This document shows positions 1-64,000 of a stretch of 64,000 bases of DNA, piece by piece. Source of the DNA: Zobellia uliginosa. Lineage in GTDB: Bacteria; Bacteroidota; Bacteroidia; Flavobacteriales; Flavobacteriaceae. How positions within the stretch are numbered: position 1 is the first letter of the stretch; every line of letters starts with the position of its first letter. Location of the stretch: the NCBI RefSeq assembly GCF_900156625.1, contig NZ_FTOB01000002.1, forward strand, positions 800,275 through 864,274, written 5' to 3'. The position numbers were made by a program, and so were the translations under genes. Under the pieces are notes generated by a model. It did not search any database, was not told the origin of the DNA, and saw only the letters and a program-made list of their open reading frames with translations.

Positions 1-2370
1 AACAAGAAAGAAATCTATTCCAAAGCTATATATAGTATGCTACCCGCGGATATGTGGCAAGATGCCCTCGTGAGTGGTAATGGGGCAATGGGCATAATGG
101 TATTTGGTCAACCTGAAAATGAACAGGTCATCTTTAATCACGAATTCCTCTATGAGCCTATCGGAAATGAAAATGTAGAGCCACCGAATATTGCGAAGTA
201 CTTGCCGCAGACCAGAAAAATGTTGATGAATGGCGACTATGAAGGGGCCATTAATTATTCCATTGATAGGGCAAAAGATGAAGGACTCCCCAAATTGTTA
301 TGGACGGATCCCTACCATCCGGCCCTTGTCATGAACATCCAACAACCCCAGATCAATGCTATCGAGGATTACAGAAGAAGCCTAAATTTTGAAACGGGGG
401 AAGTGGTGGTAAGTTGGAAAGATGGCGGACAGCGTTTTGACCGCCGATCTTTTGTGAGCAGAAAAGACCATGTCATTGTTCAAAAAATTGGCGGTGATGG
501 GGCTATCAATTGCGAAATCTCAATGGATATGCAGGGGGCAAAACCGGAAGATTGGGCCACTAGGGAAGAAGTCCCCTACGGGGTGTCCGATGTTACGCGG
601 TCGATGAGTCCCGATTGGCTTTTATTCCGCGTGAATTACCGGGTCAACAAACGCGGTTATGACGTGCTTACCAAGGTCGTTGTTAACCAAGGGCATACGG
701 CTGTAAACGACAGTGTTTTGAGTATTCGCGATGCGGAAGAAGTACTGCTGATCAGTAAAATAATTCCATTGGAAGATTTTGGAAAAAGCCAAATTGAAGA
801 GGCCAAGGAAGCCATAAACGAAGTTGGGCTAGACTATGGAACCTTATTATCGCGTCACACCAAAGTCCACCAAGAAATCTTTAATCGGGTAGACTTTGAC
901 ATTTACCCCAACGATTCGGTGCGGCACGCGACAGAAGAACTGATTGCCCAACAGATTGAAAACCCCGATCGTATTTCTCCCGAATTTCTAGAAACCATGT
1001 TCTATATGGGGCGGTACGCCCTATTGTCTTCGAGTGGCGAAAACCCGCCCAATTTAATGGGGATATGGAACGGGCAATGGAGACCGGAATGGTCGGGTGA
1101 CTTTACCACCGATGCCAATGTCAACCTACAGATTTCCTCGGCGAACATTACCGACATGCCCGAGGCGATTGATAGTTATATGAAAATGTTGGAGCGGATT
1201 GCCCCCGATTGGGAAATAAATGCTAAGAACATTTACGGTTGCAGAGGGTATTTATCAGGATTCAGGACCTCGGGGAGAAGGGGCTTGCATACCCATTTTA
1301 ACGCCTCCTTTCCAGGTCAGTTTTGGGTGTCGGGGGCAGGATGGCTGCTCTCCCCATGTTATGAGTATTATCAAACGACAGGGGATGAGAAGTTCTTGAA
1401 GGAACGCTTGTTGCCGATGATGGAAAAGACCGCTCTCTTTTATGAGGACTTCCTCACCGTTAAGGACAGTGCGGGAAATTTTGTTTTCGTTCCTTCCTAT
1501 TCTCCGGAAAATACACCGTCAAACTTAAAGGTGGGCGGGGTAATAAACGCTACCATGGATATTGCCGTAGCCAAGGAGATTTTTACCAATCTGATTACCG
1601 TGTACGATAATTTGGGCATTAAATCAGAAAGGAGAAAGCAATTACAGGAACTAAGGGACAAGCTTCCTCCTTACCTTATCAACGATATTGGAGGATTAAA
1701 GGAATGGGCCGCCCCCAATTTAGAGGACAATTATGACCATCGCCACGCATCGCACTTTTATCCGGTGTGGCCGGGACATGAGATTAACCCGGAAGAAACG
1801 CCCGAGCTTTTTGATGCGGCCATAATAGCGGCAAATAAGAGAAAATCCGGCAACTTTTCCGCGCATGGACTTATGCATCGGGCCCTGATCGGCGCAAGAC
1901 TGAAACAGGCCGATTTACTGTATAAAAACTTGGGCTATATGCTGTCTAAAAAGTTTATTTACAGGGGAATGTTTACCTCCCATAATCCGGATCTCGAAAT
2001 TTTTAATTCCGATGCACTCTGTAGTTTGCCCACCGTAGTGGCCGAAGCCTTGGTATACTCTCGCCCTGGGTTTATTGAGTTGTTGCCGGCATGGAAGGAA
2101 GATATCGCTGTGGGCAAGATCACAAATATAGCGTGCCGTACCCAAGCTCGAGTGAAGGAGCTGTCCTGGGATTTTGACAAGGGTGTTGTCCGCTGTACCA
2201 TTTATTCCAATAAAAAGCAGCATATCAATCTATTGATCAGGGGCTATCATACCACTTGGACCAGCGAGGATAGCTCGGGGAAAGCGCTTACAAGCAAAGG
2301 CGAAGCGTTGGAAATTTCATTTGAAGAAGGAGAGACCAAGACCTTTACGATAAGCTTGGGGAAGCGCTGA
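1..2370 (+). CDS. Glycoside hydrolase family 95-like protein (alpha-L-fucosidase/alpha-L-galactosidase type), 5' end outside window
   Basis: The reading frame is open from base 1, so the Met at 37 is probably internal and the true start with its signal peptide lies upstream. Numbering from that Met, the protein has the GH95 layout: an N-terminal GNGAMG turn near residue 15, the Asn-x-Asn pair N361/N363, a SPEN motif with candidate general acid E491, a HRHASH stretch, and D659 near the end of the (alpha/alpha)6 barrel. These match Asn421, Asn423, Glu566 and Asp766 of the characterised bifidobacterial 1,2-alpha-L-fucosidase. Family members are secreted inverting exo-enzymes acting on terminal alpha-L-fucose or alpha-L-galactose. 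The sequence around the Asn pair and D659 is diverged from classical fucosidases, so the substrate is uncertain. It is followed 21 bp later by the DUF1680 gene, probably in one operon. Confidence 0.85.
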   Translation, partial: NKKEIYSKAIYSMLPADMWQDALVSGNGAMGIMVFGQPENEQVIFNHEFLYEPIGNENVEPPNIAKYLPQTRKMLMNGDYEGAINYSIDRAKDEGLPKLLWTDPYHPALVMNIQQPQINAIEDYRRSLNFETGEVVVSWKDGGQRFDRRSFVSRKDHVIVQKIGGDGAINCEISMDMQGAKPEDWATREEVPYGVSDVTRSMSPDWLLFRVNYRVNKRGYDVLTKVVVNQGHTAVNDSVLSIRDAEEVLLISKIIPLEDFGKSQIEEAKEAINEVGLDYGTLLSRHTKVHQEIFNRVDFDIYPNDSVRHATEELIAQQIENPDRISPEFLETMFYMGRYALLSSSGENPPNLMGIWNGQWRPEWSGDFTTDANVNLQISSANITDMPEAIDSYMKMLERIAPDWEINAKNIYGCRGYLSGFRTSGRRGLHTHFNASFPGQFWVSGAGWLLSPCYEYYQTTGDEKFLKERLLPMMEKTALFYEDFLTVKDSAGNFVFVPSYSPENTPSNLKVGGVINATMDIAVAKEIFTNLITVYDNLGIKSERRKQLQELRDKLPPYLINDIGGLKEWAAPNLEDNYDHRHASHFYPVWPGHEINPEETPELFDAAIIAANKRKSGNFSAHGLMHRALIGARLKQADLLYKNLGYMLSKKFIYRGMFTSHNPDLEIFNSDALCSLPTVVAEALVYSRPGFIELLPAWKEDIAVGKITNIACRTQARVKELSWDFDKGVVRCTIYSNKKQHINLLIRGYHTTWTSEDSSGKALTSKGEALEISFEEGETKTFTISLGKR

Positions 2371-2391
2371 ACAACAAAATTATAAGGATAG

Positions 2392-4311
2392 ATGAACAGT
2401 AAAAATTTAAACCATAAGATAATGAAAAGTACTCTTGTTTACATCGCTTTAGTAGCGGTATGTATCCCTCTGCTCCATGCCCAAGATGCTGTACCGGCAA
2501 AAGTTTCGGATGAGTTTCATCAAGTTTTGGTCAAGAACGTCAAGATAGATGGCGAAATCGGAAGGCGACTTGATGTGACCATGGACAACAACATCAAAAA
2601 ACTCCACCTCGATAAAAACTTCACCGATCATTTCAAGGCCAAAACCGGACCCGAAGTGGTAGGGGCCTTTATCGGTATGGGAATGCTTATAGATGCCTCC
2701 GTACGATTGGCGGCTTATTCCCATGATCCGAAAATGATAGAAATAAAGAACGATATCGTCGATAAGGTTATTGACGAACAGCTGAAAAATGGGTATTCTG
2801 GATTTTATAAGCCGGAACGTAGACTGTGGAACAGTCAAGGCGGTGGTGATAATTGGGATATCCATGAAATGGCCTTTATTATTGATGGCCTAACTTCCGA
2901 CTACGAACTCTTCGGAAACAAACGCTCGCTCAAAGCGGCCATAAAGACGGCTGATTTTATTATGGAACATTGGCATGAAATGCCCGATGATTACGCCGCC
3001 GAAGTAGATATGCACGTGCTCGACACGGGAATCGATTGGGCCATTTTCAGACTGTACAAGACCACGGGAGAAAAACGCTTCCTCAATTTTTCGGAAAAGA
3101 CCAAGTCTTTGTACCAATGGGATACCAAGATCGAGATCGGCCGTAGACCTGGGGTAAGCGGACATATGTTCGCCTATTTTGCCATGTGTATGGCACAAAT
3201 TGAACTTTACCGGTATACGGGAAACAAAGAGCTCTTACAACAGACCGAGAATGCCATGCGGTTTTTTTTGGCGGAAGATGGTCTGACCATTACGGGAAGT
3301 GCCGGACAACGTGAGATTTGGACCGACGACCAAGATGGCGAAAACGAATTGGGGGAGACCTGTGCCACGGCATATCAAACCAGGGTGTATGAAAGCCTGT
3401 TGCGTTTAACCGGAAAGGCCGAATACGGCGACCTCATTGAAAGAACCATGTATAACGGACTCTTTGGCGCCCAATCGCCAGACGGGGAAAAGTTACGCTA
3501 CTATACCCCCTTTGAAGGGGAGCGTCATTATTACGATGTGGAATACATGTGCTGCCCCGGCAACTTTAGAAGGATTATTTCCGAACTGCCCGGAATGGTA
3601 TATTATCGGTCGAAAGAAGATGGGGTGGCCGTGAACCTATACGCCCAATCCGAAGCAAAGCTTGAGCTCGATAAAGGTATTACGGTAGACTTGCAACAAA
3701 AGACTAGTTATCCGACCTCGGGAAGGGTAGAACTATCGGTCTCCCCGAACAAGGCATCGACCTTTCCGCTTTCCTTGAGGATCCCCTCTTGGGCCAAGGA
3801 GGCAACTATTACGGTCAATGGCGAAAAATGGCAGGGAGAAATTAAGCCGGGGACTTTTGTGAATATTACGAGGGAATGGACTTCGAAGGATCAGGTGGTT
3901 TTAGATTTCCCTATGGATATCCGTTTTATAAGAGGAAGGAAAAGAAATTCGGGACGGGTGGCCCTTATGCGTGGTCCCATAATCTATGGGTTGAACCTTG
4001 ATAAGAATCCGGAAGCTACCGCAAACGGGAAGCGTTCCTTTTACGACCTGAGAAGGATTTTGTTGGATCCCAGAACCTTGAGCGGCCCTGAAAGTGACGA
4101 TTCGGTGCGTCCTGATGGTACAGCCCTTTTTATTAGCGGTTGGAGGGAAAACAATAGTGGAAAGGCAGATCGTAAACATGAATTTAGGTTGAAACTTACC
4201 GAATTTCCCGATCCCGATAGCCAATTCATTTATTTCAAAATACCCGATTACAGCATAGAAGTAGAAGATGAATTGGTAGATAAATCAGGGAATTATTTGA
4301 ATGTGGATTAG
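2392..4311 (+). CDS. DUF1680 / GH127-type glycosidase (beta-L-arabinofuranosidase family)
   Basis: The 639-residue protein has an N-terminal export signal ending in LLHAQ and then an (alpha/alpha)-barrel of the DUF1680/GH127 family. The zinc site is intact: E322-T-C324 in the GETCA motif and C387-C388 in YMCCPG correspond to Glu338, Cys340, Cys417 and Cys418 of the characterised beta-L-arabinofuranosidase, where the first of the paired cysteines is the nucleophile. GH127 relatives in marine flavobacteria include 3,6-anhydro-D-galactosidases acting on carrageenan oligosaccharides, so the sugar cannot be fixed from sequence. An ATG at 2422 would give a tidier 21-residue signal peptide. The 2392 start is kept because an AAGGA stretch lies just before it. 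It lies between the GH95 and PhoD-like genes on the same strand. Confidence 0.85.
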   Translation: MNSKNLNHKIMKSTLVYIALVAVCIPLLHAQDAVPAKVSDEFHQVLVKNVKIDGEIGRRLDVTMDNNIKKLHLDKNFTDHFKAKTGPEVVGAFIGMGMLIDASVRLAAYSHDPKMIEIKNDIVDKVIDEQLKNGYSGFYKPERRLWNSQGGGDNWDIHEMAFIIDGLTSDYELFGNKRSLKAAIKTADFIMEHWHEMPDDYAAEVDMHVLDTGIDWAIFRLYKTTGEKRFLNFSEKTKSLYQWDTKIEIGRRPGVSGHMFAYFAMCMAQIELYRYTGNKELLQQTENAMRFFLAEDGLTITGSAGQREIWTDDQDGENELGETCATAYQTRVYESLLRLTGKAEYGDLIERTMYNGLFGAQSPDGEKLRYYTPFEGERHYYDVEYMCCPGNFRRIISELPGMVYYRSKEDGVAVNLYAQSEAKLELDKGITVDLQQKTSYPTSGRVELSVSPNKASTFPLSLRIPSWAKEATITVNGEKWQGEIKPGTFVNITREWTSKDQVVLDFPMDIRFIRGRKRNSGRVALMRGPIIYGLNLDKNPEATANGKRSFYDLRRILLDPRTLSGPESDDSVRPDGTALFISGWRENNSGKADRKHEFRLKLTEFPDPDSQFIYFKIPDYSIEVEDELVDKSGNYLNVD

Positions 4312-4331
4312 TCCACTAAACTATAAACAAC

Positions 4332-6950
4332 ATGAAACGTAGGGATTATATAAAGACGGTGTCGCTGGGAGCGATCATACCTATGGCGTTTTCGGGCCAT
4401 GGGATGTCTAGGTTTTTTAAAAAGGAATTAGGGAAGAATGTTCCCGTACAGTTTAAGAGTGCTTGGGAACTGTGGTACGACATGAAGTGGGTAGGCCCCG
4501 AATATTGGGGAAACAGGTTACAAGACTGGGAAATACGTGACGGCAGGTTGCTTTGTAATATAACGGCAAGGAACAGAAACTTGCAGTTGCTGACGGTGCA
4601 AAACCACAACGGCGATGCCGGGGTGCGTATCACAGTCACCATTGAAGTGGTAAACCCTGAAATACAGCAATTGAACAAGGGTTGCGTAGGAATGCTTTTA
4701 GGGGGGAAAGGCGATTTTGAAGATTATAGGTCCGCCATCTTTGGAAAGGGATTAGTTATAGGGCTGACACCAAGGGGTAAGTTAAAGGTGGGCGAGGCGA
4801 TCATTGAAACGGGTTTCGAGGAGCTGCCCAAACACTTTACCTTATCGGTAAGTACTTCCCTTGGGGCAAATGACAGCCAGAACCTTCAAGTTGAAGTGTT
4901 GGCAGAAAATAAAACCCTCTTCCTTAGCAAGGACTTGACCGTACAAAAAACGGAGGTACTTGGCAATTTTGCCCTTATGGCAGATTTTCAAGGGAAGGGC
5001 CTAACCGAAGATCGCCCATCGTGTGCCTTCTCCGATTGGACCATTCAATCCTCATCACTGTATGAAAACGAGGACCAGATATTCGGACCCATTTGTTTTA
5101 CCCAATACACCTTACATAGAAAGCGATTAAAGCTTAAGGGACAGTTTGCCCCGTTTGAAAAGATACCGGGACATAAACTACGATTGGAATTTAAAAAAGA
5201 AGGCGGATGGGCCGTAGAAAAGGAAATAAGCTTGACGCATGCCGGGAGAACGGAACTTTTTGTAATTGACCATTGGGAAGGGGACAAGGATGTGCCTTAT
5301 CGTATTGCCGTAGAACTGCCCAGAAAAGATGGGGTTCTTCAATACTACTATGAAGGGACTATCGCCGAAGAGCCCAAGGATAAAGACGAGCTTAAACTGG
5401 CCGTATTGAATTGCAATGCCGATTACGGTTTTCCCGATAGTGATATCTATGAGGCCTTGAGTAAATTGGACTACGATATATGTGCTTTTCTCGGGGATCA
5501 GTTTTATGAGCGGAACGGGGGGTACGGATCGCAATTTACGGGCGACTTCGACAAACGCTGTCTTGATTTTTTAAGAAAGTGGATGATGTTCGGTTGGTCG
5601 TACCGCGAAGTGTTTCGGCATAAACCCTGCGCCGTCATCACCGATGACCACGATGTGTACCAAGGCAACCTATGGGGGGCGGGAGGAAGCCATACGGACC
5701 CTAGTTTGGGCTACGGTTCAGATGCCCAGGATACGGGAGGATATAAAATGGATCCCGAGTGGGTGAATATCCTTCAGTTTACCCAAACCGCGCATTTGCC
5801 CGACCCCTACGATGCTAGGCCTGTAGAGCAAGGAATCAATGTATACTATACACAATGGGATTATGCCGGGCTGAGTTTTGCCATTTTGGAAGACCGTAAG
5901 TTTAAATCGGCCCCAAAAATGGTATTACCGCCCGAGGCCGAAGTCTATAACGGTTTTATCGTGGGCGAAAATTTCGATATCAAAAAATACAGGGATATAG
6001 AGGCCGACCTACTGGGGGAACGCCAAGAGGCATTCCTTGAAGATTGGGTACAAGACTGGCAAGAAGACACCCAGATGAAGGCCCTTTTGTCACAGACCAT
6101 TTTTGCCGCGGTCGCAACCTTGCCCAAAGACAATAATACGGGCGAAACCATGGTGCCGACCTTGTACGTGCCAGAAAAAGGGGAATACATTGAAGGAGAT
6201 GTGATGACCGTAGATGCCGATAGCAACGCCTGGCCACAGAATAAAAGGGACAAAGCCTTAAGGACTATCAGAAAAGCCATGACCTTTCACATCGCGGGAG
6301 ACCAGCATCTCAGTACATTTATCAAATATGGGGTAGACGAATTTGGCGATTGCGGTTATGCTTATACCGGTCCTGCGCTAAACAATGTTTGGCCGAGAAG
6401 GTTCTGGCCTCCGGTCGATGGTAGTGGACATAGTCATGATAAACCCGCCTACACGGGCGACCATATCGATGGATTTGGAAACAAGATTACCGTAGAGGCT
6501 GTGGGCAATCCGTATAACTCGCACAAAGAACCGGTTATTCTACACAACCGGGCCTGTGGCTACGGTATAGTGAGCTTTAACAAAAAGGAACGCACCATAC
6601 GGACCGATTGCTATAAACGTTTCTACGACCCCTTACAAAGCGATGCACAATACCCGGGTTGGCCGATAACCGTGAAGCAGGAAGATAATTACCTTTCAAA
6701 GGCTGATCTGTTTTTGCCGGAATTGCATATTACTTCAGAAAAGCTTCCCTTATTAAAGGTGTTTGAAGAAGACGGCACTTTGTTATATGTATTGCGATTG
6801 CCTTCCAATACGTATAGCCCAAGGGTATTTGCCAAGGGAAAATATAGTATTTCCTTGGAAATTATAGGTAGCCCGTCACTACGGAAGCAATACAAAGTAA
6901 AAGCCGGGAGGGAACCCCTTAAACGCTTAAAGGTAGATCTTAGCGCATAA
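4332..6950 (+). CDS. Tat-exported PhoD-like metallophosphoesterase with N-terminal concanavalin-like region
   Basis: The 872-residue protein begins with a twin-arginine signal (KRRDYIK then a hydrophobic stretch), so it is expected to be exported folded. Residues of about 30-240 look like a beta-rich concanavalin/LamG-type domain. The following part is a PhoD-like metallophosphatase with the metal motifs LGDQ (D389), TDDHD (438-441) and AGDQH (D657, H659). PhoD enzymes are phosphodiesterases/alkaline phosphatases that use calcium and iron. Here, placed 20 bp after a glycosidase gene, the protein may act on a sugar-linked phosphate or on another ester; that is inference. It is the last gene of the leading carbohydrate cluster and is followed by a bidirectional terminator. 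Confidence 0.8.
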   Translation: MKRRDYIKTVSLGAIIPMAFSGHGMSRFFKKELGKNVPVQFKSAWELWYDMKWVGPEYWGNRLQDWEIRDGRLLCNITARNRNLQLLTVQNHNGDAGVRITVTIEVVNPEIQQLNKGCVGMLLGGKGDFEDYRSAIFGKGLVIGLTPRGKLKVGEAIIETGFEELPKHFTLSVSTSLGANDSQNLQVEVLAENKTLFLSKDLTVQKTEVLGNFALMADFQGKGLTEDRPSCAFSDWTIQSSSLYENEDQIFGPICFTQYTLHRKRLKLKGQFAPFEKIPGHKLRLEFKKEGGWAVEKEISLTHAGRTELFVIDHWEGDKDVPYRIAVELPRKDGVLQYYYEGTIAEEPKDKDELKLAVLNCNADYGFPDSDIYEALSKLDYDICAFLGDQFYERNGGYGSQFTGDFDKRCLDFLRKWMMFGWSYREVFRHKPCAVITDDHDVYQGNLWGAGGSHTDPSLGYGSDAQDTGGYKMDPEWVNILQFTQTAHLPDPYDARPVEQGINVYYTQWDYAGLSFAILEDRKFKSAPKMVLPPEAEVYNGFIVGENFDIKKYRDIEADLLGERQEAFLEDWVQDWQEDTQMKALLSQTIFAAVATLPKDNNTGETMVPTLYVPEKGEYIEGDVMTVDADSNAWPQNKRDKALRTIRKAMTFHIAGDQHLSTFIKYGVDEFGDCGYAYTGPALNNVWPRRFWPPVDGSGHSHDKPAYTGDHIDGFGNKITVEAVGNPYNSHKEPVILHNRACGYGIVSFNKKERTIRTDCYKRFYDPLQSDAQYPGWPITVKQEDNYLSKADLFLPELHITSEKLPLLKVFEEDGTLLYVLRLPSNTYSPRVFAKGKYSISLEIIGSPSLRKQYKVKAGREPLKRLKVDLSA

Positions 6951-7040
6951 TGTAGTAGTCTTTTTAGATTGGCGTGCTTCGCTTTAAAAAGGGCGGGCCA
7001 ATACCCGAAAGGGGTAGAGGGGTACAGAAATTTAGAAATG

Positions 7041-7073
7041 AAAAGGGGCGGGTTTGAAAGCCCGCCCTTTTTA
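7041..7073. terminator. Bidirectional intrinsic terminator between PhoD-like gene and rhomboid gene
   Basis: GGGCGGG at 7046-7052 pairs with CCCGCCC at 7061-7067 across an 8-base loop. A run of T follows on the + strand and a run of A precedes it, so it can end both convergent transcripts. Confidence 0.8.
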
Positions 7074-7099
7074 TATGAAGGGGTGTTGTGGCCCCATTA

Positions 7100-8638
7100 T
7101 CATTTAGCCTTTTGTTTTAGTGCTTCCTTTTGGGTTAAGATGAGGATTCCTCCAATTACGAATCCACTTATCAAGCCGCCAAAATGCGCCGCATTGTCGA
7201 TTCCTCCTAAAAATCCGAACAATAAACTTCCTCCTGCATAAAATCCTAATAGAATCCATGTTGTTGAGCGCATATAACGCGGGAAGATTTTAAAGATTGT
7301 AAAGGCCAGAATGATACCATATAATCCGAAAATAGCACCGGAAGCCCCAACGCTTACCGTATTTTCATACCAAATTACACTGGCGATGCTAGCCACGATT
7401 CCACAAAGGATATAGCTTAATATGAATTGGGCTCTTCCAAGGATACTATCCAATACCATTCCTCCCAATCCTAAACCGACCAGGTTCATAACAAGGTGCA
7501 GTAAACCGCCATGGATAAAGGTCGATGTTAGAAGTCTCCAAAACTCCCCGGTCATTACCTCGGCCCTTCTGTTTCCACCAATTTCCAACAGTTCTTGTGG
7601 TGTGGGGGAGATGATGTTCAATCCGGAAAACATCATCACCAGAAATACCGCGATATTCAAGAGTAATAAAATCGAGGTGGACTTATAGGGCCCCATGGGA
7701 TTCAAGTATTCTAAAAACTCTTTGAGGTCGTCGTCTTTGAGGTCTTTTCTCTTTTTGAAGTTGTTCAACTCTTTTTTGTTAATTCCGGGAAGGGTGGTCA
7801 TCAAGAGCAAAACAAAGGCCCCTATGCCGAATGAGGCAAAGATCCAGGTAAAGCTATTGTCATTCTTATCGACAAAGGCTTCCATCTTTGGTACGAGAAT
7901 GATTTGCGCTTTTTCATCTACACCCGTATTCACCGTTTTGATGGCCCCTAGAAATCCATCCCTGTCATCTGAATTTCCTAGCTTTTGAAAGTAGTTGGCA
8001 TTTTGAAAGCTGTAGGATTTTAGTTTTCGTTCCGATGCCTGTATAAACTTTTTATAGGCGACATCTTTTTCGTGGTCATTTAATCTATTGCTGATCGTTT
8101 TCTTGAAAGTAATACCGTACCAAACATTCTCGGCCTTCTTAAACGGACAAGAAATGTACAGGTGGAAATTGAGGCGGCTATTATACTTTCCGGAAGTCCG
8201 TGATGTTACATAGGGCAACAATGTATTCTTGTCGAGGCTATAGGCATTGACCTTGAAGTATTTCTCCTTTTCATGTGCCTTTGTCTGTTGAATGTTGTTG
8301 ACAAAGATCAAATCGTAGGAAGCTTTTTGAAGATAATTCTGACTGATGATGATAGGCACCGTCATGGCCAGCGCCATTGCAAATTGATAGGCAAAGTTTC
8401 CGTCCCCGCCTTTCCTACTTATTTTTAGGATGGGAATCCTTCGTCTTAGCCAAAGTAATATCGGTACCCATGGAATGGCAAAGGGAATCCAAAAGTCCAG
8501 CAAGTCCTCTTTTAGGGGGAGAATGCCCAATTTGATATCGAAAATCCACCTGAAAAGGTTGTAGGCCAGAATAGTAGCTATGGAGATGACCAAAAAAGGG
8601 AAATAAACTTCCTTGAGTTTTATGCTAAGCCTATTCAT
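7100..8638 (-). CDS. Rhomboid-family intramembrane serine protease
   Basis: A membrane protein of about 512 residues. Two hydrophobic segments lie near the N-terminus, a hydrophilic region of about 170 residues follows, and the C-terminal half holds the six-helix rhomboid fold. The signature is complete: an H-x3-N in HLVMN, the GASG motif with the catalytic serine (residue 433 from the chosen start; codon 7340-7342) and the partner histidine in NAAHFGG. Such proteases cut transmembrane substrates within the inner membrane. The start MNRLS at 8638 is preferred over a Met 15 codons upstream because the upstream extension is strongly basic and unlike family N-termini. The soluble domain between the first membrane segments and the protease core is not one I recognise. 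It is transcribed toward the PhoD-like gene. Confidence 0.85.
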   Translation of the reverse strand: MNRLSIKLKEVYFPFLVISIATILAYNLFRWIFDIKLGILPLKEDLLDFWIPFAIPWVPILLWLRRRIPILKISRKGGDGNFAYQFAMALAMTVPIIISQNYLQKASYDLIFVNNIQQTKAHEKEKYFKVNAYSLDKNTLLPYVTSRTSGKYNSRLNFHLYISCPFKKAENVWYGITFKKTISNRLNDHEKDVAYKKFIQASERKLKSYSFQNANYFQKLGNSDDRDGFLGAIKTVNTGVDEKAQIILVPKMEAFVDKNDNSFTWIFASFGIGAFVLLLMTTLPGINKKELNNFKKRKDLKDDDLKEFLEYLNPMGPYKSTSILLLLNIAVFLVMMFSGLNIISPTPQELLEIGGNRRAEVMTGEFWRLLTSTFIHGGLLHLVMNLVGLGLGGMVLDSILGRAQFILSYILCGIVASIASVIWYENTVSVGASGAIFGLYGIILAFTIFKIFPRYMRSTTWILLGFYAGGSLLFGFLGGIDNAAHFGGLISGFVIGGILILTQKEALKQKAK

Positions 8639-8708
8639 TTTTCGATGCCTTTTTTTATACGTCCGTGGGGATAATCGGTACAATTTTCAATTTCTCCCAC
8701 GGATCGAT

Positions 8709-9551
8709 CTAGCTATACAACGTATTTTCATGGGAAATCACATGTTCCTTCACCTTATTTTGAAATTCAAGGGGGGTGAGTCCTGCATGTAGTTTAAAAA
8801 ATCGGCTAAAATAGGAGTGGTCCTTGAACCCAAGTTTATAGGCTATTTCCTTAATGGTATTCTCACTGTGTATGATCTGTCGCTTGGCCTCCAATATAAG
8901 CCTGTCGTGTATGATTTGCACCCCGGTCTTGTTCAGTTTCTCCTTGAGGATTTGGTTGAGGCGCTTTGCGCTAATCCCCAGTTTTCCGGCGTAGAACTCG
9001 GCATTGCGTTGGTCTTCGTAATTTTTTTCAAGCAAGAGCATAAACTCGTAGACCCGCTTTTCGTTAATATCGTGCAAGGTAAAATGCTGCTCTTTTAGCT
9101 GGATCAATTGGAGTAGAAAAACCTTTAAGACGGCCTTTACCATAATTAAATTGATGGTTTCCTGATGGTATTCGGCTTCCAAAAGTTCAAGTACCGAAAC
9201 GAGTCCCTTTGAACTCTCTTCATTGACTTGAAGACAGGAAAATTCCCCTTGTATATTGAACATCCGGAATACATCCAACAGAAATTCCTTTAAATCGCCC
9301 TCCAATAATTCTTGCTTAAAGGAAATCAACACCCCGTTTTTTCCGGCCTTGTTCAATTGGTGGACCCTATAGGGGGGGATCAAATAGATCCAATCCCCTT
9401 TTAAGGTTTGAAAACTGTGTTGCGGAACGTGAAGGGCGTCTTCATTACGCAGCCAAACGATTTCAAAAAAATCCTTTCTTGCCGGGTCGTTTAAATAGGC
9501 CGGGGGGCAATTGCCCAAATCTCGAATATATAACACTTTATCACTGAGCAT
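8709..9551 (-). CDS. AraC-family transcriptional regulator
   Basis: A 280-residue protein with a cupin-like N-terminal sensing domain and, at about residues 175-272, the double helix-turn-helix of the AraC/XylS family. The second HTH shows the typical IKEIAYKLGFKDHSYFSRFF pattern. It is divergent from hxlB, and the 218-bp space between them carries spaced repeats that could be its binding sites. It therefore most likely controls hxlBA and perhaps itself in response to a small metabolite bound by the cupin domain; this is inferred from position. Confidence 0.88.
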   Translation of the reverse strand: MLSDKVLYIRDLGNCPPAYLNDPARKDFFEIVWLRNEDALHVPQHSFQTLKGDWIYLIPPYRVHQLNKAGKNGVLISFKQELLEGDLKEFLLDVFRMFNIQGEFSCLQVNEESSKGLVSVLELLEAEYHQETINLIMVKAVLKVFLLQLIQLKEQHFTLHDINEKRVYEFMLLLEKNYEDQRNAEFYAGKLGISAKRLNQILKEKLNKTGVQIIHDRLILEAKRQIIHSENTIKEIAYKLGFKDHSYFSRFFKLHAGLTPLEFQNKVKEHVISHENTLYS

Positions 9552-9616
9552 AAAACCTCTGTTTTATTGTTTGCGGACGAGGGTTTAAAATAGCCGATGC
9601 CACCCCGTTTCCAAAA

Positions 9617-9677
9617 TGTACCACAAAAATAGCGAATAACACCACCATAAATAGCGATGTGGGCAAATTGTACCACA
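9617..9677. promoter_or_regulatory. Spaced direct repeats, candidate AraC-type operator upstream of hxlBA
   Basis: TGTACCACA occurs at 9617-9625 and again at 9669-9677, 52 bp apart, about five helical turns. A second pair, AAATAGCGA, lies between them at 9627-9635 and 9649-9657, 22 bp apart. A -7-like TAATTTTG is seen downstream at 9719-9726, in front of hxlB. Same-face spacing suits an AraC-type dimer, but binding is inferred. Confidence 0.5.
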
Positions 9678-9769
9678 TATCTATCAGATTGTATAACTAT
9701 TTGCCATGGGGACCCGCCTAATTTTGTACTCGAGTTTAATGAAGGAAACGATTTTAAATCGATTTAGAG

Positions 9770-10354
9770 ATGGAGAACATACTTGATGAAAGCAAGACCC
9801 GATTAGTGGAAAGTGCAATGAGGTCCATTGCAAACGAGCACCTTAGGCTAATAGAGCTTATCCCATATGGGGAATGGGCCGCTTTAATTCCCGTGATTAC
9901 CCAGGCCAAACGTATTTTTATAATGGGCGCAGGGCGTACCGGACTCATGATGAAGGCGGCGGCAATGCGTTTTATGCACTTGGGCTACGAGGTACACGTA
10001 GTAGGGGAAACCACCTCGCCGGCCATAGCTGCGGGTGATGTACTGATTGCCGGTTCGGGTTCGGGTACGACCCTGGGTATCGTCAACGCCGCGGAAACCA
10101 CGAAACGGGTTGGAGCAGGACTGATATGCTTTACGACCAACCCCGATTCACGCTTGGCCTTATTGTCAGACCATGTGGTGCGTATACCCGCGGCAGAAAA
10201 GCAGGGACGCGACGAATCCATTTCCAAGCAATATGCGGGCAGTCTTTTTGAACAGTCGCTCTTATTGGGTTTAGATGCTTTTTTTCAGACCCTTTGGGAA
10301 TTGGACGGGAGTCCGGCTTCCGAACTTTGGAAGCGGCACGCCAATATGGAGTAA
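9770..10354 (+). CDS. hxlB: 6-phospho-3-hexuloisomerase (SIS domain)
   Basis: The 194-residue protein is a single SIS (sugar isomerase) domain with the family pattern: MGAGRTG in the first phosphate-binding region, an SGSGTT motif for the second, and a Glu-rich SLFEQSLLLGLD segment near the end. The enzyme converts D-arabino-3-hexulose 6-phosphate to fructose 6-phosphate, the second step of the ribulose monophosphate pathway of formaldehyde fixation. The assignment rests on family resemblance and on the adjoining synthase gene. It starts a two-gene operon with hxlA, 52 bp apart, and is divergent from an AraC regulator. Confidence 0.88.
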   Translation: MENILDESKTRLVESAMRSIANEHLRLIELIPYGEWAALIPVITQAKRIFIMGAGRTGLMMKAAAMRFMHLGYEVHVVGETTSPAIAAGDVLIAGSGSGTTLGIVNAAETTKRVGAGLICFTTNPDSRLALLSDHVVRIPAAEKQGRDESISKQYAGSLFEQSLLLGLDAFFQTLWELDGSPASELWKRHANME

Positions 10355-10406
10355 CATATTCGATTGCAATACAGAATTAATAATAGAACATTTTAAACAT
10401 AGAATT

Positions 10407-11036
10407 ATGGCAAAGTTACAAGTAGCAATAGATTTATTAAAAATAGAAGATGCCATTGCATTGGCGACCAAGGTGTCCCCGTACATCGACATTATAGAAT
10501 TGGGAACGCCCCTTATTAAAAGTGAGGGCCTATCGGGAATCAGAAAGATGAAAGATGCCTTTCCCGATAAATTGGTCTTGGCCGATCTAAAAACGGCCGA
10601 TGCAGGGGAATTGGAAGCCGATATGGCCTTTGGTGCCGGAGCCGATTACATTACGGTTCTAGGGGCAACGGGTGATGCGACCATAGCTGGGGCGGTAAAA
10701 TCGGCAAAAGCACATGGCAAGGGTATCGTAGTCGATACCATTGGAGTAAAAGACAGGGTAAAACGTGCCCAAGAGGCTATTGCCTTGGGCGCCGAATTTG
10801 TAGAATTGCATGCCGGTCTTGACGAACAGGCCGAAGAAACGTATTCCATTCAGGTATTGATAGATGAAGCCGCCAGGGCGGGAGTACCCGTGTCTATCGC
10901 CGGAGGTGTAAACCTAGGCAGTATTGCGGCCGTAAAACAATCGGGAGTAACGGTAGCAGTGGCAGGAGCCGCCATTTACGGTGCCGAAGACCCTAGCCAA
11001 GCGGCCAAGGAGTTAAAGGAATTATTGGAAGCCTAG
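10407..11036 (+). CDS. hxlA: 3-hexulose-6-phosphate synthase
   Basis: The 209-residue protein belongs to the OMP-decarboxylase superfamily. The ATG at 10407 gives the family-typical MAKLQVAIDLL start; earlier in-frame codons only read back through the end of hxlB. The signature DLKTAD at residues 60-65 is the metal- and substrate-binding DxKxxD motif, and the C-terminal VAGAAIYGAEDP binds phosphate. The enzyme condenses formaldehyde with ribulose 5-phosphate. In a marine flavobacterium this pair is more likely to detoxify formaldehyde released during demethylation of methyl-galactose in red-algal galactans than to support methylotrophy; that is inference from known biology of such bacteria. 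Confidence 0.9.
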   Translation: MAKLQVAIDLLKIEDAIALATKVSPYIDIIELGTPLIKSEGLSGIRKMKDAFPDKLVLADLKTADAGELEADMAFGAGADYITVLGATGDATIAGAVKSAKAHGKGIVVDTIGVKDRVKRAQEAIALGAEFVELHAGLDEQAEETYSIQVLIDEAARAGVPVSIAGGVNLGSIAAVKQSGVTVAVAGAAIYGAEDPSQAAKELKELLEA

Positions 11037-11159
11037 GCCCTACCAAGCCATAAATGATTGCTCAATTACAAAGCTATCAGGCCTTTAGTTTTGTATATGG
11101 TAGTTATGAAGCGGATCGTATCAAAATTGTTGCGAGCGCGATTCCAATACTCGTAAAAA

Positions 11160-11198
11160 CAAAAAAAGGACCAATGCACAGGCATGGTCCTTTTGTTT
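11160..11198. terminator. Bidirectional terminator between hxlA and trpB
   Basis: A run of A is followed by GGACCA, a short bulge and ATGC, which pair back with GCATGGTCC at 11182-11190; TTTTGTTTT follows. It serves the convergent hxlA and trpB transcripts. Confidence 0.75.
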
Positions 11199-11235
11199 TC
11201 CAGTCCCCATAAATTCATGGGCTAGGGGAGGTGTT

Positions 11236-12435
11236 CTATTCCGGAAGGCCGTAGGTATCCACTACATAGTCGATATCCTTATCCCCTCTACCGCTCAAAT
11301 TGATGAGTATGGATTTTTGGGGATGCTCTTGGGCCAGTTTTATACCATAGGCAACGGCATGGGAGCTTTCCAGGGCGGGAATGATCCCTTCCAGTCGGCT
11401 TAGCTCGTAGAAGGCGTCTATGGTTTCCTTGTCGTTGATAATGTCGTAGTTGACGGCACCCATGTCCTTGAGCATACTGTGCTCGGGGCCGACACCCGGA
11501 TAATCGAGTCCGCTTGCCACGGAATAGACCGGTGCCGGGTCGCCATTCTCATCTTGTAGGGTATAGCACTTAAAACCGTGGATGATGTTCGGGGTACCAA
11601 AGGTCATGGTAGCGGCATGCTCGCCCATTTCCAAGGAGCGACCTCCGGGTTCAACGCCGTGCAATTTGCAGTCATCGTCTTCGAGAAATGCCGAGAATAT
11701 CCCTATGGCATTGCTTCCTCCGCCCACACAGGCCACGACATGGTCGGGCAGTTCCCCGGTCATATCCATAAACTGCTCTCGGGCTTCGATACCCACCACC
11801 CGTTGAAAATCACGGACCATCATGGGAAAGGGATGGGGACCCACCACCGAACCGATGCAGTAAATGGTGTTTTCAGGATCCTTAAGGTAGGCCTCAAAGG
11901 CCGAATCGACCGCTTCTTTTAAGGTTTTTAGACCGTGGGTCGCGGGCACCACCTCGGCCCCCAATATTTTCATACGCACCACGTTCGGATGCTGTTTTTT
12001 AATATCGACCTCGCCCATGTGTATTTCGCACTCCAACCCGAAATAGGCTGCGGCAGTGGCCAAAGCCACCCCGTGTTGGCCCGCTCCGGTTTCGGCGATC
12101 AGTTTCTTTTTACCGAGGTGCTTGGCCAGCAAGGCCTCGCCCATACAGTGGTTCAGCTTATGCGCTCCCGAATGGTTCAGGTCTTCCCGTTTTAAATAGA
12201 TCCGTCCCCCGTATTTTTTGGACAAACGGGAACAATAGTAGACCGGGGTGGGGCGCCCCTGGTAATGTTTGCGGATGCTACGCAACTCCTCTATAAAGTT
12301 GTGCGATTTGCTAATGGTCTGATAGGCATCCGTTATTTTTTTCATTTCGACCTCTAGGGCCGGTGGTATAAAGGCCCCACCGTAATCTTCGAAAAACCCT
12401 TGGTCATTCGGGTATTTTTTAAAGTAACTGCTCAT
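11236..12435 (-). CDS. trpB: Tryptophan synthase beta chain, stand-alone copy
   Basis: A 399-residue PLP enzyme of the TrpB1 type. Visible marks are K93 in HSGAHKLN, which would form the Schiff base with PLP, the ETGAGQHG substrate loop, the GGGSNA phosphate-binding loop and the [12 protein letters not shown] segment. It condenses indole with serine, normally in a complex with TrpA. No other trp gene lies next to it: hxlA converges on one side and a defence cluster starts on the other. It may be a second copy used to salvage indole, or the only copy separated from its operon. A weak promoter-like pair (TTTG and TATTTTTA, 21 bp apart) reads toward it at 12507-12475. Confidence 0.92.
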
Positions 12436-12891
12436 GCTATGTTATTAAAATTAATTTTTGGTTCGCGCATCTCATAAAAATACACAAAGCATTCAATTGA
12501 GCCCAAAGAGGGAATAGTAAATTAGGGGGATTCACAAAATGTTATCATTTCTTTAGGAAAAGAAGGTAGGGGTGGGGGGGAATGGTGATAGGACCATATG
12601 AAGATTTTTTTACAAGACGTTTACGGAAAACTGTAAAAAAGAATGGAAGAAAGGGGCTAAGTTGCAGCGGGGTAAATATGGGGCGTTAAGGCAATTTTGA
12701 AAGTGTTAATCCATAGAGTCTGTTCGCTTTAATTTGAACTAATAAAAAGGGGGATTTAGCGTAAAATTTGGCTTCAATTTATGAATTGTTCTAACTTTAG
12801 AAGCTTGAAAATGACTGATGATGTCATTGGAATTTAACCACTTACAACTTGAACATTGATTAAAATTGCTCCATATTAATATTTTATTAAA
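12436..12891. other. Intergenic region at the edge of the defence cluster
   Basis: No gene is supported here. The trpB promoter region lies at the left. A G-rich stretch near 12567-12586 and then AT-rich DNA lead to the PLD-like gene. This is where composition changes from the GC-richer core side to the accessory block. Confidence 0.5.
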
Positions 12892-13800
12892 ATGGCTAAA
12901 TTCATTACAGGAAAACAGCTGACCGACGAGGTTTATGAGATTATTCATAAGGCAAAGAAGCAATTGTTAATTGTTTCTCCATACATTAAATTAGATGATT
13001 ATTTCAAAAAGGCTCTTTTTGAAAATCATAAGAAAAATTCAGAACTACACATTATTATTGCCTTTGGAAAAAACAAAAAAAATCCACAACGGAGTTTACA
13101 AAAAGAAGACCTAGATTATTTTAAGGACTTTCCGAATGTTTCTATTGTTTTCATTCCCAATCTACATGCAAAATATTATGCCAATGAGAAAAAGGGCATT
13201 ATAACATCTATCAATTTGTATGATTATTCATTTAAAAACAATGTCGAGTTCGGGGTAATCAGTGAGACCTCACTTTTGGGAGGTTCTGCCATCGATAAGG
13301 AAGCTTGGCAGGAAACCATGAAGATCTTAGGGGAAAATAGCACCGCTTTTATAAGAAGGCCAACGTATAAAAAGAAGTTTTTGATTGCGAAAGATTATGT
13401 TGGATCTGAAACGCTTTTAGATCTTACCGAGGAATTATTAAGTGGAAGGATCCCGAAAAAACGAAGCGTTTTTGAATTTATGGATCGTACCTTTGTAGAC
13501 GAGCTACCATATACGGAAAGGGTAAGTAGGGAGGAATTTGAAAAACAAAATAGCTTGGCAGAACCGATTATCGAAATACAGGAACCCAAGACAAAAAATA
13601 AACTTCTTTCCGCAACAAATCTTGGAAAGTTAAAAGGGAAATCTTTTGCAGAAGTCATTGAGGTTATGATAGCAAATGGATATGTTGTAGATAAGACTAC
13701 CATAACCGTAAATGGTAAGTCGGTAGGAATTGAATATAGAGAGAATGCCAAAGGGGAGAAATGGATTGTTTACCCACAGTCTTTGGCCGAATTATTATAA
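12892..13800 (+). CDS. Phospholipase D-like domain protein associated with type I R-M genes
   Basis: The 302-residue protein opens with a region that resembles the PLD-like nuclease fold. A single HKD-type motif is seen: H92 and K94 in LHAKYY, N108 and E119 in the following strands. A one-motif protein would act as a dimer. The C-terminal 60 residues hold a small domain that starts KLKGKSFAEVIEVMIANGY, which I do not recognise. Family members include nucleases such as BfiI-like restriction enzymes and phospholipases, so a DNA-cleaving or DNA-binding defence role is plausible. It lies 22 bp before hsdM on the same strand and probably shares the operon. Confidence 0.7.
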   Translation: MAKFITGKQLTDEVYEIIHKAKKQLLIVSPYIKLDDYFKKALFENHKKNSELHIIIAFGKNKKNPQRSLQKEDLDYFKDFPNVSIVFIPNLHAKYYANEKKGIITSINLYDYSFKNNVEFGVISETSLLGGSAIDKEAWQETMKILGENSTAFIRRPTYKKKFLIAKDYVGSETLLDLTEELLSGRIPKKRSVFEFMDRTFVDELPYTERVSREEFEKQNSLAEPIIEIQEPKTKNKLLSATNLGKLKGKSFAEVIEVMIANGYVVDKTTITVNGKSVGIEYRENAKGEKWIVYPQSLAELL

Positions 13801-13822
13801 ATTTAGCGTTTAACTAATATAA

Positions 13823-15403
13823 ATGACCCAACAAACACAACAACTACAAGCCCAACTCTGGAACATCGCCAATACCCTTCGAGGGAAGATGGATGCCGAT
13901 GATTTTAGGGACTACATACTAGGCTTCATTTTTTACAAATACCTGAGTAAAAAAATGGAACTCTACGCCAACGAAATCTTGGAGCCGGACAACCTAAAGT
14001 TCCGCGATTTGGAAGGCCATCCGCAGGAAACGGAATACATAGAAGCCGTACGGGATGCCGCCTTGGATAAACTAGGCTATTTCTTATTGCCCTCTGAGCT
14101 GTTCTCCGAACTGGCCAGACGTGGCAATTCCGGCGGAAAACACCAATTTATATTAAGTGATCTATCTAGGGTATTGACGCATATTGAGCAGAGTACCATG
14201 GGTAGTGAAAGTGAAGAGGATTTTGGCAACCTCTTCGAAGATCTGGATCTCACCAGTTCTAAACTTGGGAAGTCGGAGAACGATAAGAACGAACTCATTG
14301 TAAAAGTACTTTCGCATTTAGAGGAAATCGATTTTGATATAGCCAATTCTGAAAGCGATATGCTGGGCGATGCCTACGAATACCTGATCGGGCAATTTGC
14401 TTCCGGTGCAGGGAAGAAGGCGGGGGAGTTTTATACCCCCCAACAGGTATCGAACGTATTGGCGCAATTGGTCACCTTGGGTAAGGACAAGTTAAAGAGT
14501 GTTTACGACCCCACCTGTGGTTCTGGCTCTTTGTTGCTACGCGTTGCCAAACAAGTAAAGCAAGTGGGCGGATTCTACGGTCAGGAAATGAACCCCACTA
14601 CCTACAACCTGTGCCGCATGAACATGATTATGCACGATGTACATTACAAAAAGTTCGATATAAAAAACGAAAACACCCTCGAAAAACCACAGCATGTAGA
14701 TATGCGTTTTGAGGCCATTGTCGCCAACCCGCCATTTTCGGCCAAGTGGAGTGCGAGTCCCTTGTTTATGAGCGACGACCGTTTTGCCGCCTACGGCAAA
14801 CTGGCACCGGGCAGTAAGGCCGATTTTGCCTTTGTACAGCACATGGTGCATCAATTGGCCGATAATGGTACCATGGCCTGTGTATTGCCCCATGGCGTAC
14901 TGTTTAGGGGGGCTGCCGAAGGGCATATACGTAAGTACCTGATAGAAGACCGTAATTACCTCGATGCCGTTATAGGCCTGCCCGCCAATATCTTTTACGG
15001 TACGAGCATCCCTACCTGTATTTTGGTATTGAAGAAAAACAGGTCAGAAGCTAAGAATATACTCTTTATAGACGCTAGCCAACATTTTGAAAAGGTAAAG
15101 ACCCAAAATGTGTTGCGGGACGGGCACATTACCAAAATAATAGATGTTTATAAGGCCTACAGCAGCGGAGCCTTGGACGATGCCGTGGTGGACAAATATA
15201 GCTATGTGGCTCCATTGGCCCAGGTAGCCGAAAACGACTACAACCTGAACATACCTCGTTATGTGGACACCTTTGAGGAAGAGGAGCCGGTAGACTTGCA
15301 ACAAGTCTCCCAAGACTTAAAACAACTCGAAAAAGAGATAAGGAAAACCGATAACACCATACAACAGTTCTGTGATGAACTGGGCATAGATACCCCTTTT
15401 TAA
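13823..15403 (+). CDS. hsdM: Type I restriction-modification system methyltransferase subunit
   Basis: A 526-residue N6-adenine methyltransferase. Residues of about 10-160 form the HsdM N-terminal helical domain. The SAM-binding motif I is DPTCGSG at 229-235 and the catalytic motif IV is NPPF at 302-305. The C-terminal helices (from about 490) would pack against HsdS. With HsdS it methylates the host target sequence; with HsdR it forms the restriction complex. It shares one base with hsdS at the TAATG junction, which implies translational coupling. Confidence 0.95.
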   Translation: MTQQTQQLQAQLWNIANTLRGKMDADDFRDYILGFIFYKYLSKKMELYANEILEPDNLKFRDLEGHPQETEYIEAVRDAALDKLGYFLLPSELFSELARRGNSGGKHQFILSDLSRVLTHIEQSTMGSESEEDFGNLFEDLDLTSSKLGKSENDKNELIVKVLSHLEEIDFDIANSESDMLGDAYEYLIGQFASGAGKKAGEFYTPQQVSNVLAQLVTLGKDKLKSVYDPTCGSGSLLLRVAKQVKQVGGFYGQEMNPTTYNLCRMNMIMHDVHYKKFDIKNENTLEKPQHVDMRFEAIVANPPFSAKWSASPLFMSDDRFAAYGKLAPGSKADFAFVQHMVHQLADNGTMACVLPHGVLFRGAAEGHIRKYLIEDRNYLDAVIGLPANIFYGTSIPTCILVLKKNRSEAKNILFIDASQHFEKVKTQNVLRDGHITKIIDVYKAYSSGALDDAVVDKYSYVAPLAQVAENDYNLNIPRYVDTFEEEEPVDLQQVSQDLKQLEKEIRKTDNTIQQFCDELGIDTPF

Positions 15404-16683
15404 TGGCAGCACAAAATACAAACGTAATATCAAATCAACCCGTCATCGCGAGTGAGGAAAGAGCGAAACAATCTGCTCTTTCGAAGCCAACGAAGCAATC
15501 TCTTGTTCCGGCATTACGCTTTAAAGAGTTTGAGGGGGGAATTAGGGAAACTTCTTTTGGCAAGCTTTATTCATTTCATACTACAAATTCATTTTCTAGA
15601 GCGAAATTAAATTATGATAAGGGAATAGTTAGAAATATCCATTATGGAGATATACATACTAAGTTTCAATCTCATTTTTATTTAGAAAGTGAATGTGTTC
15701 CTTTTATAAATGAGGATGTAGACTTATCTAAAGTTAAAGAAGAATCTTACTGTAAAGTTGGAGATATCATAATTGCCGATGCATCCGAAGACTATGCTGA
15801 TATTGGCAAATCTATTGAGCTGTTAGACCTTAATAATGAAAAAATATTAGCTGGATTGCATACTTTTTTAGCTAGGCCTATTTCAGGTAAAACAGCAGTC
15901 GGTTTTATGAGCTATCTTCTAAAATCTTGGAAGTTAAGAAAGCAGATAATGACAATCGCTCAAGGCACTAAAGTTTTAAGCCTGTCAACGAGGAGGGTAT
16001 CAAAATTAAAACTCAACCTCCCCTCCCTCCCCGAACAACAAAAAATAGCGGCCTTTTTGTCTGCCGTAGATCAAAAAATACAGCAGCTCACCCAAAAGAA
16101 AGCCTTGTTGGAGGACTACAAAAAAGGGGTGATGCAGCAACTGTTTTCGGGTAAACTGAGGTTTAAGGATGATGATGGGAATGACTATCCCGATTGGGAG
16201 GAGAAACGGTTGGGGGATATATTAACAATTGGAAGTGGGCGTGATTATAAACATCTTTCACAAGGAGACATTCCCGTTTATGGTACTGGTGGGTACATGA
16301 CATCAGTTAGCGAGTATTTATTTGATGGAGATAGCGTAGGAATAGGAAGAAAAGGGACTATTGACAAACCTGTATTTTTAAGTGGTAAGTTTTGGACTGT
16401 AGATACACTATTCTATACACATTCATTCAAGGAAGTTTTACCTTTTTTTATTTATTTAAAATTTCAATCTATAAATTGGAAACTCTATAATGAAGCATCC
16501 GGAGTACCTAGTTTATCCAAATCAACAATAGAAAAAATCAAGATTGAAATCCCATCATTGCCAGAACAACAAAAAATCGCGAGTTTTTTATCAAGTATCG
16601 ATGCCAAAATAGAACAGGTCAACCAACAACTCAACCAAACCCAGACTTTTAAAAAAGGCTTGTTGCAGCAGATGTTTGTGTAA
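15403..16683 (+). CDS. hsdS: Type I restriction-modification system specificity subunit
   Basis: The 426-residue protein has two target-recognition domains (about 45-205 and 275-385). Each is followed by a conserved coiled-coil repeat that starts SLPEQQKIA and sets the spacing of the half-sites. The recognition domains are visibly AT-richer than the conserved parts, as expected for segments exchanged by recombination. The extreme N-terminus is unusual: between MAAQNTNV and VPALRFKEFEGG lie about 25 codons made by a palindromic repeat element (separate entry). HsdS guides methylation and cleavage; its target sequence cannot be read from this data. Confidence 0.93.
   Translation: MAAQNTNVISNQPVIASEERAKQSALSKPTKQSLVPALRFKEFEGGIRETSFGKLYSFHTTNSFSRAKLNYDKGIVRNIHYGDIHTKFQSHFYLESECVPFINEDVDLSKVKEESYCKVGDIIIADASEDYADIGKSIELLDLNNEKILAGLHTFLARPISGKTAVGFMSYLLKSWKLRKQIMTIAQGTKVLSLSTRRVSKLKLNLPSLPEQQKIAAFLSAVDQKIQQLTQKKALLEDYKKGVMQQLFSGKLRFKDDDGNDYPDWEEKRLGDILTIGSGRDYKHLSQGDIPVYGTGGYMTSVSEYLFDGDSVGIGRKGTIDKPVFLSGKFWTVDTLFYTHSFKEVLPFFIYLKFQSINWKLYNEASGVPSLSKSTIEKIKIEIPSLPEQQKIASFLSSIDAKIEQVNQQLNQTQTFKKGLLQQMFV
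15430..15505 (+). repeat. Palindromic repeat element inserted in frame in hsdS
   Basis: GAAAGAGC at 15457-15464 pairs exactly with GCTCTTTC at 15475-15482. The motif CGAA(A/G)CAATCT occurs twice, and the element opens with CGTCATCGCGAGTGAGGAA. It resembles short dispersed repeats of the CGTCATTGCGAGC...GAAGCAATC type known from many bacterial genomes. It is translated as part of HsdS without breaking the frame. Confidence 0.6.
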
Positions 16684-16719
16684 GGGTAAAAATTGAAACA
16701 CATGGTATTATCGGTGCTT

Positions 16720-16741
16720 GGTTGTTGAGCGTAGTTGAAAC
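16720..16741. repeat. Possible dispersed repeat fragment after hsdS
   Basis: TTGTTGAGCGTAGTTGAAAC resembles the widespread short repeat containing TGAGCGTAGTCGAA. Only one copy is seen in the window, so the assignment rests on resemblance. Confidence 0.3.
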
Positions 16742-16789
16742 AAAAAAAGCATTGGAAACATCGGGTTATTCAAAAATTAAGGGATGATG

Positions 16790-16926
16790 GCGCACGTTTT
16801 TTAGTTGTATGAAGTTTTGCGCACGTTTTTATTCAATGGCGCACGTTTTTTAATTCAATTTTTGCGCACGTTTTTTTGTTTAATTTAATTTTTGCGCACG
16901 TTTTTTTTAATTAGCGCACGTTTTTT
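16790..16926 (+). repeat. Array of six GCGCACG-T(5-8) repeats between hsdS and fic
   Basis: GCGCACG followed by 5 to 8 T occurs at 16790, 16819, 16839, 16864, 16894 and 16914, all in the same orientation. Start-to-start distances are 29, 20, 25, 30 and 20 bp. Spacers are AT-rich and partly alike (ATTCAAT, AATTTAAT). The last copy lies just upstream of a -7-like TATATTTA at 16930-16937, so a bound protein would cover the fic promoter. This looks like an operator array; its protein is unknown. Confidence 0.8.
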
Positions 16927-16962
16927 GGTTATATTTATTTATAACAAAGAGAATTTTAAAAC

Positions 16963-18504
16963 ATGGAAATAGCTATACCATCAATTGAAACATCCATATT
17001 TCAGGGAAAAACTACGCCTGAAAAAGGAAAAATAGTGGGTTATGGTGCCATTATAGAAAATTTAAAGTTGCCTATACCATTTCCAAATACATTATCTCTA
17101 ATTACTCAAAAGAGTAAAAAATATAATCAAGAGGGTTGGAAGGTGTTTCCAACCTCATACCAACCGGAAGAAACTTTATACAAACAATTAGTATTTGCCA
17201 TTAAATATGAAGGTATTAACCTTTTGGTATTTAAATCATTATTTAAAAACATATCTAAAGAAGCTATAACAACTATACTACATATAGAACCGATGGGGCA
17301 ATATAGCCGTAAAATGTGGTTTTTATATGAATGGTTGCAACAAGAGGAAATTGATGTACAGGTTGATTTAAAAAAGCGTAAATATATTCCTTTGTTAGAT
17401 GCAAGTATGCAATACGCGATAAAAGGGGAAGAAGTTGCTAAACAAAAGATTATTAATAACCTTCCGGGAACCATAGATTTTTGTCCGTTAATTTTTAAGA
17501 CCGAGAAACTGGAAACCTATATCACTGCCAATATAGCAGGTAAGAAAAATACATTCCTTAACGGTATCCATAAAGATGTGTTACAACGCGCATCTTCTTT
17601 TTTATTGCTAAAAGATTCCAAAGCCTCTTTTACCATAGAAGGCGAAAACCCCGGAAACAACAGGGCCATGCGTTGGGGAAAAGCTATTGGGCAAGCGGGT
17701 CAAAAACCATTGGGCATAGAGGAATTAATTCGCTTACAGCAAATAGTCATAGAAAATAGTCGATTTTTAGAGATGGGATTGCGAAAAAAGGGCGGATTTG
17801 TTGGCGAACATGATCGGGTCACAGGAGAACCTATTCCAGACCATATATCCGCAAAAGCGGATGATGTTGAACCCCTTTTAAAAGGATTGATAGCAACCAA
17901 TGAAGCATTGCAAGACCATACTTATGATGCGGTGTTGGCAGCAGCGACCATAGCATTCGGGTTTGTATTCATACATCCTTTTGTTGATGGTAACGGACGA
18001 TTACATCGCTATATTATCCATCATATCTTAGCAAAAAAAGAATTTACACAACAAGGCGTTATTTTCCCTGTGTCCTCATCCATACTCGACCACATAGATG
18101 ATTACAAAACCGTTTTGGAATCGTATTCACACCCCTTGTTAGACCATATTGATTGGAAAGAAACCGAAGACCATAATGTTGATGTTACTAATGATACCAT
18201 TGATTTTTACCGTTATTTCGATGCTACAAAACAAGCGGAATTTTTATACGATTGCGTACAAGATACTCTAGAACGCGTTATTCCTGAAGAAGTAACCTAT
18301 TTGCAAAACTATGATGCATTTAAAAAATTTATAGACAACAATTTTGAAATGCCCGATAAAATGGTTGCTATTCTGGTTCGTTTTTTAGAACAAAATGATG
18401 GCGTTTTATCAAAAAGAGCGTTGAAAAAAGAATTTTCGGCTTTAAATGAGAAAGAAATCATGGAAATCGAAAAGCAATATAAAACCATTTTTTTAGAAGA
18501 TTAA
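16963..18504 (+). CDS. Fic-family protein (probable AMP-transferase) within the type I R-M operon
   Basis: The 513-residue protein contains the complete Fic motif HPFVDGNGRLHR at 338-349, with the catalytic histidine H338. An inhibitory segment of class II type, S222-x3-E226-G, stands upstream in the sequence SFTIEG, so the protein can hold itself in check. Fic enzymes usually transfer AMP from ATP to a target hydroxyl. The N-terminal 200 residues and the C-terminal 100 residues are not assigned; the C-terminal end may be a helical or winged-helix domain. The stop codon is directly followed by the hsdR ATG. Fic genes occur inside type I R-M operons in other bacteria, but their part in restriction is not settled. 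The GCGCACG array lies directly upstream. Confidence 0.88.
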   Translation: MEIAIPSIETSIFQGKTTPEKGKIVGYGAIIENLKLPIPFPNTLSLITQKSKKYNQEGWKVFPTSYQPEETLYKQLVFAIKYEGINLLVFKSLFKNISKEAITTILHIEPMGQYSRKMWFLYEWLQQEEIDVQVDLKKRKYIPLLDASMQYAIKGEEVAKQKIINNLPGTIDFCPLIFKTEKLETYITANIAGKKNTFLNGIHKDVLQRASSFLLLKDSKASFTIEGENPGNNRAMRWGKAIGQAGQKPLGIEELIRLQQIVIENSRFLEMGLRKKGGFVGEHDRVTGEPIPDHISAKADDVEPLLKGLIATNEALQDHTYDAVLAAATIAFGFVFIHPFVDGNGRLHRYIIHHILAKKEFTQQGVIFPVSSSILDHIDDYKTVLESYSHPLLDHIDWKETEDHNVDVTNDTIDFYRYFDATKQAEFLYDCVQDTLERVIPEEVTYLQNYDAFKKFIDNNFEMPDKMVAILVRFLEQNDGVLSKRALKKEFSALNEKEIMEIEKQYKTIFLED

Positions 18505-21378
18505 ATGACCAAACAACCAGAGGCCCTATTAGAACATAACTTGATCCAACAACTTATTGGCCTGGGCTATGCTGCTGTAAAAATACAAGATGGCGATGCC
18601 CTGGTTTCCAATTTAAAGTTACAGTTAGAGGCCTTTAACAAAACTACCTATTCCGATAAGGAGTTCGATGCCGTTCTAAACCATTTGGCCAAAGGCAATG
18701 TTTTTGAAAAGGCCAAAACCCTAAGGGACCGCTTTAGCTTTACCCGCGAAGATGGTGAGGTGGTGTATGTGCGTTTTTTCGATTCGGAAAACTGGATGAA
18801 CAATCGCTTTCAGGTCACCAACCAAGTGCAGCAAGAGGGCTCGTACCTAAACCGCTACGACGTTACGCTTTTGGTCAATGGCCTGCCCTTGGTACAAATA
18901 GAGCTTAAACGTCGAGGACTCGAAATAAAGGAAGCCTTCAACCAGATCAATCGCTATCAAAAACATTCCTTTTGGAGCAATCACGGCTTGTTCCAATATG
19001 TACAATTGTTTGTGATCAGCAATGGGGTCGATACCAAGTATTTGGCAAACAACAAATTGCAATCGGTAAAACAGACCTTCTATTGGGCCGATAAGAACAA
19101 TAAGAATATAACCGAATTAGAGGATTTTGCAGAAGCATTCCTTGATCCAGATCATTTGGGTAAAATGATCGCCCACTATGTGGTAATGAACGAGGCGTAC
19201 AAGATCATGATGGTACTGCGGCCTTATCAGTACTACGCCGCAGAGGCCATCATAAACCAAGTAGCGACTTCCAACGAAAATGGCTATATCTGGCACACCA
19301 CAGGATCGGGCAAAACCTTGACCTCTTTTAAGGCGAGCCAAATTGTAATGGATCTGCCAGAGGTGCATAAAGTGGTTTTTGTGGTAGACCGTAAAGACCT
19401 CGATTACCAGACCATGAAGGAGTTCAATGCCTTTAAAAAAGACAGTGTAGACGTTACGGACAATACCCGCTCTTTGGTAAAACAACTCGCGGACGATTCT
19501 AAATTGGTACTGACTACCATTCAAAAATTGAACAATGCCATTTCCAAATCCCGATACGAGAGAAACCTCGGCCATTTACAGGATAAAAAAGTGGTCTTTA
19601 TTTTTGATGAGTGTCATCGGAGCCAGTTTGGGGAAACGCACAAAAAAATTACCGAATATTTTAAAGGAAGCCAATTGTTCGGCTTTACGGGTACGCCCAT
19701 TTTTGCCGGTAATGCGTCAAAAAATGACTTAGGGAAACGTACCACCAAGGACCTCTTCGGCAATTGCCTGCATAAGTATGTGATTACGGATGCCATAAGG
19801 GACCAGAACGTGCTCAAATTCAGTATTGAGTACGTGGGCAGGTACAAGCAAAAAGGGAATACCTTTATAGATATCGAAGTCGAGGATATTGATAAAAAAG
19901 AAGTCTTTGATGACCCTGATCGCTTGGAGAAAATAGTGGATTACATCATTGCCTACCACGATCAAAAGACCTTCAATAAAGATTACTCCGCACTATTTGC
20001 CGTAAGCAGTATCGACCATGTGATACGATATTACCAGCTCTTTCAAAAGAAAAAGGAAGAAGGCAGGCATAATTTACGGGTAGCTACGATTTTCACCTAT
20101 GGCGCCAATGAAGAAGATGAAGAGGCACAAGATTACTTGCCGGGAGATGAACTACCCATAGCTGCAGAACCCGAAATAAAATACCGATCCGGTCATACAA
20201 GAGATCAATTGGATGTATTTATCGGTGATTACAATAAAATGTACAACACCAAATTCTCCACCAAAGATGCTCAACAATTTGAGAATTACTTTAAAGACAT
20301 CAGCAAGCGTTTAAAGGAGCGGGAGAAAACCACCTTTAATAACGAAAAAGATAGATTGGACATTGTATTGGTGGTCAATATGATGCTTACAGGATTTGAT
20401 GCTAAAAAGGTAAACACCCTATATGTAGACAAGAACTTAAGACAGCATGGCCTCATTCAGGCTTTTTCCCGAACCAACAGAATATTGGGTGAAGAGAAGT
20501 CACAAGGAAACATTCTTTGTTTCCGCAACCTAAAAAAGGCGACCGACGATGCCATAACGCTTTTCTCCAATAAGGATGCCATTGAAACAGTTGTTATGCC
20601 CAATTATGAGGCAATAGCCAATAAGTTTGACGAGGCACTCAAAAACTTACGGGATGTGGCACCTAGCTATAAAAGTGTGGACGATTTACCCAGTGAAGAA
20701 GAGCAGGCACAATTTGTTCAGGCATTTCGTAAACTTATGCGAAGCATGAACGTTTTGCAGTCCTACACCGATTTTGACTGGGAAGACCTTACCATAAACG
20801 AACAGGAATACGAAGATTATAAAAGTAAATATTTAGATCTCTATGACCAGATAAAACAAGATAGGGCAAAGCAAAAAACATCCATCTTGGAGGATATCGA
20901 TTTTGAGTTGGAGCTCATACATCGTGATGAAATAAATGTCGCCTATATCCTGAAGTTGTTGGCCAAACTCAAAGGGGCTAAATCATCGGAAGTTAAGGCA
21001 CAGAAAAAAGCTATTATCGATTTATTGGGCGGAGATCTTATGCTGCGTAGCAAACGCGAACTTATCGAGAAATTCATTGAAGAAAATTTACCGCAAATTA
21101 ATGATGTAGATGATATTGAAGACGAATTTGAAAGGTATTGGCAGGAACAAAAGGTATTGGCCCTGTCTAAATTGTGCGAAGAGGAAAACCTTGATAAGGC
21201 CCAGTTCAATGCTTTGATCGAGAGTTATATCTATAGTGGCCAAGAACCCATACGTGACGAGGTTTTTAAGTGTTTGGACAATAGACCTAGCATTTTAAAA
21301 GCAAGGGAAATAGGGGAGCGTATTTTAGATAAAATGAAAGAGTTCGTGTCCATTTTCGTTCAAGGATTAAGTGCTTAG
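18505..21378 (+). CDS. hsdR: Type I restriction endonuclease subunit R
   Basis: The 957-residue protein starts with a PD-(D/E)xK nuclease domain (D119, E133-L-K135). The superfamily 2 translocase motor follows, with Walker A GSGKT at 267-271 and a DECH box at 368-371, and then an SF2 motif VI-like region (QAFSRTNR) and a helical C-terminal part. It hydrolyses ATP to pull DNA toward the bound complex and cuts far from the recognition site. The ATG follows the fic stop codon with no spacer, so it is expected to be translated with fic. Confidence 0.95.
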   Translation: MTKQPEALLEHNLIQQLIGLGYAAVKIQDGDALVSNLKLQLEAFNKTTYSDKEFDAVLNHLAKGNVFEKAKTLRDRFSFTREDGEVVYVRFFDSENWMNNRFQVTNQVQQEGSYLNRYDVTLLVNGLPLVQIELKRRGLEIKEAFNQINRYQKHSFWSNHGLFQYVQLFVISNGVDTKYLANNKLQSVKQTFYWADKNNKNITELEDFAEAFLDPDHLGKMIAHYVVMNEAYKIMMVLRPYQYYAAEAIINQVATSNENGYIWHTTGSGKTLTSFKASQIVMDLPEVHKVVFVVDRKDLDYQTMKEFNAFKKDSVDVTDNTRSLVKQLADDSKLVLTTIQKLNNAISKSRYERNLGHLQDKKVVFIFDECHRSQFGETHKKITEYFKGSQLFGFTGTPIFAGNASKNDLGKRTTKDLFGNCLHKYVITDAIRDQNVLKFSIEYVGRYKQKGNTFIDIEVEDIDKKEVFDDPDRLEKIVDYIIAYHDQKTFNKDYSALFAVSSIDHVIRYYQLFQKKKEEGRHNLRVATIFTYGANEEDEEAQDYLPGDELPIAAEPEIKYRSGHTRDQLDVFIGDYNKMYNTKFSTKDAQQFENYFKDISKRLKEREKTTFNNEKDRLDIVLVVNMMLTGFDAKKVNTLYVDKNLRQHGLIQAFSRTNRILGEEKSQGNILCFRNLKKATDDAITLFSNKDAIETVVMPNYEAIANKFDEALKNLRDVAPSYKSVDDLPSEEEQAQFVQAFRKLMRSMNVLQSYTDFDWEDLTINEQEYEDYKSKYLDLYDQIKQDRAKQKTSILEDIDFELELIHRDEINVAYILKLLAKLKGAKSSEVKAQKKAIIDLLGGDLMLRSKRELIEKFIEENLPQINDVDDIEDEFERYWQEQKVLALSKLCEEENLDKAQFNALIESYIYSGQEPIRDEVFKCLDNRPSILKAREIGERILDKMKEFVSIFVQGLSA

Positions 21379-21456
21379 AATATGGCATTCCAACTGAAAG
21401 AAATAAAAAGAATTTCTATCCTCAAAGCTGTCGAAGATATTGATAATCATAAGTAG

Positions 21457-21675
21457 AGGTTTAGCTTTCTTTCAAATTTGATTTATGTCTACAATGAATA
21501 TTGGGATTCATATTATGCGTTATTGTTATATCCATCCTTGGAAACTGAAAAACCTAGTTTTATTCCTTTTGAAGGAGATGTAAAACATCAATGTGCAATT
21601 GGAAAATTAAATGTCCTTAGGAGGAACAAGCTAAATGATAATTTGGGCGAAGAAATAATTCAGTGGTTTTCTTAA
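21457..21675 (+). pseudogene. C-terminal remnant of an McrC-type restriction subunit
   Basis: After a TAG at 21454 the frame reads a segment (LSNLIYVYNEYWDSYYALLL, then YPS...) that matches the end of McrC-like PD-(D/E)xK proteins, whose C-terminal part carries a QMYxYNxYW...LLLYP pattern. It is followed by the usual short tail ending EEIIQWFS. No ATG start, nuclease core or McrB partner is seen, so this is the end of a lost McrBC system. The match is from memory of the family, not a search. Confidence 0.6.
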
Positions 21676-21836
21676 AATATTTTGTCCTTTTTTAATCTGT
21701 AATCAGCTTTACTGAGGACGTCTTTTTCTTAGAAACATCGTAAAATGTTAATGATGCGGTATGACCGTAATTACTTCATCCCTAGCTCCAAACGAAATTA
21801 GCAATTACGTAAAACTTTAATATCACCCGGACAATA

Positions 21837-21877
21837 AGTAAGTAAAATGCTATGTTATCTTTATATGGTACTACAGT
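21837..21877 (+). promoter_or_regulatory. 41-bp promoter-like element, copy 1
   Basis: AGTAAGTAAAAT, six bases, TTATCTTT, four bases, GGTACTACAGT. The same blocks with the same spacing recur at 26330-26370. TATCTTTA at 21856-21863 fits the Bacteroidetes -7 box (TAnnTTTG) except for the last base. Confidence 0.65.
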
Positions 21878-21908
21878 TGAGCCTCTCCTAAAAAAACTGT
21901 ACTTAATT

Positions 21909-21989
21909 ATGGCGGGAGATTACGATTATCGTCGAGTTCGATTTGAATGTTTTGAAGCTAACGGCACCATGCTTTTTCGTAAAAGTTAA
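21909..21989 (+). CDS. Possible 26-residue ORF just downstream of the 41-bp element
   Basis: An ATG 32 bases after the 41-bp element opens a 26-codon frame starting MAGDYDYRRVRFECFEANG and ending in TAA. It has no signal peptide and no family I recognise. It could be a leader peptide, the stub of a lost gene, or chance. Confidence 0.2.
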   Translation: MAGDYDYRRVRFECFEANGTMLFRKS

Positions 21990-22099
21990 TTATTTGAGCT
22001 TTAATTTATTTATATTTAGCCCCAACTAAGGATGTAAACTTTTGAACAAGAGCATAAAAGTCAATGCGTTTTATTTAGATATTAGAGTCCCCCAACGCT

Positions 22100-25000
22100 A
22101 TGATCAGAAGCTATAGATATCCAACATATTTTTTTATAATGTTGGCCATCCTTTTCGCGTGTACGAAAGAGGTTCATCTTCTAACTGAAGTAGAGTTTGA
22201 TCTATTGGGCGATAATACGGAGGAAGGATTTGTTAACGAATCTCTTGCAACGGTCCTAACCGTATCTCCAGAGGAAATTGTAGATGAAATTACCTATAGC
22301 TTTAAGTATACGGTAAAGGAAGGGGAGGGCTTTTTTGAGGATGGGAACGGAGCACCCTTAGTACCGGGAGAAATGTATCTTTTTGAAGGGTTGTCCCTCA
22401 ACCTCAATTATATAGGTACTGAAGCTGGAGGGCATAAGGTTCTCATTCAAGCAGAGGATTTATATGGTTTTTCCAAGGAACTGGAGTTAGTCTACACTCT
22501 TAAAAATGTGCCTGCAACATGGACGGCTACCACGGCCGATAATGAACTTCTTGTGGGGGGTACCACAATTATTACGGTCACTCTGGGTGATGAAGGGGCT
22601 GGGTATACCTCCTACGAACGTAATTATAATATTACCGTGGGGTCGGGGGAATGGACCAAGGAAGACGGCACGGGATTGGAAACAGACACTTATGTTCAAA
22701 TCGTTCCCGGCACTTATCAATATAACTTTGAGGCCACAGAACTAGGGACGGTAGTTCTTACGTTTGATCTTCAGGACGATAATGGACAGGTAATTACAAC
22801 AGAGGTCGTGCTTGAAGTGGTAGAGGAACTCTCATCGGGAGAGAATGACATTCTAGCTTTCTCTTTACCGGAACAGATGGGTGCGGCCATAATTGATGCT
22901 GAGAACCAAACCATATCTGTAACCGTACCAGAAGGAAGTGAACGGAATATTGCGCCATCGGTATTGTCGGTCTCCGAGGCAGCCACAGTCTTACCTGGAA
23001 TCGAAGCACCACAAGATTTTACGAACCCGGTCGTTTATACGGTCACGGCAGAGAACGGTGATGAAAAAGAGTGGACGGTAACGGTAACGGAAGAAGTAAG
23101 AGCTATTGAAATAACTTCATTTAGTATGAATGGGGTGGAAGGGACTATATCTGACACGGAAATCACTTTAGAATTACCATCTGGGACAGACGTCACGGCA
23201 TTGGTTCCTACGATAGAGTTTATTGGCGGGTCGGTGAATCCAATGTCCGGAGTGGCACAGGATTTTAGCAATCCTATTGCGTATACGGTTACAGAGGGTA
23301 GTATGACCAAGGTATATACGGTTACGGTCACTACGGTCGCAAACGAAGCACCTACGGCTAGCGACTTTACGGTTAACGTCCTTATAAATTCCGTTAACAA
23401 CAGTATAGATGTGGAACCGCATATAGGCGACCCTGAAAACGACGGCCTTACCGTGGGTATAGAAAGCGGCCCTGCCAGCGGTACGGCGACCATTTCGGGA
23501 ACGATCATCAGCTATACCCCGAACAACGGTTTTTCCGGTGAGGATGAAATCACCTATACGGTTACTGACGGGAACAACCCAGCGGTGGGCGGAACGCTGA
23601 CGATACAGGTCAATGCCTTGGCGAACCAAGCGCCAACGGCCAACGACTTTAGCTTCAGTGTAGAGGCCAACTCGAGCAATAATGCCATAGACGTATCCGG
23701 CCAAATCAGCGACCCTGAAAACGACGGCCTTACCGTAGGTATAGGAAGCGGCCCTGCCAACGGTACGGCGACCATTTCGGGAACGATCATCAGCTATACC
23801 CCGAACAATGGTTTTTCCGGTGAGGATGAAATCACCTATACGGTCAATGACGGGAACAACCCAGCGGTGAGCGGAACGCTGACGATACAGGTCAATGCCT
23901 TGGCGAACCAAGCGCCAACGGCCAACGACTTTAGCTTCAGTGTAGATGCCAACTCGAGCAATAATGCCATAGACGTATCCGGCCAAATCAGCGACCCTGA
24001 AAACGACGGCCTTACCGTAGGTATAGGAAGCGGCCCCGCCAACGGCACGGCGACCATCTCGGGAACGATCATCAGCTATACCCCGAACAACGGTTTTTCC
24101 GGTGAGGATGAAATCACCTATACGGTCACTGACGGGAACAACCCGGCGGTGAGCGGAACGCTGACGATACAGGTCAATGCGTTGGCGAATGAAGCGCCAA
24201 CGGCTAACGACTTTAGCTTCAGTGTAGAGGCCAACTCGAGCAATAATGCCATAGACGTATCCGGCCAAATCAGCGATCCTGAAAACGACGGTCTTACCGT
24301 AGGTATAGGAAGCGGCCCTGCCAACGGCACGGCGACCATCTCTGGAACGATCATCAGCTATACCCCGAACAACGGTTTTTCCGGTGAGGATGAAATCACC
24401 TATACGGTCAATGACGGGAACAACCCGGCGGTGAGCGGAACGCTGACGATACAGGTCAATGCCTTGGCGAATGAAGCGCCAACGGCCAACGACTTTAGCT
24501 TCAGTGTAGAGGCCAACTCTAGCAATAATGCCATAGACGTTTCCGGTCAAATCAGCGACCCTGAAAACGACGGCCTTACCGTAGGTATAGGAAGTGGTCC
24601 TTTTAATGGCAGTGCAACTATCTCTGGAACGATCATCAGCTATAGCCCGAATAACGGTTTTTCCGGTAATGATGTTATTACCTACACGGTCAGTGACGGG
24701 AACAACCCGGCGGTGAGCGGAACGCTGACGATACAGGTAAATGCCTTGGCGAATGAAGCACCAACGGCCAACGACTTTACGTTTACGGTACCTGGCAATT
24801 CCACCAATAATGCCATAGACGTGTCCGGCCAAATCAGCGACCCTGAAAACGACGGCCTTACCGTAGGTATAGGAAGCGGCCCTGCCAATGGCACGGCGAC
24901 CGTCTCTGGAACGATCATCAGCTATACCCCGAACAACGGTTTTTCCGGCGAGGATCAAATCACCTATACGGTCAAAGACCCAAGTAATCCTGAAGTGAGC

Positions 25001-25645
25001 GCAACCTTGACGATAACCGTAACTAATCTTGCCCCAGATGCCGTGGCTTCGGGACCTAGTAGTGCAGCACCTAATTCTCTGGTGTCATTTACAGGCAGCG
25101 CTTCTTCAGACCCTAACGGAGACAGCTTAACCTATTCATGGAATTTTGGTGACGGCAATACTTCAAATGAAATGAATCCATCCCATACCTATACAGGTTC
25201 AGGGGATTATGATGTAGAACTAACGGTTAACGATGGTAATGGGGGAAGTGATTCAATGACGATTAGCATATCAATTGAAACCCCGATTACTTTTAATCGA
25301 ACAACGGGTGTTTATACTGCTCCTGCCGGATCAAATGTTACTATTGAAATTGTTACTGCCAACGCTACAGGTAAGGGAGATGCTACTTTAGAGGTGCGCA
25401 CAGCACCCGGCGGAACTCTTCGATTATCGTTGATTAATACGTGGAATACCACACCAGGTAACCCGGAAAGCGATATGAAATCAGGAAGTTTTACTATGCC
25501 GACTAATGGAGAGGTTTATTTGAGTGGGAGTCATACAAATAGAATACCACCAGAAGGTATAAATGTTACAGGAATAACTATTTCCAATAGTCTAGGAGGG
25601 TCAATTGGAGATTATATGGATGATAATTACCCTATCCCGCAATAG
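22100..25645 (+). CDS. Large surface lipoprotein with cadherin-like tandem repeats and a PKD domain
   Basis: The 1181-residue protein has a lipoprotein signal (lipobox LFAC) followed by TKE, a charge pattern compatible with surface export. Residues of about 25-245 form two beta-sandwich units, about 250-415 are two DUF5018-like units, and about 414-977 are six cadherin/Ig-like repeats of 94 residues that begin APTANDFSF. A PKD domain (WNFGDGNTSNEMNPSHTY) covers about 980-1060. The last 120 residues are an unassigned beta-rich domain ending at PIPQ, without a type IX sorting signature. It is probably an adhesin or carbohydrate-contacting surface protein. Short Asp/Asn-Gly stretches in the repeats may bind calcium. 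Confidence 0.8.
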   Translation: MIRSYRYPTYFFIMLAILFACTKEVHLLTEVEFDLLGDNTEEGFVNESLATVLTVSPEEIVDEITYSFKYTVKEGEGFFEDGNGAPLVPGEMYLFEGLSLNLNYIGTEAGGHKVLIQAEDLYGFSKELELVYTLKNVPATWTATTADNELLVGGTTIITVTLGDEGAGYTSYERNYNITVGSGEWTKEDGTGLETDTYVQIVPGTYQYNFEATELGTVVLTFDLQDDNGQVITTEVVLEVVEELSSGENDILAFSLPEQMGAAIIDAENQTISVTVPEGSERNIAPSVLSVSEAATVLPGIEAPQDFTNPVVYTVTAENGDEKEWTVTVTEEVRAIEITSFSMNGVEGTISDTEITLELPSGTDVTALVPTIEFIGGSVNPMSGVAQDFSNPIAYTVTEGSMTKVYTVTVTTVANEAPTASDFTVNVLINSVNNSIDVEPHIGDPENDGLTVGIESGPASGTATISGTIISYTPNNGFSGEDEITYTVTDGNNPAVGGTLTIQVNALANQAPTANDFSFSVEANSSNNAIDVSGQISDPENDGLTVGIGSGPANGTATISGTIISYTPNNGFSGEDEITYTVNDGNNPAVSGTLTIQVNALANQAPTANDFSFSVDANSSNNAIDVSGQISDPENDGLTVGIGSGPANGTATISGTIISYTPNNGFSGEDEITYTVTDGNNPAVSGTLTIQVNALANEAPTANDFSFSVEANSSNNAIDVSGQISDPENDGLTVGIGSGPANGTATISGTIISYTPNNGFSGEDEITYTVNDGNNPAVSGTLTIQVNALANEAPTANDFSFSVEANSSNNAIDVSGQISDPENDGLTVGIGSGPFNGSATISGTIISYSPNNGFSGNDVITYTVSDGNNPAVSGTLTIQVNALANEAPTANDFTFTVPGNSTNNAIDVSGQISDPENDGLTVGIGSGPANGTATVSGTIISYTPNNGFSGEDQITYTVKDPSNPEVSATLTITVTNLAPDAVASGPSSAAPNSLVSFTGSASSDPNGDSLTYSWNFGDGNTSNEMNPSHTYTGSGDYDVELTVNDGNGGSDSMTISISIETPITFNRTTGVYTAPAGSNVTIEIVTANATGKGDATLEVRTAPGGTLRLSLINTWNTTPGNPESDMKSGSFTMPTNGEVYLSGSHTNRIPPEGINVTGITISNSLGGSIGDYMDDNYPIPQ
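23339..25030 (+). repeat. Six tandem 282-bp coding repeats
   Basis: Units begin at 23339, 23621, 23903, 24185, 24467 and 24749, exactly 282 bp apart. The central units differ at only a few bases, whereas the first and last are more diverged. This pattern indicates recent duplication or gene conversion inside the surface protein gene. Confidence 0.92.
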
Positions 25646-26329
25646 GTAGCACGTAATCTATTTATAAGTATTAGCGCATTGTTTGCCCTAGCGGAGACTA
25701 TTGTTCCTAGCAATTTTATTCCGTAATTATTGTAAACGTAGTTATTGATTCTCTACCCAAAAATTCTAAGTAAGCGCGGAACATTCAAAATAGCCCATTA
25801 GTGCTTATCTTTCTCTTCCAAAATGTAATAATTGAAACGGGTTTAATGATACAATTAGGAATCTGACAGGACAGAATAATTTAGTTCAAATAAGCAATAG
25901 TCGATTGTTGACTGTTGATTATGAAAGTGCTATAAGCCCTCCATTAATCTTTGTATAAAGATGAAATAGATAGTTCTTACTTTACTTATGGTTCTCACGT
26001 TTTGTAGAGGACAAAGCGCTAATAAGCATTTATGGGGCATAGGGAAATAACCCCATAGGATGGCGCAGGCCAACACGGTAATCTAGCGGGCCGCCATTGC
26101 CTACAACCAGAAGAAATACTTGAAATTCACGGAAAAATAGGCGAAAATCTGGAAGGGATTACCAGCCTTGTCACTTTTCCTAAAAAGACACTGTCTTAAT
26201 AAATGTGTAAGCCAAAAATCAAGGATTTCATTACGACATTATAACCTACTTGAATATTACTTCCCTTGAGTTTCTGAATTTTTCATACCATTTACGTCAA
26301 TATCCGGGCATTCTACACGTATATCTTAA
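25646..26329. other. Gene-poor region with decayed coding fragments
   Basis: No intact gene is seen. At 25961 an ATG AAA is followed by TAG and then codons that read like a signal peptide (IVLTLLMVLTFCRGQSANKH). Further on, near 26090-26198, a short open frame ends in TAA. These look like scraps of lost exported-protein genes. Confidence 0.35.
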
Positions 26330-26370
26330 AGTAAGTAAAATATTACATTATCTTTGCGGGGTACTACAGT
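26330..26370 (+). promoter_or_regulatory. 41-bp promoter-like element, copy 2
   Basis: The same blocks and spacing as at 21837-21877. Here TATCTTTG at 26349-26356 is a full match to the Bacteroidetes -7 box, and the nuclease ATG follows 23 bases after the element. Confidence 0.7.
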
Positions 26371-26393
26371 GTACGATATAAAGCCATAGCCCT

Positions 26394-27827
26394 ATGAAGT
26401 ATTTTGCCCCGAATTACCTTGCTCTTTTTGTTCTGACCTCTCTTTTTCTAGTTGCTTGCTCTAAAGAGGATTACCGTCCCGACCCTTATTCGGCCCGGGA
26501 AATCCCAATAGAAGGACTTGCCATTAATGGCGAATTGGATGTACCTACCTATTACTATGATAATCAGGGGCCACATAAACATAAACCCAAGGGCTTAGCG
26601 GCTAAGGTGGTGGGTTTTACCGAAACCTTTGAATCGGCCTCCAAGGGAAGTTATGCGGCGGGCAGTGTATCTTTATCTCCTTCAGGGGACTGGTATCTTG
26701 ACGACGCCCTTTTAGGAACTTTGGCCAATGACCGAAAGTTTGGGGCCAAGTCGGTACGAATTAGAAATAGCGGGGCATTGACCATGAGTTTTAATATGGA
26801 GAATGGCGCGAGTAGCGTTCTTGTACGCCATGCGGCCTACGGTAATAACGGGCCATCGGATTGGAGGTTGGTAGCGTCATACGATGACGGTGCAAGTTGG
26901 TACTTTGTCGGGGATACCATTACAACGGATTCCACCATCCTGAATACGGTGACATTTGAGGTAAATGAAACGCAAAGCGTTCGCTACGGAATCTATAAGG
27001 TTTCTGGCGGGGCCAATAGGATCAATATCGATAATATTGAAATTGATATAAATACATCGGGGGGAGGAGATAGTCCGTCTATGGATAGTAACCTAACCTT
27101 TGGAAACCCCTCTAATGCCGCGTCTTCGCCCGATAATTACTTCCTCTCGAAACCGGATTTTAGCCTTTCCTACAATAACAGCAATGGAACGGCCAATTGG
27201 GTGAGCTGGCATTTGAGTACGGCATGGACGGGTACTACTTCAAGGTGTAACTGTTTTAAATCGGATACCACCCTGCCCAATACTTTCTTTAGGGCGACCA
27301 CCAGCGACTATACCAATTCGGGCTTTGACCGAGGGCATTTGTGTCCTTCGGCGGACCGTAATGGCAGTGAGGACTCCAATGAGAATACCTATTATATGAC
27401 CAATATCGCACCGCAGGCGCCGGACAATAACCAGAGGTCATGGGCCAATCTTGAGAACTATCTGCGTTCGTTGACCTTGGAAGGCAATGAAGTCCATATC
27501 ATTTCCGGAGTGCTAGGAACCGGGGGCTCGGGAAGTAAGGGGGCGGCAAACACCATATCAAACGGGGAGATAAACGTACCGGATGCCTTCTGGAAAGTTG
27601 CCTTGATCTTGCCTAATGGAAGCAATGATATTCAACGTGTGACCACCTCCACAAGGGTGATTGCCGTATTGGTCCCCAATGACCAAGACATCAATACGGA
27701 TTGGATCCAATTCAAAACTACGGTAGACCACATAGAAAGCTTGACCGGCTATGACCTTTTTGAGAACCTATCCGATTCCGTAGAATCGGTTTTAGAGGCA
27801 ACAGTCGATACCGAACCCTCGGTCTAG
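26394..27827 (+). CDS. Surface-exposed DNA/RNA non-specific endonuclease lipoprotein
   Basis: The 477-residue protein has a lipoprotein signal (lipobox LVAC) followed by SKED, which resembles the Bacteroidetes surface-export signal. Residues of about 75-225 form a beta-sandwich, possibly carbohydrate-binding. The C-terminal half is a beta-beta-alpha-metal nuclease of the NucA/EndA family: the catalytic motif DRGH stands at 312-315, and the metal-binding asparagine lies in the segment TNIAPQAPDNNQ. Such enzymes cut single- and double-stranded DNA and RNA without sequence preference, so roles in nutrient scavenging, biofilm DNA removal or defence are possible. It has its own promoter, identical in design to that of the cadherin-like gene. 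Confidence 0.88.
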   Translation: MKYFAPNYLALFVLTSLFLVACSKEDYRPDPYSAREIPIEGLAINGELDVPTYYYDNQGPHKHKPKGLAAKVVGFTETFESASKGSYAAGSVSLSPSGDWYLDDALLGTLANDRKFGAKSVRIRNSGALTMSFNMENGASSVLVRHAAYGNNGPSDWRLVASYDDGASWYFVGDTITTDSTILNTVTFEVNETQSVRYGIYKVSGGANRINIDNIEIDINTSGGGDSPSMDSNLTFGNPSNAASSPDNYFLSKPDFSLSYNNSNGTANWVSWHLSTAWTGTTSRCNCFKSDTTLPNTFFRATTSDYTNSGFDRGHLCPSADRNGSEDSNENTYYMTNIAPQAPDNNQRSWANLENYLRSLTLEGNEVHIISGVLGTGGSGSKGAANTISNGEINVPDAFWKVALILPNGSNDIQRVTTSTRVIAVLVPNDQDINTDWIQFKTTVDHIESLTGYDLFENLSDSVESVLEATVDTEPSV

Positions 27828-28108
27828 CTAAAGTATTTTACACAAGCAGGACTTAATTCTTTCTTGGACAGCTATGATATGAGGAGGTTTTTGGGACAAA
27901 GCCCGGCTAATGGCTTCATTTACTTATATGATTGCATAGAACCCCGATAGAATTAAAATGGAGCAAGGAAGAACAAAAGAAGCGCACTCGTACAATCTTA
28001 TAATGCCTAGAATTTGCTGACCAAGTAATTTTTCGCTCGCTTGATGCCTTTTTTATTCTTTTACACGGACATGTCCAAAAAAACCTGACAACATCAAAGT
28101 GAATAGGG

Positions 28109-28229
28109 CAGCCCCCAATTTAGAAATACCCCTCCTAGGGCAGGGGCCATTTTGTAGGGATATAATTTCGGGTCGCCAGGGGTGGAATTCAAAAAAAACA
28201 AAGACATTTTGTAGGGAGTGGCGTTCTAA
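28109..28229 (+). repeat. 121-bp direct repeat, left copy, at the left edge of the PUL
   Basis: It starts CAGCCCCCAATTTAGAAATA and ends TTCTAA. It matches 47526-47646 in the same orientation with about six substitutions and two one-base indels by hand alignment. Inside it CATTTTGTAGGG occurs twice. An open frame crosses this copy but is interrupted in the other, so it is not treated as a gene. Confidence 0.9.
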
Positions 28230-28353
28230 TGGAGAGGCGTTTACTAAAATGAAAAAGTCATGGATCGAGGTCTCCAAAATGAGTCAAATCAACCAATCTG
28301 TACTTGTTAAATCAAAGGTTTAAAAAAAATAGTCTTGATTTTTTCCGTGAATT

Positions 28354-28956
28354 TTAAATAATCGGATTCATTTTAAAGTCAGTTCTAAAAATCAACATTA
28401 AAATAGTTTCATACTTTTCTCCCATCTTATTTTTTAAGATACGGAAAGCTTTAGTTATTTGAGATTCTACGGTTTTTATAGAAAGGTTAAGGCATTCAGA
28501 AATCTCAATATTAGTGAGTCCTTCTTTTTTACTCATAAGAAAAATCTGTTTACACTTGGGGGGTAATTCCTGAATCGTGTTGAAAAGGATATTCAGAATC
28601 TTTTGTTCTTGTATTTCGTCCTTTTCATCAACGGCAAGGGCCAAAGCCGTTGCGTATGTTTTTTCTAAGGCCATGACGGCCTTCCCTTTTCTATATTCAT
28701 CAATGAATTTATTGTGAACTAATTTATACAGGTAACTTTTTAAAGAAAGTTCAGTTTTTAATTTGTCTCGCTTTTCCCAAATCTGAACAAATACATTTTG
28801 TACAATATCTTCAGCTAACAAATCATCTCTAATTAGGCTGTTGGCATAAGCACATAACCTGTTATGATAGTTCTCTACGAGGTAAGTGTAGGCTTCTTCA
28901 TCACCTTGTTTTAGGCCCTGAATCAGTAAACTTTGATTTGAAAAATGTTTATACAT
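28354..28956 (-). CDS. ECF-type RNA polymerase sigma factor (FecI-like)
   Basis: A 200-residue protein with sigma region 2 (residues of about 25-95, including AEDIVQNVFVQIWEKR) and region 4 (about 125-180, with an HTH reading LTNIEISECLNLSIKTVES). It should direct RNA polymerase to the PUL promoters when released by the anti-sigma factor. It is encoded on the opposite strand to fecR, 111 bp away, instead of ahead of it in one operon. The repeat-like DNA at 28109-28229 lies just past its end. Confidence 0.9.
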   Translation of the reverse strand: MYKHFSNQSLLIQGLKQGDEEAYTYLVENYHNRLCAYANSLIRDDLLAEDIVQNVFVQIWEKRDKLKTELSLKSYLYKLVHNKFIDEYRKGKAVMALEKTYATALALAVDEKDEIQEQKILNILFNTIQELPPKCKQIFLMSKKEGLTNIEISECLNLSIKTVESQITKAFRILKNKMGEKYETILMLIFRTDFKMNPII

Positions 28957-29067
28957 GTTGTGTTTTGTTTATATGTTGGGCTGGTATTTTGGTAAATATT
29001 AAAAAAAAATGTCAAAAAAGTAAGGGTTTATTAAAATGAGTTCGTAATAGTGTGAATTGTTTAATGA

Positions 29068-30231
29068 ATGAAAACAGAAAAAATACATAAACTGATTGTT
29101 AAATATGTTACAGCTACAATTTCGAAATCGGAATTGGACGAATTGGAAATTGAACTCAAACAAGCTTCCAACATTCACCTTTTTAACGAGTATGTAAAAT
29201 TAAATTATAGAATTGACAGTAAAATGAAAACCTACGATACGGAAAAATCAAAACGCCTTTTACTGGATAAGATAAGGAAGGACAAAGAGGTGCCTAGGAA
29301 ATTCACATTGAAGAATTATGTTAAGTACGCGGCACTTATACTTTTATCTATGACTATAGGATATTTGGTGAAGGAGTTTGCCTTTTCGGAAGAGGAAGTA
29401 ATACAATTTTCACCAAAGGAGAATTTTATTACTCTAGAACGTGAAGATGGTAACATTCAAGTTATTTCAGAAGAAGGAACGACACAGGTTTTTGATAAGA
29501 ACGGAAAGGTTGTGGGCTCTCAGATTGGTAATCAATTGGTGTATAAGGATAACAATGATTCCAAAGAAAGTGCGCCGGTCTATAACACGCTAAATGTGCC
29601 TTATGGAAAACGGTTTGAACTTAAATTGGAGGATGGTTCCATAGTATACTTGAATTCAGGATCATCTTTAAAATATCCAGTAAGATTCCGAAAAGGAGCG
29701 GAGCGGAAAGTTTATTTGACTGGAGAAGCTTTTTTGGATATCGCGAAAGACAACAATAGAGCCTTTATTGTTAATGCTGCAGATTTGAACGTAAAAGTAT
29801 ATGGTACTCGTTTCAATGTTTTAGCCTATCCTGAAGATAAGGTAAAAGAAGTAGTTTTAGTTGAAGGGTCCGTTGGGATGTACGCAAAACAAGATGGTCT
29901 TAAATTGGGGAAAGAAACATTGTTGATTCCTGGAACAAAGGGCAAATATGATAATACGATCGGGGATATTTCAACCGAACCGGTTGTAACAAGTATATAC
30001 ACGTCGTGGGTTCAAGGGGTATTGGTATTTAGAAACATGAGTTTTGAGGATATCCTTAAAAAATTGGAAAGACATTACGATGTTAAGATCGTTAATCAAA
30101 ATTCACAATTGTCTACTGAAACATTCAATGCCAGTTTCGGGGATATGTCTATTGAGAAAATATTGGATTATTTCAAGAGTCAGTATGATATGGACTATGT
30201 AATAGAGAACGAGATTGTAATTGTAAAATAA
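29068..30231 (+). CDS. FecR-family anti-sigma factor
   Basis: The 387-residue protein has a cytoplasmic N-terminal sigma-binding part (about 1-80), one membrane segment (about 86-102), a periplasmic FecR domain (about 175-280, from NVPYGKRFELKLEDGS) and a C-terminal DUF4974 domain (about 315-387). It would hold the divergently encoded sigma factor and release it on a signal from the STN domain of the SusC-like receptor. It lies 167 bp upstream of susC and probably shares a transcript with it. Confidence 0.92.
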   Translation: MKTEKIHKLIVKYVTATISKSELDELEIELKQASNIHLFNEYVKLNYRIDSKMKTYDTEKSKRLLLDKIRKDKEVPRKFTLKNYVKYAALILLSMTIGYLVKEFAFSEEEVIQFSPKENFITLEREDGNIQVISEEGTTQVFDKNGKVVGSQIGNQLVYKDNNDSKESAPVYNTLNVPYGKRFELKLEDGSIVYLNSGSSLKYPVRFRKGAERKVYLTGEAFLDIAKDNNRAFIVNAADLNVKVYGTRFNVLAYPEDKVKEVVLVEGSVGMYAKQDGLKLGKETLLIPGTKGKYDNTIGDISTEPVVTSIYTSWVQGVLVFRNMSFEDILKKLERHYDVKIVNQNSQLSTETFNASFGDMSIEKILDYFKSQYDMDYVIENEIVIVK

Positions 30232-30287
30232 CTATTGGATAACTTAAAATAAACCGCTAATGAAGAAATGACTAGAGTAAAATTCGC

Positions 30288-30346
30288 TTTTTCACCCGTT
30301 CTCAACTAAAGTGAAAAAATCGGAAAATGCGTCACCATTTCCCGAT
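30288..30346 (+). promoter_or_regulatory. Two hairpins in the fecR-susC leader
   Basis: TTTTTCAC (30288-30295) pairs with GTGAAAAA (30311-30318). ATCGGAAAAT (30319-30328) then pairs with ATTTCCCGAT (30337-30346) with one mismatch. No T tract follows, so they are more likely an mRNA processing or stability element than a terminator. Confidence 0.5.
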
Positions 30347-30398
30347 TCGTAGAAGTGATTAACCAAATTGTATAACCACAATCAAACATTATAAAAGT

Positions 30399-33300
30399 AT
30401 GAAAAAATTTCTTGATCGAACAAGAAGCGGCCTCCCATTGCTTAAACTCAATTTGAAGATGAAAATCAGTATGTTGTTCATGTTTATGGTCTTATTCACC
30501 ATGCAGGCAAAAACATCGTATTCACAGGTTACCAAGATTTCACTAGACCTGAATAATGTATCGGTGGAAAGAATTATAGATGAAATTGAAAGTCAAACTG
30601 AGTTTCATTTTGTGTATCAAATCAAAGATGTTGATTTAAAGAGGGTAATTAGTGTAAAGGCTACGCAAGAAACCGTACCACAGATTTTAACTAGAATTTT
30701 CGCAAAAACAAGAACTACGCATCGGGTAGTGGACAAACAGATATTTCTTAAAAAAAGAAGGGTCGCCAGCCTAAAACGTGATAAAAGTGTGGTTCAGCAA
30801 AAGTTGGTTATAACGGGTACCGTAACTGATACCAATGGACAACCATTACCTGGGGCAAATATTGTGGAAAAAGGTACCACTAATGGGGTTACTGCAGATT
30901 TTGATGGTAATTTTTCATTTGAAGTAGCCACAGATGCAATAATAGTGGTCAGCTATATTGGTTTTGCCTCGAAAGAAGTTCCAGTAAATGGGGAAGCTAA
31001 CGTGAATATTTCATTGGAAGAAAGTGCAGCGGGCTTAGAGGAAGTTGTTGTTGTGGGTTACGGAACTCAGAAAAAAGTTAACTTAACTGGGGCAATATCA
31101 ACAGTACAATTTGATGAAGAACTGGAAAATCGACCAATTACGAATGCTTCGCAAGCCCTGGGAGGAACGGCATCCGGTATTTGGGTTAGTCAAAACTCAG
31201 GAAAACCAGGTGGAGATGGAGCTCAGATACGTATCAGGGGATGGGGCACACTAAATAATGCAAATCCTTTGATAATAATTGATGGTGTTGAAGGATCATT
31301 TAATCAATTAAACCCGAATGATATAGAGAGTATATCTGTCTTGAAAGATGCAGCTAGTGCGGCTATATATGGTTCTAAAGCTGCAAATGGAGTTGTTTTA
31401 ATTACGACGAAGAAGGGGGGTCTGGGGCAAGAAATGCAGGTTAATATTAGTTCTTACGCCGGTATACAATCATTAGGTAGGCGATATGATTTAATTACCG
31501 ATAGCTCAGAAAGTATGGAGCTGACTAATATAGGGCTAGTTAATGATGGAGGTAGCCCACTTTTCTCACAAGAATTAATTTCAGAATTTAAAAATAGTAG
31601 CGATAAATATAAATATCCGAATACGGATTGGTATAAAGCTTTATTTAGAACCGCTGCCATTCAAGAGCACAATATATCAGTAAAGGGAGGTTCGGAAAAA
31701 ACTAGCTCATACATTTCTGTTAATTATTTGGATCAAGAGGGAATCATTCCAAATACAGAGTCAGAAAGATATGGAATTAGACTTAATGTAGAATCCAATG
31801 TTAAAGATTGGTTGACCGTAGGAGCTAAAGCAAATTATATCCGAAGAAATTCTAAAGAACCCTATGCGGATATTACTTATGGTTCAGTTGGTCGCGTTTA
31901 TAATATGCTTGGCGGAGCCACCCCATATATAGCTCCATATACTCGAGATGGACAGTTTGGTTCAGTACAAGCCATAGATGAGAATGGTAGTCTTTTATAT
32001 GACAATAGAAATCCTTTGATAGATGCGGCAAATGGCTCTACAATTACTGAAGAAAATTTTCTGACATTAAATCTACATGCTAATATTAAGTTCAATGACA
32101 ACCTATCACTTAGGACAACAATTTCTACCAACGGAAACTGGAATCTTATTGATAAGTTCAATACAAGTGTCTTTGGGTATACAGACACTGGTATGGAGAC
32201 CACAACAAAGAATTATAATCGAGAAGGTTTGGAGATTAATAGAGCACAAGTATCTACATTACAAAACAACCTGTTTTCTACTATAAATTATACTAAAAAT
32301 TTCGCTAAGATTCATGATGTATCAGCTATCGCAGGTATTCAATTGGAAACAAACAAAGTTCAAAATGTATTTGCTCGTAGGACAGCTCCTCCAAAAGAGG
32401 GTTTAACACAAGTAGATGCGGGAACTTCTGGAGTTCAAGGAGAAGGGAACATGACAGCGCTAAGAATATTCTCTTATTTTGGCCGACTAAACTATACCTT
32501 ATCTGATAAGTATTTGTTAGAAGCTAACTTCCGAGCAGACGGTTCATCTAGGTTTAGTAAAAATAATCGATGGGGAGTATTCCCGGGCTTTTCAGCAGGT
32601 TGGAGAGTATCTCAAGAACAATTTATTCAAGAGTTAGATGTTTTCTCAAACTTAAAATTACGAGCGTCTTGGGGGCAGTTGGGGAATCAAAACCTAGACA
32701 GTTTTTGGCCGTATTTAACTGTAATAAATCAGAGTAACGATTTGAGTTACAATTATAACGGCGCGTTTGCCCCAGGAGCTGCTGTTACCAACCTTGTAGA
32801 CGAGAACATAACTTGGGAAAAATCTTCGAGTATTGATCTTGGGATAGATATAGGCCTAATGGATGGAAAGATTGGAATAGAAGCTGATTATTTTCAAAAG
32901 AAAACTGAAAATATTCTTGTTCAACTACCTCTCCCTCTCGTCCACGGTGGTGTGTCGTCACCTTTTCAAAATGTGGGAGAGATGTCTAATAACGGTTTTG
33001 AGTTTGTCGTAAATTATGACAACCATAAGTATGAAAGAAAAGACCTTAGTTTTAACGTTGGAGGCAATTTTACATACATAGTTAATAAAGTGACCAAATT
33101 CCAAGATGGGAACTCTCCTGATCAACTTTACTTAATTAGAGAAGGTTATTCTTTTCGATCATTATACGGGTATAAAGTAGAAGGAATCTACCAATCAGAC
33201 GATGAAGCATTAACTCACATGCACTCTAACGGTTTAAAGCCTAAAGCCGGAAATTTGAGATATGTGGATTTAAATAACGATGGAAAGTTAAATTTTGAAG

Positions 33301-33806
33301 ATAAACAAGTTTTAGGGAATACTATACCAAAATTCACTTACGGTATTTCATCAGGGTTCAAATATGAAGGTTTTGATTTAAGCCTGCTTTTTCAAGGTAT
33401 TGCCGGAGCTAGTGCTTTTACTCAGAATAACTTTACAAACATATCTTATGAAAATCGAGTTTTTTCAACGCGATGGAGAGACGCATGGACTCCAGAAAAT
33501 ACAGATACTGACATGCCGAGTTTTAAATTTAATGATTCTTGGGATAATTCAGATTCTTCTTTTTGGGTAAGGAAAATAAACTTTATAAAATTGAAGAATG
33601 TTCAAGTTGGGTATAGTTTTCCAGATGCATTAATATCACATTTGGGAATGGATAAAATCTACATATACGCTAACGCCCAAAATGTTTTTACCATAGCTAA
33701 TAAGGACTACGAAGGCTATGACCCTGAGAGGAGTACATTTGATAGTGGCGGTGGATTCTACCCCATTCCAAGAATTGTTTCAATAGGTTTAAATCTTAAT
33801 TTCTAA
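30399..33806 (+). CDS. SusC-like TonB-dependent receptor with N-terminal STN domain
   Basis: The 1135-residue outer-membrane protein starts with a signal peptide, then an STN signalling domain (about 45-115, VTKISLDLNNVSVERIIDEI), a carboxypeptidase-regulatory-like domain (about 135-215, GTVTDTNGQPLPGANI), a TonB-type segment VVVGYGTQKK, the plug and a 22-strand barrel to the C-terminal IVSIGLNLNF. It imports an oligosaccharide with its SusD partner. The STN domain shows that it also signals to FecR. SusD follows after 3 bp. Codon use is AT-rich compared with flanking core genes. Confidence 0.95.
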   Translation: MKKFLDRTRSGLPLLKLNLKMKISMLFMFMVLFTMQAKTSYSQVTKISLDLNNVSVERIIDEIESQTEFHFVYQIKDVDLKRVISVKATQETVPQILTRIFAKTRTTHRVVDKQIFLKKRRVASLKRDKSVVQQKLVITGTVTDTNGQPLPGANIVEKGTTNGVTADFDGNFSFEVATDAIIVVSYIGFASKEVPVNGEANVNISLEESAAGLEEVVVVGYGTQKKVNLTGAISTVQFDEELENRPITNASQALGGTASGIWVSQNSGKPGGDGAQIRIRGWGTLNNANPLIIIDGVEGSFNQLNPNDIESISVLKDAASAAIYGSKAANGVVLITTKKGGLGQEMQVNISSYAGIQSLGRRYDLITDSSESMELTNIGLVNDGGSPLFSQELISEFKNSSDKYKYPNTDWYKALFRTAAIQEHNISVKGGSEKTSSYISVNYLDQEGIIPNTESERYGIRLNVESNVKDWLTVGAKANYIRRNSKEPYADITYGSVGRVYNMLGGATPYIAPYTRDGQFGSVQAIDENGSLLYDNRNPLIDAANGSTITEENFLTLNLHANIKFNDNLSLRTTISTNGNWNLIDKFNTSVFGYTDTGMETTTKNYNREGLEINRAQVSTLQNNLFSTINYTKNFAKIHDVSAIAGIQLETNKVQNVFARRTAPPKEGLTQVDAGTSGVQGEGNMTALRIFSYFGRLNYTLSDKYLLEANFRADGSSRFSKNNRWGVFPGFSAGWRVSQEQFIQELDVFSNLKLRASWGQLGNQNLDSFWPYLTVINQSNDLSYNYNGAFAPGAAVTNLVDENITWEKSSSIDLGIDIGLMDGKIGIEADYFQKKTENILVQLPLPLVHGGVSSPFQNVGEMSNNGFEFVVNYDNHKYERKDLSFNVGGNFTYIVNKVTKFQDGNSPDQLYLIREGYSFRSLYGYKVEGIYQSDDEALTHMHSNGLKPKAGNLRYVDLNNDGKLNFEDKQVLGNTIPKFTYGISSGFKYEGFDLSLLFQGIAGASAFTQNNFTNISYENRVFSTRWRDAWTPENTDTDMPSFKFNDSWDNSDSSFWVRKINFIKLKNVQVGYSFPDALISHLGMDKIYIYANAQNVFTIANKDYEGYDPERSTFDSGGGFYPIPRIVSIGLNLNF

Positions 33807-33809
33807 ATT

Positions 33810-35375
33810 ATGCGATTAAAAGATATTTCAAATAAAGTATTGTTGGCTGTTTTGATTTTATTATTTAACAGTTGTGACAAAAATTTTCTCGGAGTTACTC
33901 CTGAGGATAAAATTACTTCAAATAATTTTCCAGAAAGTGAAGATGATATCGACTTGTTATTAAATGGTGTATACAATGAATTACATGATGGAAGGTCTAT
34001 ATGGGATGAATTCTTATTTGGATTTGGGATGCTTGACGGTGCAACCCCTAATTCCTTTAACTGGGGGAACACCGATGTTTCAAAAATAGGAAATGGTTCT
34101 CTTTCCACTGGAGACACAGGGTTTTTGACATTTCGTTGGACAAAATGTTATGCAATAATCTCACGAGCGAACTACCTTTTGGAAGCGATTGAATTAGTTG
34201 AATTAGGTGAAAATGATAAATCAAGAATAGTTGGTGAAGCCCATTTCCTCAGAGGCTTAGCTTACTCAATATTGGTTGAAACATATGGGGGTGTTCCTTT
34301 AATAGAGGCTACAATCGCTCCAGAAGAGTCCAGACAGCTGAGTAGAGCATCAATAGAAGAAACATGGGCTTTTGTTATATCGGATTATGACACAGCAATT
34401 GATAACTTAGGGGTTGATGCACCGGAAGTTGGCAGGGCAACAAAGGGAGCGGCATTGGGGTTGAAAATGCGGGCTTATCTGTATCAAAACAAATATGAAC
34501 AGGTGCTTAGTGTTATCAATGAAATAGAGGCATTAAACAAATATGGATTATTCCCAAGTTATGAAGGATTGTTTAGGTTAGAGAATGAAAACAATCAAGA
34601 AGTTCTTTTTGATGTGCAATATATGCGTGGTGAAAATTCACAAGGGACCATGCATGATCAATTTTCAGGAATAGGAACAGGTAGTTTTACTAGAGGAAGC
34701 CGTTATGTTCCGACTCAAGATTTGATTGATGCTTATGAAATGATAGATGGTTCCAATGTAGATCCAGAAAACCCTTATGAGGGAAGAGACCCACGTTTAG
34801 AGTTTACATGTGTGGTTCCAGGAGCATATTTTTTAGGCTATCGCTTTCCAAATTATATTTACCCGGGAGGCGCGTATAATCATCCTGGATGTCAGCTAAA
34901 GCAATTTAGCGCGCGAAAATATCAAATCGAGCCCTTGTCTGAATTACCACCATCGGGCCAATCGGACTTAAATTATATTGTTTTGAGGTACGCCGATGTT
35001 ATTCTTGCGAAAGCTGAAGCTATTATAGAAACAAATGGTAATATCAATGAAGCTATTGATTTGATAAATAGAATTAGAACAGAAAGAGATGATGTGAAAT
35101 TAACAGCGCTACCGATGGGACTTTCCCAAGGGGAGGCTCGTTCCCATCTCAGACGCGAGAGACGTATAGAATTCGCATTTGAAGGTTTGTATTGGTCTGA
35201 TATAAAGAGGTGGGATATAGGAAAGGATATTTATCCATATGAAGTATTAAATTATGATGGGGGTATAATAGAAACCAAATTTCCTGGGGGATATTTAGAC
35301 TATTATGACTTACTTCCTATCCCAGATAGTGAGATATCACTAAATAAAAATCTTGTGCAGAACCCAGGTTGGTAG
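33810..35375 (+). CDS. SusD/RagB-like surface glycan-binding lipoprotein
   Basis: A 521-residue lipoprotein (lipobox LLFNSC) with the SusD layout: an N-terminal tetratricopeptide-like helical part (ESEDDIDLLLNGVYNEL), the FLRGLAYSILVETYGGVPL segment and the C-terminal LRRERRIEFAFEGLYWSDI motif. It lies over the SusC barrel and delivers glycan. It starts 3 bp after susC. The ligand cannot be read from sequence; the neighbours suggest a sulfated algal polysaccharide. Confidence 0.95.
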   Translation: MRLKDISNKVLLAVLILLFNSCDKNFLGVTPEDKITSNNFPESEDDIDLLLNGVYNELHDGRSIWDEFLFGFGMLDGATPNSFNWGNTDVSKIGNGSLSTGDTGFLTFRWTKCYAIISRANYLLEAIELVELGENDKSRIVGEAHFLRGLAYSILVETYGGVPLIEATIAPEESRQLSRASIEETWAFVISDYDTAIDNLGVDAPEVGRATKGAALGLKMRAYLYQNKYEQVLSVINEIEALNKYGLFPSYEGLFRLENENNQEVLFDVQYMRGENSQGTMHDQFSGIGTGSFTRGSRYVPTQDLIDAYEMIDGSNVDPENPYEGRDPRLEFTCVVPGAYFLGYRFPNYIYPGGAYNHPGCQLKQFSARKYQIEPLSELPPSGQSDLNYIVLRYADVILAKAEAIIETNGNINEAIDLINRIRTERDDVKLTALPMGLSQGEARSHLRRERRIEFAFEGLYWSDIKRWDIGKDIYPYEVLNYDGGIIETKFPGGYLDYYDLLPIPDSEISLNKNLVQNPGW

Positions 35376-35479
35376 TCCATAGTATTAGATACCTGGTTTA
35401 ACCCTTTATTTAAAAAGCCATTTGAAATGCATATAAGCTATTTGCTTTATGTCAAATCTCTCGTGTAAAATAATTAGAT

Positions 35480-36928
35480 ATGATAAAATCATTGAGTTTG
35501 ATATATATCAACATGAATCACATTGGTTCCATTTTATTCCTAATGTTTATTAGTGTGAATTGTGAGTTGTATGGACAAACGGTCAAATTAGAAAACCAGC
35601 CTAATTTCATCATTATTTTTGCAGATGACCTTGGCTATGGTGATTTGAGTACATACGGACATCCCAGTATCGAGACACCGAATCTTGACCGAATGGCTAG
35701 TGAAGGACAGAAATGGACAAATTTTTATGTTGGGGCCAGTGTTTGCACGCCAAGTAGGGCAGCTCTTCTTACAGGAAGGCTGCCCATAAGAAGTGGAATG
35801 ACCAGTAACAAAGTAAGGGTACTCTTCCCTAATTCAGTTAATGGTCTGCCTGCCGATGAAATTACTTTGGCCGAACAATTGAAGGAGGTTGGCTATGGAA
35901 CTGCTTGTATAGGGAAATGGCATTTGGGCCATAAAAAGGAGTATCTGCCTACTAATAATGGATTCGATTATTATTTTGGAATCCCATACTCCAATGATAT
36001 GGACAACTTAGCTAAGTTAAAGTCCAAGGAAGAGTATGAGAAATTTTGGCATAACCGTAGCAATATAAAATCAGAAAACTTTAATGTTCCCTTGATGCGG
36101 AACACTAATATTATTGAGCGTCCAGCTAACCAAAATACTATTACAAGACGTTATACAGAGGAGGCTATTTCCTATATTAGAAAGAACAAGGATAGTCCTT
36201 TTTTCTTGTATTTAGCTCATAATCTTCCTCATATTCCATTATTTGCGTCTAAAGAATTCTTGGGAACAAGCCGGAGGGGAATATACGGTGATGTAATAGA
36301 GGAAATTGATTATGGCGTAGGCCAGATAATTTCTGCTTTAAAAGAAGAAGGTCTGACGAACAATACAATTGTTGTTTTTACTTCTGATAACGGACCTTGG
36401 CTATCTTTCAAGGCTGATGGTGGTAGTGCGGGATTATTAAAGGCAGGAAAAGGAATGACTTGGGAAGGGGGGATGAGGGTTCCTGGTATTTTTTGGTCAC
36501 CGACAAAGATTAAACCAGGACTAATATCTGATATAGGAACTACAATGGATTTATTTACAACTTTCAGTCATATGGCAGGGGTTTCAATTCCTAATGACCG
36601 TATAATTGATGGGGTAGACTTAAGTGCTACCTTATTGAGATCTGAACCTAGCGATAGGGATGAAGTTTTGTATTACAGGGGGAGTGACCTTTACGCAATG
36701 CGGGTAGGTTCTTTTAAAGCACATTTTATTACGGAAGGTGAGTATGGAATGTACGGGGAGCGTCAGTTACATGAACCACCCTTATTATATAATTTAAATC
36801 ATGATCCTTCCGAGAAATATAATATAGCAGAAAGACATCCCGAAGTCCTTGAAAAAATTAGGGCTGCCGTTAAAAAACATGAGTCAGGTTTAGTTATAGG
36901 AAGGGATTTGTTAATAGAAAGAAATTGA
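35480..36928 (+). CDS. Exported Cys-type sulfatase (S1 family), PUL sulfatase 1
   Basis: A 482-residue protein with a signal peptide (ATG at 35513 would give a shorter one). It has the alkaline-phosphatase-type sulfatase fold with the metal-binding ADDLGYGD stretch and the formylglycine motif C89-TPSR, followed by ALLTGR and then GKWHLG. The cysteine must be converted to formylglycine by a maturase that is not in this window. It should remove a sulfate ester from an algal glycan in the periplasm. It follows susD by 104 bp and precedes sulfatase 2 by 3 bp. It resembles the gene at 38374 most closely by eye. Confidence 0.93.
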   Translation: MIKSLSLIYINMNHIGSILFLMFISVNCELYGQTVKLENQPNFIIIFADDLGYGDLSTYGHPSIETPNLDRMASEGQKWTNFYVGASVCTPSRAALLTGRLPIRSGMTSNKVRVLFPNSVNGLPADEITLAEQLKEVGYGTACIGKWHLGHKKEYLPTNNGFDYYFGIPYSNDMDNLAKLKSKEEYEKFWHNRSNIKSENFNVPLMRNTNIIERPANQNTITRRYTEEAISYIRKNKDSPFFLYLAHNLPHIPLFASKEFLGTSRRGIYGDVIEEIDYGVGQIISALKEEGLTNNTIVVFTSDNGPWLSFKADGGSAGLLKAGKGMTWEGGMRVPGIFWSPTKIKPGLISDIGTTMDLFTTFSHMAGVSIPNDRIIDGVDLSATLLRSEPSDRDEVLYYRGSDLYAMRVGSFKAHFITEGEYGMYGERQLHEPPLLYNLNHDPSEKYNIAERHPEVLEKIRAAVKKHESGLVIGRDLLIERN

Positions 36929-36931
36929 TAT

Positions 36932-38296
36932 ATGAAAGACTTTTTTACTTATCCCGAGTTTGTTCGAAAAACAACATTTCGAAAATATGGCTTTATACTT
37001 CTTAATTTGTTTATCGCTTTTTTACAAATAGGTTGCAAAAATGAAGGAAAAATAACCAGCCCTAATATCATATTGATTATGGCGGATGATTTGGGTTACG
37101 GTGAATTAGGGTGTTATGGTAACATGGAAATCAATACCCCTAATTTGGATTATTTGGCAAATAATGGGGCGAAATTCACAGATTTTCATTCTAATGGTTC
37201 GGTATGTACCCCCACACGGGCAGCTTTGCTAACGGGAAACTATCAACAGAGGTCTGGTATGGAAGGAATTATATACGTTAGCGGACCAACCAGAGAGGTA
37301 GGTCTAAATCCCAATCAACATACAATTGCTGATTTTTTGAAAAGTGAAGGATATGTAACTGGAGTAATGGGTAAATGGCATCTAGGTTACAATGAGAAAT
37401 TTAATCCAACCAATTTGGGTTTTGATGAGTTTTATGGGTATCTCAGTGGGAATGTTGATTATCATTCCCATTTTGATAATTCAGGAATTTATGACTGGTG
37501 GCACAACTTGGACACCTTGAATGAAGAGGGATATTCGACCGATTTGATATCAAAACATTCAGTAGAATTTATTGAAAAAAATAAAGATAAACCTTTTTTT
37601 CTTTATGTGCCTCATGAGGCTCCTCATGTGCCATTTCAGGGTAGAACCGACAAGGCTTACCGCTTTTCTAACAACGAATTTACCTATCATGGACCAGTGG
37701 AAGATAAGAAGCGAGCTTATAGGGAAATGGTTGAAGCAATGGATGATGGAATAGGAATGATTTTCAAAAAATTAAGAAAATTGGAAATTGAAGATAATAC
37801 TTTGGTGTTTTTCCTTTCGGATAATGGCGCTGAAAAGTTTGGTAATAATGGTGTTTTGAAAGGAACAAAAGGAAGTTTGTTGGAAGGAGGCCACCGTGTT
37901 CCGGCAATAGCTTATTGGAAGAATAAAATAAGTCCTAAAATAACAAATGAAGTATTGATGTCTATGGATTTGTTGCCTACAATCTTGTCTATAGTCAAGG
38001 CACCTCTCGCCAAGTTTGATGGAGTAAATTTCTCTGAAATTTTATTTTCTGAAACTGAAGTGCATCTTGAAGATAGACCTGTTTTTTGGAGGTATAAAGG
38101 AAGTAAGGCTGTCAGGCATAAAGATTGGAAACTGATAATTAAAGAAAAAGACACTGTTTTATATAATCTAAGTGCAGATTTAAAGGAGTCAAAAAATCTT
38201 TACTCTCATAACAATCCTGTTGCAATGAAATTAATTCAAAGTTTAAAGGACTGGGAAAATGAAATAGGTCCTGAGGACAAAATGATAACACTTTAA
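36932..38296 (+). CDS. Cys-type sulfatase lipoprotein (S1 family), PUL sulfatase 2
   Basis: A 454-residue sulfatase with a possible lipobox LQIGC after a long N-region. The metal site ADDLGYGELGCYG and the formylglycine motif C92-TPTR are present, with GKWHLG and FFLSDNG further on. It is shorter than the other sulfatases of the locus because the C-terminal subdomain is compact. It starts 3 bp after sulfatase 1 and is probably translated with it. Confidence 0.92.
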   Translation: MKDFFTYPEFVRKTTFRKYGFILLNLFIAFLQIGCKNEGKITSPNIILIMADDLGYGELGCYGNMEINTPNLDYLANNGAKFTDFHSNGSVCTPTRAALLTGNYQQRSGMEGIIYVSGPTREVGLNPNQHTIADFLKSEGYVTGVMGKWHLGYNEKFNPTNLGFDEFYGYLSGNVDYHSHFDNSGIYDWWHNLDTLNEEGYSTDLISKHSVEFIEKNKDKPFFLYVPHEAPHVPFQGRTDKAYRFSNNEFTYHGPVEDKKRAYREMVEAMDDGIGMIFKKLRKLEIEDNTLVFFLSDNGAEKFGNNGVLKGTKGSLLEGGHRVPAIAYWKNKISPKITNEVLMSMDLLPTILSIVKAPLAKFDGVNFSEILFSETEVHLEDRPVFWRYKGSKAVRHKDWKLIIKEKDTVLYNLSADLKESKNLYSHNNPVAMKLIQSLKDWENEIGPEDKMITL

Positions 38297-38373
38297 TTAT
38301 TCTAAGTAAGCGACTTCATTTATAATCGAACTTTAAGATTTGGAGTCATAGTTTAAAAGTAAAATAATATATC

Positions 38374-39816
38374 ATGTTAAATAAGAGTGTGTATATAATA
38401 ATTATACTGATTTTATTACCAAATTTTGTGGTAAGTCAAGACGGCAAAAAGCCTAATATTATTGTGATATTTTGTGATGATTTGGGTTTTGCAGATTTAT
38501 CCTCCTATGGGTCTATATGGAATGAAACTCCGGAAATAGATAAGATGGCGACTGAGGGACTGCGTTTTACCAATTTTTATGCAGGAGCACCTGTTTGTAC
38601 ACCATCTAGGGCCGCTTTGATGACCGGGTGTTACGCTAGACGAGTTGATATGGATTTAGATGCTAAAAATAGGTGGGTGCTTTTTCCAGTTGCGAAAAAA
38701 GGCATTAACCCTAAGGAAATAACTTTGCCAGAGGTATTAAAAGAAGAGGGGTATTCTACCGCTATTATTGGCAAATGGCACTTAGGTGATCAACCTGAAT
38801 TTTTACCTACCAAGCATGGTTTTGATTATTGGTTTGGGTTACCTTATTCAAATGACATGGAAGTACTAAAAAGGGAAGATCCTCCATTACCATTGATGAG
38901 GAATGAGAAAGTAGTTCAGCAGTCTAATAAGTTAAAAGTTTTTGACCAGACAACCCTGACTAAGCGCTACACAGAAGAGGCCGTTCAATGGATAGACAGT
39001 AATAAGGAGAAACCTTTCTTTTTATATCTAGCGCATACAATGCCTCACAACCCTGTAGCGGCACGACCAGAATTTTATAAAAAAACAACAAATCCCAAAA
39101 AGGGATTTGGAGCCGCTGTTGCGGAAATTAGCTGGTCTACAGGTGAAATCTTATCCTATTTAAAAAAAGAGAACCTAGATAAAAATACCTTGGTCATTTT
39201 TACATCTGATAATGGAGGAAATCCAAATTGGGGAGCAAGTAATGGTATTTTAAAAGGCAAAAAAGGGCAGACTTCTGAGGGAGGAATACGTGTGCCTTGT
39301 ATTGCGTGGTGGCCAGGAAAAATAGAACCAGGAACAACTTGTACTACTCCTGCTTCGGTTATAGATTTTTATTCCACGTTTTCTTCATTGGCCAATATTA
39401 AATTGGAAGATGCAACAAAGAGGGATGGGAAAGATATCTCCCAGTACTTTTTTAATCCTCACTTAGAGGTTGAGCCTAGACCATTTTTTTATTGGCACGT
39501 TGGTTATCTTGAAGCAATCAGGTATGGTGATTGGAAAATTAACCTTATGGGAGATTTCTCTAAGAAAGCCAAAGAGAATATAGCCAAAAGCACATACTCT
39601 GAGGTTAGTTCTCTGGGTCAAGTTGAATTATACGATTTAAATAATGACCCTGGAGAGAGGTTTAACATTGCAGACGCACATCCCGAGATTGTTCAAAAAC
39701 TAATATCCATGGCGGACAAGGAAAGAGCTGCTCTCGGTCAATGGAACGATAAAGGGCCAGAGGTCAGAACTACTATTTATAAAAAGAATCCGAAACCCTT
39801 GTTAAAGCAGCCATAA
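38374..39816 (+). CDS. Exported Cys-type sulfatase (S1 family), PUL sulfatase 3
   Basis: A 480-residue exported sulfatase with the [13 protein letters not shown] metal site and the formylglycine motif C75-[24 protein letters not shown] and the segment LPYSND follow; these same words recur in decayed form in the relic at 41545-41835. It is separated from sulfatase 2 by 77 bp and from sulfatase 4 by 10 bp. Its substrate position is not predictable from sequence. Confidence 0.93.
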
Positions 39817-39826
39817 AAAAAAGACT

Positions 39827-41491
39827 ATGATAAATATGAGAAAAATATCTTCAGTGCTATCTATTGGAAGGTATTTGACAATAGCTTTTACATTATTATT
39901 TATGACCATCGGTCATTCCCAAAAAAAAGATAAAAGACCAAATATTGTATTCGCTTTTGCTGATGATTGGGGCAAGTATGCCAGTTGTTACGCTACAATA
40001 AAAGGAAATCCAGAATGGCAAAAAATAGTTAAAACCCCAAATATAGATCGATTAGCAAAAGAAGGGATTCTCTTTAACAATGCTTATGTGAATGCACCAT
40101 CTTGTACTCCCAGTAGGAGTTCAATCCTTTCCGGGCAATATTTTTATCGCACAGGAATGGGAAGTATTTTGTTGGGAGCTGTTTGGGATAGTAGTATTCC
40201 GACTTATCCACTTCTATTGGAAAAAAACGGGTATCATATAGGATACACATATAAAGTGTGGAGTCCAGGAACACCAAAAAATGCAGGTTACGGAGGGGAT
40301 AGAACCAAATATGAGTCCGGAGGAAATCTTTTTAATCGTTTTAGTCAAAATGTTAATAAATTCATGGAGGAAGGACAATCTATGAATTATGCAAAGCAAC
40401 TATTATACGATGAAGTCAGTGCAAATTTTCTTCAATTTTTAAATGATAACGATAATGGAAAACCATTTTGTTATTGGTTTGGCCCAACTAACACACATCG
40501 TAAATGGACAGCTGGTTCCGGTAAGAATTTATGGGGAATAGACCCTGATGAGTTGAAAGGGAAACTACCCCCATTTTTACCTGACGTTGAAATTGTTAGA
40601 GAAGATTTTGCAGATTATCTGGGAGAGGTAATGGCCTTTGATAGTGGTTTGGGAATTTTGATTAAAACGCTTGAAGAAAAAAAATTAATGGATAATACCT
40701 TAATTGTTATTAGTGGAGATCATGGAATTCCTGGATTTACTAATGGTAAGACTAACCTTTACGATTTTGGGACTAATGTCTCACTAATAGCACATTGGCC
40801 TTCCGTAATAAAACCTGGACGGATAGTTGATGACTTTGTGAACCTTATGGATTTAGGTCCTACTTTTTTGGAAGTAGGAAATGTTGATATACCGGAAGTT
40901 ATGACAGGTAAAAGTTTAGTTTCACTTTTTAAAAGCCCCAAGAAGAAAGGATTTGTCGAAAAAAATAGAAATTACGTAATTACAGGAAGGGAAAGACATG
41001 TTCATTCCGCTAGAACAGGCTACCTTCCCTATCCGCAACGGTCCATTAGAACCAAAGATTTCTTATACATAATAAACTTTGAACCCGATAGATGGCCTAT
41101 GGGGAATTCTGGTATTTCAAACTTAGATTTTGAAACTTTGGCCAATAACACCACTGTTGCTTATCCAGATTTTGATGCTAGTCCTACAAAGGCATGGCTT
41201 ATTATAAATAAGGAATTAAGTGGTAATCAATTGTTCTATAATTATGCTTTTGGGAAAAGGCCTAAAGAGGAACTTTTTGTTATCAATTCAGACCCGTTTC
41301 AAGTGAATAATGTTGCTAGTATATCAAAATATGGAACAATTAAAAAGCAATTAAAAGAGAAATTACTATCCGAATTAAAACGTACAGAAGACCCTAGGGT
41401 TACAGGGAATGGAAAATCTTTTGACAACCCTCCGTATACAAAAACAGTAGATCTGCCCGGATGGTTTATTCCTCAAGATAAAAAGCTATAA
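39827..41491 (+). CDS. Exported Cys-type sulfatase (S1 family, heparan-sulfatase-like), PUL sulfatase 4
   Basis: A 554-residue exported protein (alternative start MRKISS at 39836). The metal site is [11 protein letters not shown] and the formylglycine motif is C93-TPSRSS. The order of motifs ([15 protein letters not shown]) is unlike the other three and fits a separate sulfatase subfamily often annotated as heparan N-sulfatase-like. It probably acts on a different sulfate position. It ends the first sulfatase run and is followed by a sulfatase relic. Confidence 0.9.
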
Positions 41492-41544
41492 AGTTGAAAT
41501 CATACTTATTGTAATCATTTTTTTTGATGCATGCTCTTTCAGTA

Positions 41545-41835
41545 AAAATGGTTTGAACTAAAGTGGATAACCCTGCCCTAGGAGATAAAAAAAGGAAGGT
41601 TGTTGCGCCGATATAATGTGTAAATGGTACTTAAGTGACCAACTTAAATCTTTTTCAACTAAACATGGCTTTTAGTATTGGTTAAGGTAGACTTATTCTA
41701 ATGATAAGCCAGTAAAGAAAAGGGGCTAATCTATTTACATAAGAATAGATAAGGGAGGAAGAGATTATTAAGTAACCTGATAAGTACAAGGAGTTTACCA
41801 ATTTAACCTTGACTAACGCCCCAGTTGATAATAAT
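41545..41835 (+). pseudogene. Relic of a further sulfatase gene
   Basis: The frame starting at 41595 reads EGCCADIMCKWYLSDQLKSF and then STKHGF, stop, YW. This lines up word for word with [20 protein letters not shown] then PTKHGFDYW of sulfatase 3. Past a second stop it reads TYSNDKP against PYSNDM, and near 41790 KEFTNLTLTNAP against the TTLTKRY region. LP-EIKKEG precedes it after a frameshift. Several stops and shifts make it clearly non-functional. Confidence 0.75.
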
Positions 41836-41953
41836 TATCTATAACAATAACCTAAAACTTCATTGGATAAAAATATTGGTATTCCAATTCAAAGAATTAA
41901 GACTATAAGAGGAATTTCACAAATTACTCTACACCTAACTCTAAAACATAAAA

Positions 41954-43372
41954 ATGATTTCAAATAAACGGACAAAATATTTAGTAGTTTTCATAGCACT
42001 ATGTTGTAGCCACACCTTTTCTCAAGAAACGACATATGTTGATATTCCTTTAACTGATTTTAGAGCTTTTAATCAACCAGATCAAAATTGGGTGATAACA
42101 TCGGACTTTGATAGCGATTTTACGAAACCATGGAATTTGAAAAGAATAAAGCCAGGCAGTGGGGTTGCTCTAAATAACTACAGTGAAAAAACACATGGAC
42201 ACTTGGTTACCAATAAAGAGTTCGGAGACTTGGATTTAGAATTTGATTTCATGATGGATAAGGGTTCTAATTCAGGAATATACCTCCAAGGCAGGTATGA
42301 GATACAACTGTTTGATAGTTGGTTAAAATCAAATTCGACTTATGCTGATTGTGGCGGTATTTATCAGCGGTGGAACGAAGAGGGGGGTATGAAGGGATAT
42401 GAGGGAGTCTCTCCTTTGGTCAATGCTTCATATGCTCCAGGACTTTGGCAGCATCTGCGCATTATTTTCAAGGCTCCGAAATTTGATGATAAGGGTAATA
42501 AAGTTGCGAATGCCCGTTTTAACGAGGTTTATCTTAATGGAGTATTGATACATAATCAGGTGGAGGTCTCAGGACCCACAAGGGCAAGTCTTTTTCACGA
42601 TGAAAAATCTTTAGGTCCGCTTATGTTCCAGGGCGATCATGGTAAAGTTGCTTTACGCAATATCAGATATCGATCTATTCAAAAGAATGTCGGTAAAGGA
42701 AAAAATAGTAAGTCGGGTATAAATATAATAAAGCCAATCAAGAGACCATATTTGCTAAGAAGCTTCATCATGTTTAAGGGAGAAAAGTTGAATAAAGTCA
42801 TTTCTTTGGGACACCCCAGTGGATTGAGTTATGCCTATAACTTAGAGAAGGGAGCATTGTTAAAAGTATGGAGGGGAAACTTTATGGATGTCACGGATAT
42901 GTGGCATCATAGAGGGCAGGCGCAATTAGCAAAACCATTAGGTAATACCATATCGCTTTCAAATTCGCCCGCAATAGCTTTATTATCGGATTTTCATGAG
43001 CCATGGCCAGATTCTATCGCGCCCAGTATGGTTCATCAAGGTTATGCATTAGATAAAAATGGAGTTCCGAAATTCACTTTTAATATATGTGGTGTTAATT
43101 TGACGGATTACATTGTTCCTTTGGATGACGGAATGGGCTTTGAACGAACCTTGACTCTAAATGGCGAGATAGACACCAATCTTTATTCCAGAATAATATC
43201 GGCAGAGTCAATTGTGCAGATATCCAAAGAAGTTTACCGTGTTGATGGAAACTATTATGTTATGATAGACAAAAAATTTCAATCCAAAAAGAGAGAAACC
43301 AAAACGGGCCAGGAACTGTTAGTAAATATTGGTAAAGTGTCTTCGGAAATTACCTATTCTATTATTTATTAG
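41954..43372 (+). CDS. Exported DUF1080 (3-keto-disaccharide hydrolase-like) protein
   Basis: A 472-residue protein with a signal peptide. The first 260 residues form a concanavalin-like DUF1080 domain (DLDLEFDFMMDKGSNSGIYL, then QGRYEIQLFDSW). The second half, from KRPYLLRSFIMFKGEKLNK, is a beta-rich region of the type often placed before heme-domain modules in Planctomycetes and Bacteroidetes. It lies 46 bp before the propeller-cytochrome gene and is likely its partner. Some DUF1080 proteins hydrolyse 3-keto glycosides; that activity is a possibility here, not shown. Confidence 0.75.
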   Translation: MISNKRTKYLVVFIALCCSHTFSQETTYVDIPLTDFRAFNQPDQNWVITSDFDSDFTKPWNLKRIKPGSGVALNNYSEKTHGHLVTNKEFGDLDLEFDFMMDKGSNSGIYLQGRYEIQLFDSWLKSNSTYADCGGIYQRWNEEGGMKGYEGVSPLVNASYAPGLWQHLRIIFKAPKFDDKGNKVANARFNEVYLNGVLIHNQVEVSGPTRASLFHDEKSLGPLMFQGDHGKVALRNIRYRSIQKNVGKGKNSKSGINIIKPIKRPYLLRSFIMFKGEKLNKVISLGHPSGLSYAYNLEKGALLKVWRGNFMDVTDMWHHRGQAQLAKPLGNTISLSNSPAIALLSDFHEPWPDSIAPSMVHQGYALDKNGVPKFTFNICGVNLTDYIVPLDDGMGFERTLTLNGEIDTNLYSRIISAESIVQISKEVYRVDGNYYVMIDKKFQSKKRETKTGQELLVNIGKVSSEITYSIIY

Positions 43373-43418
43373 TACTCGAACCCTGTAAGAAAATGTTTAT
43401 CTACATAATTTATTATCG

Positions 43419-45311
43419 ATGAAAACGAAATTATTAAATAGAATTATATCCATATTTACTTTAGTACTCAACATTTGTTACACGAGTAATGCACAAGATG
43501 AGAAGGATAGTGGAAAAAATCTTCCTAAAGAAGAGGACTACTATGAAATCCAGACCATTCAAATACCCGAGAGTATAGAATTGGGTGTTGGGGGTATGAC
43601 CTTTACCCCAAATGGCAAACTAGCTGTTTCTACACGTCGCGGGGAGGTGTGGATGATATCCAATCCTTATCAGTTGGGAGGTACACCGCCCAACTTCAAG
43701 CTTTTTGCGCATGGGTTACATGAGCCTTTGGGGCTAGCGTATAAAAACGGTTTTTTTTACGTGTCTCAACGTCCTGAACTTACTAGATTAAAAGACGTTG
43801 ATGGTGATGGTATGGCAGATGAATACAAGACGGTCTATCCATTTGATATTATGGGCAATTATCATGAATATGCTTACGGACCACGGTTTGACGCAGAGGG
43901 GAACATGATAGTTACGCTCAACTTGGCTTGGGGCTCTGGACGTATGGAAAGTTTGTCTAAGTGGCACGGTTGGATGTTAAAAATCACGGAAGGAGGTGAA
44001 ATGAAACCTTTTGCTACAGGAATGCGCTCTCCCGCAGCTTTTGGCTTGAACGCAGAGGGAGATGCGTTTTATGCTGAAAATCAAGGCGGTTGGATTGGGT
44101 CTGGTTATATAACCGTTGTTGAGGAAGGTGATTTTATCAGTCACCCGGCTGGACTTCGATGGTCTGATGAGGTTAAATCTCCTGTTAAACTTAAACCCTC
44201 AGATATTCCAGACTCAGGGAAGCCTCAATTTGAGATTGCTAAGGGCACGCCTGGTATGAAAGCCCCTTCTGTTTGGATACCGCATGCTTTCATGGGAGTT
44301 TCAACCTCGGATATTGTCTTAGATACGACCGGTGAGATAGGACCTTTTAAAAATCAGCTTTTCGTGGGGGATCAAGGACAAAGTTTAATAAATCGGGTAT
44401 ACCTCGAAAAAATTAGGGGGGTCTATCAAGGTGCAGTTTTTCCTTTCCGCTCTGGTTTTTCTTCAGGGGTATTTCGTCTTGCTTGGGGCTCTGAAGGCGA
44501 TCTTTTTATAGGTATGACCTCAAGGGGGTGGGGGTCTGTAGGCAATGAAAAATTTGGTCTTCAAAAATTAAGCTGGAATGGGAAAATGCCATTTGAAATT
44601 AAGGCTATACGTGCTAAGTCGGATGGATTTGAATTAGAGTTTACTCAGCCGGTTGATGAAATTACGGCTAGGAATCCAGAATCTTATGTACTGAGAACTT
44701 TTACATATAAGTATCATAGTATTTATGGTAGTCCAATGATTAATGAAGCAGTTCCTGATCTAAAGGCAATTGATGTGTCAGAAGACAAAATGCATGTACG
44801 CTTAGTTTTTGATCAAATTAGAGAAGGGTACATACATGAAATTGAGGCAAAGGGCATAAAGTCTTTGTTAGATAAGTATCCGCTTCTACATAAAACTGCG
44901 TATTATACCTTAAATAGGATACCGTCCGGTGATTTTCTGATTTTATCCGAAAAAAACAAGTTGCTAACAAAAGCGACAGTTACTAAAACAATGGAGGAGG
45001 GCAAAAAAAAGAATATAGCGAAAGGCCAAGCAAATAAAACCTTGCCTAAAACTGTAAGCTTTGAAGAGGTCCAGGCTTTATTGAGAAAACATGCCTGTGT
45101 TGCATGTCACAAAACTGATGAAAAAGCTGTAGGTCCTTCGTTTATAGATATATCCAGTCGGAAGTATTCTACCGAAAGAATAATGGAATTAATCTATAAG
45201 CCTGAACCTGAAAATTGGCCTGAATACGCAACACCAATGCCACGTATGCGAAATGTGCCGACAGATAGTGCTGAGAAAATTGCTCAATGGATTAATACGT
45301 TGAAAAAATAA
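43419..45311 (+). CDS. PQQ-dependent dehydrogenase-like beta-propeller with C-terminal c-type cytochrome
   Basis: A 630-residue exported protein. Residues of about 45-400 form a six-bladed propeller of the soluble glucose/sorbosone dehydrogenase type (DGDGMADEYKTVYPFDIMGNY, GMRSPAAFGLN). An Ig-like linker follows, and the last 80 residues are a class I cytochrome c: C560-VAC563-H564 binds heme and a distal methionine is likely in ATPMPRM. It would oxidise a sugar or alcohol in the periplasm and pass electrons to the respiratory chain. PQQ use is not certain because binding residues were not confirmed. Together with the DUF1080 gene it adds an oxidative step to a sulfatase locus. Confidence 0.8.
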   Translation: MKTKLLNRIISIFTLVLNICYTSNAQDEKDSGKNLPKEEDYYEIQTIQIPESIELGVGGMTFTPNGKLAVSTRRGEVWMISNPYQLGGTPPNFKLFAHGLHEPLGLAYKNGFFYVSQRPELTRLKDVDGDGMADEYKTVYPFDIMGNYHEYAYGPRFDAEGNMIVTLNLAWGSGRMESLSKWHGWMLKITEGGEMKPFATGMRSPAAFGLNAEGDAFYAENQGGWIGSGYITVVEEGDFISHPAGLRWSDEVKSPVKLKPSDIPDSGKPQFEIAKGTPGMKAPSVWIPHAFMGVSTSDIVLDTTGEIGPFKNQLFVGDQGQSLINRVYLEKIRGVYQGAVFPFRSGFSSGVFRLAWGSEGDLFIGMTSRGWGSVGNEKFGLQKLSWNGKMPFEIKAIRAKSDGFELEFTQPVDEITARNPESYVLRTFTYKYHSIYGSPMINEAVPDLKAIDVSEDKMHVRLVFDQIREGYIHEIEAKGIKSLLDKYPLLHKTAYYTLNRIPSGDFLILSEKNKLLTKATVTKTMEEGKKKNIAKGQANKTLPKTVSFEEVQALLRKHACVACHKTDEKAVGPSFIDISSRKYSTERIMELIYKPEPENWPEYATPMPRMRNVPTDSAEKIAQWINTLKK

Positions 45312-45742
45312 GAATTAAAAAACTGAAAAATTGTTTTTATATCATAATAATGGTTACTTACCAATATCAAAAGTTGAGTTAGCTTGATTTGAAAAATATT
45401 AAGGGATTCAATGTTTAGATATGAGGTTATAATTTTCTGACTTGTTAGTTTAGTTATTGTAAACTATTGATTCCTGAGGTGTTATGTTTTAATAGTCATT
45501 GTTTTGATACAATGGAATAAGTATTTTAATTCCTCACCCGTTATTTTAGAACAGGTAACATTCTATTTCATAAAAAACTATAATATTATTGACACAATTT
45601 TAATACTGTTATCTACTTTGTTTTTCATGTGATTAGCTATTCCCCTAAATACGTCAAAGGTATTTATGGTGGTAATTTAACTTTTCTCAACAGATTCATA
45701 ATATTTTAAAAGATATGCGGAGAAGTCAATTAATAATTTAAT
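45312..45742. other. AT-rich intergenic region before the last PUL sulfatase
   Basis: No ORF of note and no clear hairpin or promoter box was found. The length suggests that the gene at 45743 is transcribed from its own promoter. Confidence 0.4.
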
Positions 45743-47386
45743 ATGAGAAAAATTGGCATTTTAATTTTTAGTTTATTGTGTTTATTCGGTTGCAATAATC
45801 AAAAGAAAGAAAGCAACCCGAGAAAAGTAACCGTTGATCAGCGTCCCAACATACTTTGGATAGTGGCCGAAGATTTGAGTCCGGTATTGCCATCGTTTGG
45901 AGACTCCACAGTGGTTACACCCAATATTAGCCGTTTGACTGCAGAGGGGGTTAGGTATACAAATGTATTTTCTCCATCTGGTGTCTGTGCGCCTAGTAGG
46001 GCCGCAATTGCAACGGGTATGTACCAGAACCATATAGGGGCCCAACACATGAGAACTAGGGGAAATAGAAAATTCTTACCAGAGGTAATTCAACCTTATG
46101 GTGCAATGCCTCCTGCTGATGTAAAGATGCACAGTGAACATTTAAGGCTTGAAGGTTATTACTGTTCCAATAACAGTAAAGAGGATTATCAATTTATGCC
46201 ACCTGTCACAGCATGGGACGAAAGCAGTAAAAAAGCCCATTGGAGAAATCGCGGGCCAAACCAACCCTTTTTTTCTATTTTCAATCTTAATGTTACACAT
46301 GAATCCCAAATATGGGCGAGGGCTAAAGATTCACTTTGGGTTGCCGATGATTTAGATGTACCTGTTCCTCCCTATTTGCCGAACACTGAGGTTGGACGTA
46401 ATGATATTAGAAGAATGTATTCCAATGTTAAGGAAATGGACCATCAAGTAGGTGAGATACTGACCCAGTTGGAAGAGGACGGCTTATTGGAAAATACGAT
46501 TATATTCTGGTATGCCGACCATGGCGGACCCTTACCACGGCAAAAACGCCTTTTGTATGATTCGGGAATGAAGTTACCGTTAGTAATACGATATCCAGGT
46601 AAGAAGAATGCGGGTACAATAGATGACCGTTTGATAAGTTTTGTTGATTTTAAGCCCACTTTATTGTCTTTGGCGGGAATCCAACCGCCTAAGAATCTTG
46701 ACGGTAGAGCCTTTGCTGGAGAATTCGAATCTGAGGAAAGGAGAGAATATGTATATGGTGCAGCGGACCGGTTTGATAAACAATACGATATGATTCGGGC
46801 AGTTCGTGACAATCGCTATAAATATTTAAAAAATTTCCGTACAGAACAGGGCTATTATTTGCCTGTAGCATTTCGGGAGCAGATGCCCATTATGCAAGAA
46901 TTACTTCGAATGCGTGATAATGGGGAGCTTAATGAAGATCAGGCTCAATGGTTTCGAGACAAAAAGGAACCTGAAGAGTTATTCGATACTTATAACGACC
47001 CTTACGAACTGAACAATTTGGCCGGAGACCCCCAATATGAAAAGAAATTAAAAGAGTTAAGATACGAATGTAAACGTTGGATGCAATCAATAGGGGATAA
47101 AGGCTTAATGCCCGAAAAAGAATATGTAGCGTCGATTTGGCCCTCAGGAACCCAACCCAAAACGGAGAATCCCCTAATTGAAAAGAGAAATAACAGGATA
47201 GCTATTAGTTGTAAAACTGATGGGGCATCTATCGGGTATCAAATTTTAAAGGAGAATGAAGAAATCGGGAATGTGTGGCAGGTTTATAAAGAGCCTTTTT
47301 CTTTACAAGGGAATGAACGTGCCATAACCTTGGCCCATAGAATAGGATACCTTCAAAGTAATCAGGTTTGGATTGATGGGAAATAA
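45743..47386 (+). CDS. Cys-type sulfatase lipoprotein (S1 family), PUL sulfatase 5
   Basis: A 547-residue protein with lipobox LFGC, so it is anchored to a membrane or the cell surface. The metal site is AEDLSPVLPSFGD and the formylglycine motif is C82-APSR, followed by AAIATG. The motif YADHGGPLPRQKR marks the second metal-binding region. The last 60 residues form an extra beta-rich tail. It belongs to a different sulfatase subfamily from numbers 1-3. It is the last gene before the right-hand direct repeat. Confidence 0.92.
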   Translation: MRKIGILIFSLLCLFGCNNQKKESNPRKVTVDQRPNILWIVAEDLSPVLPSFGDSTVVTPNISRLTAEGVRYTNVFSPSGVCAPSRAAIATGMYQNHIGAQHMRTRGNRKFLPEVIQPYGAMPPADVKMHSEHLRLEGYYCSNNSKEDYQFMPPVTAWDESSKKAHWRNRGPNQPFFSIFNLNVTHESQIWARAKDSLWVADDLDVPVPPYLPNTEVGRNDIRRMYSNVKEMDHQVGEILTQLEEDGLLENTIIFWYADHGGPLPRQKRLLYDSGMKLPLVIRYPGKKNAGTIDDRLISFVDFKPTLLSLAGIQPPKNLDGRAFAGEFESEERREYVYGAADRFDKQYDMIRAVRDNRYKYLKNFRTEQGYYLPVAFREQMPIMQELLRMRDNGELNEDQAQWFRDKKEPEELFDTYNDPYELNNLAGDPQYEKKLKELRYECKRWMQSIGDKGLMPEKEYVASIWPSGTQPKTENPLIEKRNNRIAISCKTDGASIGYQILKENEEIGNVWQVYKEPFSLQGNERAITLAHRIGYLQSNQVWIDGK

Positions 47387-47525
47387 ATAAAAGAAGTAAT
47401 TCTACTATGAAATAACATTTTCTATTAGGAGAATTAGTTTAGCCCCTTTTCTTTGCGTTATTATCGGCTTTGTAGGAAAGCTTTTCCGTGCTTTAATCAA
47501 TAATCCATTACCCTAAAACATAATC

Positions 47526-47646
47526 CAGCCCCCAATTTAGAAATAACCCCCTAGGGCAGGGGCCATTTTGTAGCGATATAATTTCGGGCCGCCAGGGGTG
47601 GAATTAAAAAAAAACAAAGACATTTTGTAGGGGAGTGGCTTTCTAA
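47526..47646 (+). repeat. 121-bp direct repeat, right copy, next to tRNA-Met
   Basis: Same orientation as, and nearly identical to, 28109-28229; the two starts are 19,417 bp apart. It lies between the last sulfatase gene and the terminator of the tRNA-Met transcript, 78 bp from the tRNA 3' end. Confidence 0.9.
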
Positions 47647-47666
47647 AGTACAGAAACACAAGGCAT

Positions 47667-47699
47667 AAAAAAAACGGCTTGTGTATCTACACAAACCGT
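47667..47699 (-). terminator. Terminator of the tRNA-Met transcript
   Basis: On the minus strand ACGG and TTGTGTA pair with TACACAA and CCGT across a 2-base loop with one mismatch, followed by a run of T (A run at 47667-47673 on the plus strand). Confidence 0.75.
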
Positions 47700-47723
47700 C
47701 TATTTTGCAGGTTTTGAACCTTG

Positions 47724-47797
47724 TAGCGAGAGAGGGACTTGAACCCTCGGCCTCCGGGTTATGAATCCGACGCTCTAACCAGCTGAGCTACCTCGCC
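47724..47797 (-). tRNA. tRNA-Met (anticodon CAT)
   Basis: A 74-nt cloverleaf read on the minus strand. The acceptor stem GGCGAGG pairs with TCTCGCT through two G-U pairs, the D arm is GCTCAGCTGGTTAGAGC, the anticodon loop is TTCATAA with CAT, and the T arm is GAGGGTTCAAGTCCCTC. The CCA end is not encoded. It could be elongator or initiator tRNA; the wobble first pair and the absence of a GGG-CCC anticodon stem favour elongator. Confidence 0.95.
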
Positions 47798-47820
47798 GCG
47801 TTGTTGTTTGAAAGCGGCTG

Positions 47821-47849
47821 CAAATATAAAGTTTATTTTTGTTCTTCAA
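47821..47849 (-). promoter_or_regulatory. Promoter of tRNA-Met
   Basis: On the minus strand TTG (47849-47847), 18 bases, TATATTTG (47828-47821), matching the Bacteroidetes -33/-7 pattern, 23 bp upstream of the tRNA. Confidence 0.6.
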
Positions 47850-47934
47850 CAATTCTTTGCTAAAAAATTATTCTATGCGTTTTATTTTTTTATCATAAGG
47901 AAATCTATATATTGCCCAAAGAAAACACTAAAGA

Positions 47935-48318
47935 ATGGACGATAAAATAAAATTTGAACTAGAATTTGTAGTACAATCCTCGCCGCAGTTGCTATACCAG
48001 TATTTGTCAACTCCATCAGGGCTTTCCGAATGGTTTGCCGATAACGTGAACTCCAGAGGTGAAATGTTCAGTTTTATATGGGATGGCTCGGAAGAAGAAG
48101 CTAAATTATTGAAACGTAAAAGTGACGAGTTTGTTCGGTTCACATGGGTCGATAACGACGATGATTCATATTTTGAAATGAAGATCATAGTAGACGAAAT
48201 CACCAAAGACGTATCCCTTTTTATAACCGATTTTGCCGAAGAGGATGAAATTGACGAAGCTAAGATGCTTTGGCGTAACCAGGTAAGTGACCTCAAACAG
48301 GTTTTGGGCTCTGTATAA
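47935..48318 (+). CDS. START-like domain protein
   Basis: A 127-residue single-domain protein with the helix-grip (SRPBCC/START-like) pattern: FVVQSSPQLLYQYLSTPSGL, then EWF, a DGSEEEA turn, and the long C-terminal helix ending in LKQVLGS. Homologues are common as small cytoplasmic proteins in Bacteroidetes and have no agreed function; a hydrophobic ligand is expected. It is followed by a terminator-like palindrome directly before the next gene. Confidence 0.8.
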   Translation: MDDKIKFELEFVVQSSPQLLYQYLSTPSGLSEWFADNVNSRGEMFSFIWDGSEEEAKLLKRKSDEFVRFTWVDNDDDSYFEMKIIVDEITKDVSLFITDFAEEDEIDEAKMLWRNQVSDLKQVLGSV

Positions 48319-48340
48319 CCTTAAATTATTAATATCACCT

Positions 48341-48375
48341 TATATTTGGTCCCGATAATTATCGGGACTTTTTTT
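48341..48375 (+). promoter_or_regulatory. Overlapping promoter box and terminator palindrome before the class IV aminotransferase gene
   Basis: TATATTTG at 48341-48348 is a perfect -7 box. It is directly followed by the perfect 20-base palindrome GTCCCGATAATTATCGGGAC (48349-48368) and seven T, and the ATG follows at 48376. The palindrome would end the upstream transcript, while transcripts begun at this -7 box would start inside it and escape the hairpin. Confidence 0.6.
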
Positions 48376-49221
48376 ATGGTAAACTACAACGGAGACCTTT
48401 TAGGAAAAAACACGAATTTTTTAAACCACGACAATCGCGGACTACGTTATGGCGATGCCCTTTTTGAAACCATGAGAATGGTCGGTGGAAAGTTGTTCTT
48501 TTGGGAAGACCATTACCTTAGGCTTATGGCCTCTATGCGTATCCTGCGTATGGAAATTCCCATGCGTTTTACCATGGAATTTTTGGAGGAGGAAATCAAA
48601 AAGACCATTGCGGCCAACGAGCGGATAGGTGAACAGCTCCGGGTGCGATTGTCCGTACATCGAAACGATGGGGGCCTCTACACCCCCTTAACGAACGATA
48701 TTTCATATATCATAGAGGTGGCGCCGCTTAAAGAGGCTTTTTATGTGGTAGACGAAAGTCCGTATGAAGTCGAGCTTTTCAAGGATTTCTACGTGAACCG
48801 CGATATGCTATCGACCCTAAAGACCAATAATAAGATCATAAATGTGGTGGGCAGTATTTTTGCCGAAGAAAATGGCTATCAAAACTGTCTTTTGCTCAAT
48901 AACGACAAACAGATCGTAGAGGCATTGAATGCCAATATTTTTTTGGTGAAGGATGGAAAGGTCAAGACCCCACCCTTGGAAGATGGATGCCTGAACGGGA
49001 TCGTGCGTAAAAAAATGATCGAGATACTCTCCAAACTCGAAAATTTCGATTTTGAGGAAGCATCGATATCGCCCTTTGAACTGCAAAAGGCCGATGAGTT
49101 GTTTATAACCAATAGCGTAGTGGGCATACGACCCATTACAAAGTACCGTAAAAAGGAATTCGGGAACAAGGTGGCCAAGGAGCTGCTGGGCAAACTAAAT
49201 GCCGTAGCGAGGCTCGCATAG
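48376..49221 (+). CDS. Aminotransferase class IV (branched-chain aminotransferase / aminodeoxychorismate lyase type)
   Basis: A 281-residue PLP enzyme of fold type IV. The N-terminal FLNHDNRGLRYGDALFETMR segment is typical, the Schiff-base lysine lies in LSTLKTNNKI, and the phosphate-binding part is in the ITNSVVGIRPI region. The family includes BCAT, D-amino-acid aminotransferase and PabC, and the sequence does not decide between them; the length favours a PabC-like enzyme. The ATG at 48376 (MVNYNG) is chosen because an upstream GTG-type start would put a terminator palindrome inside the coding sequence. Confidence 0.82.
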   Translation: MVNYNGDLLGKNTNFLNHDNRGLRYGDALFETMRMVGGKLFFWEDHYLRLMASMRILRMEIPMRFTMEFLEEEIKKTIAANERIGEQLRVRLSVHRNDGGLYTPLTNDISYIIEVAPLKEAFYVVDESPYEVELFKDFYVNRDMLSTLKTNNKIINVVGSIFAEENGYQNCLLLNNDKQIVEALNANIFLVKDGKVKTPPLEDGCLNGIVRKKMIEILSKLENFDFEEASISPFELQKADELFITNSVVGIRPITKYRKKEFGNKVAKELLGKLNAVARLA

Positions 49222-49235
49222 GGGCAGGGAGGCCT

Positions 49236-49796
49236 TTAGTTCAGGCTAGGGTTTTCAGGGGAGTTGGACCATAGGAGGTAATTACCGCCCAGTTCTACCA
49301 TTTTTTCTTTCCAAAAGGCATCTGCCGATTTATGGATAAGGGCGCTTTCATAATCGTTTTCGACCACGACCCATGATCTTGACGAGAGTTCTTGGTCGAG
49401 TTGTAGGGAAGACCAACCCGAGTAGCCCAAAAAGAAACGGATGTCTTCTTCCGAAATCACCTTTTTGTTGATCAGTTGGATCGTATTCTCGAAGTCACCG
49501 CCCCAATAGATGCCATCGGAGATTTCTATGCTGTTGGTAATGAGTTCGGGTACCTTGTGGATAAAATATAGGTTGTCTTGTTCTACCGGCCCTCCGTTAT
49601 AGACCTGAAAAGGGACCTCAATTTCGGTAATAAGGTCGCTGATGCTATACTCCAAAGGTTTGTTCAAGATAAATCCAACGGAACCTTCCTCGTTGTGTTC
49701 GGCCAAAAGAACAACCGAACGGTTAAAGGAAACGTCACCGGTCAAGGTCGGTTCGGCGATTAGAAGTTTGCCCTTAGTTGGTTTAAGTTCTACCAT
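49236..49796 (-). CDS. YqgE/AlgH family protein (UPF0301)
   Basis: A 186-residue protein with the family signature GKLLIAEPTLTGDVSFNRSV at the start, GSVGFILNKPL next, and GYSGWSSLQLDQEL near residue 130. The biochemical role is unknown; in Pseudomonas AlgH affects alginate regulation. It converges on the aminotransferase gene, with 14 bp between the stops. Confidence 0.92.
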   Translation of the reverse strand: MVELKPTKGKLLIAEPTLTGDVSFNRSVVLLAEHNEEGSVGFILNKPLEYSISDLITEIEVPFQVYNGGPVEQDNLYFIHKVPELITNSIEISDGIYWGGDFENTIQLINKKVISEEDIRFFLGYSGWSSLQLDQELSSRSWVVVENDYESALIHKSADAFWKEKMVELGGNYLLWSNSPENPSLN

Positions 49797-49859
49797 GGTT
49801 TTGTAAACTATTATTATCTAAAATAAGACATTTCTTATAAAAACCAAACAAGGGGAAAT

Positions 49860-49886
49860 AAAAAAAGCGTCTCACAATGTGGACGC
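49860..49886 (-). terminator. Terminator of the HU gene
   Basis: GCGTC at 49867 pairs with GACGC ending at 49886, with a CAC/GTG inner stem. On the minus strand a run of T follows. Confidence 0.7.
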
Positions 49887-49914
49887 CTTTCTATATTGTG
49901 GTCTAAAACGACTA

Positions 49915-50187
49915 CTAGTTTACTGAATTTGCCAAATCAGAACCTGCTTTGAACTTAACAACGTTCTTAGCTGCAATTTTGATGGTTTTTCCAGTCGATG
50001 GGTTTCTTCCTTCTCTTGCATTTCTCTTAGATACAGACCAAGATCCAAAACCAACCAAAGAAACTCGGTTACCTTTTTTTAAAGAACCCTCAACGTTTCC
50101 TAAGAAAGACTCTAATGCTTTTTTGGCTGCGGCTTTAGTGATGCCGGCATCTGCTGCCATTGCATCGATTAATTCTGTTTTGTTCAT
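49915..50187 (-). CDS. hup: HU-family DNA-binding protein
   Basis: A 90-residue histone-like protein: N-terminal helices, the GFGSWSV turn, and the arm RNPSTGKTIKIAAKNVVKFK that inserts into the DNA minor groove. It bends and compacts DNA and takes part in replication, repair and recombination. It has a textbook Bacteroidetes promoter at 50231-50260 and a terminator after it, so it is transcribed alone. Confidence 0.97.
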   Translation of the reverse strand: MNKTELIDAMAADAGITKAAAKKALESFLGNVEGSLKKGNRVSLVGFGSWSVSKRNAREGRNPSTGKTIKIAAKNVVKFKAGSDLANSVN

Positions 50188-50230
50188 AATTTAAATAATT
50201 AATTGTTGTTAAACGAATTTTAATGTTGAA

Positions 50231-50260
50231 CAAATTTATATGGATTTGTGTCGAACGCAA
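50231..50260 (-). promoter_or_regulatory. Promoter of the HU gene
   Basis: On the minus strand TTG (50260-50258), 19 bases, TAAATTTG (50238-50231). Both boxes and the spacing match the Bacteroidetes consensus exactly; the leader is about 40 nt. Confidence 0.72.
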
Positions 50261-50361
50261 GTAAAAAGGGATGAAATCCATGTTTTTGTTAATAACTATG
50301 GGTGTTTGTTGATAAAGTAGGGCTTTTTTTACGCTTCTCGCAGCCCAATGGTGGTGGGGGT

Positions 50362-51309
50362 TTAGGCCATTTGGGCATTTTTTTCGATTTTTAGCCCATT
50401 TAAAACATCCTTGGTTTTCATTTTCCGCTTGCCCGGAAGCTGTATTTCTAGGAGCTTGATAAACCCGTTTTCGACCGCCACTTTCATTTCCTTCTTGTCA
50501 AATACGATGTCGCCCACCCTCAAATCGTGGTGCGTTTTTTCCTTCGCCGCTTCGTAGATTTTTACGAAAATCTCTTCTTCCCCGTTTTTTAAATGGGTCC
50601 ATGCGGCAGGGTAGGGACTAAGTCCACGAATATGATCGTAAATGGCATCCATGGGTTTTTGCCAATCGATTTGGCAGGTTTCCTTATGAATTTTAAAAGC
50701 TTCCTTTAATTTTTTGTTCTGGGGCTGTGCCACCGTACTTACCTTGTCTTCTGAAATAAGATCTAAGGTTTTTATCACCAGGTCGGCGCCCATGACCATC
50801 AACTTGTCGTGTAGTTCGCCCGCCGTGGTATCTTCTTCGATTTCCGTTTTCTCCTGTAGTATGATTTCCCCGGTATCGATCTTATCGTCTATAAAGAAGG
50901 TAGTGACCCCGGTTTCCCTTTCCCCGTTTATAATGGCCCAGTTGATGGGGGCGGCACCGCGATAATCGGGCAATAGCGATGCGTGCAGGTTAAAGGTGCC
51001 GTATTCGGGCATGGCCCAAACCGCCTTTGGCAACATTCGAAATGCCACGACCACCTGTATGTTGGCGTTCAGGGACTTTAACTCGGCCAAAAACTCTTCG
51101 TTCTTCAGGTTGGTGGGCTGTAAGACTTTGAGCCCTTTTTCAAGGGCGTATTGTTTTACATGCGATTGCTGTAGGCTTCGGCCCCGGCCGGCGGGTCGGT
51201 CGGGTGCGGTAATGACCCCTACCACCTTATGGCCGTTTTCGACCAATTTTGCCAAAATGGTTGTGGCGAACTCTGGGGTTCCCATAAAGACTATGCGTAA
51301 ATCTTTCAT
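50362..51309 (-). CDS. fmt: Methionyl-tRNA formyltransferase
   Basis: A 315-residue protein with the formyltransferase fold: the N-terminal VFMGTPEFA, then N107-L-H109 in the FNLHASLLPDYRG motif and D145 in KIDTGE. These correspond to the catalytic Asn106, His108 and Asp144 of the E. coli enzyme. The C-terminal OB-like domain binds initiator tRNA. It formylates Met-tRNA for translation initiation. It lies 49 bp after recQ on the same strand. Confidence 0.97.
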   Translation of the reverse strand: MKDLRIVFMGTPEFATTILAKLVENGHKVVGVITAPDRPAGRGRSLQQSHVKQYALEKGLKVLQPTNLKNEEFLAELKSLNANIQVVVAFRMLPKAVWAMPEYGTFNLHASLLPDYRGAAPINWAIINGERETGVTTFFIDDKIDTGEIILQEKTEIEEDTTAGELHDKLMVMGADLVIKTLDLISEDKVSTVAQPQNKKLKEAFKIHKETCQIDWQKPMDAIYDHIRGLSPYPAAWTHLKNGEEEIFVKIYEAAKEKTHHDLRVGDIVFDKKEMKVAVENGFIKLLEIQLPGKRKMKTKDVLNGLKIEKNAQMA

Positions 51310-51358
51310 TCGTATATCGTATTTATTGTATCATTATATAAGAGTAGGTCTGGCCACA

Positions 51359-53257
51359 TCAGGCCAATTGGTACTCGTTCTTGGTGTTTATTTGAATCTT
51401 TCCGTTCTCGAGCATGGCCCGTAAAACATGTAATACTTCTTTTTGTTCGTGCGATGTATGGGCGATCAATGCCCTTGAGCTATGCGGCCCTTTTTGCAAT
51501 AAGGCCTCGATGTTTTTCTGAATACGTCCGTAATCGGGTCGGTCGGATCGGGCTTTGGACAAACAGACATCGCAAACACCGCAGTCTTGGGTGTCTTCCT
51601 CCCCGAAATAGCCCAGAATCTGTCGGCTCCTACATACCTTGTTATTCTTTATATAGTCTAGCATCTGAAATACCTTCTCGGTTTTGATGCGGTTTTGCTC
51701 TTGAACCTTTTTGGCAAAGACATTGATGACCAGATCGTCTTCACGGGGAACAAGAAAGGTGATCTCTAGATCGCTATGCTGCGATTCGTAGGTGATGACC
51801 TCGTCTTTCTTCATCTGTTCCAACACTTCGAGTACGCGCTTTTCTGAACTATTGGTCTTTTTCGCCAATAAAACGGTATTGATCTTTGTTTCAAAATCAA
51901 AAATACCCCCATAGGTCCTTAAGATGGTCTGGATGACATCGGCCGAGGCCTTGTGGGTATCGATATAGTCGAATATGGCTTCTTTGCTCGAAATGAACTG
52001 TACCGTGGTTTTCTTTGAAAACGCCTCGGAAAGCGCAATGACCGAATTCCGGTCCAATATACGCAGGGCATTGTAGGCCAAAAACGAATTCAGTCCATAG
52101 GTGCTCACAAATTGGTTGAAATTGAACTGTAGGGTTTCATTGCAGCCCTCGCCGTATCCTATTTGAAAGTAATTGTTGAGCTTGTTGTATATTTTCTTTA
52201 AGAAGGCCGTATCGGGAAGTACGCTCAAAAACTGGTTCTTGAGTTGTTCCTCGTCATTGGCGTTGGTAATAAGCACGGCTTGTGCGGCCTGGCCATCACG
52301 GCCGGCCCGTCCTGCTTCCTGGTAATAGTTTTCAAGGCAGTCGGGAATCTGGTAATGTACCACCAAGGAAACATCGGGCTTGTCTACGCCCATACCAAAG
52401 GCATTGGTGGCGACCATAATCTGAACCTTGTTGTTCAACCAGAGCTCTAAGCGCTGGGTTTTCTCCTTTTTGGTTATGCCCCCGTGAAAAAAGGTGGCAC
52501 TACAACCTTTGGAGTTCAGCAATTGGGAAAGTTCTACGGTGCCCCGGCGTGTGCCTACATAGATGATCACGCTCTTGCGGGCCTGTGAACACAGTGCTAC
52601 CAGACGGTGGCGTTTGTCTTCTTCCCAAAGCACCTTGAAGGCAATGTTGTTTCGTGCAAAGGAATCCCTAACGATAATTGGGGCGGTCAAATGCAGGCTC
52701 TCTACGATATCGTCGGCCACTCTGTGGGTAGCGGTAGCCGTCAGGGCCACCACGGGGGTCTGGGGCAACAGTTTGCGGATCTCGGCACACTCTAGGTAGG
52801 CGGGCCTGAAATCATGGCCCCATTGTGAAATACAGTGGGCCTCGTCAATGGCTACCAGGTTCACGTTCATCTGGCGGATTTTCTCCTGGACCAATTCCTG
52901 TTGCAGGCGCTCGGGCGATAGGTATACGAATTTATAGCCGCCGTAGAGGCAATTGTCCAATAGGTCCAAGAGTTCGTTAAAAGGGATGCCTCCCGTAAGG
53001 GCAATGGCCTTGATACCCCTTTTTCTCAAGTTTTCCACTTGGTCCTGTATCAGGGCAATAAGGGGCGAAACCACAATACAGAGTCCTTCTTGCGCCATGG
53101 CCGGCACTTGAAAACAAATCGATTTTCCGCCGCCCGTAGGCAGCAAGGCCAATACGTCGCGCCGGTCTAAAATGGCGTCGATAATCTGTTTTTGGGACCC
53201 TCTAAAACTATCAAAGCCCCAATATTGCCGTAAAATGGATATCGGGTCTTCGTGCAT
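51359..53257 (-). CDS. recQ: ATP-dependent DNA helicase RecQ
   Basis: A 632-residue SF2 helicase with Walker A GGGKS at 42-46, a DEAH box in AIDEAHCISQWGHDFRP and motif VI QEAGRAGRDG. A zinc-binding RQC region follows (four cysteines: CRSRQILGYFGEE...CGVCDVC). The C-terminal 60 residues do not look like a full HRDC domain. It unwinds DNA 3' to 5' in recombination and fork repair. Its ATG overlaps the stop of the upstream ATPase gene (TAATG), indicating coupled translation. Confidence 0.95.
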   Translation of the reverse strand: MHEDPISILRQYWGFDSFRGSQKQIIDAILDRRDVLALLPTGGGKSICFQVPAMAQEGLCIVVSPLIALIQDQVENLRKRGIKAIALTGGIPFNELLDLLDNCLYGGYKFVYLSPERLQQELVQEKIRQMNVNLVAIDEAHCISQWGHDFRPAYLECAEIRKLLPQTPVVALTATATHRVADDIVESLHLTAPIIVRDSFARNNIAFKVLWEEDKRHRLVALCSQARKSVIIYVGTRRGTVELSQLLNSKGCSATFFHGGITKKEKTQRLELWLNNKVQIMVATNAFGMGVDKPDVSLVVHYQIPDCLENYYQEAGRAGRDGQAAQAVLITNANDEEQLKNQFLSVLPDTAFLKKIYNKLNNYFQIGYGEGCNETLQFNFNQFVSTYGLNSFLAYNALRILDRNSVIALSEAFSKKTTVQFISSKEAIFDYIDTHKASADVIQTILRTYGGIFDFETKINTVLLAKKTNSSEKRVLEVLEQMKKDEVITYESQHSDLEITFLVPREDDLVINVFAKKVQEQNRIKTEKVFQMLDYIKNNKVCRSRQILGYFGEEDTQDCGVCDVCLSKARSDRPDYGRIQKNIEALLQKGPHSSRALIAHTSHEQKEVLHVLRAMLENGKIQINTKNEYQLA

Positions 53258-53820
53258 TAGTATAGGTTTAGCTGTTTTAAGATAAATTCGGTACGTTCCT
53301 CTATGCTTCCTTTGGGCACAAGGGTAATAGGGTAGCCTACCTTTTCATAGGTAGACTTGAGATATTCATAAACGCGTTCGGCCTCTTCAAAAGACTCAAA
53401 ACGCTCGTTGTCGACTACGTGGATTTCCTTCCATGGCGGCATCAAAAGTATTTTGTCGTAGCGATAGATGTGGCACGGCCGTTCGAAGGCTTCGTCATAT
53501 TCCTGTCCGAAACAATTCATATAGGCGTGTACGTCGGGTATGCCACGGTCAAAAAAGACGACTTCGCCCGTGCTGTTCTCCACGCTGGTATACTGTTTTA
53601 TCCGCCCCTCCAAAAGCTGCTGGTTGAATTTTTTCGGGTCTTTGACCGAAACAATGGGGTTTACCGAAAAATCGGTACTGCCCGCTTCGTTCTTTTCAGA
53701 GAGGGTCATACTTCGTATAAGCTCGTGTACACAAGGAAAGCCTTTGCTTTCCAAATGTTCTATGACCGATGTTTTGCCCGTGCTCGGGCCGCCTGTAATG
53801 ACTACTTTTTTAAGCTCCAA
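53257..53820 (-). CDS. AAA-family ATPase/kinase-like protein (NadR/Ttd14-like P-loop)
   Basis: A 187-residue P-loop protein with Walker A GGPSTGKTS at 10-18 and a hydrophobic strand followed by DRGIPD that may carry Walker B. The core resembles the AAA_28 family, which includes kinase-like proteins of uncertain substrate. It is the first gene of a three-gene minus-strand operon with recQ and fmt and overlaps recQ by one base. Confidence 0.82.
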   Translation of the reverse strand: MELKKVVITGGPSTGKTSVIEHLESKGFPCVHELIRSMTLSEKNEAGSTDFSVNPIVSVKDPKKFNQQLLEGRIKQYTSVENSTGEVVFFDRGIPDVHAYMNCFGQEYDEAFERPCHIYRYDKILLMPPWKEIHVVDNERFESFEEAERVYEYLKSTYEKVGYPITLVPKGSIEERTEFILKQLNLY

Positions 53821-53863
53821 TAGTTAAATCTTATTCTAGCAAAAGTAATCATTCCCGAATGAT

Positions 53864-53893
53864 TTTAAAATTGGGCCCGAACCGTTACCTTTG
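53864..53893 (+). promoter_or_regulatory. Candidate promoter of the DUF493 gene
   Basis: TTT, 19 bases, TACCTTTG at 53886-53893. The -7 box matches TAnnTTTG, but the -33 box is weak. The ATG follows at 53908. Confidence 0.4.
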
Positions 53894-53907
53894 TATAAAA
53901 TCGTAAT

Positions 53908-54195
53908 ATGGAAAATGAGAATCCAGAAGCGTTCTATAAACGCTTGCGTGAGCAATTAGGGGAGAGTACCACTTGGCCTTCCAATTATCTCTATAAATTT
54001 ATTGTACAGAGCGATGCATCCAAGGTAGACCAGATCCATAGGATATTCGACAATACCGGTGCCGTAATCGAATCGAAGCGTTCCAAGAACGGAAAGTATA
54101 CCAGCCTGTCGATTACCGTAAACATGAAAAACCCTGACGATGTAATAGCAAAATACAAAGAAGTGGGCAAGGTTAAGGGGGTTATCAGCCTATAA
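53908..54195 (+). CDS. DUF493 (YbeD-like) family protein
   Basis: A 95-residue protein of the DUF493 ferredoxin-like fold, with WPSNYLYKFIV, a SKNGKYTSLSITV strand and a final GKVKGVISL. The E. coli relative YbeD lies beside lipoate genes, but its function is not established. It is the first gene of a plus-strand run with the DUF4290 gene and murA. Confidence 0.88.
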   Translation: MENENPEAFYKRLREQLGESTTWPSNYLYKFIVQSDASKVDQIHRIFDNTGAVIESKRSKNGKYTSLSITVNMKNPDDVIAKYKEVGKVKGVISL

Positions 54196-54274
54196 ATAGT
54201 ATTTGAGCCATAATTTTCTTAATTTGCAGTCGTTATAAGAACACTTCCTTATTTTTTAAGCAAAACTTTTCAAT

Positions 54275-54721
54275 TTGAATTTAGTAGAAAACCTAGAATA
54301 TAATACGGAACGGTCAAAATTGATCATTCCAGAATACGGACGTCATTTTCAAAAAATGGTGGATCACGCCATTTCCATAGAAGATGACGAAGAAAGAAAC
54401 AAAGTGGCCCAGGCGATTATTAGCGTGATGGGGAATATTCAGCCACACCTAAGGGACGTGCCCGATTTCCAACATAAATTATGGGACCAGTTATTCATTA
54501 TGTCCGATTTTAAATTGGATGTAAAGTCACCCTTTCCTATTACCAGTAAAGAGGTCTTGAGACAGCGTCCAGAGCCTTTGGAATATCCTCAGAATTTCCC
54601 AAAATACCGTTTCTACGGAAACAACATCAAACGTATGATCGATGTGGCCGTTAAATGGGAAAAAGGAGATATGCGCGATGGATTGGAATACGCCATCGCC
54701 AACCACATGAAAAAATGTTAA
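54275..54721 (+). CDS. DUF4290 family protein, ended early by an in-frame TAA
   Basis: A 148-residue product with the family's conserved opening (EYNTERSKLIIPEYGRHFQK) and a body to ANHMKKC. Translation must begin at TTG 54275: an in-frame TAA stands at 54257 and no ATG lies before the conserved start. The frame then meets TAA at 54719-54721 and stays open for another 69 codons, whose translation (LNWNKDTVDDKAIFKHLLEL) reads as the normal continuation. The full-length family protein is about 210-220 residues with a basic, Asn-rich tail. The stop could be a real nonsense mutation (from a Tyr codon), a sequencing error, or a recoded position. The function of the family is unknown. Confidence 0.8.
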   Translation: MNLVENLEYNTERSKLIIPEYGRHFQKMVDHAISIEDDEERNKVAQAIISVMGNIQPHLRDVPDFQHKLWDQLFIMSDFKLDVKSPFPITSKEVLRQRPEPLEYPQNFPKYRFYGNNIKRMIDVAVKWEKGDMRDGLEYAIANHMKKC

Positions 54722-54931
54722 CTGAACTGGAATAAAGACACGGTAGACGATAAGGCTATTTTCAAGCACCTTCTTGAACTTAGTGACGGTCAAATAGATT
54801 TGACGGGAGAGAGTCTTACCGATAGTGGTCAGTTCTTGAAGAACAGGGTAGCGAAAACCCCAAGGAACAACAACTCGGGAAAGAAAAATAACCAACGCAA
54901 CAATAACAATCGCGGTAAAAAGCGATATTAA
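54722..54931 (+). pseudogene. Detached C-terminal part of the DUF4290 gene
   Basis: It is in the same frame as the upstream CDS, with no shift. It encodes LNWNKDTVDD..., then a Lys/Asn-rich tail, and ends with TAA at 54929. The preserved frame argues that the TAA at 54719 is recent. Confidence 0.6.
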
Positions 54932-54947
54932 TACTCCTCAATCTTAC

Positions 54948-56255
54948 ATGGGTACCTTTAAAATTGAAGGCGGTCACCAACTCTCTGGTGAGATCACGCC
55001 ACAAGGCGCTAAAAACGAAGCCTTACAAATACTATGTGCCGTATTGCTTACCAACGACACGGTTACGATCCACAACATTCCTAATATAGTAGATGTCAAT
55101 AAACTGATCGCATTGCTTGAAGATTTGGGCGTAAAAATCCAAAAGAAGGCAAAGGGCTCGTACAGCTTTAAGGCTGACGACATCAATTTAGATTACCTAC
55201 AGTCGGACCAGTTTAAGGAAGATGGTCGCGGACTTCGTGGGTCCATTATGTTGGTCGGACCTTTATTGGCCCGTTTTGGAAAGGGATACATTCCTAAGCC
55301 CGGCGGTGATAAAATCGGTAGGCGACGTTTGGATACCCATTTTGAAGGGTTTATAAAATTAGGGGCCAAGTTCAGATATAACAAGGAAGAATACTTTTAT
55401 GGGGTAGAGGCCAAAAAATTAAAGGGGACATACATGTTGCTCGACGAGGCGTCGGTAACGGGTACGGCCAACATTTTGATGGCTGCCGTCTTGGCCGAAG
55501 GAAAAACAACCATTTACAACGCGGCCTGTGAGCCTTATTTGCAACAGCTTTGTAAAATGCTCAACCGTATGGGCGCCAAGATTTCCGGTGTAGGCTCGAA
55601 CCTATTGGAAATTGAAGGGGTAGAGTCCTTAGGGGGAACCGATCATACTATGCTTCCCGATATGATCGAAATAGGAAGCTGGATCGGACTCGCCGCTATG
55701 ACCAAAAGCGAATTGACGATTAAAAACGTAAGTTGGAAGGATCTAGGACAAATCCCCACCGTATTTAGAAAATTGGGCATTACCTTGGAAAAGAAGGGTG
55801 ATGATGTCTTTATTCCCGCACATACCAATGGATACGAAATACAGAATTATATCGATGGCTCCATTTTGACCATAGCCGATGCGCCTTGGCCGGGACTCAC
55901 CCCCGATTTATTGAGCATTATCTTGGTAGTGGCCACCCAGGCCAAAGGTGAAGTGCTGATCCATCAAAAAATGTTTGAAAGCCGTTTGTTCTTTGTAGAC
56001 AAACTTATCGATATGGGGGCCAAGATCATTCTTTGCGATCCACACCGCGCCACGGTAATCGGCCACGATTTTAAATCGACCTTAAAGGCTACGACCATGG
56101 TGTCTCCCGATATTAGGGCAGGAGTTTCCTTGTTGATAGCCGCGCTATCCGCAAAGGGTACGTCTACTATTCACAATATAGAACAGATCGATCGTGGATA
56201 TGAGGACATCGATACACGTCTACGTGCTATCGGCGCCAAGATTTCCCGTGTATAA
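54948..56255 (+). CDS. murA: UDP-N-acetylglucosamine 1-carboxyvinyltransferase, Asp-type active site
   Basis: A 435-residue EPSP-synthase-fold enzyme that transfers enolpyruvate from PEP to UDP-GlcNAc, the first committed step of peptidoglycan synthesis. The N-terminal GAKNEALQILCA and the C-terminal IDRGYEDIDTRLRAIGA are typical. In the mobile loop the position of E. coli Cys115 (motif PGGCTIG) is occupied by D121 in PGGDKIG. Asp-type MurA enzymes of other bacteria are insensitive to fosfomycin, so intrinsic resistance is expected. The gene starts 16 bp after the DUF4290 frame ends. Confidence 0.95.
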   Translation: MGTFKIEGGHQLSGEITPQGAKNEALQILCAVLLTNDTVTIHNIPNIVDVNKLIALLEDLGVKIQKKAKGSYSFKADDINLDYLQSDQFKEDGRGLRGSIMLVGPLLARFGKGYIPKPGGDKIGRRRLDTHFEGFIKLGAKFRYNKEEYFYGVEAKKLKGTYMLLDEASVTGTANILMAAVLAEGKTTIYNAACEPYLQQLCKMLNRMGAKISGVGSNLLEIEGVESLGGTDHTMLPDMIEIGSWIGLAAMTKSELTIKNVSWKDLGQIPTVFRKLGITLEKKGDDVFIPAHTNGYEIQNYIDGSILTIADAPWPGLTPDLLSIILVVATQAKGEVLIHQKMFESRLFFVDKLIDMGAKIILCDPHRATVIGHDFKSTLKATTMVSPDIRAGVSLLIAALSAKGTSTIHNIEQIDRGYEDIDTRLRAIGAKISRV

Positions 56256-56270
56256 TTAGTGTGTTTTACC

Positions 56271-56591
56271 ATGAAAAAAAGAGATTATTCCCAGATACCC
56301 TTAGTGGATAAGAAAGGTGAGAAGGCTAGGTTTGAAATGGATGTTGATGGGCATATCGCCTTTATGGAATACACGGTTTCAAAACAGGATATCGTCTATC
56401 TGACCCATACCGAAGTACCTTCGGAATTGGGGGGTCAGGGCGTAGGAAGTGCCCTGGTAGGGAAAGTGCTCGATTTTGTAAAGAAGGAAAAAAAACAAAT
56501 GGCACCCTTGTGTCCCTTTGTTGTGGCATACCTCAAGAGGCATCCCGAAGCTGGGGAAGGTATTCTGGCTCCAGGGTACAACATCAAATAA
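56271..56591 (+). CDS. GNAT-like N-acetyltransferase (YidJ/COG2388 type)
   Basis: A 106-residue minimal GNAT protein. The acetyl-CoA loop appears as PSELGGQGVGSALV and is followed by the short C-terminal helix VVAYLKRHPEA. The ATG at 56271 is preferred to a GTG 12 bases earlier. The substrate is unknown. It follows murA by 15 bp. Confidence 0.85.
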   Translation: MKKRDYSQIPLVDKKGEKARFEMDVDGHIAFMEYTVSKQDIVYLTHTEVPSELGGQGVGSALVGKVLDFVKKEKKQMAPLCPFVVAYLKRHPEAGEGILAPGYNIK

Positions 56592-56613
56592 AGGTTTGAT
56601 CGTTTGAGAGAAT

Positions 56614-56641
56614 AAAAAAGAGGCCATGTGGCCTCTTTTTG
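56614..56641. terminator. Bidirectional terminator between GNAT and VOC genes
   Basis: GAGGCCA (56620-56626) pairs with TGGCCTC (56629-56635) around a 2-base loop, flanked by A and T runs. Confidence 0.85.
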
Positions 56642-56645
56642 TGTT

Positions 56646-57095
56646 TTAGTGCTTTGCGGTATTGATCTCTATCCAATACTTGTCGGGATCTTGAATGTAA
56701 ATCTGTCGTACACCGTCGGAACGCAGGGTTACCGCATTTTCCTTTCCGGGCCAGTCCCAATACGGCACCTTGTTCTTTTCCAAGTGGGCGATCATACCAT
56801 CCAAATCTTGGGTAGAAAGGCACAAGTGCATCGATTTGTTCTTTTCGAAAGGGGCGAAATCTTTTTCTATAAGGTGAATCTGTGAATTTCCACTTACGAT
56901 AAACCAGCGAAAACCGGGCTTTTTATCCGGGTGGGGAGTTTCTTTCAGTTTTAGGATGTTGGCATAAAAATCGGCGCTTACATCCGAATCTTCAACGACC
57001 AAGGCAAGATGGTCGATTTTAAAATCGAAAGTCTGTGCTTGAACGCTAAGGGTGGCGCCGATAACAAAAAAAAAGGCAAGGAATAGGTTTTTCAT
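56646..57095 (-). CDS. Exported VOC-superfamily (glyoxalase/bleomycin-resistance-like) protein
   Basis: A 149-residue protein with a signal peptide ending in VQAQ. The mature part is a two-module VOC fold from DHLALVVEDSDVSADFYANI to QDPDKYWIEI; H and E residues at the family's metal positions (DHLAL, IHLIE, HLCL, IEIN) are visible. VOC enzymes are metal-dependent lyases or dioxygenases, or binding proteins. Periplasmic members are common in Bacteroidetes and have no assigned reaction. Confidence 0.85.
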   Translation of the reverse strand: MKNLFLAFFFVIGATLSVQAQTFDFKIDHLALVVEDSDVSADFYANILKLKETPHPDKKPGFRWFIVSGNSQIHLIEKDFAPFEKNKSMHLCLSTQDLDGMIAHLEKNKVPYWDWPGKENAVTLRSDGVRQIYIQDPDKYWIEINTAKH

Positions 57096-57393
57096 GGGTA
57101 AGGACTAAAGTATGGTTTATGGAAATGCTAGCCATTAGGGCAGCACCTTGATGTAACAGGGCCTAAGATACAAAAGCATTTTAAAGCGGAACCATAACCA
57201 TAGGGTAGATGGTTGTAAGGAAGGATTTTAAGGTCCTATTTTTTAAGATTTGTCCTACTTTGTAGTGTTGTTGGTCGAGTTTATGGGGCATAGCTAGGCC
57301 TAAGGCAATAATTAAGAGCTCTTTTAGTTTAATATCGAACCTACTTTGCTTTTCCAAAAAAAACGAAAAGCCTAACGATATAACTTTTGTCCC
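57096..57393. other. Intergenic region between divergent VOC and DUF6340 genes
   Basis: No gene is supported. A TAACTTTTG just before the ATG at 57394 resembles a -7 box but has one extra base, so no promoter is called. Confidence 0.35.
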
Positions 57394-58443
57394 ATGAAAA
57401 ATCTTAACCGATTGTTTTCCGCATGTGTTATCCTGCTACTTTTTTCTAGTTGTGCATCGACCAATAAACTTACGATGGGGGCTACGGAACCTGCCCGAAT
57501 AACTTTGCCTTCCAATGCCGTTCGCATTGGGGTAATCAATAGGAGTATTCCCTCCGAAGAAAATAAGGTAGTCGATAAAATTGATAAGGTCTTATCGCTT
57601 GAAGGGCTTAACCTTGATAAGGAAGGTGCCGAATCTGCGGTAACGGGGCTTTTTGATGAGCTTACCCGTAACGAACGTTTTGAGAGTATTACCATTATTA
57701 ATGATATCGATGTGCAGAGAAAAGGTTTAGGCGTTTTTCCCGCGGCCTTGAGCTGGCAAGATGTTCAGGAAATTTGTGAAGCCAATAATGTAGACGTGCT
57801 TTTTTCTTTGGAATTCTACGATACCGAGACCAAGGTGAATTATGAGGCGACTACGGTGACCATCCCCAATAACCTTGGAATAAAGGCCTCTTTGCCCGGA
57901 CATAAAGTTACACTCAATACGGCCATTAAAAACGGGTGGAGGGTGTACGACCCACAGAGTAAGCTGATCTTGGATGAATATATCGCCAATGACCATGTTA
58001 CTTCGGTCGGTTCAGGAGTCAACCCTATGAAAGCCGTTGAAGCGGTAATAGGGAGGAAGGAAGCCGTTATACAACGCAGTAGCCATATCGGTAATTCATA
58101 CGGTTACGATGTGCGTCCGTTACGCAAAAGAATTTCAAGGGATTATTTCGTGAAAGGAACCGACAATTTTGTTGTGGCCAAAAGACGTGCCCAGACCGGA
58201 GATTGGGACGGAGCTGCCGTACTTTGGGAAAAGGAAGTAAGCAACCCCGATGCCAAGGTGGCGGGTAGGGCCTGTTATAATATGGCCATCATCAATGAAA
58301 TCAACGGCGATCTTGAAAAAGCCATGGAATGGGCTTCAAAATCGTATACCGATTATAATAACTCAGAGGCCTTACGTTACGTAAACCTATTAAAATACCG
58401 TATGGCCGAGAAGCGTCAGTTAGAGCAACAACTTTCGCGCTAA
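57394..58443 (+). CDS. DUF6340 family lipoprotein
   Basis: A 349-residue lipoprotein (lipobox LFSSC). The N-terminal 200 residues look like a mixed alpha/beta domain, and the C-terminal 90 (TGDWDGAAVLWEKEV, then GRACYNMAIINEINGDLEKA) are tetratricopeptide-like helices. The family is annotated in Bacteroidetes without function. Its stop codon lies in the loop of a perfect 10-bp hairpin. Confidence 0.8.
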   Translation: MKNLNRLFSACVILLLFSSCASTNKLTMGATEPARITLPSNAVRIGVINRSIPSEENKVVDKIDKVLSLEGLNLDKEGAESAVTGLFDELTRNERFESITIINDIDVQRKGLGVFPAALSWQDVQEICEANNVDVLFSLEFYDTETKVNYEATTVTIPNNLGIKASLPGHKVTLNTAIKNGWRVYDPQSKLILDEYIANDHVTSVGSGVNPMKAVEAVIGRKEAVIQRSSHIGNSYGYDVRPLRKRISRDYFVKGTDNFVVAKRRAQTGDWDGAAVLWEKEVSNPDAKVAGRACYNMAIINEINGDLEKAMEWASKSYTDYNNSEALRYVNLLKYRMAEKRQLEQQLSR

Positions 58444-58453
58444 GCGAAAGTTG
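58429..58453. terminator. Perfect hairpin across the convergent DUF6340/photolyase ends
   Basis: CAACTTTCGC (58429-58438) pairs exactly with GCGAAAGTTG (58444-58453); the loop GCTAA contains the DUF6340 stop. It has no T tract, so it may protect or process 3' ends rather than act as an intrinsic terminator. Confidence 0.5.
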
Positions 58454-58455
58454 GT

Positions 58456-59766
58456 CTAGCTTAAGGCTTCTTTGTAGGTGCTTAAACACCGTTCGCGGGC
58501 TTCCTTATGGTCGACCATTTTATCGGCATAATCCTTAGTGTTATGTTCGGGGACCCATTTGGAGATATAGCTATGGTCCTTGTCAAATTTATCGACCTGC
58601 GTCATTGGGTTGAAAATACGGAAGTAGGGTGCGGCATCCACACCACTACCGGAGGCCCACTGCCAATTGCCCACATTGCTGCTCATTTCGTAGTCCAATA
58701 ACTTTTCGGCAAAATAGGCTTCGCCCCAGCGCCAGTCAATGAGTAAGTGCTTGCACAAAAAACTGGCCACCAACATACGTACGCGATTGTGCATATATCC
58801 GGTGGCGTTGAGTTCGCGCATTCCGGCATCGACCAGCTTAAAACCAGTTTCCCCCTTTTTCCATTTTTCAAACTCCGCTTCGTTGTTCCTCCACGATATA
58901 CGGTCGTATTTCTTTTTAAAGGCTTCATGCACCGTTCTGGGATAATGCCATAGGATCTGCATAAAAAACTCACGCCAAATCAATTCGTCCCAAAAGACTT
59001 CATTGTTTTCGGCAATGGCCTTTTTCATCATTTTTCGTATCGAAACGGTACCGAAACGCAGATGTGGACCTAAACGGGAAGTGCCGTTTTCAATGGCCGG
59101 ATAGTTCCGGGTATCCTCATACTCCGCTACCAGGGTTGGGGTAAGGGTGTAATCGGGCACCTTTATGGAAGAGGTCTCAAAGCCCGTGTCCGATAGGCTA
59201 AGATTGGGCAAGCGGGTATTTTGAACGAGATGGTCCCTATAGGTGTTGGTGTAATGGATCTTTAGGTGCTTATCGGCTTCAAAAAGCGATTTCCATTTGT
59301 TTTTATACGGGGTATAAACAATATAGGGGTCGCCATCGTTCTTTAGGATGTCGTCTTTTTCAAAAATGACCTGGTCCTTAAACGAATAAAAGCCGACCTC
59401 TTTTGAGGCTAAAAGCTCTTTTACGGCCTGATCCCGTTTTCGGGCATAGGGTTCGTAATCGTGATTCGTATACACGGCATCGATAGCATAGGTTTCAAGA
59501 AGGTTTTTAAAAACGGATTCTGCAGTACCGTAATATAGGGCAATGGAACTGTGGTTTTCATCTTGAAGGGTGTGGCGCATGGCCTGAAGGCGTTCAAAGA
59601 TAAAGGTAACGCGGGCATCATTTTTGGGGAGATTTTCAAGGATTTCCTCGTCGAATATAAAAATGGGCATAACGGTATGCTCGCCTTTCAAGGCTTCGAT
59701 AAAGCCCAAGTTATCGTCTAGGCGTAGATCCCTTCGAAACCAAAATATAGAAATTGTATCCGACAT
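58456..59766 (-). CDS. phrB: Deoxyribodipyrimidine photolyase (class I cryptochrome/photolyase family)
   Basis: A 436-residue protein: the N-terminal alpha/beta antenna domain (IFWFRRDLRLDDN) and the C-terminal FAD-binding helical domain with TGFKLVDAGMRELNATGYMH, WRWGEAYF and SNVGNWQWASG, where the last segment lies next to the FAD and carries the electron-transfer tryptophans. It repairs cyclobutane pyrimidine dimers with blue light. It follows an SDR gene after 4 bp, and that gene follows an SRPBCC gene, a light/DNA-repair neighbourhood seen in other Bacteroidetes. Confidence 0.92.
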   Translation of the reverse strand: MSDTISIFWFRRDLRLDDNLGFIEALKGEHTVMPIFIFDEEILENLPKNDARVTFIFERLQAMRHTLQDENHSSIALYYGTAESVFKNLLETYAIDAVYTNHDYEPYARKRDQAVKELLASKEVGFYSFKDQVIFEKDDILKNDGDPYIVYTPYKNKWKSLFEADKHLKIHYTNTYRDHLVQNTRLPNLSLSDTGFETSSIKVPDYTLTPTLVAEYEDTRNYPAIENGTSRLGPHLRFGTVSIRKMMKKAIAENNEVFWDELIWREFFMQILWHYPRTVHEAFKKKYDRISWRNNEAEFEKWKKGETGFKLVDAGMRELNATGYMHNRVRMLVASFLCKHLLIDWRWGEAYFAEKLLDYEMSSNVGNWQWASGSGVDAAPYFRIFNPMTQVDKFDKDHSYISKWVPEHNTKDYADKMVDHKEARERCLSTYKEALS

Positions 59767-59770
59767 AAGT

Positions 59771-60463
59771 TTAGCTTAAATTTAAGGTTGACATTCCACC
59801 GTCCACTCCCATAACCTGGCCGGTGACCCACGTACTTTTTTCACTGAGTAAAAAGACGGCGGCACTGGCAATGTCCTTGACTTTTCCGATGCGCTTTAGC
59901 GGATGTCTATGCGACATGGCCTCTATTTTTTTATCGTTGCTCAACAGGCGCTTGGCCAATGGGGTATCTACCAAGGAAGGCGCAATTACATTGACCCGGA
60001 TATCGGGTGCGTATTCTGCGGCCAATGAACGGGCAAAACCCTCAACGGCCCCTTTGGCGGCTGCGATGCTGGTGTGGTAGGGCATACCCGTACCCACGGC
60101 AACCGTGCTAAAAAGCACTATGGAACTGCCCGTGTCCATTAAAGGTAAAATAGTTTTTACCACTTTGAGCATATTGAAAAAATTGAGTTGCATGTCTGTT
60201 TCAAAATTATCTAGGGACATCATCTGAAAGGGTTTTAGGTTGATAGAGCCGGGACAGTATACAAAGCCGTGCAGTTGATCGGGAAGGGCAGTGGTGTCGA
60301 TTGTATCGTTATGGCTATCGAAAGGGAGGTGTACCGCATCGGTAGTACCTAATTGTCCGTAACTTCGAGAAGCTGCGTATACGGAATATTCGTTCTGAAG
60401 TTGCTTTGCCAATTCTAGTCCGATACCGTATGAACCACCGATCAGGAGTATATTTTTTTTCAT
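59771..60463 (-). CDS. Short-chain dehydrogenase/reductase-like protein with altered active site
   Basis: A 230-residue Rossmann protein with the cofactor loop GGSYGIG at 9-15 and a C-terminal end GQVMGVDGG. The catalytic serine S119 and lysine K137 are placed normally, but the Tyr of the YxxxK motif is replaced by I133 (TSIAAAK). It is therefore likely to have lost ordinary dehydrogenase chemistry, or to use another residue. It lies between the SRPBCC and photolyase genes in one operon. Confidence 0.85.
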   Translation of the reverse strand: MKKNILLIGGSYGIGLELAKQLQNEYSVYAASRSYGQLGTTDAVHLPFDSHNDTIDTTALPDQLHGFVYCPGSINLKPFQMMSLDNFETDMQLNFFNMLKVVKTILPLMDTGSSIVLFSTVAVGTGMPYHTSIAAAKGAVEGFARSLAAEYAPDIRVNVIAPSLVDTPLAKRLLSNDKKIEAMSHRHPLKRIGKVKDIASAAVFLLSEKSTWVTGQVMGVDGGMSTLNLS

Positions 60464-60476
60464 CTTGAGCTTAATT

Positions 60477-60974
60477 TTAAAAGGATCTAAAGTGAAGTTC
60501 CCTACTCCCGTTTTCTAGGGTACCGAAGAGTTCGATCAGTTTTTTCTCCCGATAGGAAAAAATCTGCTGTAGCTGTCGTTTGATCAAAATGGGGTGGGCA
60601 AGGCGTCCGAAAATGCCAAAGGGAATTTTGTAATCGATGATGTCTTCCATTTCCACACCACCTTCAACGGCTTTGATAAAATGTTTGTGGTGCCATAAGG
60701 TATAGGGGCCAAAACGTTGTTCGTCTACAAAGTACTTTCCTTCCTGTACATGGGTGATCTCTGTGACCCATTTGGTGGTATAGCCTTTGAAGGGGGAAAC
60801 CGTATATTGAATGATCTGGCCGGAAAACATGGGGCGGTCGTCCCCTGACAATATTTCAAAACCCATGTGTTCAGGGGTAATGATTTTTAGGTTTTTGGGA
60901 TCGGCCAGAAAAGCCCAAGCGGCTTCCGGCCTTATTGGAAGCGATTGTTTGGCGTGCAACTGATATAACTTCAT
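60477..60974 (-). CDS. SRPBCC-family protein (cyclase/cell-division-inhibitor-like)
   Basis: A 165-residue helix-grip protein from MKLYQLHAKQSLPIRPEAAW, with PFKGYTTKWVTEITHV and the long C-terminal helix REKKLIELFG. Relatives are often annotated as cell-division inhibitor or cyclase/dehydrase; neither function is shown here. The start at 60974 is chosen over an upstream Met because the extra N-terminus has no family counterpart. A -7-like TATATTTG reads toward it at 60985-60978, which would leave almost no leader. Confidence 0.8.
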   Translation of the reverse strand: MKLYQLHAKQSLPIRPEAAWAFLADPKNLKIITPEHMGFEILSGDDRPMFSGQIIQYTVSPFKGYTTKWVTEITHVQEGKYFVDEQRFGPYTLWHHKHFIKAVEGGVEMEDIIDYKIPFGIFGRLAHPILIKRQLQQIFSYREKKLIELFGTLENGSRELHFRSF

Positions 60975-61133
60975 AAGCAAATATAGGTGTATTTTGTTTA
61001 ATAAATTTGCTTTATTGATAAACAAAATAACATCATCGGTATACGACGCTGGTACGGGACTTCTTGATTTTAAATGAAATAAGGAGGATGGAATATTGGC
61101 TTTGATTTTGTACATTTCGCTCAGAACCAGATT

Positions 61134-62396
61134 ATGGGAAAGAAAAATTTGTTTTTAATATTTCTTTTTATCGGTCTATCCCTGTCGGCCCAAGAAGCTA
61201 TTAGGGAAGTAGGCGAGATGCCCGATGGCCTGTCTGAAAGTTCGGGACTCCTTTTTTTTAATGATCGCCTGATTACCCATAATGATTCGGGAAACTTGCC
61301 CGAACTGTATGAAATCGATACCCTTTCACTTACTATAAGCCGTACCGTAACCGTTGGGAACGTATCTAACCACGATTGGGAGGATATCGCCCAAGATGAA
61401 ACCTATATCTACATTGGTGATTTCGGCAATAACAATGGAACAAGGAAAAACCTGGCCATTTATCGAATTGCCAAATCCGATTATTTGACATCGAATAGCC
61501 TGATGGCCGAAAAAATTGAGTTTAGCTACGAAGACCAAACGGCTTTTGAAAACAATGGGAATAGCGATTGGGATGCCGAGGCCCTGTTTGTTATGGAAGA
61601 CCAACTGGTCGTACTGACCAAACAATGGAATACCCAGGGAACGCTAGCCTATGCCGTACCCACCGAACCCGGAAGTTATAAGGCTAAAAAACTGGATGGA
61701 TATGCTGTGGATGGTTTGGTCACGGGGGCGGATTATGACCCCGTATCGGGACAACTTTATCTTGTGGGATATAGCCCTAGTCTTTCCCCTTTTTTGTACA
61801 AGATTGATGGGGTAAGCAAAACCAAGATTTTCGAAGGGGCCGTTGAACGGTTGGAAGTAGATGTGAACCTAGCGCAAATAGAGAGTATTGCCCAAGTGGA
61901 TTCCGAAACCTATTTCATGAGTTCGGAGCGTTTTGAAAGAGCTGACCTTGGTTTTTTACTGAAGTCAAAATTATATGCGTTATCAACCGATCCTGTAGAT
62001 GCCGAAGAGGAGGAACAAGTCGAAGAGGAAGAAGAGACAGAGGAGGAAGAACAGGCAGAGCAGGAAGAGGATCAAGGGCCAATTGACGAAGGGGAAGACG
62101 AAGGCACGGTTGACCCTATAATAGGAGGGCCCGATCCGGAAACGGATGTAAGTTCGTCAGATAGACTGATACTGAAAAAGCAATTTGGCAGTCCGTTTTT
62201 GGAATATCGTTTACGTCATGACGATAGGGTTTTGGGAAGGGCTTTGTACGATGCCTCGGGCAGGCGTATGGCCTATACATTGGGCAGTCGTATCGATAGT
62301 AATTCAATAGATATTTCAGGATTAAGGACGGGACTTTATTTTGTCACATTGGTTCTGGAGAACGAGGTGCTTTCCCGGGCTTTTATCGCCCCATAA
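61134..62396 (+). CDS. Secreted beta-propeller-like protein with acidic linker and type IX sorting domain
   Basis: A 420-residue protein with a signal peptide ending in LSAQ. Residues of about 20-285 look like a propeller (VGNVSNHDWEDIAQDETYIY, DWDAEALFV). A low-complexity acidic linker rich in Glu covers about 289-325. The last 80 residues form a type IX secretion C-terminal domain (LYDASGRRMAY, ISGLRTGLYFVTL). It should be exported by the gliding/T9SS machinery and attached to or released from the surface. The propeller's substrate is unknown. Confidence 0.82.
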   Translation: MGKKNLFLIFLFIGLSLSAQEAIREVGEMPDGLSESSGLLFFNDRLITHNDSGNLPELYEIDTLSLTISRTVTVGNVSNHDWEDIAQDETYIYIGDFGNNNGTRKNLAIYRIAKSDYLTSNSLMAEKIEFSYEDQTAFENNGNSDWDAEALFVMEDQLVVLTKQWNTQGTLAYAVPTEPGSYKAKKLDGYAVDGLVTGADYDPVSGQLYLVGYSPSLSPFLYKIDGVSKTKIFEGAVERLEVDVNLAQIESIAQVDSETYFMSSERFERADLGFLLKSKLYALSTDPVDAEEEEQVEEEEETEEEEQAEQEEDQGPIDEGEDEGTVDPIIGGPDPETDVSSSDRLILKKQFGSPFLEYRLRHDDRVLGRALYDASGRRMAYTLGSRIDSNSIDISGLRTGLYFVTLVLENEVLSRAFIAP

Positions 62397-62414
62397 TATG
62401 GCTTTATTTAAGAG

Positions 62415-62446
62415 TTTGTTAACAGATTAGGAGGGGTTTATATTTA
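62415..62446 (+). promoter_or_regulatory. Candidate promoter of the DUF2911 gene
   Basis: TTTG (62415-62418), 20 bases, TATATTTA (62439-62446); a second -7-like box TAGATTTG follows at 62445-62452. The ATG is at 62477. Confidence 0.55.
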
Positions 62447-62476
62447 GATTTGTAAAAATCTAAAAATTAATTCAAA

Positions 62477-63322
62477 ATGAAAAAAATTCTATTCTTAGCG
62501 AGTGTAATGCTTGCTTCTGTTACAATGCAGGCCCAGATTGCTACACCGGCGCCGAGCCCGGCTTCTAAGTTACAGCAGACCGTCGGTTTGACCGAGGTAA
62601 CCGTTGAATATTCAAGACCTTCTATGCGCGGAAGGACGATTTTTGGAGGACTTTTGGAGTACGGTAAACTTTGGAGAACCGGAGCGAATGCCCGAACCAA
62701 AGTCACCTTTAGCGACGACGTAAAAGTTGACGGACAAGAGCTTAAGGCGGGCTCTTATGCCCTTTACACAAAACCGGGAAAAACCTCTTGGGAAGTTTTT
62801 TTCTATACGGAAGTCGATGGAGGTGGAACACCTAAAGAATGGGATGATAGTAAGGTGGCCGCAAAAACTACAGTGCAAGTGTATCAACTGCCTGTCGATA
62901 TCGAAACTTTTACGATTACATGGGACGACTTGGGTACCAACTCCGCAAATTTAGGATTGATGTGGGAAAGGACCTATGTGGCCGTGCCTGTTGAGTTTCC
63001 AACTGACAGCAAGGTAATGGCAAGTATCGAAAAGACTATGGCAGGAAGCCCTAAGGCCGACGACTACTATGCAGCCGCCGTGTATTATTCAAGTGAAGGA
63101 AAAGACATTAAGAAGGCTTCCGAGTGGATGGATAAGGCCATGTCAATGATCGAAGAGCCTGCTTTTTGGCAGTTGCGTCAGCAGTCGCTTATCCAAGCTA
63201 AATCCGGGGATAAAAAGGCAGCTATCAAAACCGCTAAAAAATCCTTGAAAAAAGCGAAGGAAGCGGGTAACGATGATTACGTTAAAATGAATACCGAATC
63301 AATCAAAGAGTGGAAGCGCTAA
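62477..63322 (+). CDS. DUF2911 family exported protein
   Basis: A 281-residue protein with a signal peptide ending in TMQAQ. The DUF2911 domain (about 30-175) includes VEYSRPSMRGRTIFGGL, GKLWRTGANA and KAGSYALYTKPG. The last 100 residues are helical and TPR-like, with many Lys. The family is widespread in Bacteroidetes, is often highly expressed, and its function is unknown. Confidence 0.9.
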   Translation: MKKILFLASVMLASVTMQAQIATPAPSPASKLQQTVGLTEVTVEYSRPSMRGRTIFGGLLEYGKLWRTGANARTKVTFSDDVKVDGQELKAGSYALYTKPGKTSWEVFFYTEVDGGGTPKEWDDSKVAAKTTVQVYQLPVDIETFTITWDDLGTNSANLGLMWERTYVAVPVEFPTDSKVMASIEKTMAGSPKADDYYAAAVYYSSEGKDIKKASEWMDKAMSMIEEPAFWQLRQQSLIQAKSGDKKAAIKTAKKSLKKAKEAGNDDYVKMNTESIKEWKR

Positions 63323-63343
63323 ACAGGCCTTTACTTTATAAGC

Positions 63344-63385
63344 TATAAAAAATCCCGGTTCCGTTACGGAGCCGGGATTTTTTTA
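63344..63385. terminator. Strong bidirectional terminator after the DUF2911 gene
   Basis: AATCCCGG, TTCCG and their complements form a 13-bp stem (63351-63363 with 63367-63379) around a 3-base loop, with A and T runs on the two sides. Confidence 0.88.
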
Positions 63386-63426
63386 TATCCTGTAAAAACA
63401 CAAAGGAAGTTGTATTTCCTTGACAG

Positions 63427-64000
63427 CTATGCGTTGGAAGATTCTATGGGCGGTTTTTTCAGTAGGCGATCGAAGCCTTCAAAAACAAGGGCCATTATAA
63501 TTACCATACCCGCACCTATAAAGTTCAACCATAAATAGCCTAGTTTTTCTTCCCCGGTAGGGTAGATGTAGATAAGGTTATAGAAGAGTACGAAAATTAT
63601 AAGTTGGGTCAACAGGGCGGCGAAAAATACGGCGTTACCCTTTACGAACTTAAAGAAAAATGCCAATAGGAAAATACCAAGTACGTTGCCGTAAAAAATG
63701 GAGCCGATAATATTCACCAGTTGGATCAAGTTGTCAAAAAGGTTGGCGATACTGGCAATGAATATGGCTATGATTCCCCATAGTAAGGTGAATCCCTTGG
63801 TGACCTTTACGTAATGGGCTTCACCCAAGTCGGCCTTCGCATTCCTCTTGTACAGGTCAAGGGCCGTTATGGTACCTAGGGCGTTCAACTCCGACGCCGT
63901 TGAAGACATGGCCGCCGAAAGAATGACCGCAAGGAGTAAGCCTATAAGTCCTTTAGGTAGGTTGTTAAGGATGAAATGGATAAAAACGTAATCCTTGTCA
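63427..64000 (-). CDS. Sodium:solute symporter, 5' part outside window
   Basis: The frame is open to the window edge (DKDYVFIHFILNNLPKGLIG, then LLLAVILSAAMSSTASELNA). Only the last 190 or so residues are present, with about five membrane helices. The AAMSSTASELNALGTITALD stretch is the SSF family's TM8 with the sodium-binding serines. It imports a small solute with sodium; the substrate (sugar, sialic acid or other) cannot be told from this part. Confidence 0.88.
   Translation of the reverse strand, partial: DKDYVFIHFILNNLPKGLIGLLLAVILSAAMSSTASELNALGTITALDLYKRNAKADLGEAHYVKVTKGFTLLWGIIAIFIASIANLFDNLIQLVNIIGSIFYGNVLGIFLLAFFFKFVKGNAVFFAALLTQLIIFVLFYNLIYIYPTGEEKLGYLWLNFIGAGMVIIMALVFEGFDRLLKKPPIESSNA

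What the first reader, a model, noticed from the sequence alone, without database searches (positions are those of the whole stretch)
28109..47646. A sulfatase PUL bounded by 121-bp direct repeats beside tRNA-Met: a probable inserted cassette
The 121-bp sequences at 28109-28229 and 47526-47646 agree at nearly all positions (about six substitutions and two one-base indels by hand alignment) in the same orientation, and they enclose exactly the sigma-FecR-SusC-SusD-sulfatase set. The right copy lies 78 bp from the 3' end of tRNA-Met, a common insertion position. The enclosed genes are AT-richer by eye than the flanks; illustrative hand counts are 13 G+C of 60 at 31561-31620 and 33 of 60 at 52801-52860. 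No integrase or transposase is visible, so excision or mobilisation would need help, or the repeats could be a dispersed element that served homologous recombination. A whole PUL held between long direct repeats could be lost or exchanged in one step.
Basis: partly seen in the sequence, partly recalled or inferred. Interest (0 to 1): 0.75.

Follow-up and report, generated by a model that had tools for sequence, protein, structure and literature searches.

The report
Imported sulfatase locus with chimeric transporter
A 19-kb block of genes for using sulfated sugars was probably dropped into this marine bacterium's chromosome next to a tRNA gene, and its import protein looks like a splice of a conserved sensor front and an unrelated transporter back, which suggests how such bacteria may change diet while keeping the same switch.

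Summary
The two 121-bp direct repeats (5 substitutions, 2 one-base indels) are the only two copies in the 5.3-Mb genome. In the closest relative, G006 (flanks ~94% identical), both flanks meet at ONE repeat copy and the PUL is absent. The segment is 36.6% G+C against 42-46% around it. So it is a present/absent cassette, most likely gained here. No integrase was found in it and the repeat is not the tRNA end, so the mobilisation mechanism stays open.

The more interesting structure is inside. Sigma, FecR and the first ~225 residues of SusC match four congeners at 78-88% DNA identity; in three they lie just inside a tRNA-Met att-like end. In two, the last sulfatase also matches (81-89%). The genes between do not match at DNA level. 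The break is at the SusC TonB box; beyond it the protein follows a Parabacteroides distasonis SusC (63%; front 30-37%) instead. Trees of the two halves conflict. The locus looks like a constant sensor arm carrying an exchangeable import/sulfatase module. PUL exchange between conserved nodes is known; the in-frame TonB-box splice is the new variant.

The parts
26394..27827 (+). DNA/RNA non-specific endonuclease gene, conserved left 'node' of the hotspot
   Evidence: PF01223; found in 8 of 9 genus genomes, own included; 83-97% aa in the other seven
28109..28229 (+). left 121-bp direct repeat
   Evidence: single copy at the empty site in G006
28354..28956 (-). ECF sigma factor (constant arm)
   Evidence: PF04542/PF08281, TIGR02985; 78-83% aa in G001, G007, G008
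29068..30231 (+). FecR-type anti-sigma factor (constant arm)
   Evidence: PF04773/PF16344; 76-89% aa in G001, G007, G008
30399..31070 (+). SusC front part: signal region, STN, CarboxypepD_reg (NTE) domain and TonB box (constant arm, residues 1 to ~224)
   Evidence: PF07660, PF13715; residues 1-215 are 73-93% identical to four congeners, 30-38% to P. distasonis and G322
31035..31070 (+). TonB box LEEVVVVGYGTQ, the splice point
   Evidence: identity to congeners falls and to P. distasonis rises across 31029-31118; DNA shown
31071..33806 (+). SusC plug and barrel (variable module)
   Evidence: PF07715, PF00593; residues 233-1135 63% to P. distasonis, 27-32% to four congeners
33810..35375 (+). SusD (variable module)
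   Evidence: PF07980/PF14322; 64% to a P. distasonis SusD
35480..36928 (+). sulfatase S1a, CTPSR motif
   Evidence: PF00884; motif; best solved relative arylsulfatase A
36932..38296 (+). sulfatase S1b, CTPTR motif
   Evidence: PF00884; motif; best solved relative exo-4S-kappa-carrageenan sulfatase
38374..39816 (+). sulfatase S1c, CTPSR motif
   Evidence: PF00884; motif
39827..41491 (+). sulfatase S1d, CTPSR motif
   Evidence: PF00884; motif
41954..43372 (+). 3-keto-disaccharide hydrolase-like protein
   Evidence: PF06439
43419..45311 (+). DUF7133-like protein with C-terminal cytochrome c (CVACH at residue 560), possible sugar dehydrogenase (inference)
   Evidence: the DUF7133 and TIGR02604 matches are below their cut-offs
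45743..47386 (+). sulfatase S1e, CAPSR motif (right constant arm)
   Evidence: PF00884; motif; 81% DNA to G001, 89% to G008; best solved relatives S1_8 sulfatases
47526..47646 (+). right 121-bp direct repeat
47723..47797 (-). tRNA-Met(CAT), right node of the hotspot
   Evidence: ARAGORN, Rfam tRNA

Best explanation
The 19.4-kb segment is a sulfatase PUL gained in this lineage at a genus-wide hotspot between an endonuclease gene and tRNA-Met. SHOWN: the closest relative has a clean empty site with one repeat copy; several outer PUL genes are closer to one congener (G008) than the flanking core genes are; five loci in the genus share a left arm (sigma, FecR, SusC front to the TonB box), three of them also the last sulfatase, while the genes between differ. 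INFERRED: the DNA came from a low-G+C congener and entered by recombination at the pre-existing 121-bp sequence (one crossover with a circle or a duplicated donor end, giving two copies). The middle was spliced onto the sensor arm by recombination in the short conserved DNA of the TonB box. Functionally, the STN domain of SusC would signal through FecR to the sigma factor whichever plug/barrel is attached, so the swap changes the imported and desulfated glycan while keeping the regulatory circuit.
For: Empty site. Two copies only. G+C 36.6% vs 42-46% around it; PUL loci of G001, G007, G008 36.6-37.6%, of G006 38.0%. DNA identity to G008: FecR 89.7, SusC front 92.9, S1e 89.3 against 70.2-83.3 for ten flank genes; to G006: sigma 80.5, FecR 79.1, SusC front 77.5 against 86.7-97.7 for the same ten. 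The two repeat copies differ at 5 of 120 sites, but from the G006 copy at 22 of 116 and 23 of 117 (Fisher p 4e-4 and 2e-4). Left arm shared in 10 of 10 pairs of 5 loci; no DNA match over 100 bp in the middle in 9 of 10, the exception being 150 bp at 69% in SusC of G008/G007. SusC reciprocity and tree conflict: front G000+G008+G001 97/99, barrel G000+P. distasonis 100/99; AU p 5e-5 and 7e-6. STN signalling to anti-sigma factors: PMC7782687 (passages).
Against: No integrase, relaxase or circle seen. The donor is not identified: the nearest barrels are 63% (P. distasonis) and 49% (G322), and 0 of 394 other class genomes match the plug/barrel at E<=1e-200. The transfer signal is strong only for G008: sigma is 79% there, within the flank range; for G001 only FecR (84.3) and the SusC front (88.2) exceed the flank genes (71.4-82.6); for G007 the arm (77.7-79.4) does not exceed them (71.9-82.3). 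121 bp is short for homologous recombination. Gene conversion between the repeats could mimic recent duplication. The N/C split and tested groups were chosen after seeing the identity profile, so the p-values are descriptive.
Confidence: 0.75

Rival explanations
1. The PUL and both repeats are ancestral at this site, and G006 lost them by recombination between the repeats, leaving one copy.
For: The empty site with one copy is what such a deletion leaves. Of the 7 columns where the two copies differ, the G006 copy agrees with the right copy at 3 (columns 21, 25, 116), with the left at 2 (50, 82) and with neither at 2 (65, 106); columns 50-116 alone would fit one joint, columns 21 and 25 do not.
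Against: The copies are more alike than either is to G006; low G+C; arm genes closer to G008 than to the G006 homologue; none of the six congeners in which the interval can be read has this PUL there (G007 and G008 not readable).
Confidence: 0.2
2. The segment is a former tyrosine-integrase island whose att is the 121-bp repeat and whose integrase was lost.
For: Congeners carry ~490-540-aa tyrosine recombinases next to tRNA-Met or partial tRNA-Met copies, and PULs with this sigma/FecR arm sit just inside such att-like ends in G001, G007 and G008.
Against: The repeat holds no tRNA sequence and lies outside the tRNA/terminator block used in congeners; no integrase found; no wider family of this repeat found.
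Confidence: 0.2
3. SusC is not chimeric; the front is simply under stronger selection in this genus.
For: The sensor domain must fit FecR, so conservation is plausible.
Against: Reciprocal pattern: against P. distasonis the front is 30-37% and the barrel 63%; the barrel tree groups G000 with P. distasonis 100/99 and rejects the congener clade.
Confidence: 0.03
4. An active SusC shufflon (DNA inversion) exchanges the barrel within this genome.
For: Such receptor shufflons are described in Bacteroides (PMC12548429, PMC12632263, passages).
Against: No inverted repeat of 30 nt or more at the TonB box in the window; no recombinase among scanned neighbours; one left-arm match in the genome (in which only the best 2 of 84 first-look candidates were scored).
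Confidence: 0.03

Closest known systems
PULs exchanged between conserved core-gene 'nodes' in Bacteroides ovatus/xylanisolvens (PMC8845570; passages read)
   Same: Different PULs sit between the same conserved genes in relatives; no mobilisation genes observed; homologous recombination between nodes is proposed.
   Different: Here the insert is bounded by a 121-bp repeat present once at the empty site, and the exchange boundary also runs inside susC at the TonB box. Whether that paper reports such breakpoints was not checked beyond the passages.
SusC/SusD receptor shufflons of Bacteroides (mentioned in PMC12548429 and PMC12632263, passages; primary paper PMC2747901 not held)
   Same: Different receptors are placed under one regulator (as PMC12548429 puts it).
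   Different: No inverted repeats, silent copies or invertase found here; the variants lie in different species, not in one genome.
tRNA-integrated genomic islands with tyrosine integrases
   Same: Same tRNA-Met hotspot; congeners have partial tRNA copies and integrases there.
   Different: In the window the repeat excludes the tRNA and no integrase was found.
Parabacteroides distasonis sulfatase PUL on NZ_OY725757.1
   Same: Closest SusC/SusD of the module found (58% over the whole SusC, 64% SusD), followed by sulfatases.
   Different: Its sigma and FecR are only 33-36% identical and its SusC front 37%, that of its neighbour PUL 30%.

Membership tests
Polysaccharide utilization locus | adjacent SusC-SusD pair | tested here: met
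   Pfam
Polysaccharide utilization locus | linked regulator (ECF sigma/FecR) and carbohydrate-active or sulfatase genes | tested here: met
   all five sulfatases hold C-x-P-x-R; no glycoside hydrolase or polysaccharide lyase Pfam hit besides PF06439
Polysaccharide utilization locus | induction by a glycan | not testable with these tools
   needs expression data
tRNA-site integrative element | integrase gene inside or beside the element | tested here: not met
tRNA-site integrative element | direct repeat that duplicates the tRNA 3' end | tested here: not met
   76 bp separate repeat and tRNA; the genome's other two matches to the tRNA block are the left repeat and another tRNA-like stretch on a different contig (8 of 84 candidates scored)
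tRNA-site integrative element | empty site with one repeat copy in a relative | tested here: met
   G006
Node-flanked PUL exchange by homologous recombination | different contents between the same conserved genes in relatives | tested here: met
   7 of 9 genus genomes (own included) readable: 2 empty (G004, G006), 5 occupied, 4 of these by PULs
Node-flanked PUL exchange by homologous recombination | transferred genes closer to another species than the core genome is | tested here: met
   for G008 (three of four arm genes) and partly G001 (two of four), not for G007
SusC shufflon | inverted repeats and silent SusC segments with an invertase | tested here: not met
   window, repeats of 30 nt or more; one left-arm match per matching genome, best 2 candidates scored; no recombinase among scanned ORFs

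The most novel reading that the evidence does not exclude
The TonB box is a recurrent in-frame splice point in Bacteroidota: PULs are built from a constant sensor arm (sigma, FecR, SusC STN/NTE) and a freely exchangeable plug-barrel/SusD/enzyme module, so one regulatory circuit is re-aimed at new glycans by recombination. Two further SusC pairs among the 17 compared fit it: P. distasonis paralogues, 30% front vs 87% barrel; G255/G087, 41% vs 86%.
Probability: 0.45. Interest if true: 0.75.

Novelty: new variant of a known kind. Interest (0 to 1): 0.6.

Why it matters
PUL gain and loss is well known, but how a newly arrived receptor and enzyme set becomes correctly regulated is less clear. A sensor half kept while the receptor half and enzymes are swapped at a fixed protein boundary gives a simple answer, and one that can be tested by domain swaps and by scanning SusC genes for front/back conflict.

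Tried and rejected
Dispersed repeat element: rejected, 2 copies in the genome. Integron attC or structured RNA for the 121-bp repeat: both strands of both copies fold no better than shuffles (z 0.23 to 1.02); the only Rfam match at gathering score in the window is the tRNA. Repeat core pattern in genome contigs: 2 stretches, Paenibacillus montanisoli and a Caldilineaceae MAG, taken as chance (records near the window's genome may be left out there); viral contigs: 0. Homology of the 121-bp repeat to the ~150-bp terminator-like element of G001, G008 and G007: none seen. Origin of the middle module: 299 family genomes, best other match 48%; 395 class genomes, only the own one at E<=1e-200; 163 plasmid records with a match, best 58%. 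For the trees, 7 of 13 further SusC loci were dropped because my filter found no intact ORF with the EVVV.GYG motif. Result against the recurrence idea: the fronts of the two P. distasonis SusCs are not significantly forbidden from being sisters (AU p 0.122), although they are 30% identical. Long branches were flagged in both trees, and two long ones joined in the front tree. The repeat mismatch counts typed into (7/119 and so on) were hand estimates; one search recounted them and replaces them.
Full report
OBSERVATION. The window contains two 121-bp direct repeats at 28109-28229 and 47526-47646, which differ by 5 substitutions in 120 columns and 2 one-base indels. The whole 5,303,163-base genome holds only these two. 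They enclose an ECF sigma gene, FecR, SusC, SusD, five sulfatases, a 3-keto-disaccharide hydrolase-like protein and a DUF7133-like/cytochrome c fusion. All five sulfatases have the C-x-P-x-R signature. The enclosed DNA is 36.6% G+C; the left 20 kb is 42.5%, which includes another low-G+C block (12574-21577, 38.7%), the leftmost 12.6 kb 45.9% and the right flank 44.2%. tRNA-Met lies at 47723-47797.

EMPTY SITE. Of 149 related genomes searched, own included, only G006 in the same genus has another true copy of the repeat. G006 matches the window at 92.6-96.5% in the large collinear blocks on both sides. Window 26329-28229 and 47532-49649 map to L065 16096-18004 and 17894-19998, overlapping in one repeat copy, and the whole PUL is missing there. 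Intergenic DNA beside the repeat is 88% (left) and 91% (right) identical to G006, other nearby intergenic stretches 87-99%, the repeat 84% or 81%. The two copies differ at 5 of 120 sites, but from G006 at 22 of 116 and 23 of 117 (Fisher p 4e-4 and 2e-4). This favours gain here over loss in G006, though gene conversion between the copies could mimic it.

HOTSPOT. The endonuclease gene at 26394-27827 is found in 8 of 9 genus genomes. The interval from it to tRNA-Met can be read in 7 of 9: about 0.5 kb in G006, 0.4 kb in G004 (without the repeat), 12 kb in G002 and G003, 20 kb here, 22 kb in G005 and 51 kb in G001 (coordinates). G008 is split over contigs; G007 has no endonuclease match. G001, G002 and G003 hold other PULs there. 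G001, G005, G007 and G008 carry partial copies of the tRNA-Met 3' half with its terminator. Except at the G007 copy, a PF00589 tyrosine recombinase (~490-540 aa) lies beside these copies, and G003, G008 and G001 also have one beside the full tRNA. None of this was found in the window.

MOSAIC. DNA from the end of the sigma gene to window ~31077 is 78-88% identical to loci in G001, G006, G007 and G008 (to 30916 only in G007), and at E<=1e-60 to none of the 140 searched genomes outside the genus (5 of 149 in all, own included; best 2 candidates scored per genome). In G001, G007 and G008 this arm begins 309-384 bp inside a partial tRNA copy; in G006 it lies at 588.6-591.3 kb. The last sulfatase is shared with G001 and G008 only. 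Between the arms, 9 of 10 pairwise comparisons show no DNA match over 100 bp; G008 and G007 share 150 bp at 69% in SusC, and a 74-bp match at 73% in SusC to G001 was seen. G008 and G007 also share a downstream second PUL, outside the module, and G001, G008 and G007 a ~150-bp downstream element. At protein level the middles are distant members of the same families: SusC 37-44% overall (shared front included), SusD 24-27%, sulfatases about 23-43% in G001, G007 and G008 (last sulfatase aside). FecR, the SusC front and S1e are closer to G008 (89.3-92.9% DNA) than ten flank genes are (70.2-83.3%); sigma (79.1%) is not. For G001 only FecR and the SusC front exceed the flank genes; for G007 nothing does. 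To G006 the arm genes are far less alike (77.5-80.5%) than the flank genes (86.7-97.7%). I read this as horizontal transfer between congeners.

CHIMERIC SusC. Identity changes over in the TonB box, window 31035-31070. Residues 1-215: G008 93%, G001 88%, G006 79%, G007 73%, P. distasonis 37% and 30%, G322 38%. Residues 233-1135: 32, 30, 27, 27, then 63, 63 and 49%. Front tree: G000 with G008 and G001, 97/99. Barrel tree: G000 with the P. distasonis pair, 100/99. Forcing the opposite grouping is rejected, p 5e-5 (front) and 7e-6 (barrel); because groups and split were chosen after seeing the profile, these are descriptive. Seven of 13 extra SusC loci were dropped before the trees, leaving 17 rows. 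Two other pairs show the same pattern: P. distasonis paralogues 30% vs 87%, though the AU test for their fronts gives p 0.122, and G255/G087 41% vs 86%, p 0.021.

MECHANISM. Shown: presence/absence at one repeat, foreign composition, a congener-like arm, a spliced SusC. Inferred: import from a low-G+C congener; recombination at the pre-existing 121-bp sequence, which doubles it; recombination in the conserved TonB-box DNA, which attaches a new plug-barrel/SusD/sulfatase module. STN domains of SusC proteins are reported to take part in anti-sigma signalling, and the NTE precedes the TonB box (PMC7782687, passages), so the constant half is the sensor half. That paper says the NTE precedes the STN in such SusCs; here Pfam puts the STN (70-119) before the CarboxypepD_reg/NTE domain (138-218). 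The glycan is unknown.

CONTEXT. PULs swapped between conserved nodes by homologous recombination are proposed for gut Bacteroides (PMC8845570, passages). Receptor shufflons under one regulator are mentioned in PMC12548429, and inversions that affect SusCD orthologs in PMC12632263 (passages). In ten paper searches I saw no listed title or abstract start that describes TonB-box SusC chimeras; two listings were cut (20 of 25, 12 of 17), passages of five papers were read, and most subscription papers are not held. The genus is probably Zobellia: the G006 contig is 5,521,712 bp, which I recall as Z. galactanivorans DsijT, and PMC8073546 (passages) gives 4.92-5.52 Mb and 36.7-42.8% GC for the genus. 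No tool named the organisms.

Noticed in passing
window 21878-26328 with 42-nt direct repeats at 21836-21877 and 26329-26370: A cadherin/Big-domain gene (22100-25645) is missing at the tRNA-Met site of G006, where only one such repeat remains, so a second present/absent segment with direct repeats lies next door.
   Followed up: partly
L126:7366-10771 (G006 C1:592366-595771): The G006 homologue of that cadherin gene (83% DNA) lies beside the G006 copy of the sigma-FecR arm at another site near tRNA-Pro/tRNA-Ser, same order and orientation as here except that the endonuclease gene lies between them in the window, so the two may travel together.
   Followed up: partly
window 12573-21578: A block with PLD-like, type I restriction-modification (HsdM, HsdS, HsdR) and Fic genes, 38.7% G+C, absent at the corresponding G006 site.
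   Followed up: no
G001 C1:4280000-4296600 (L073): Integron-like array: ten aligned ~150-220-bp repeats between small ORFs, mostly on one strand, an IS1182 transposase and a 375-aa integron/Xer-type recombinase, upstream of tRNA-Met; similar small-ORF runs by eye in G005 and G008.
   Followed up: partly
G001 C1:4223131-4223330; G008 C3:31111-31300; G007 C10:834934-835133 and 843654-843833: A ~150-bp element with a terminator-like hairpin and a conserved tail recurs downstream of PULs in these congeners, twice in G007 on either side of a second PUL; shorter pieces elsewhere in G007 and G008.
   Followed up: partly
window 23420-25129: Six copies of a 282-bp-spaced tandem repeat inside the cadherin gene, the later five 64-96% identical to the first.
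   Followed up: no
L109 (NZ_OY725757.1 115761-155111): Two P. distasonis PULs on one replicon have SusC barrels 87% identical but fronts only 30% identical.
   Followed up: partly
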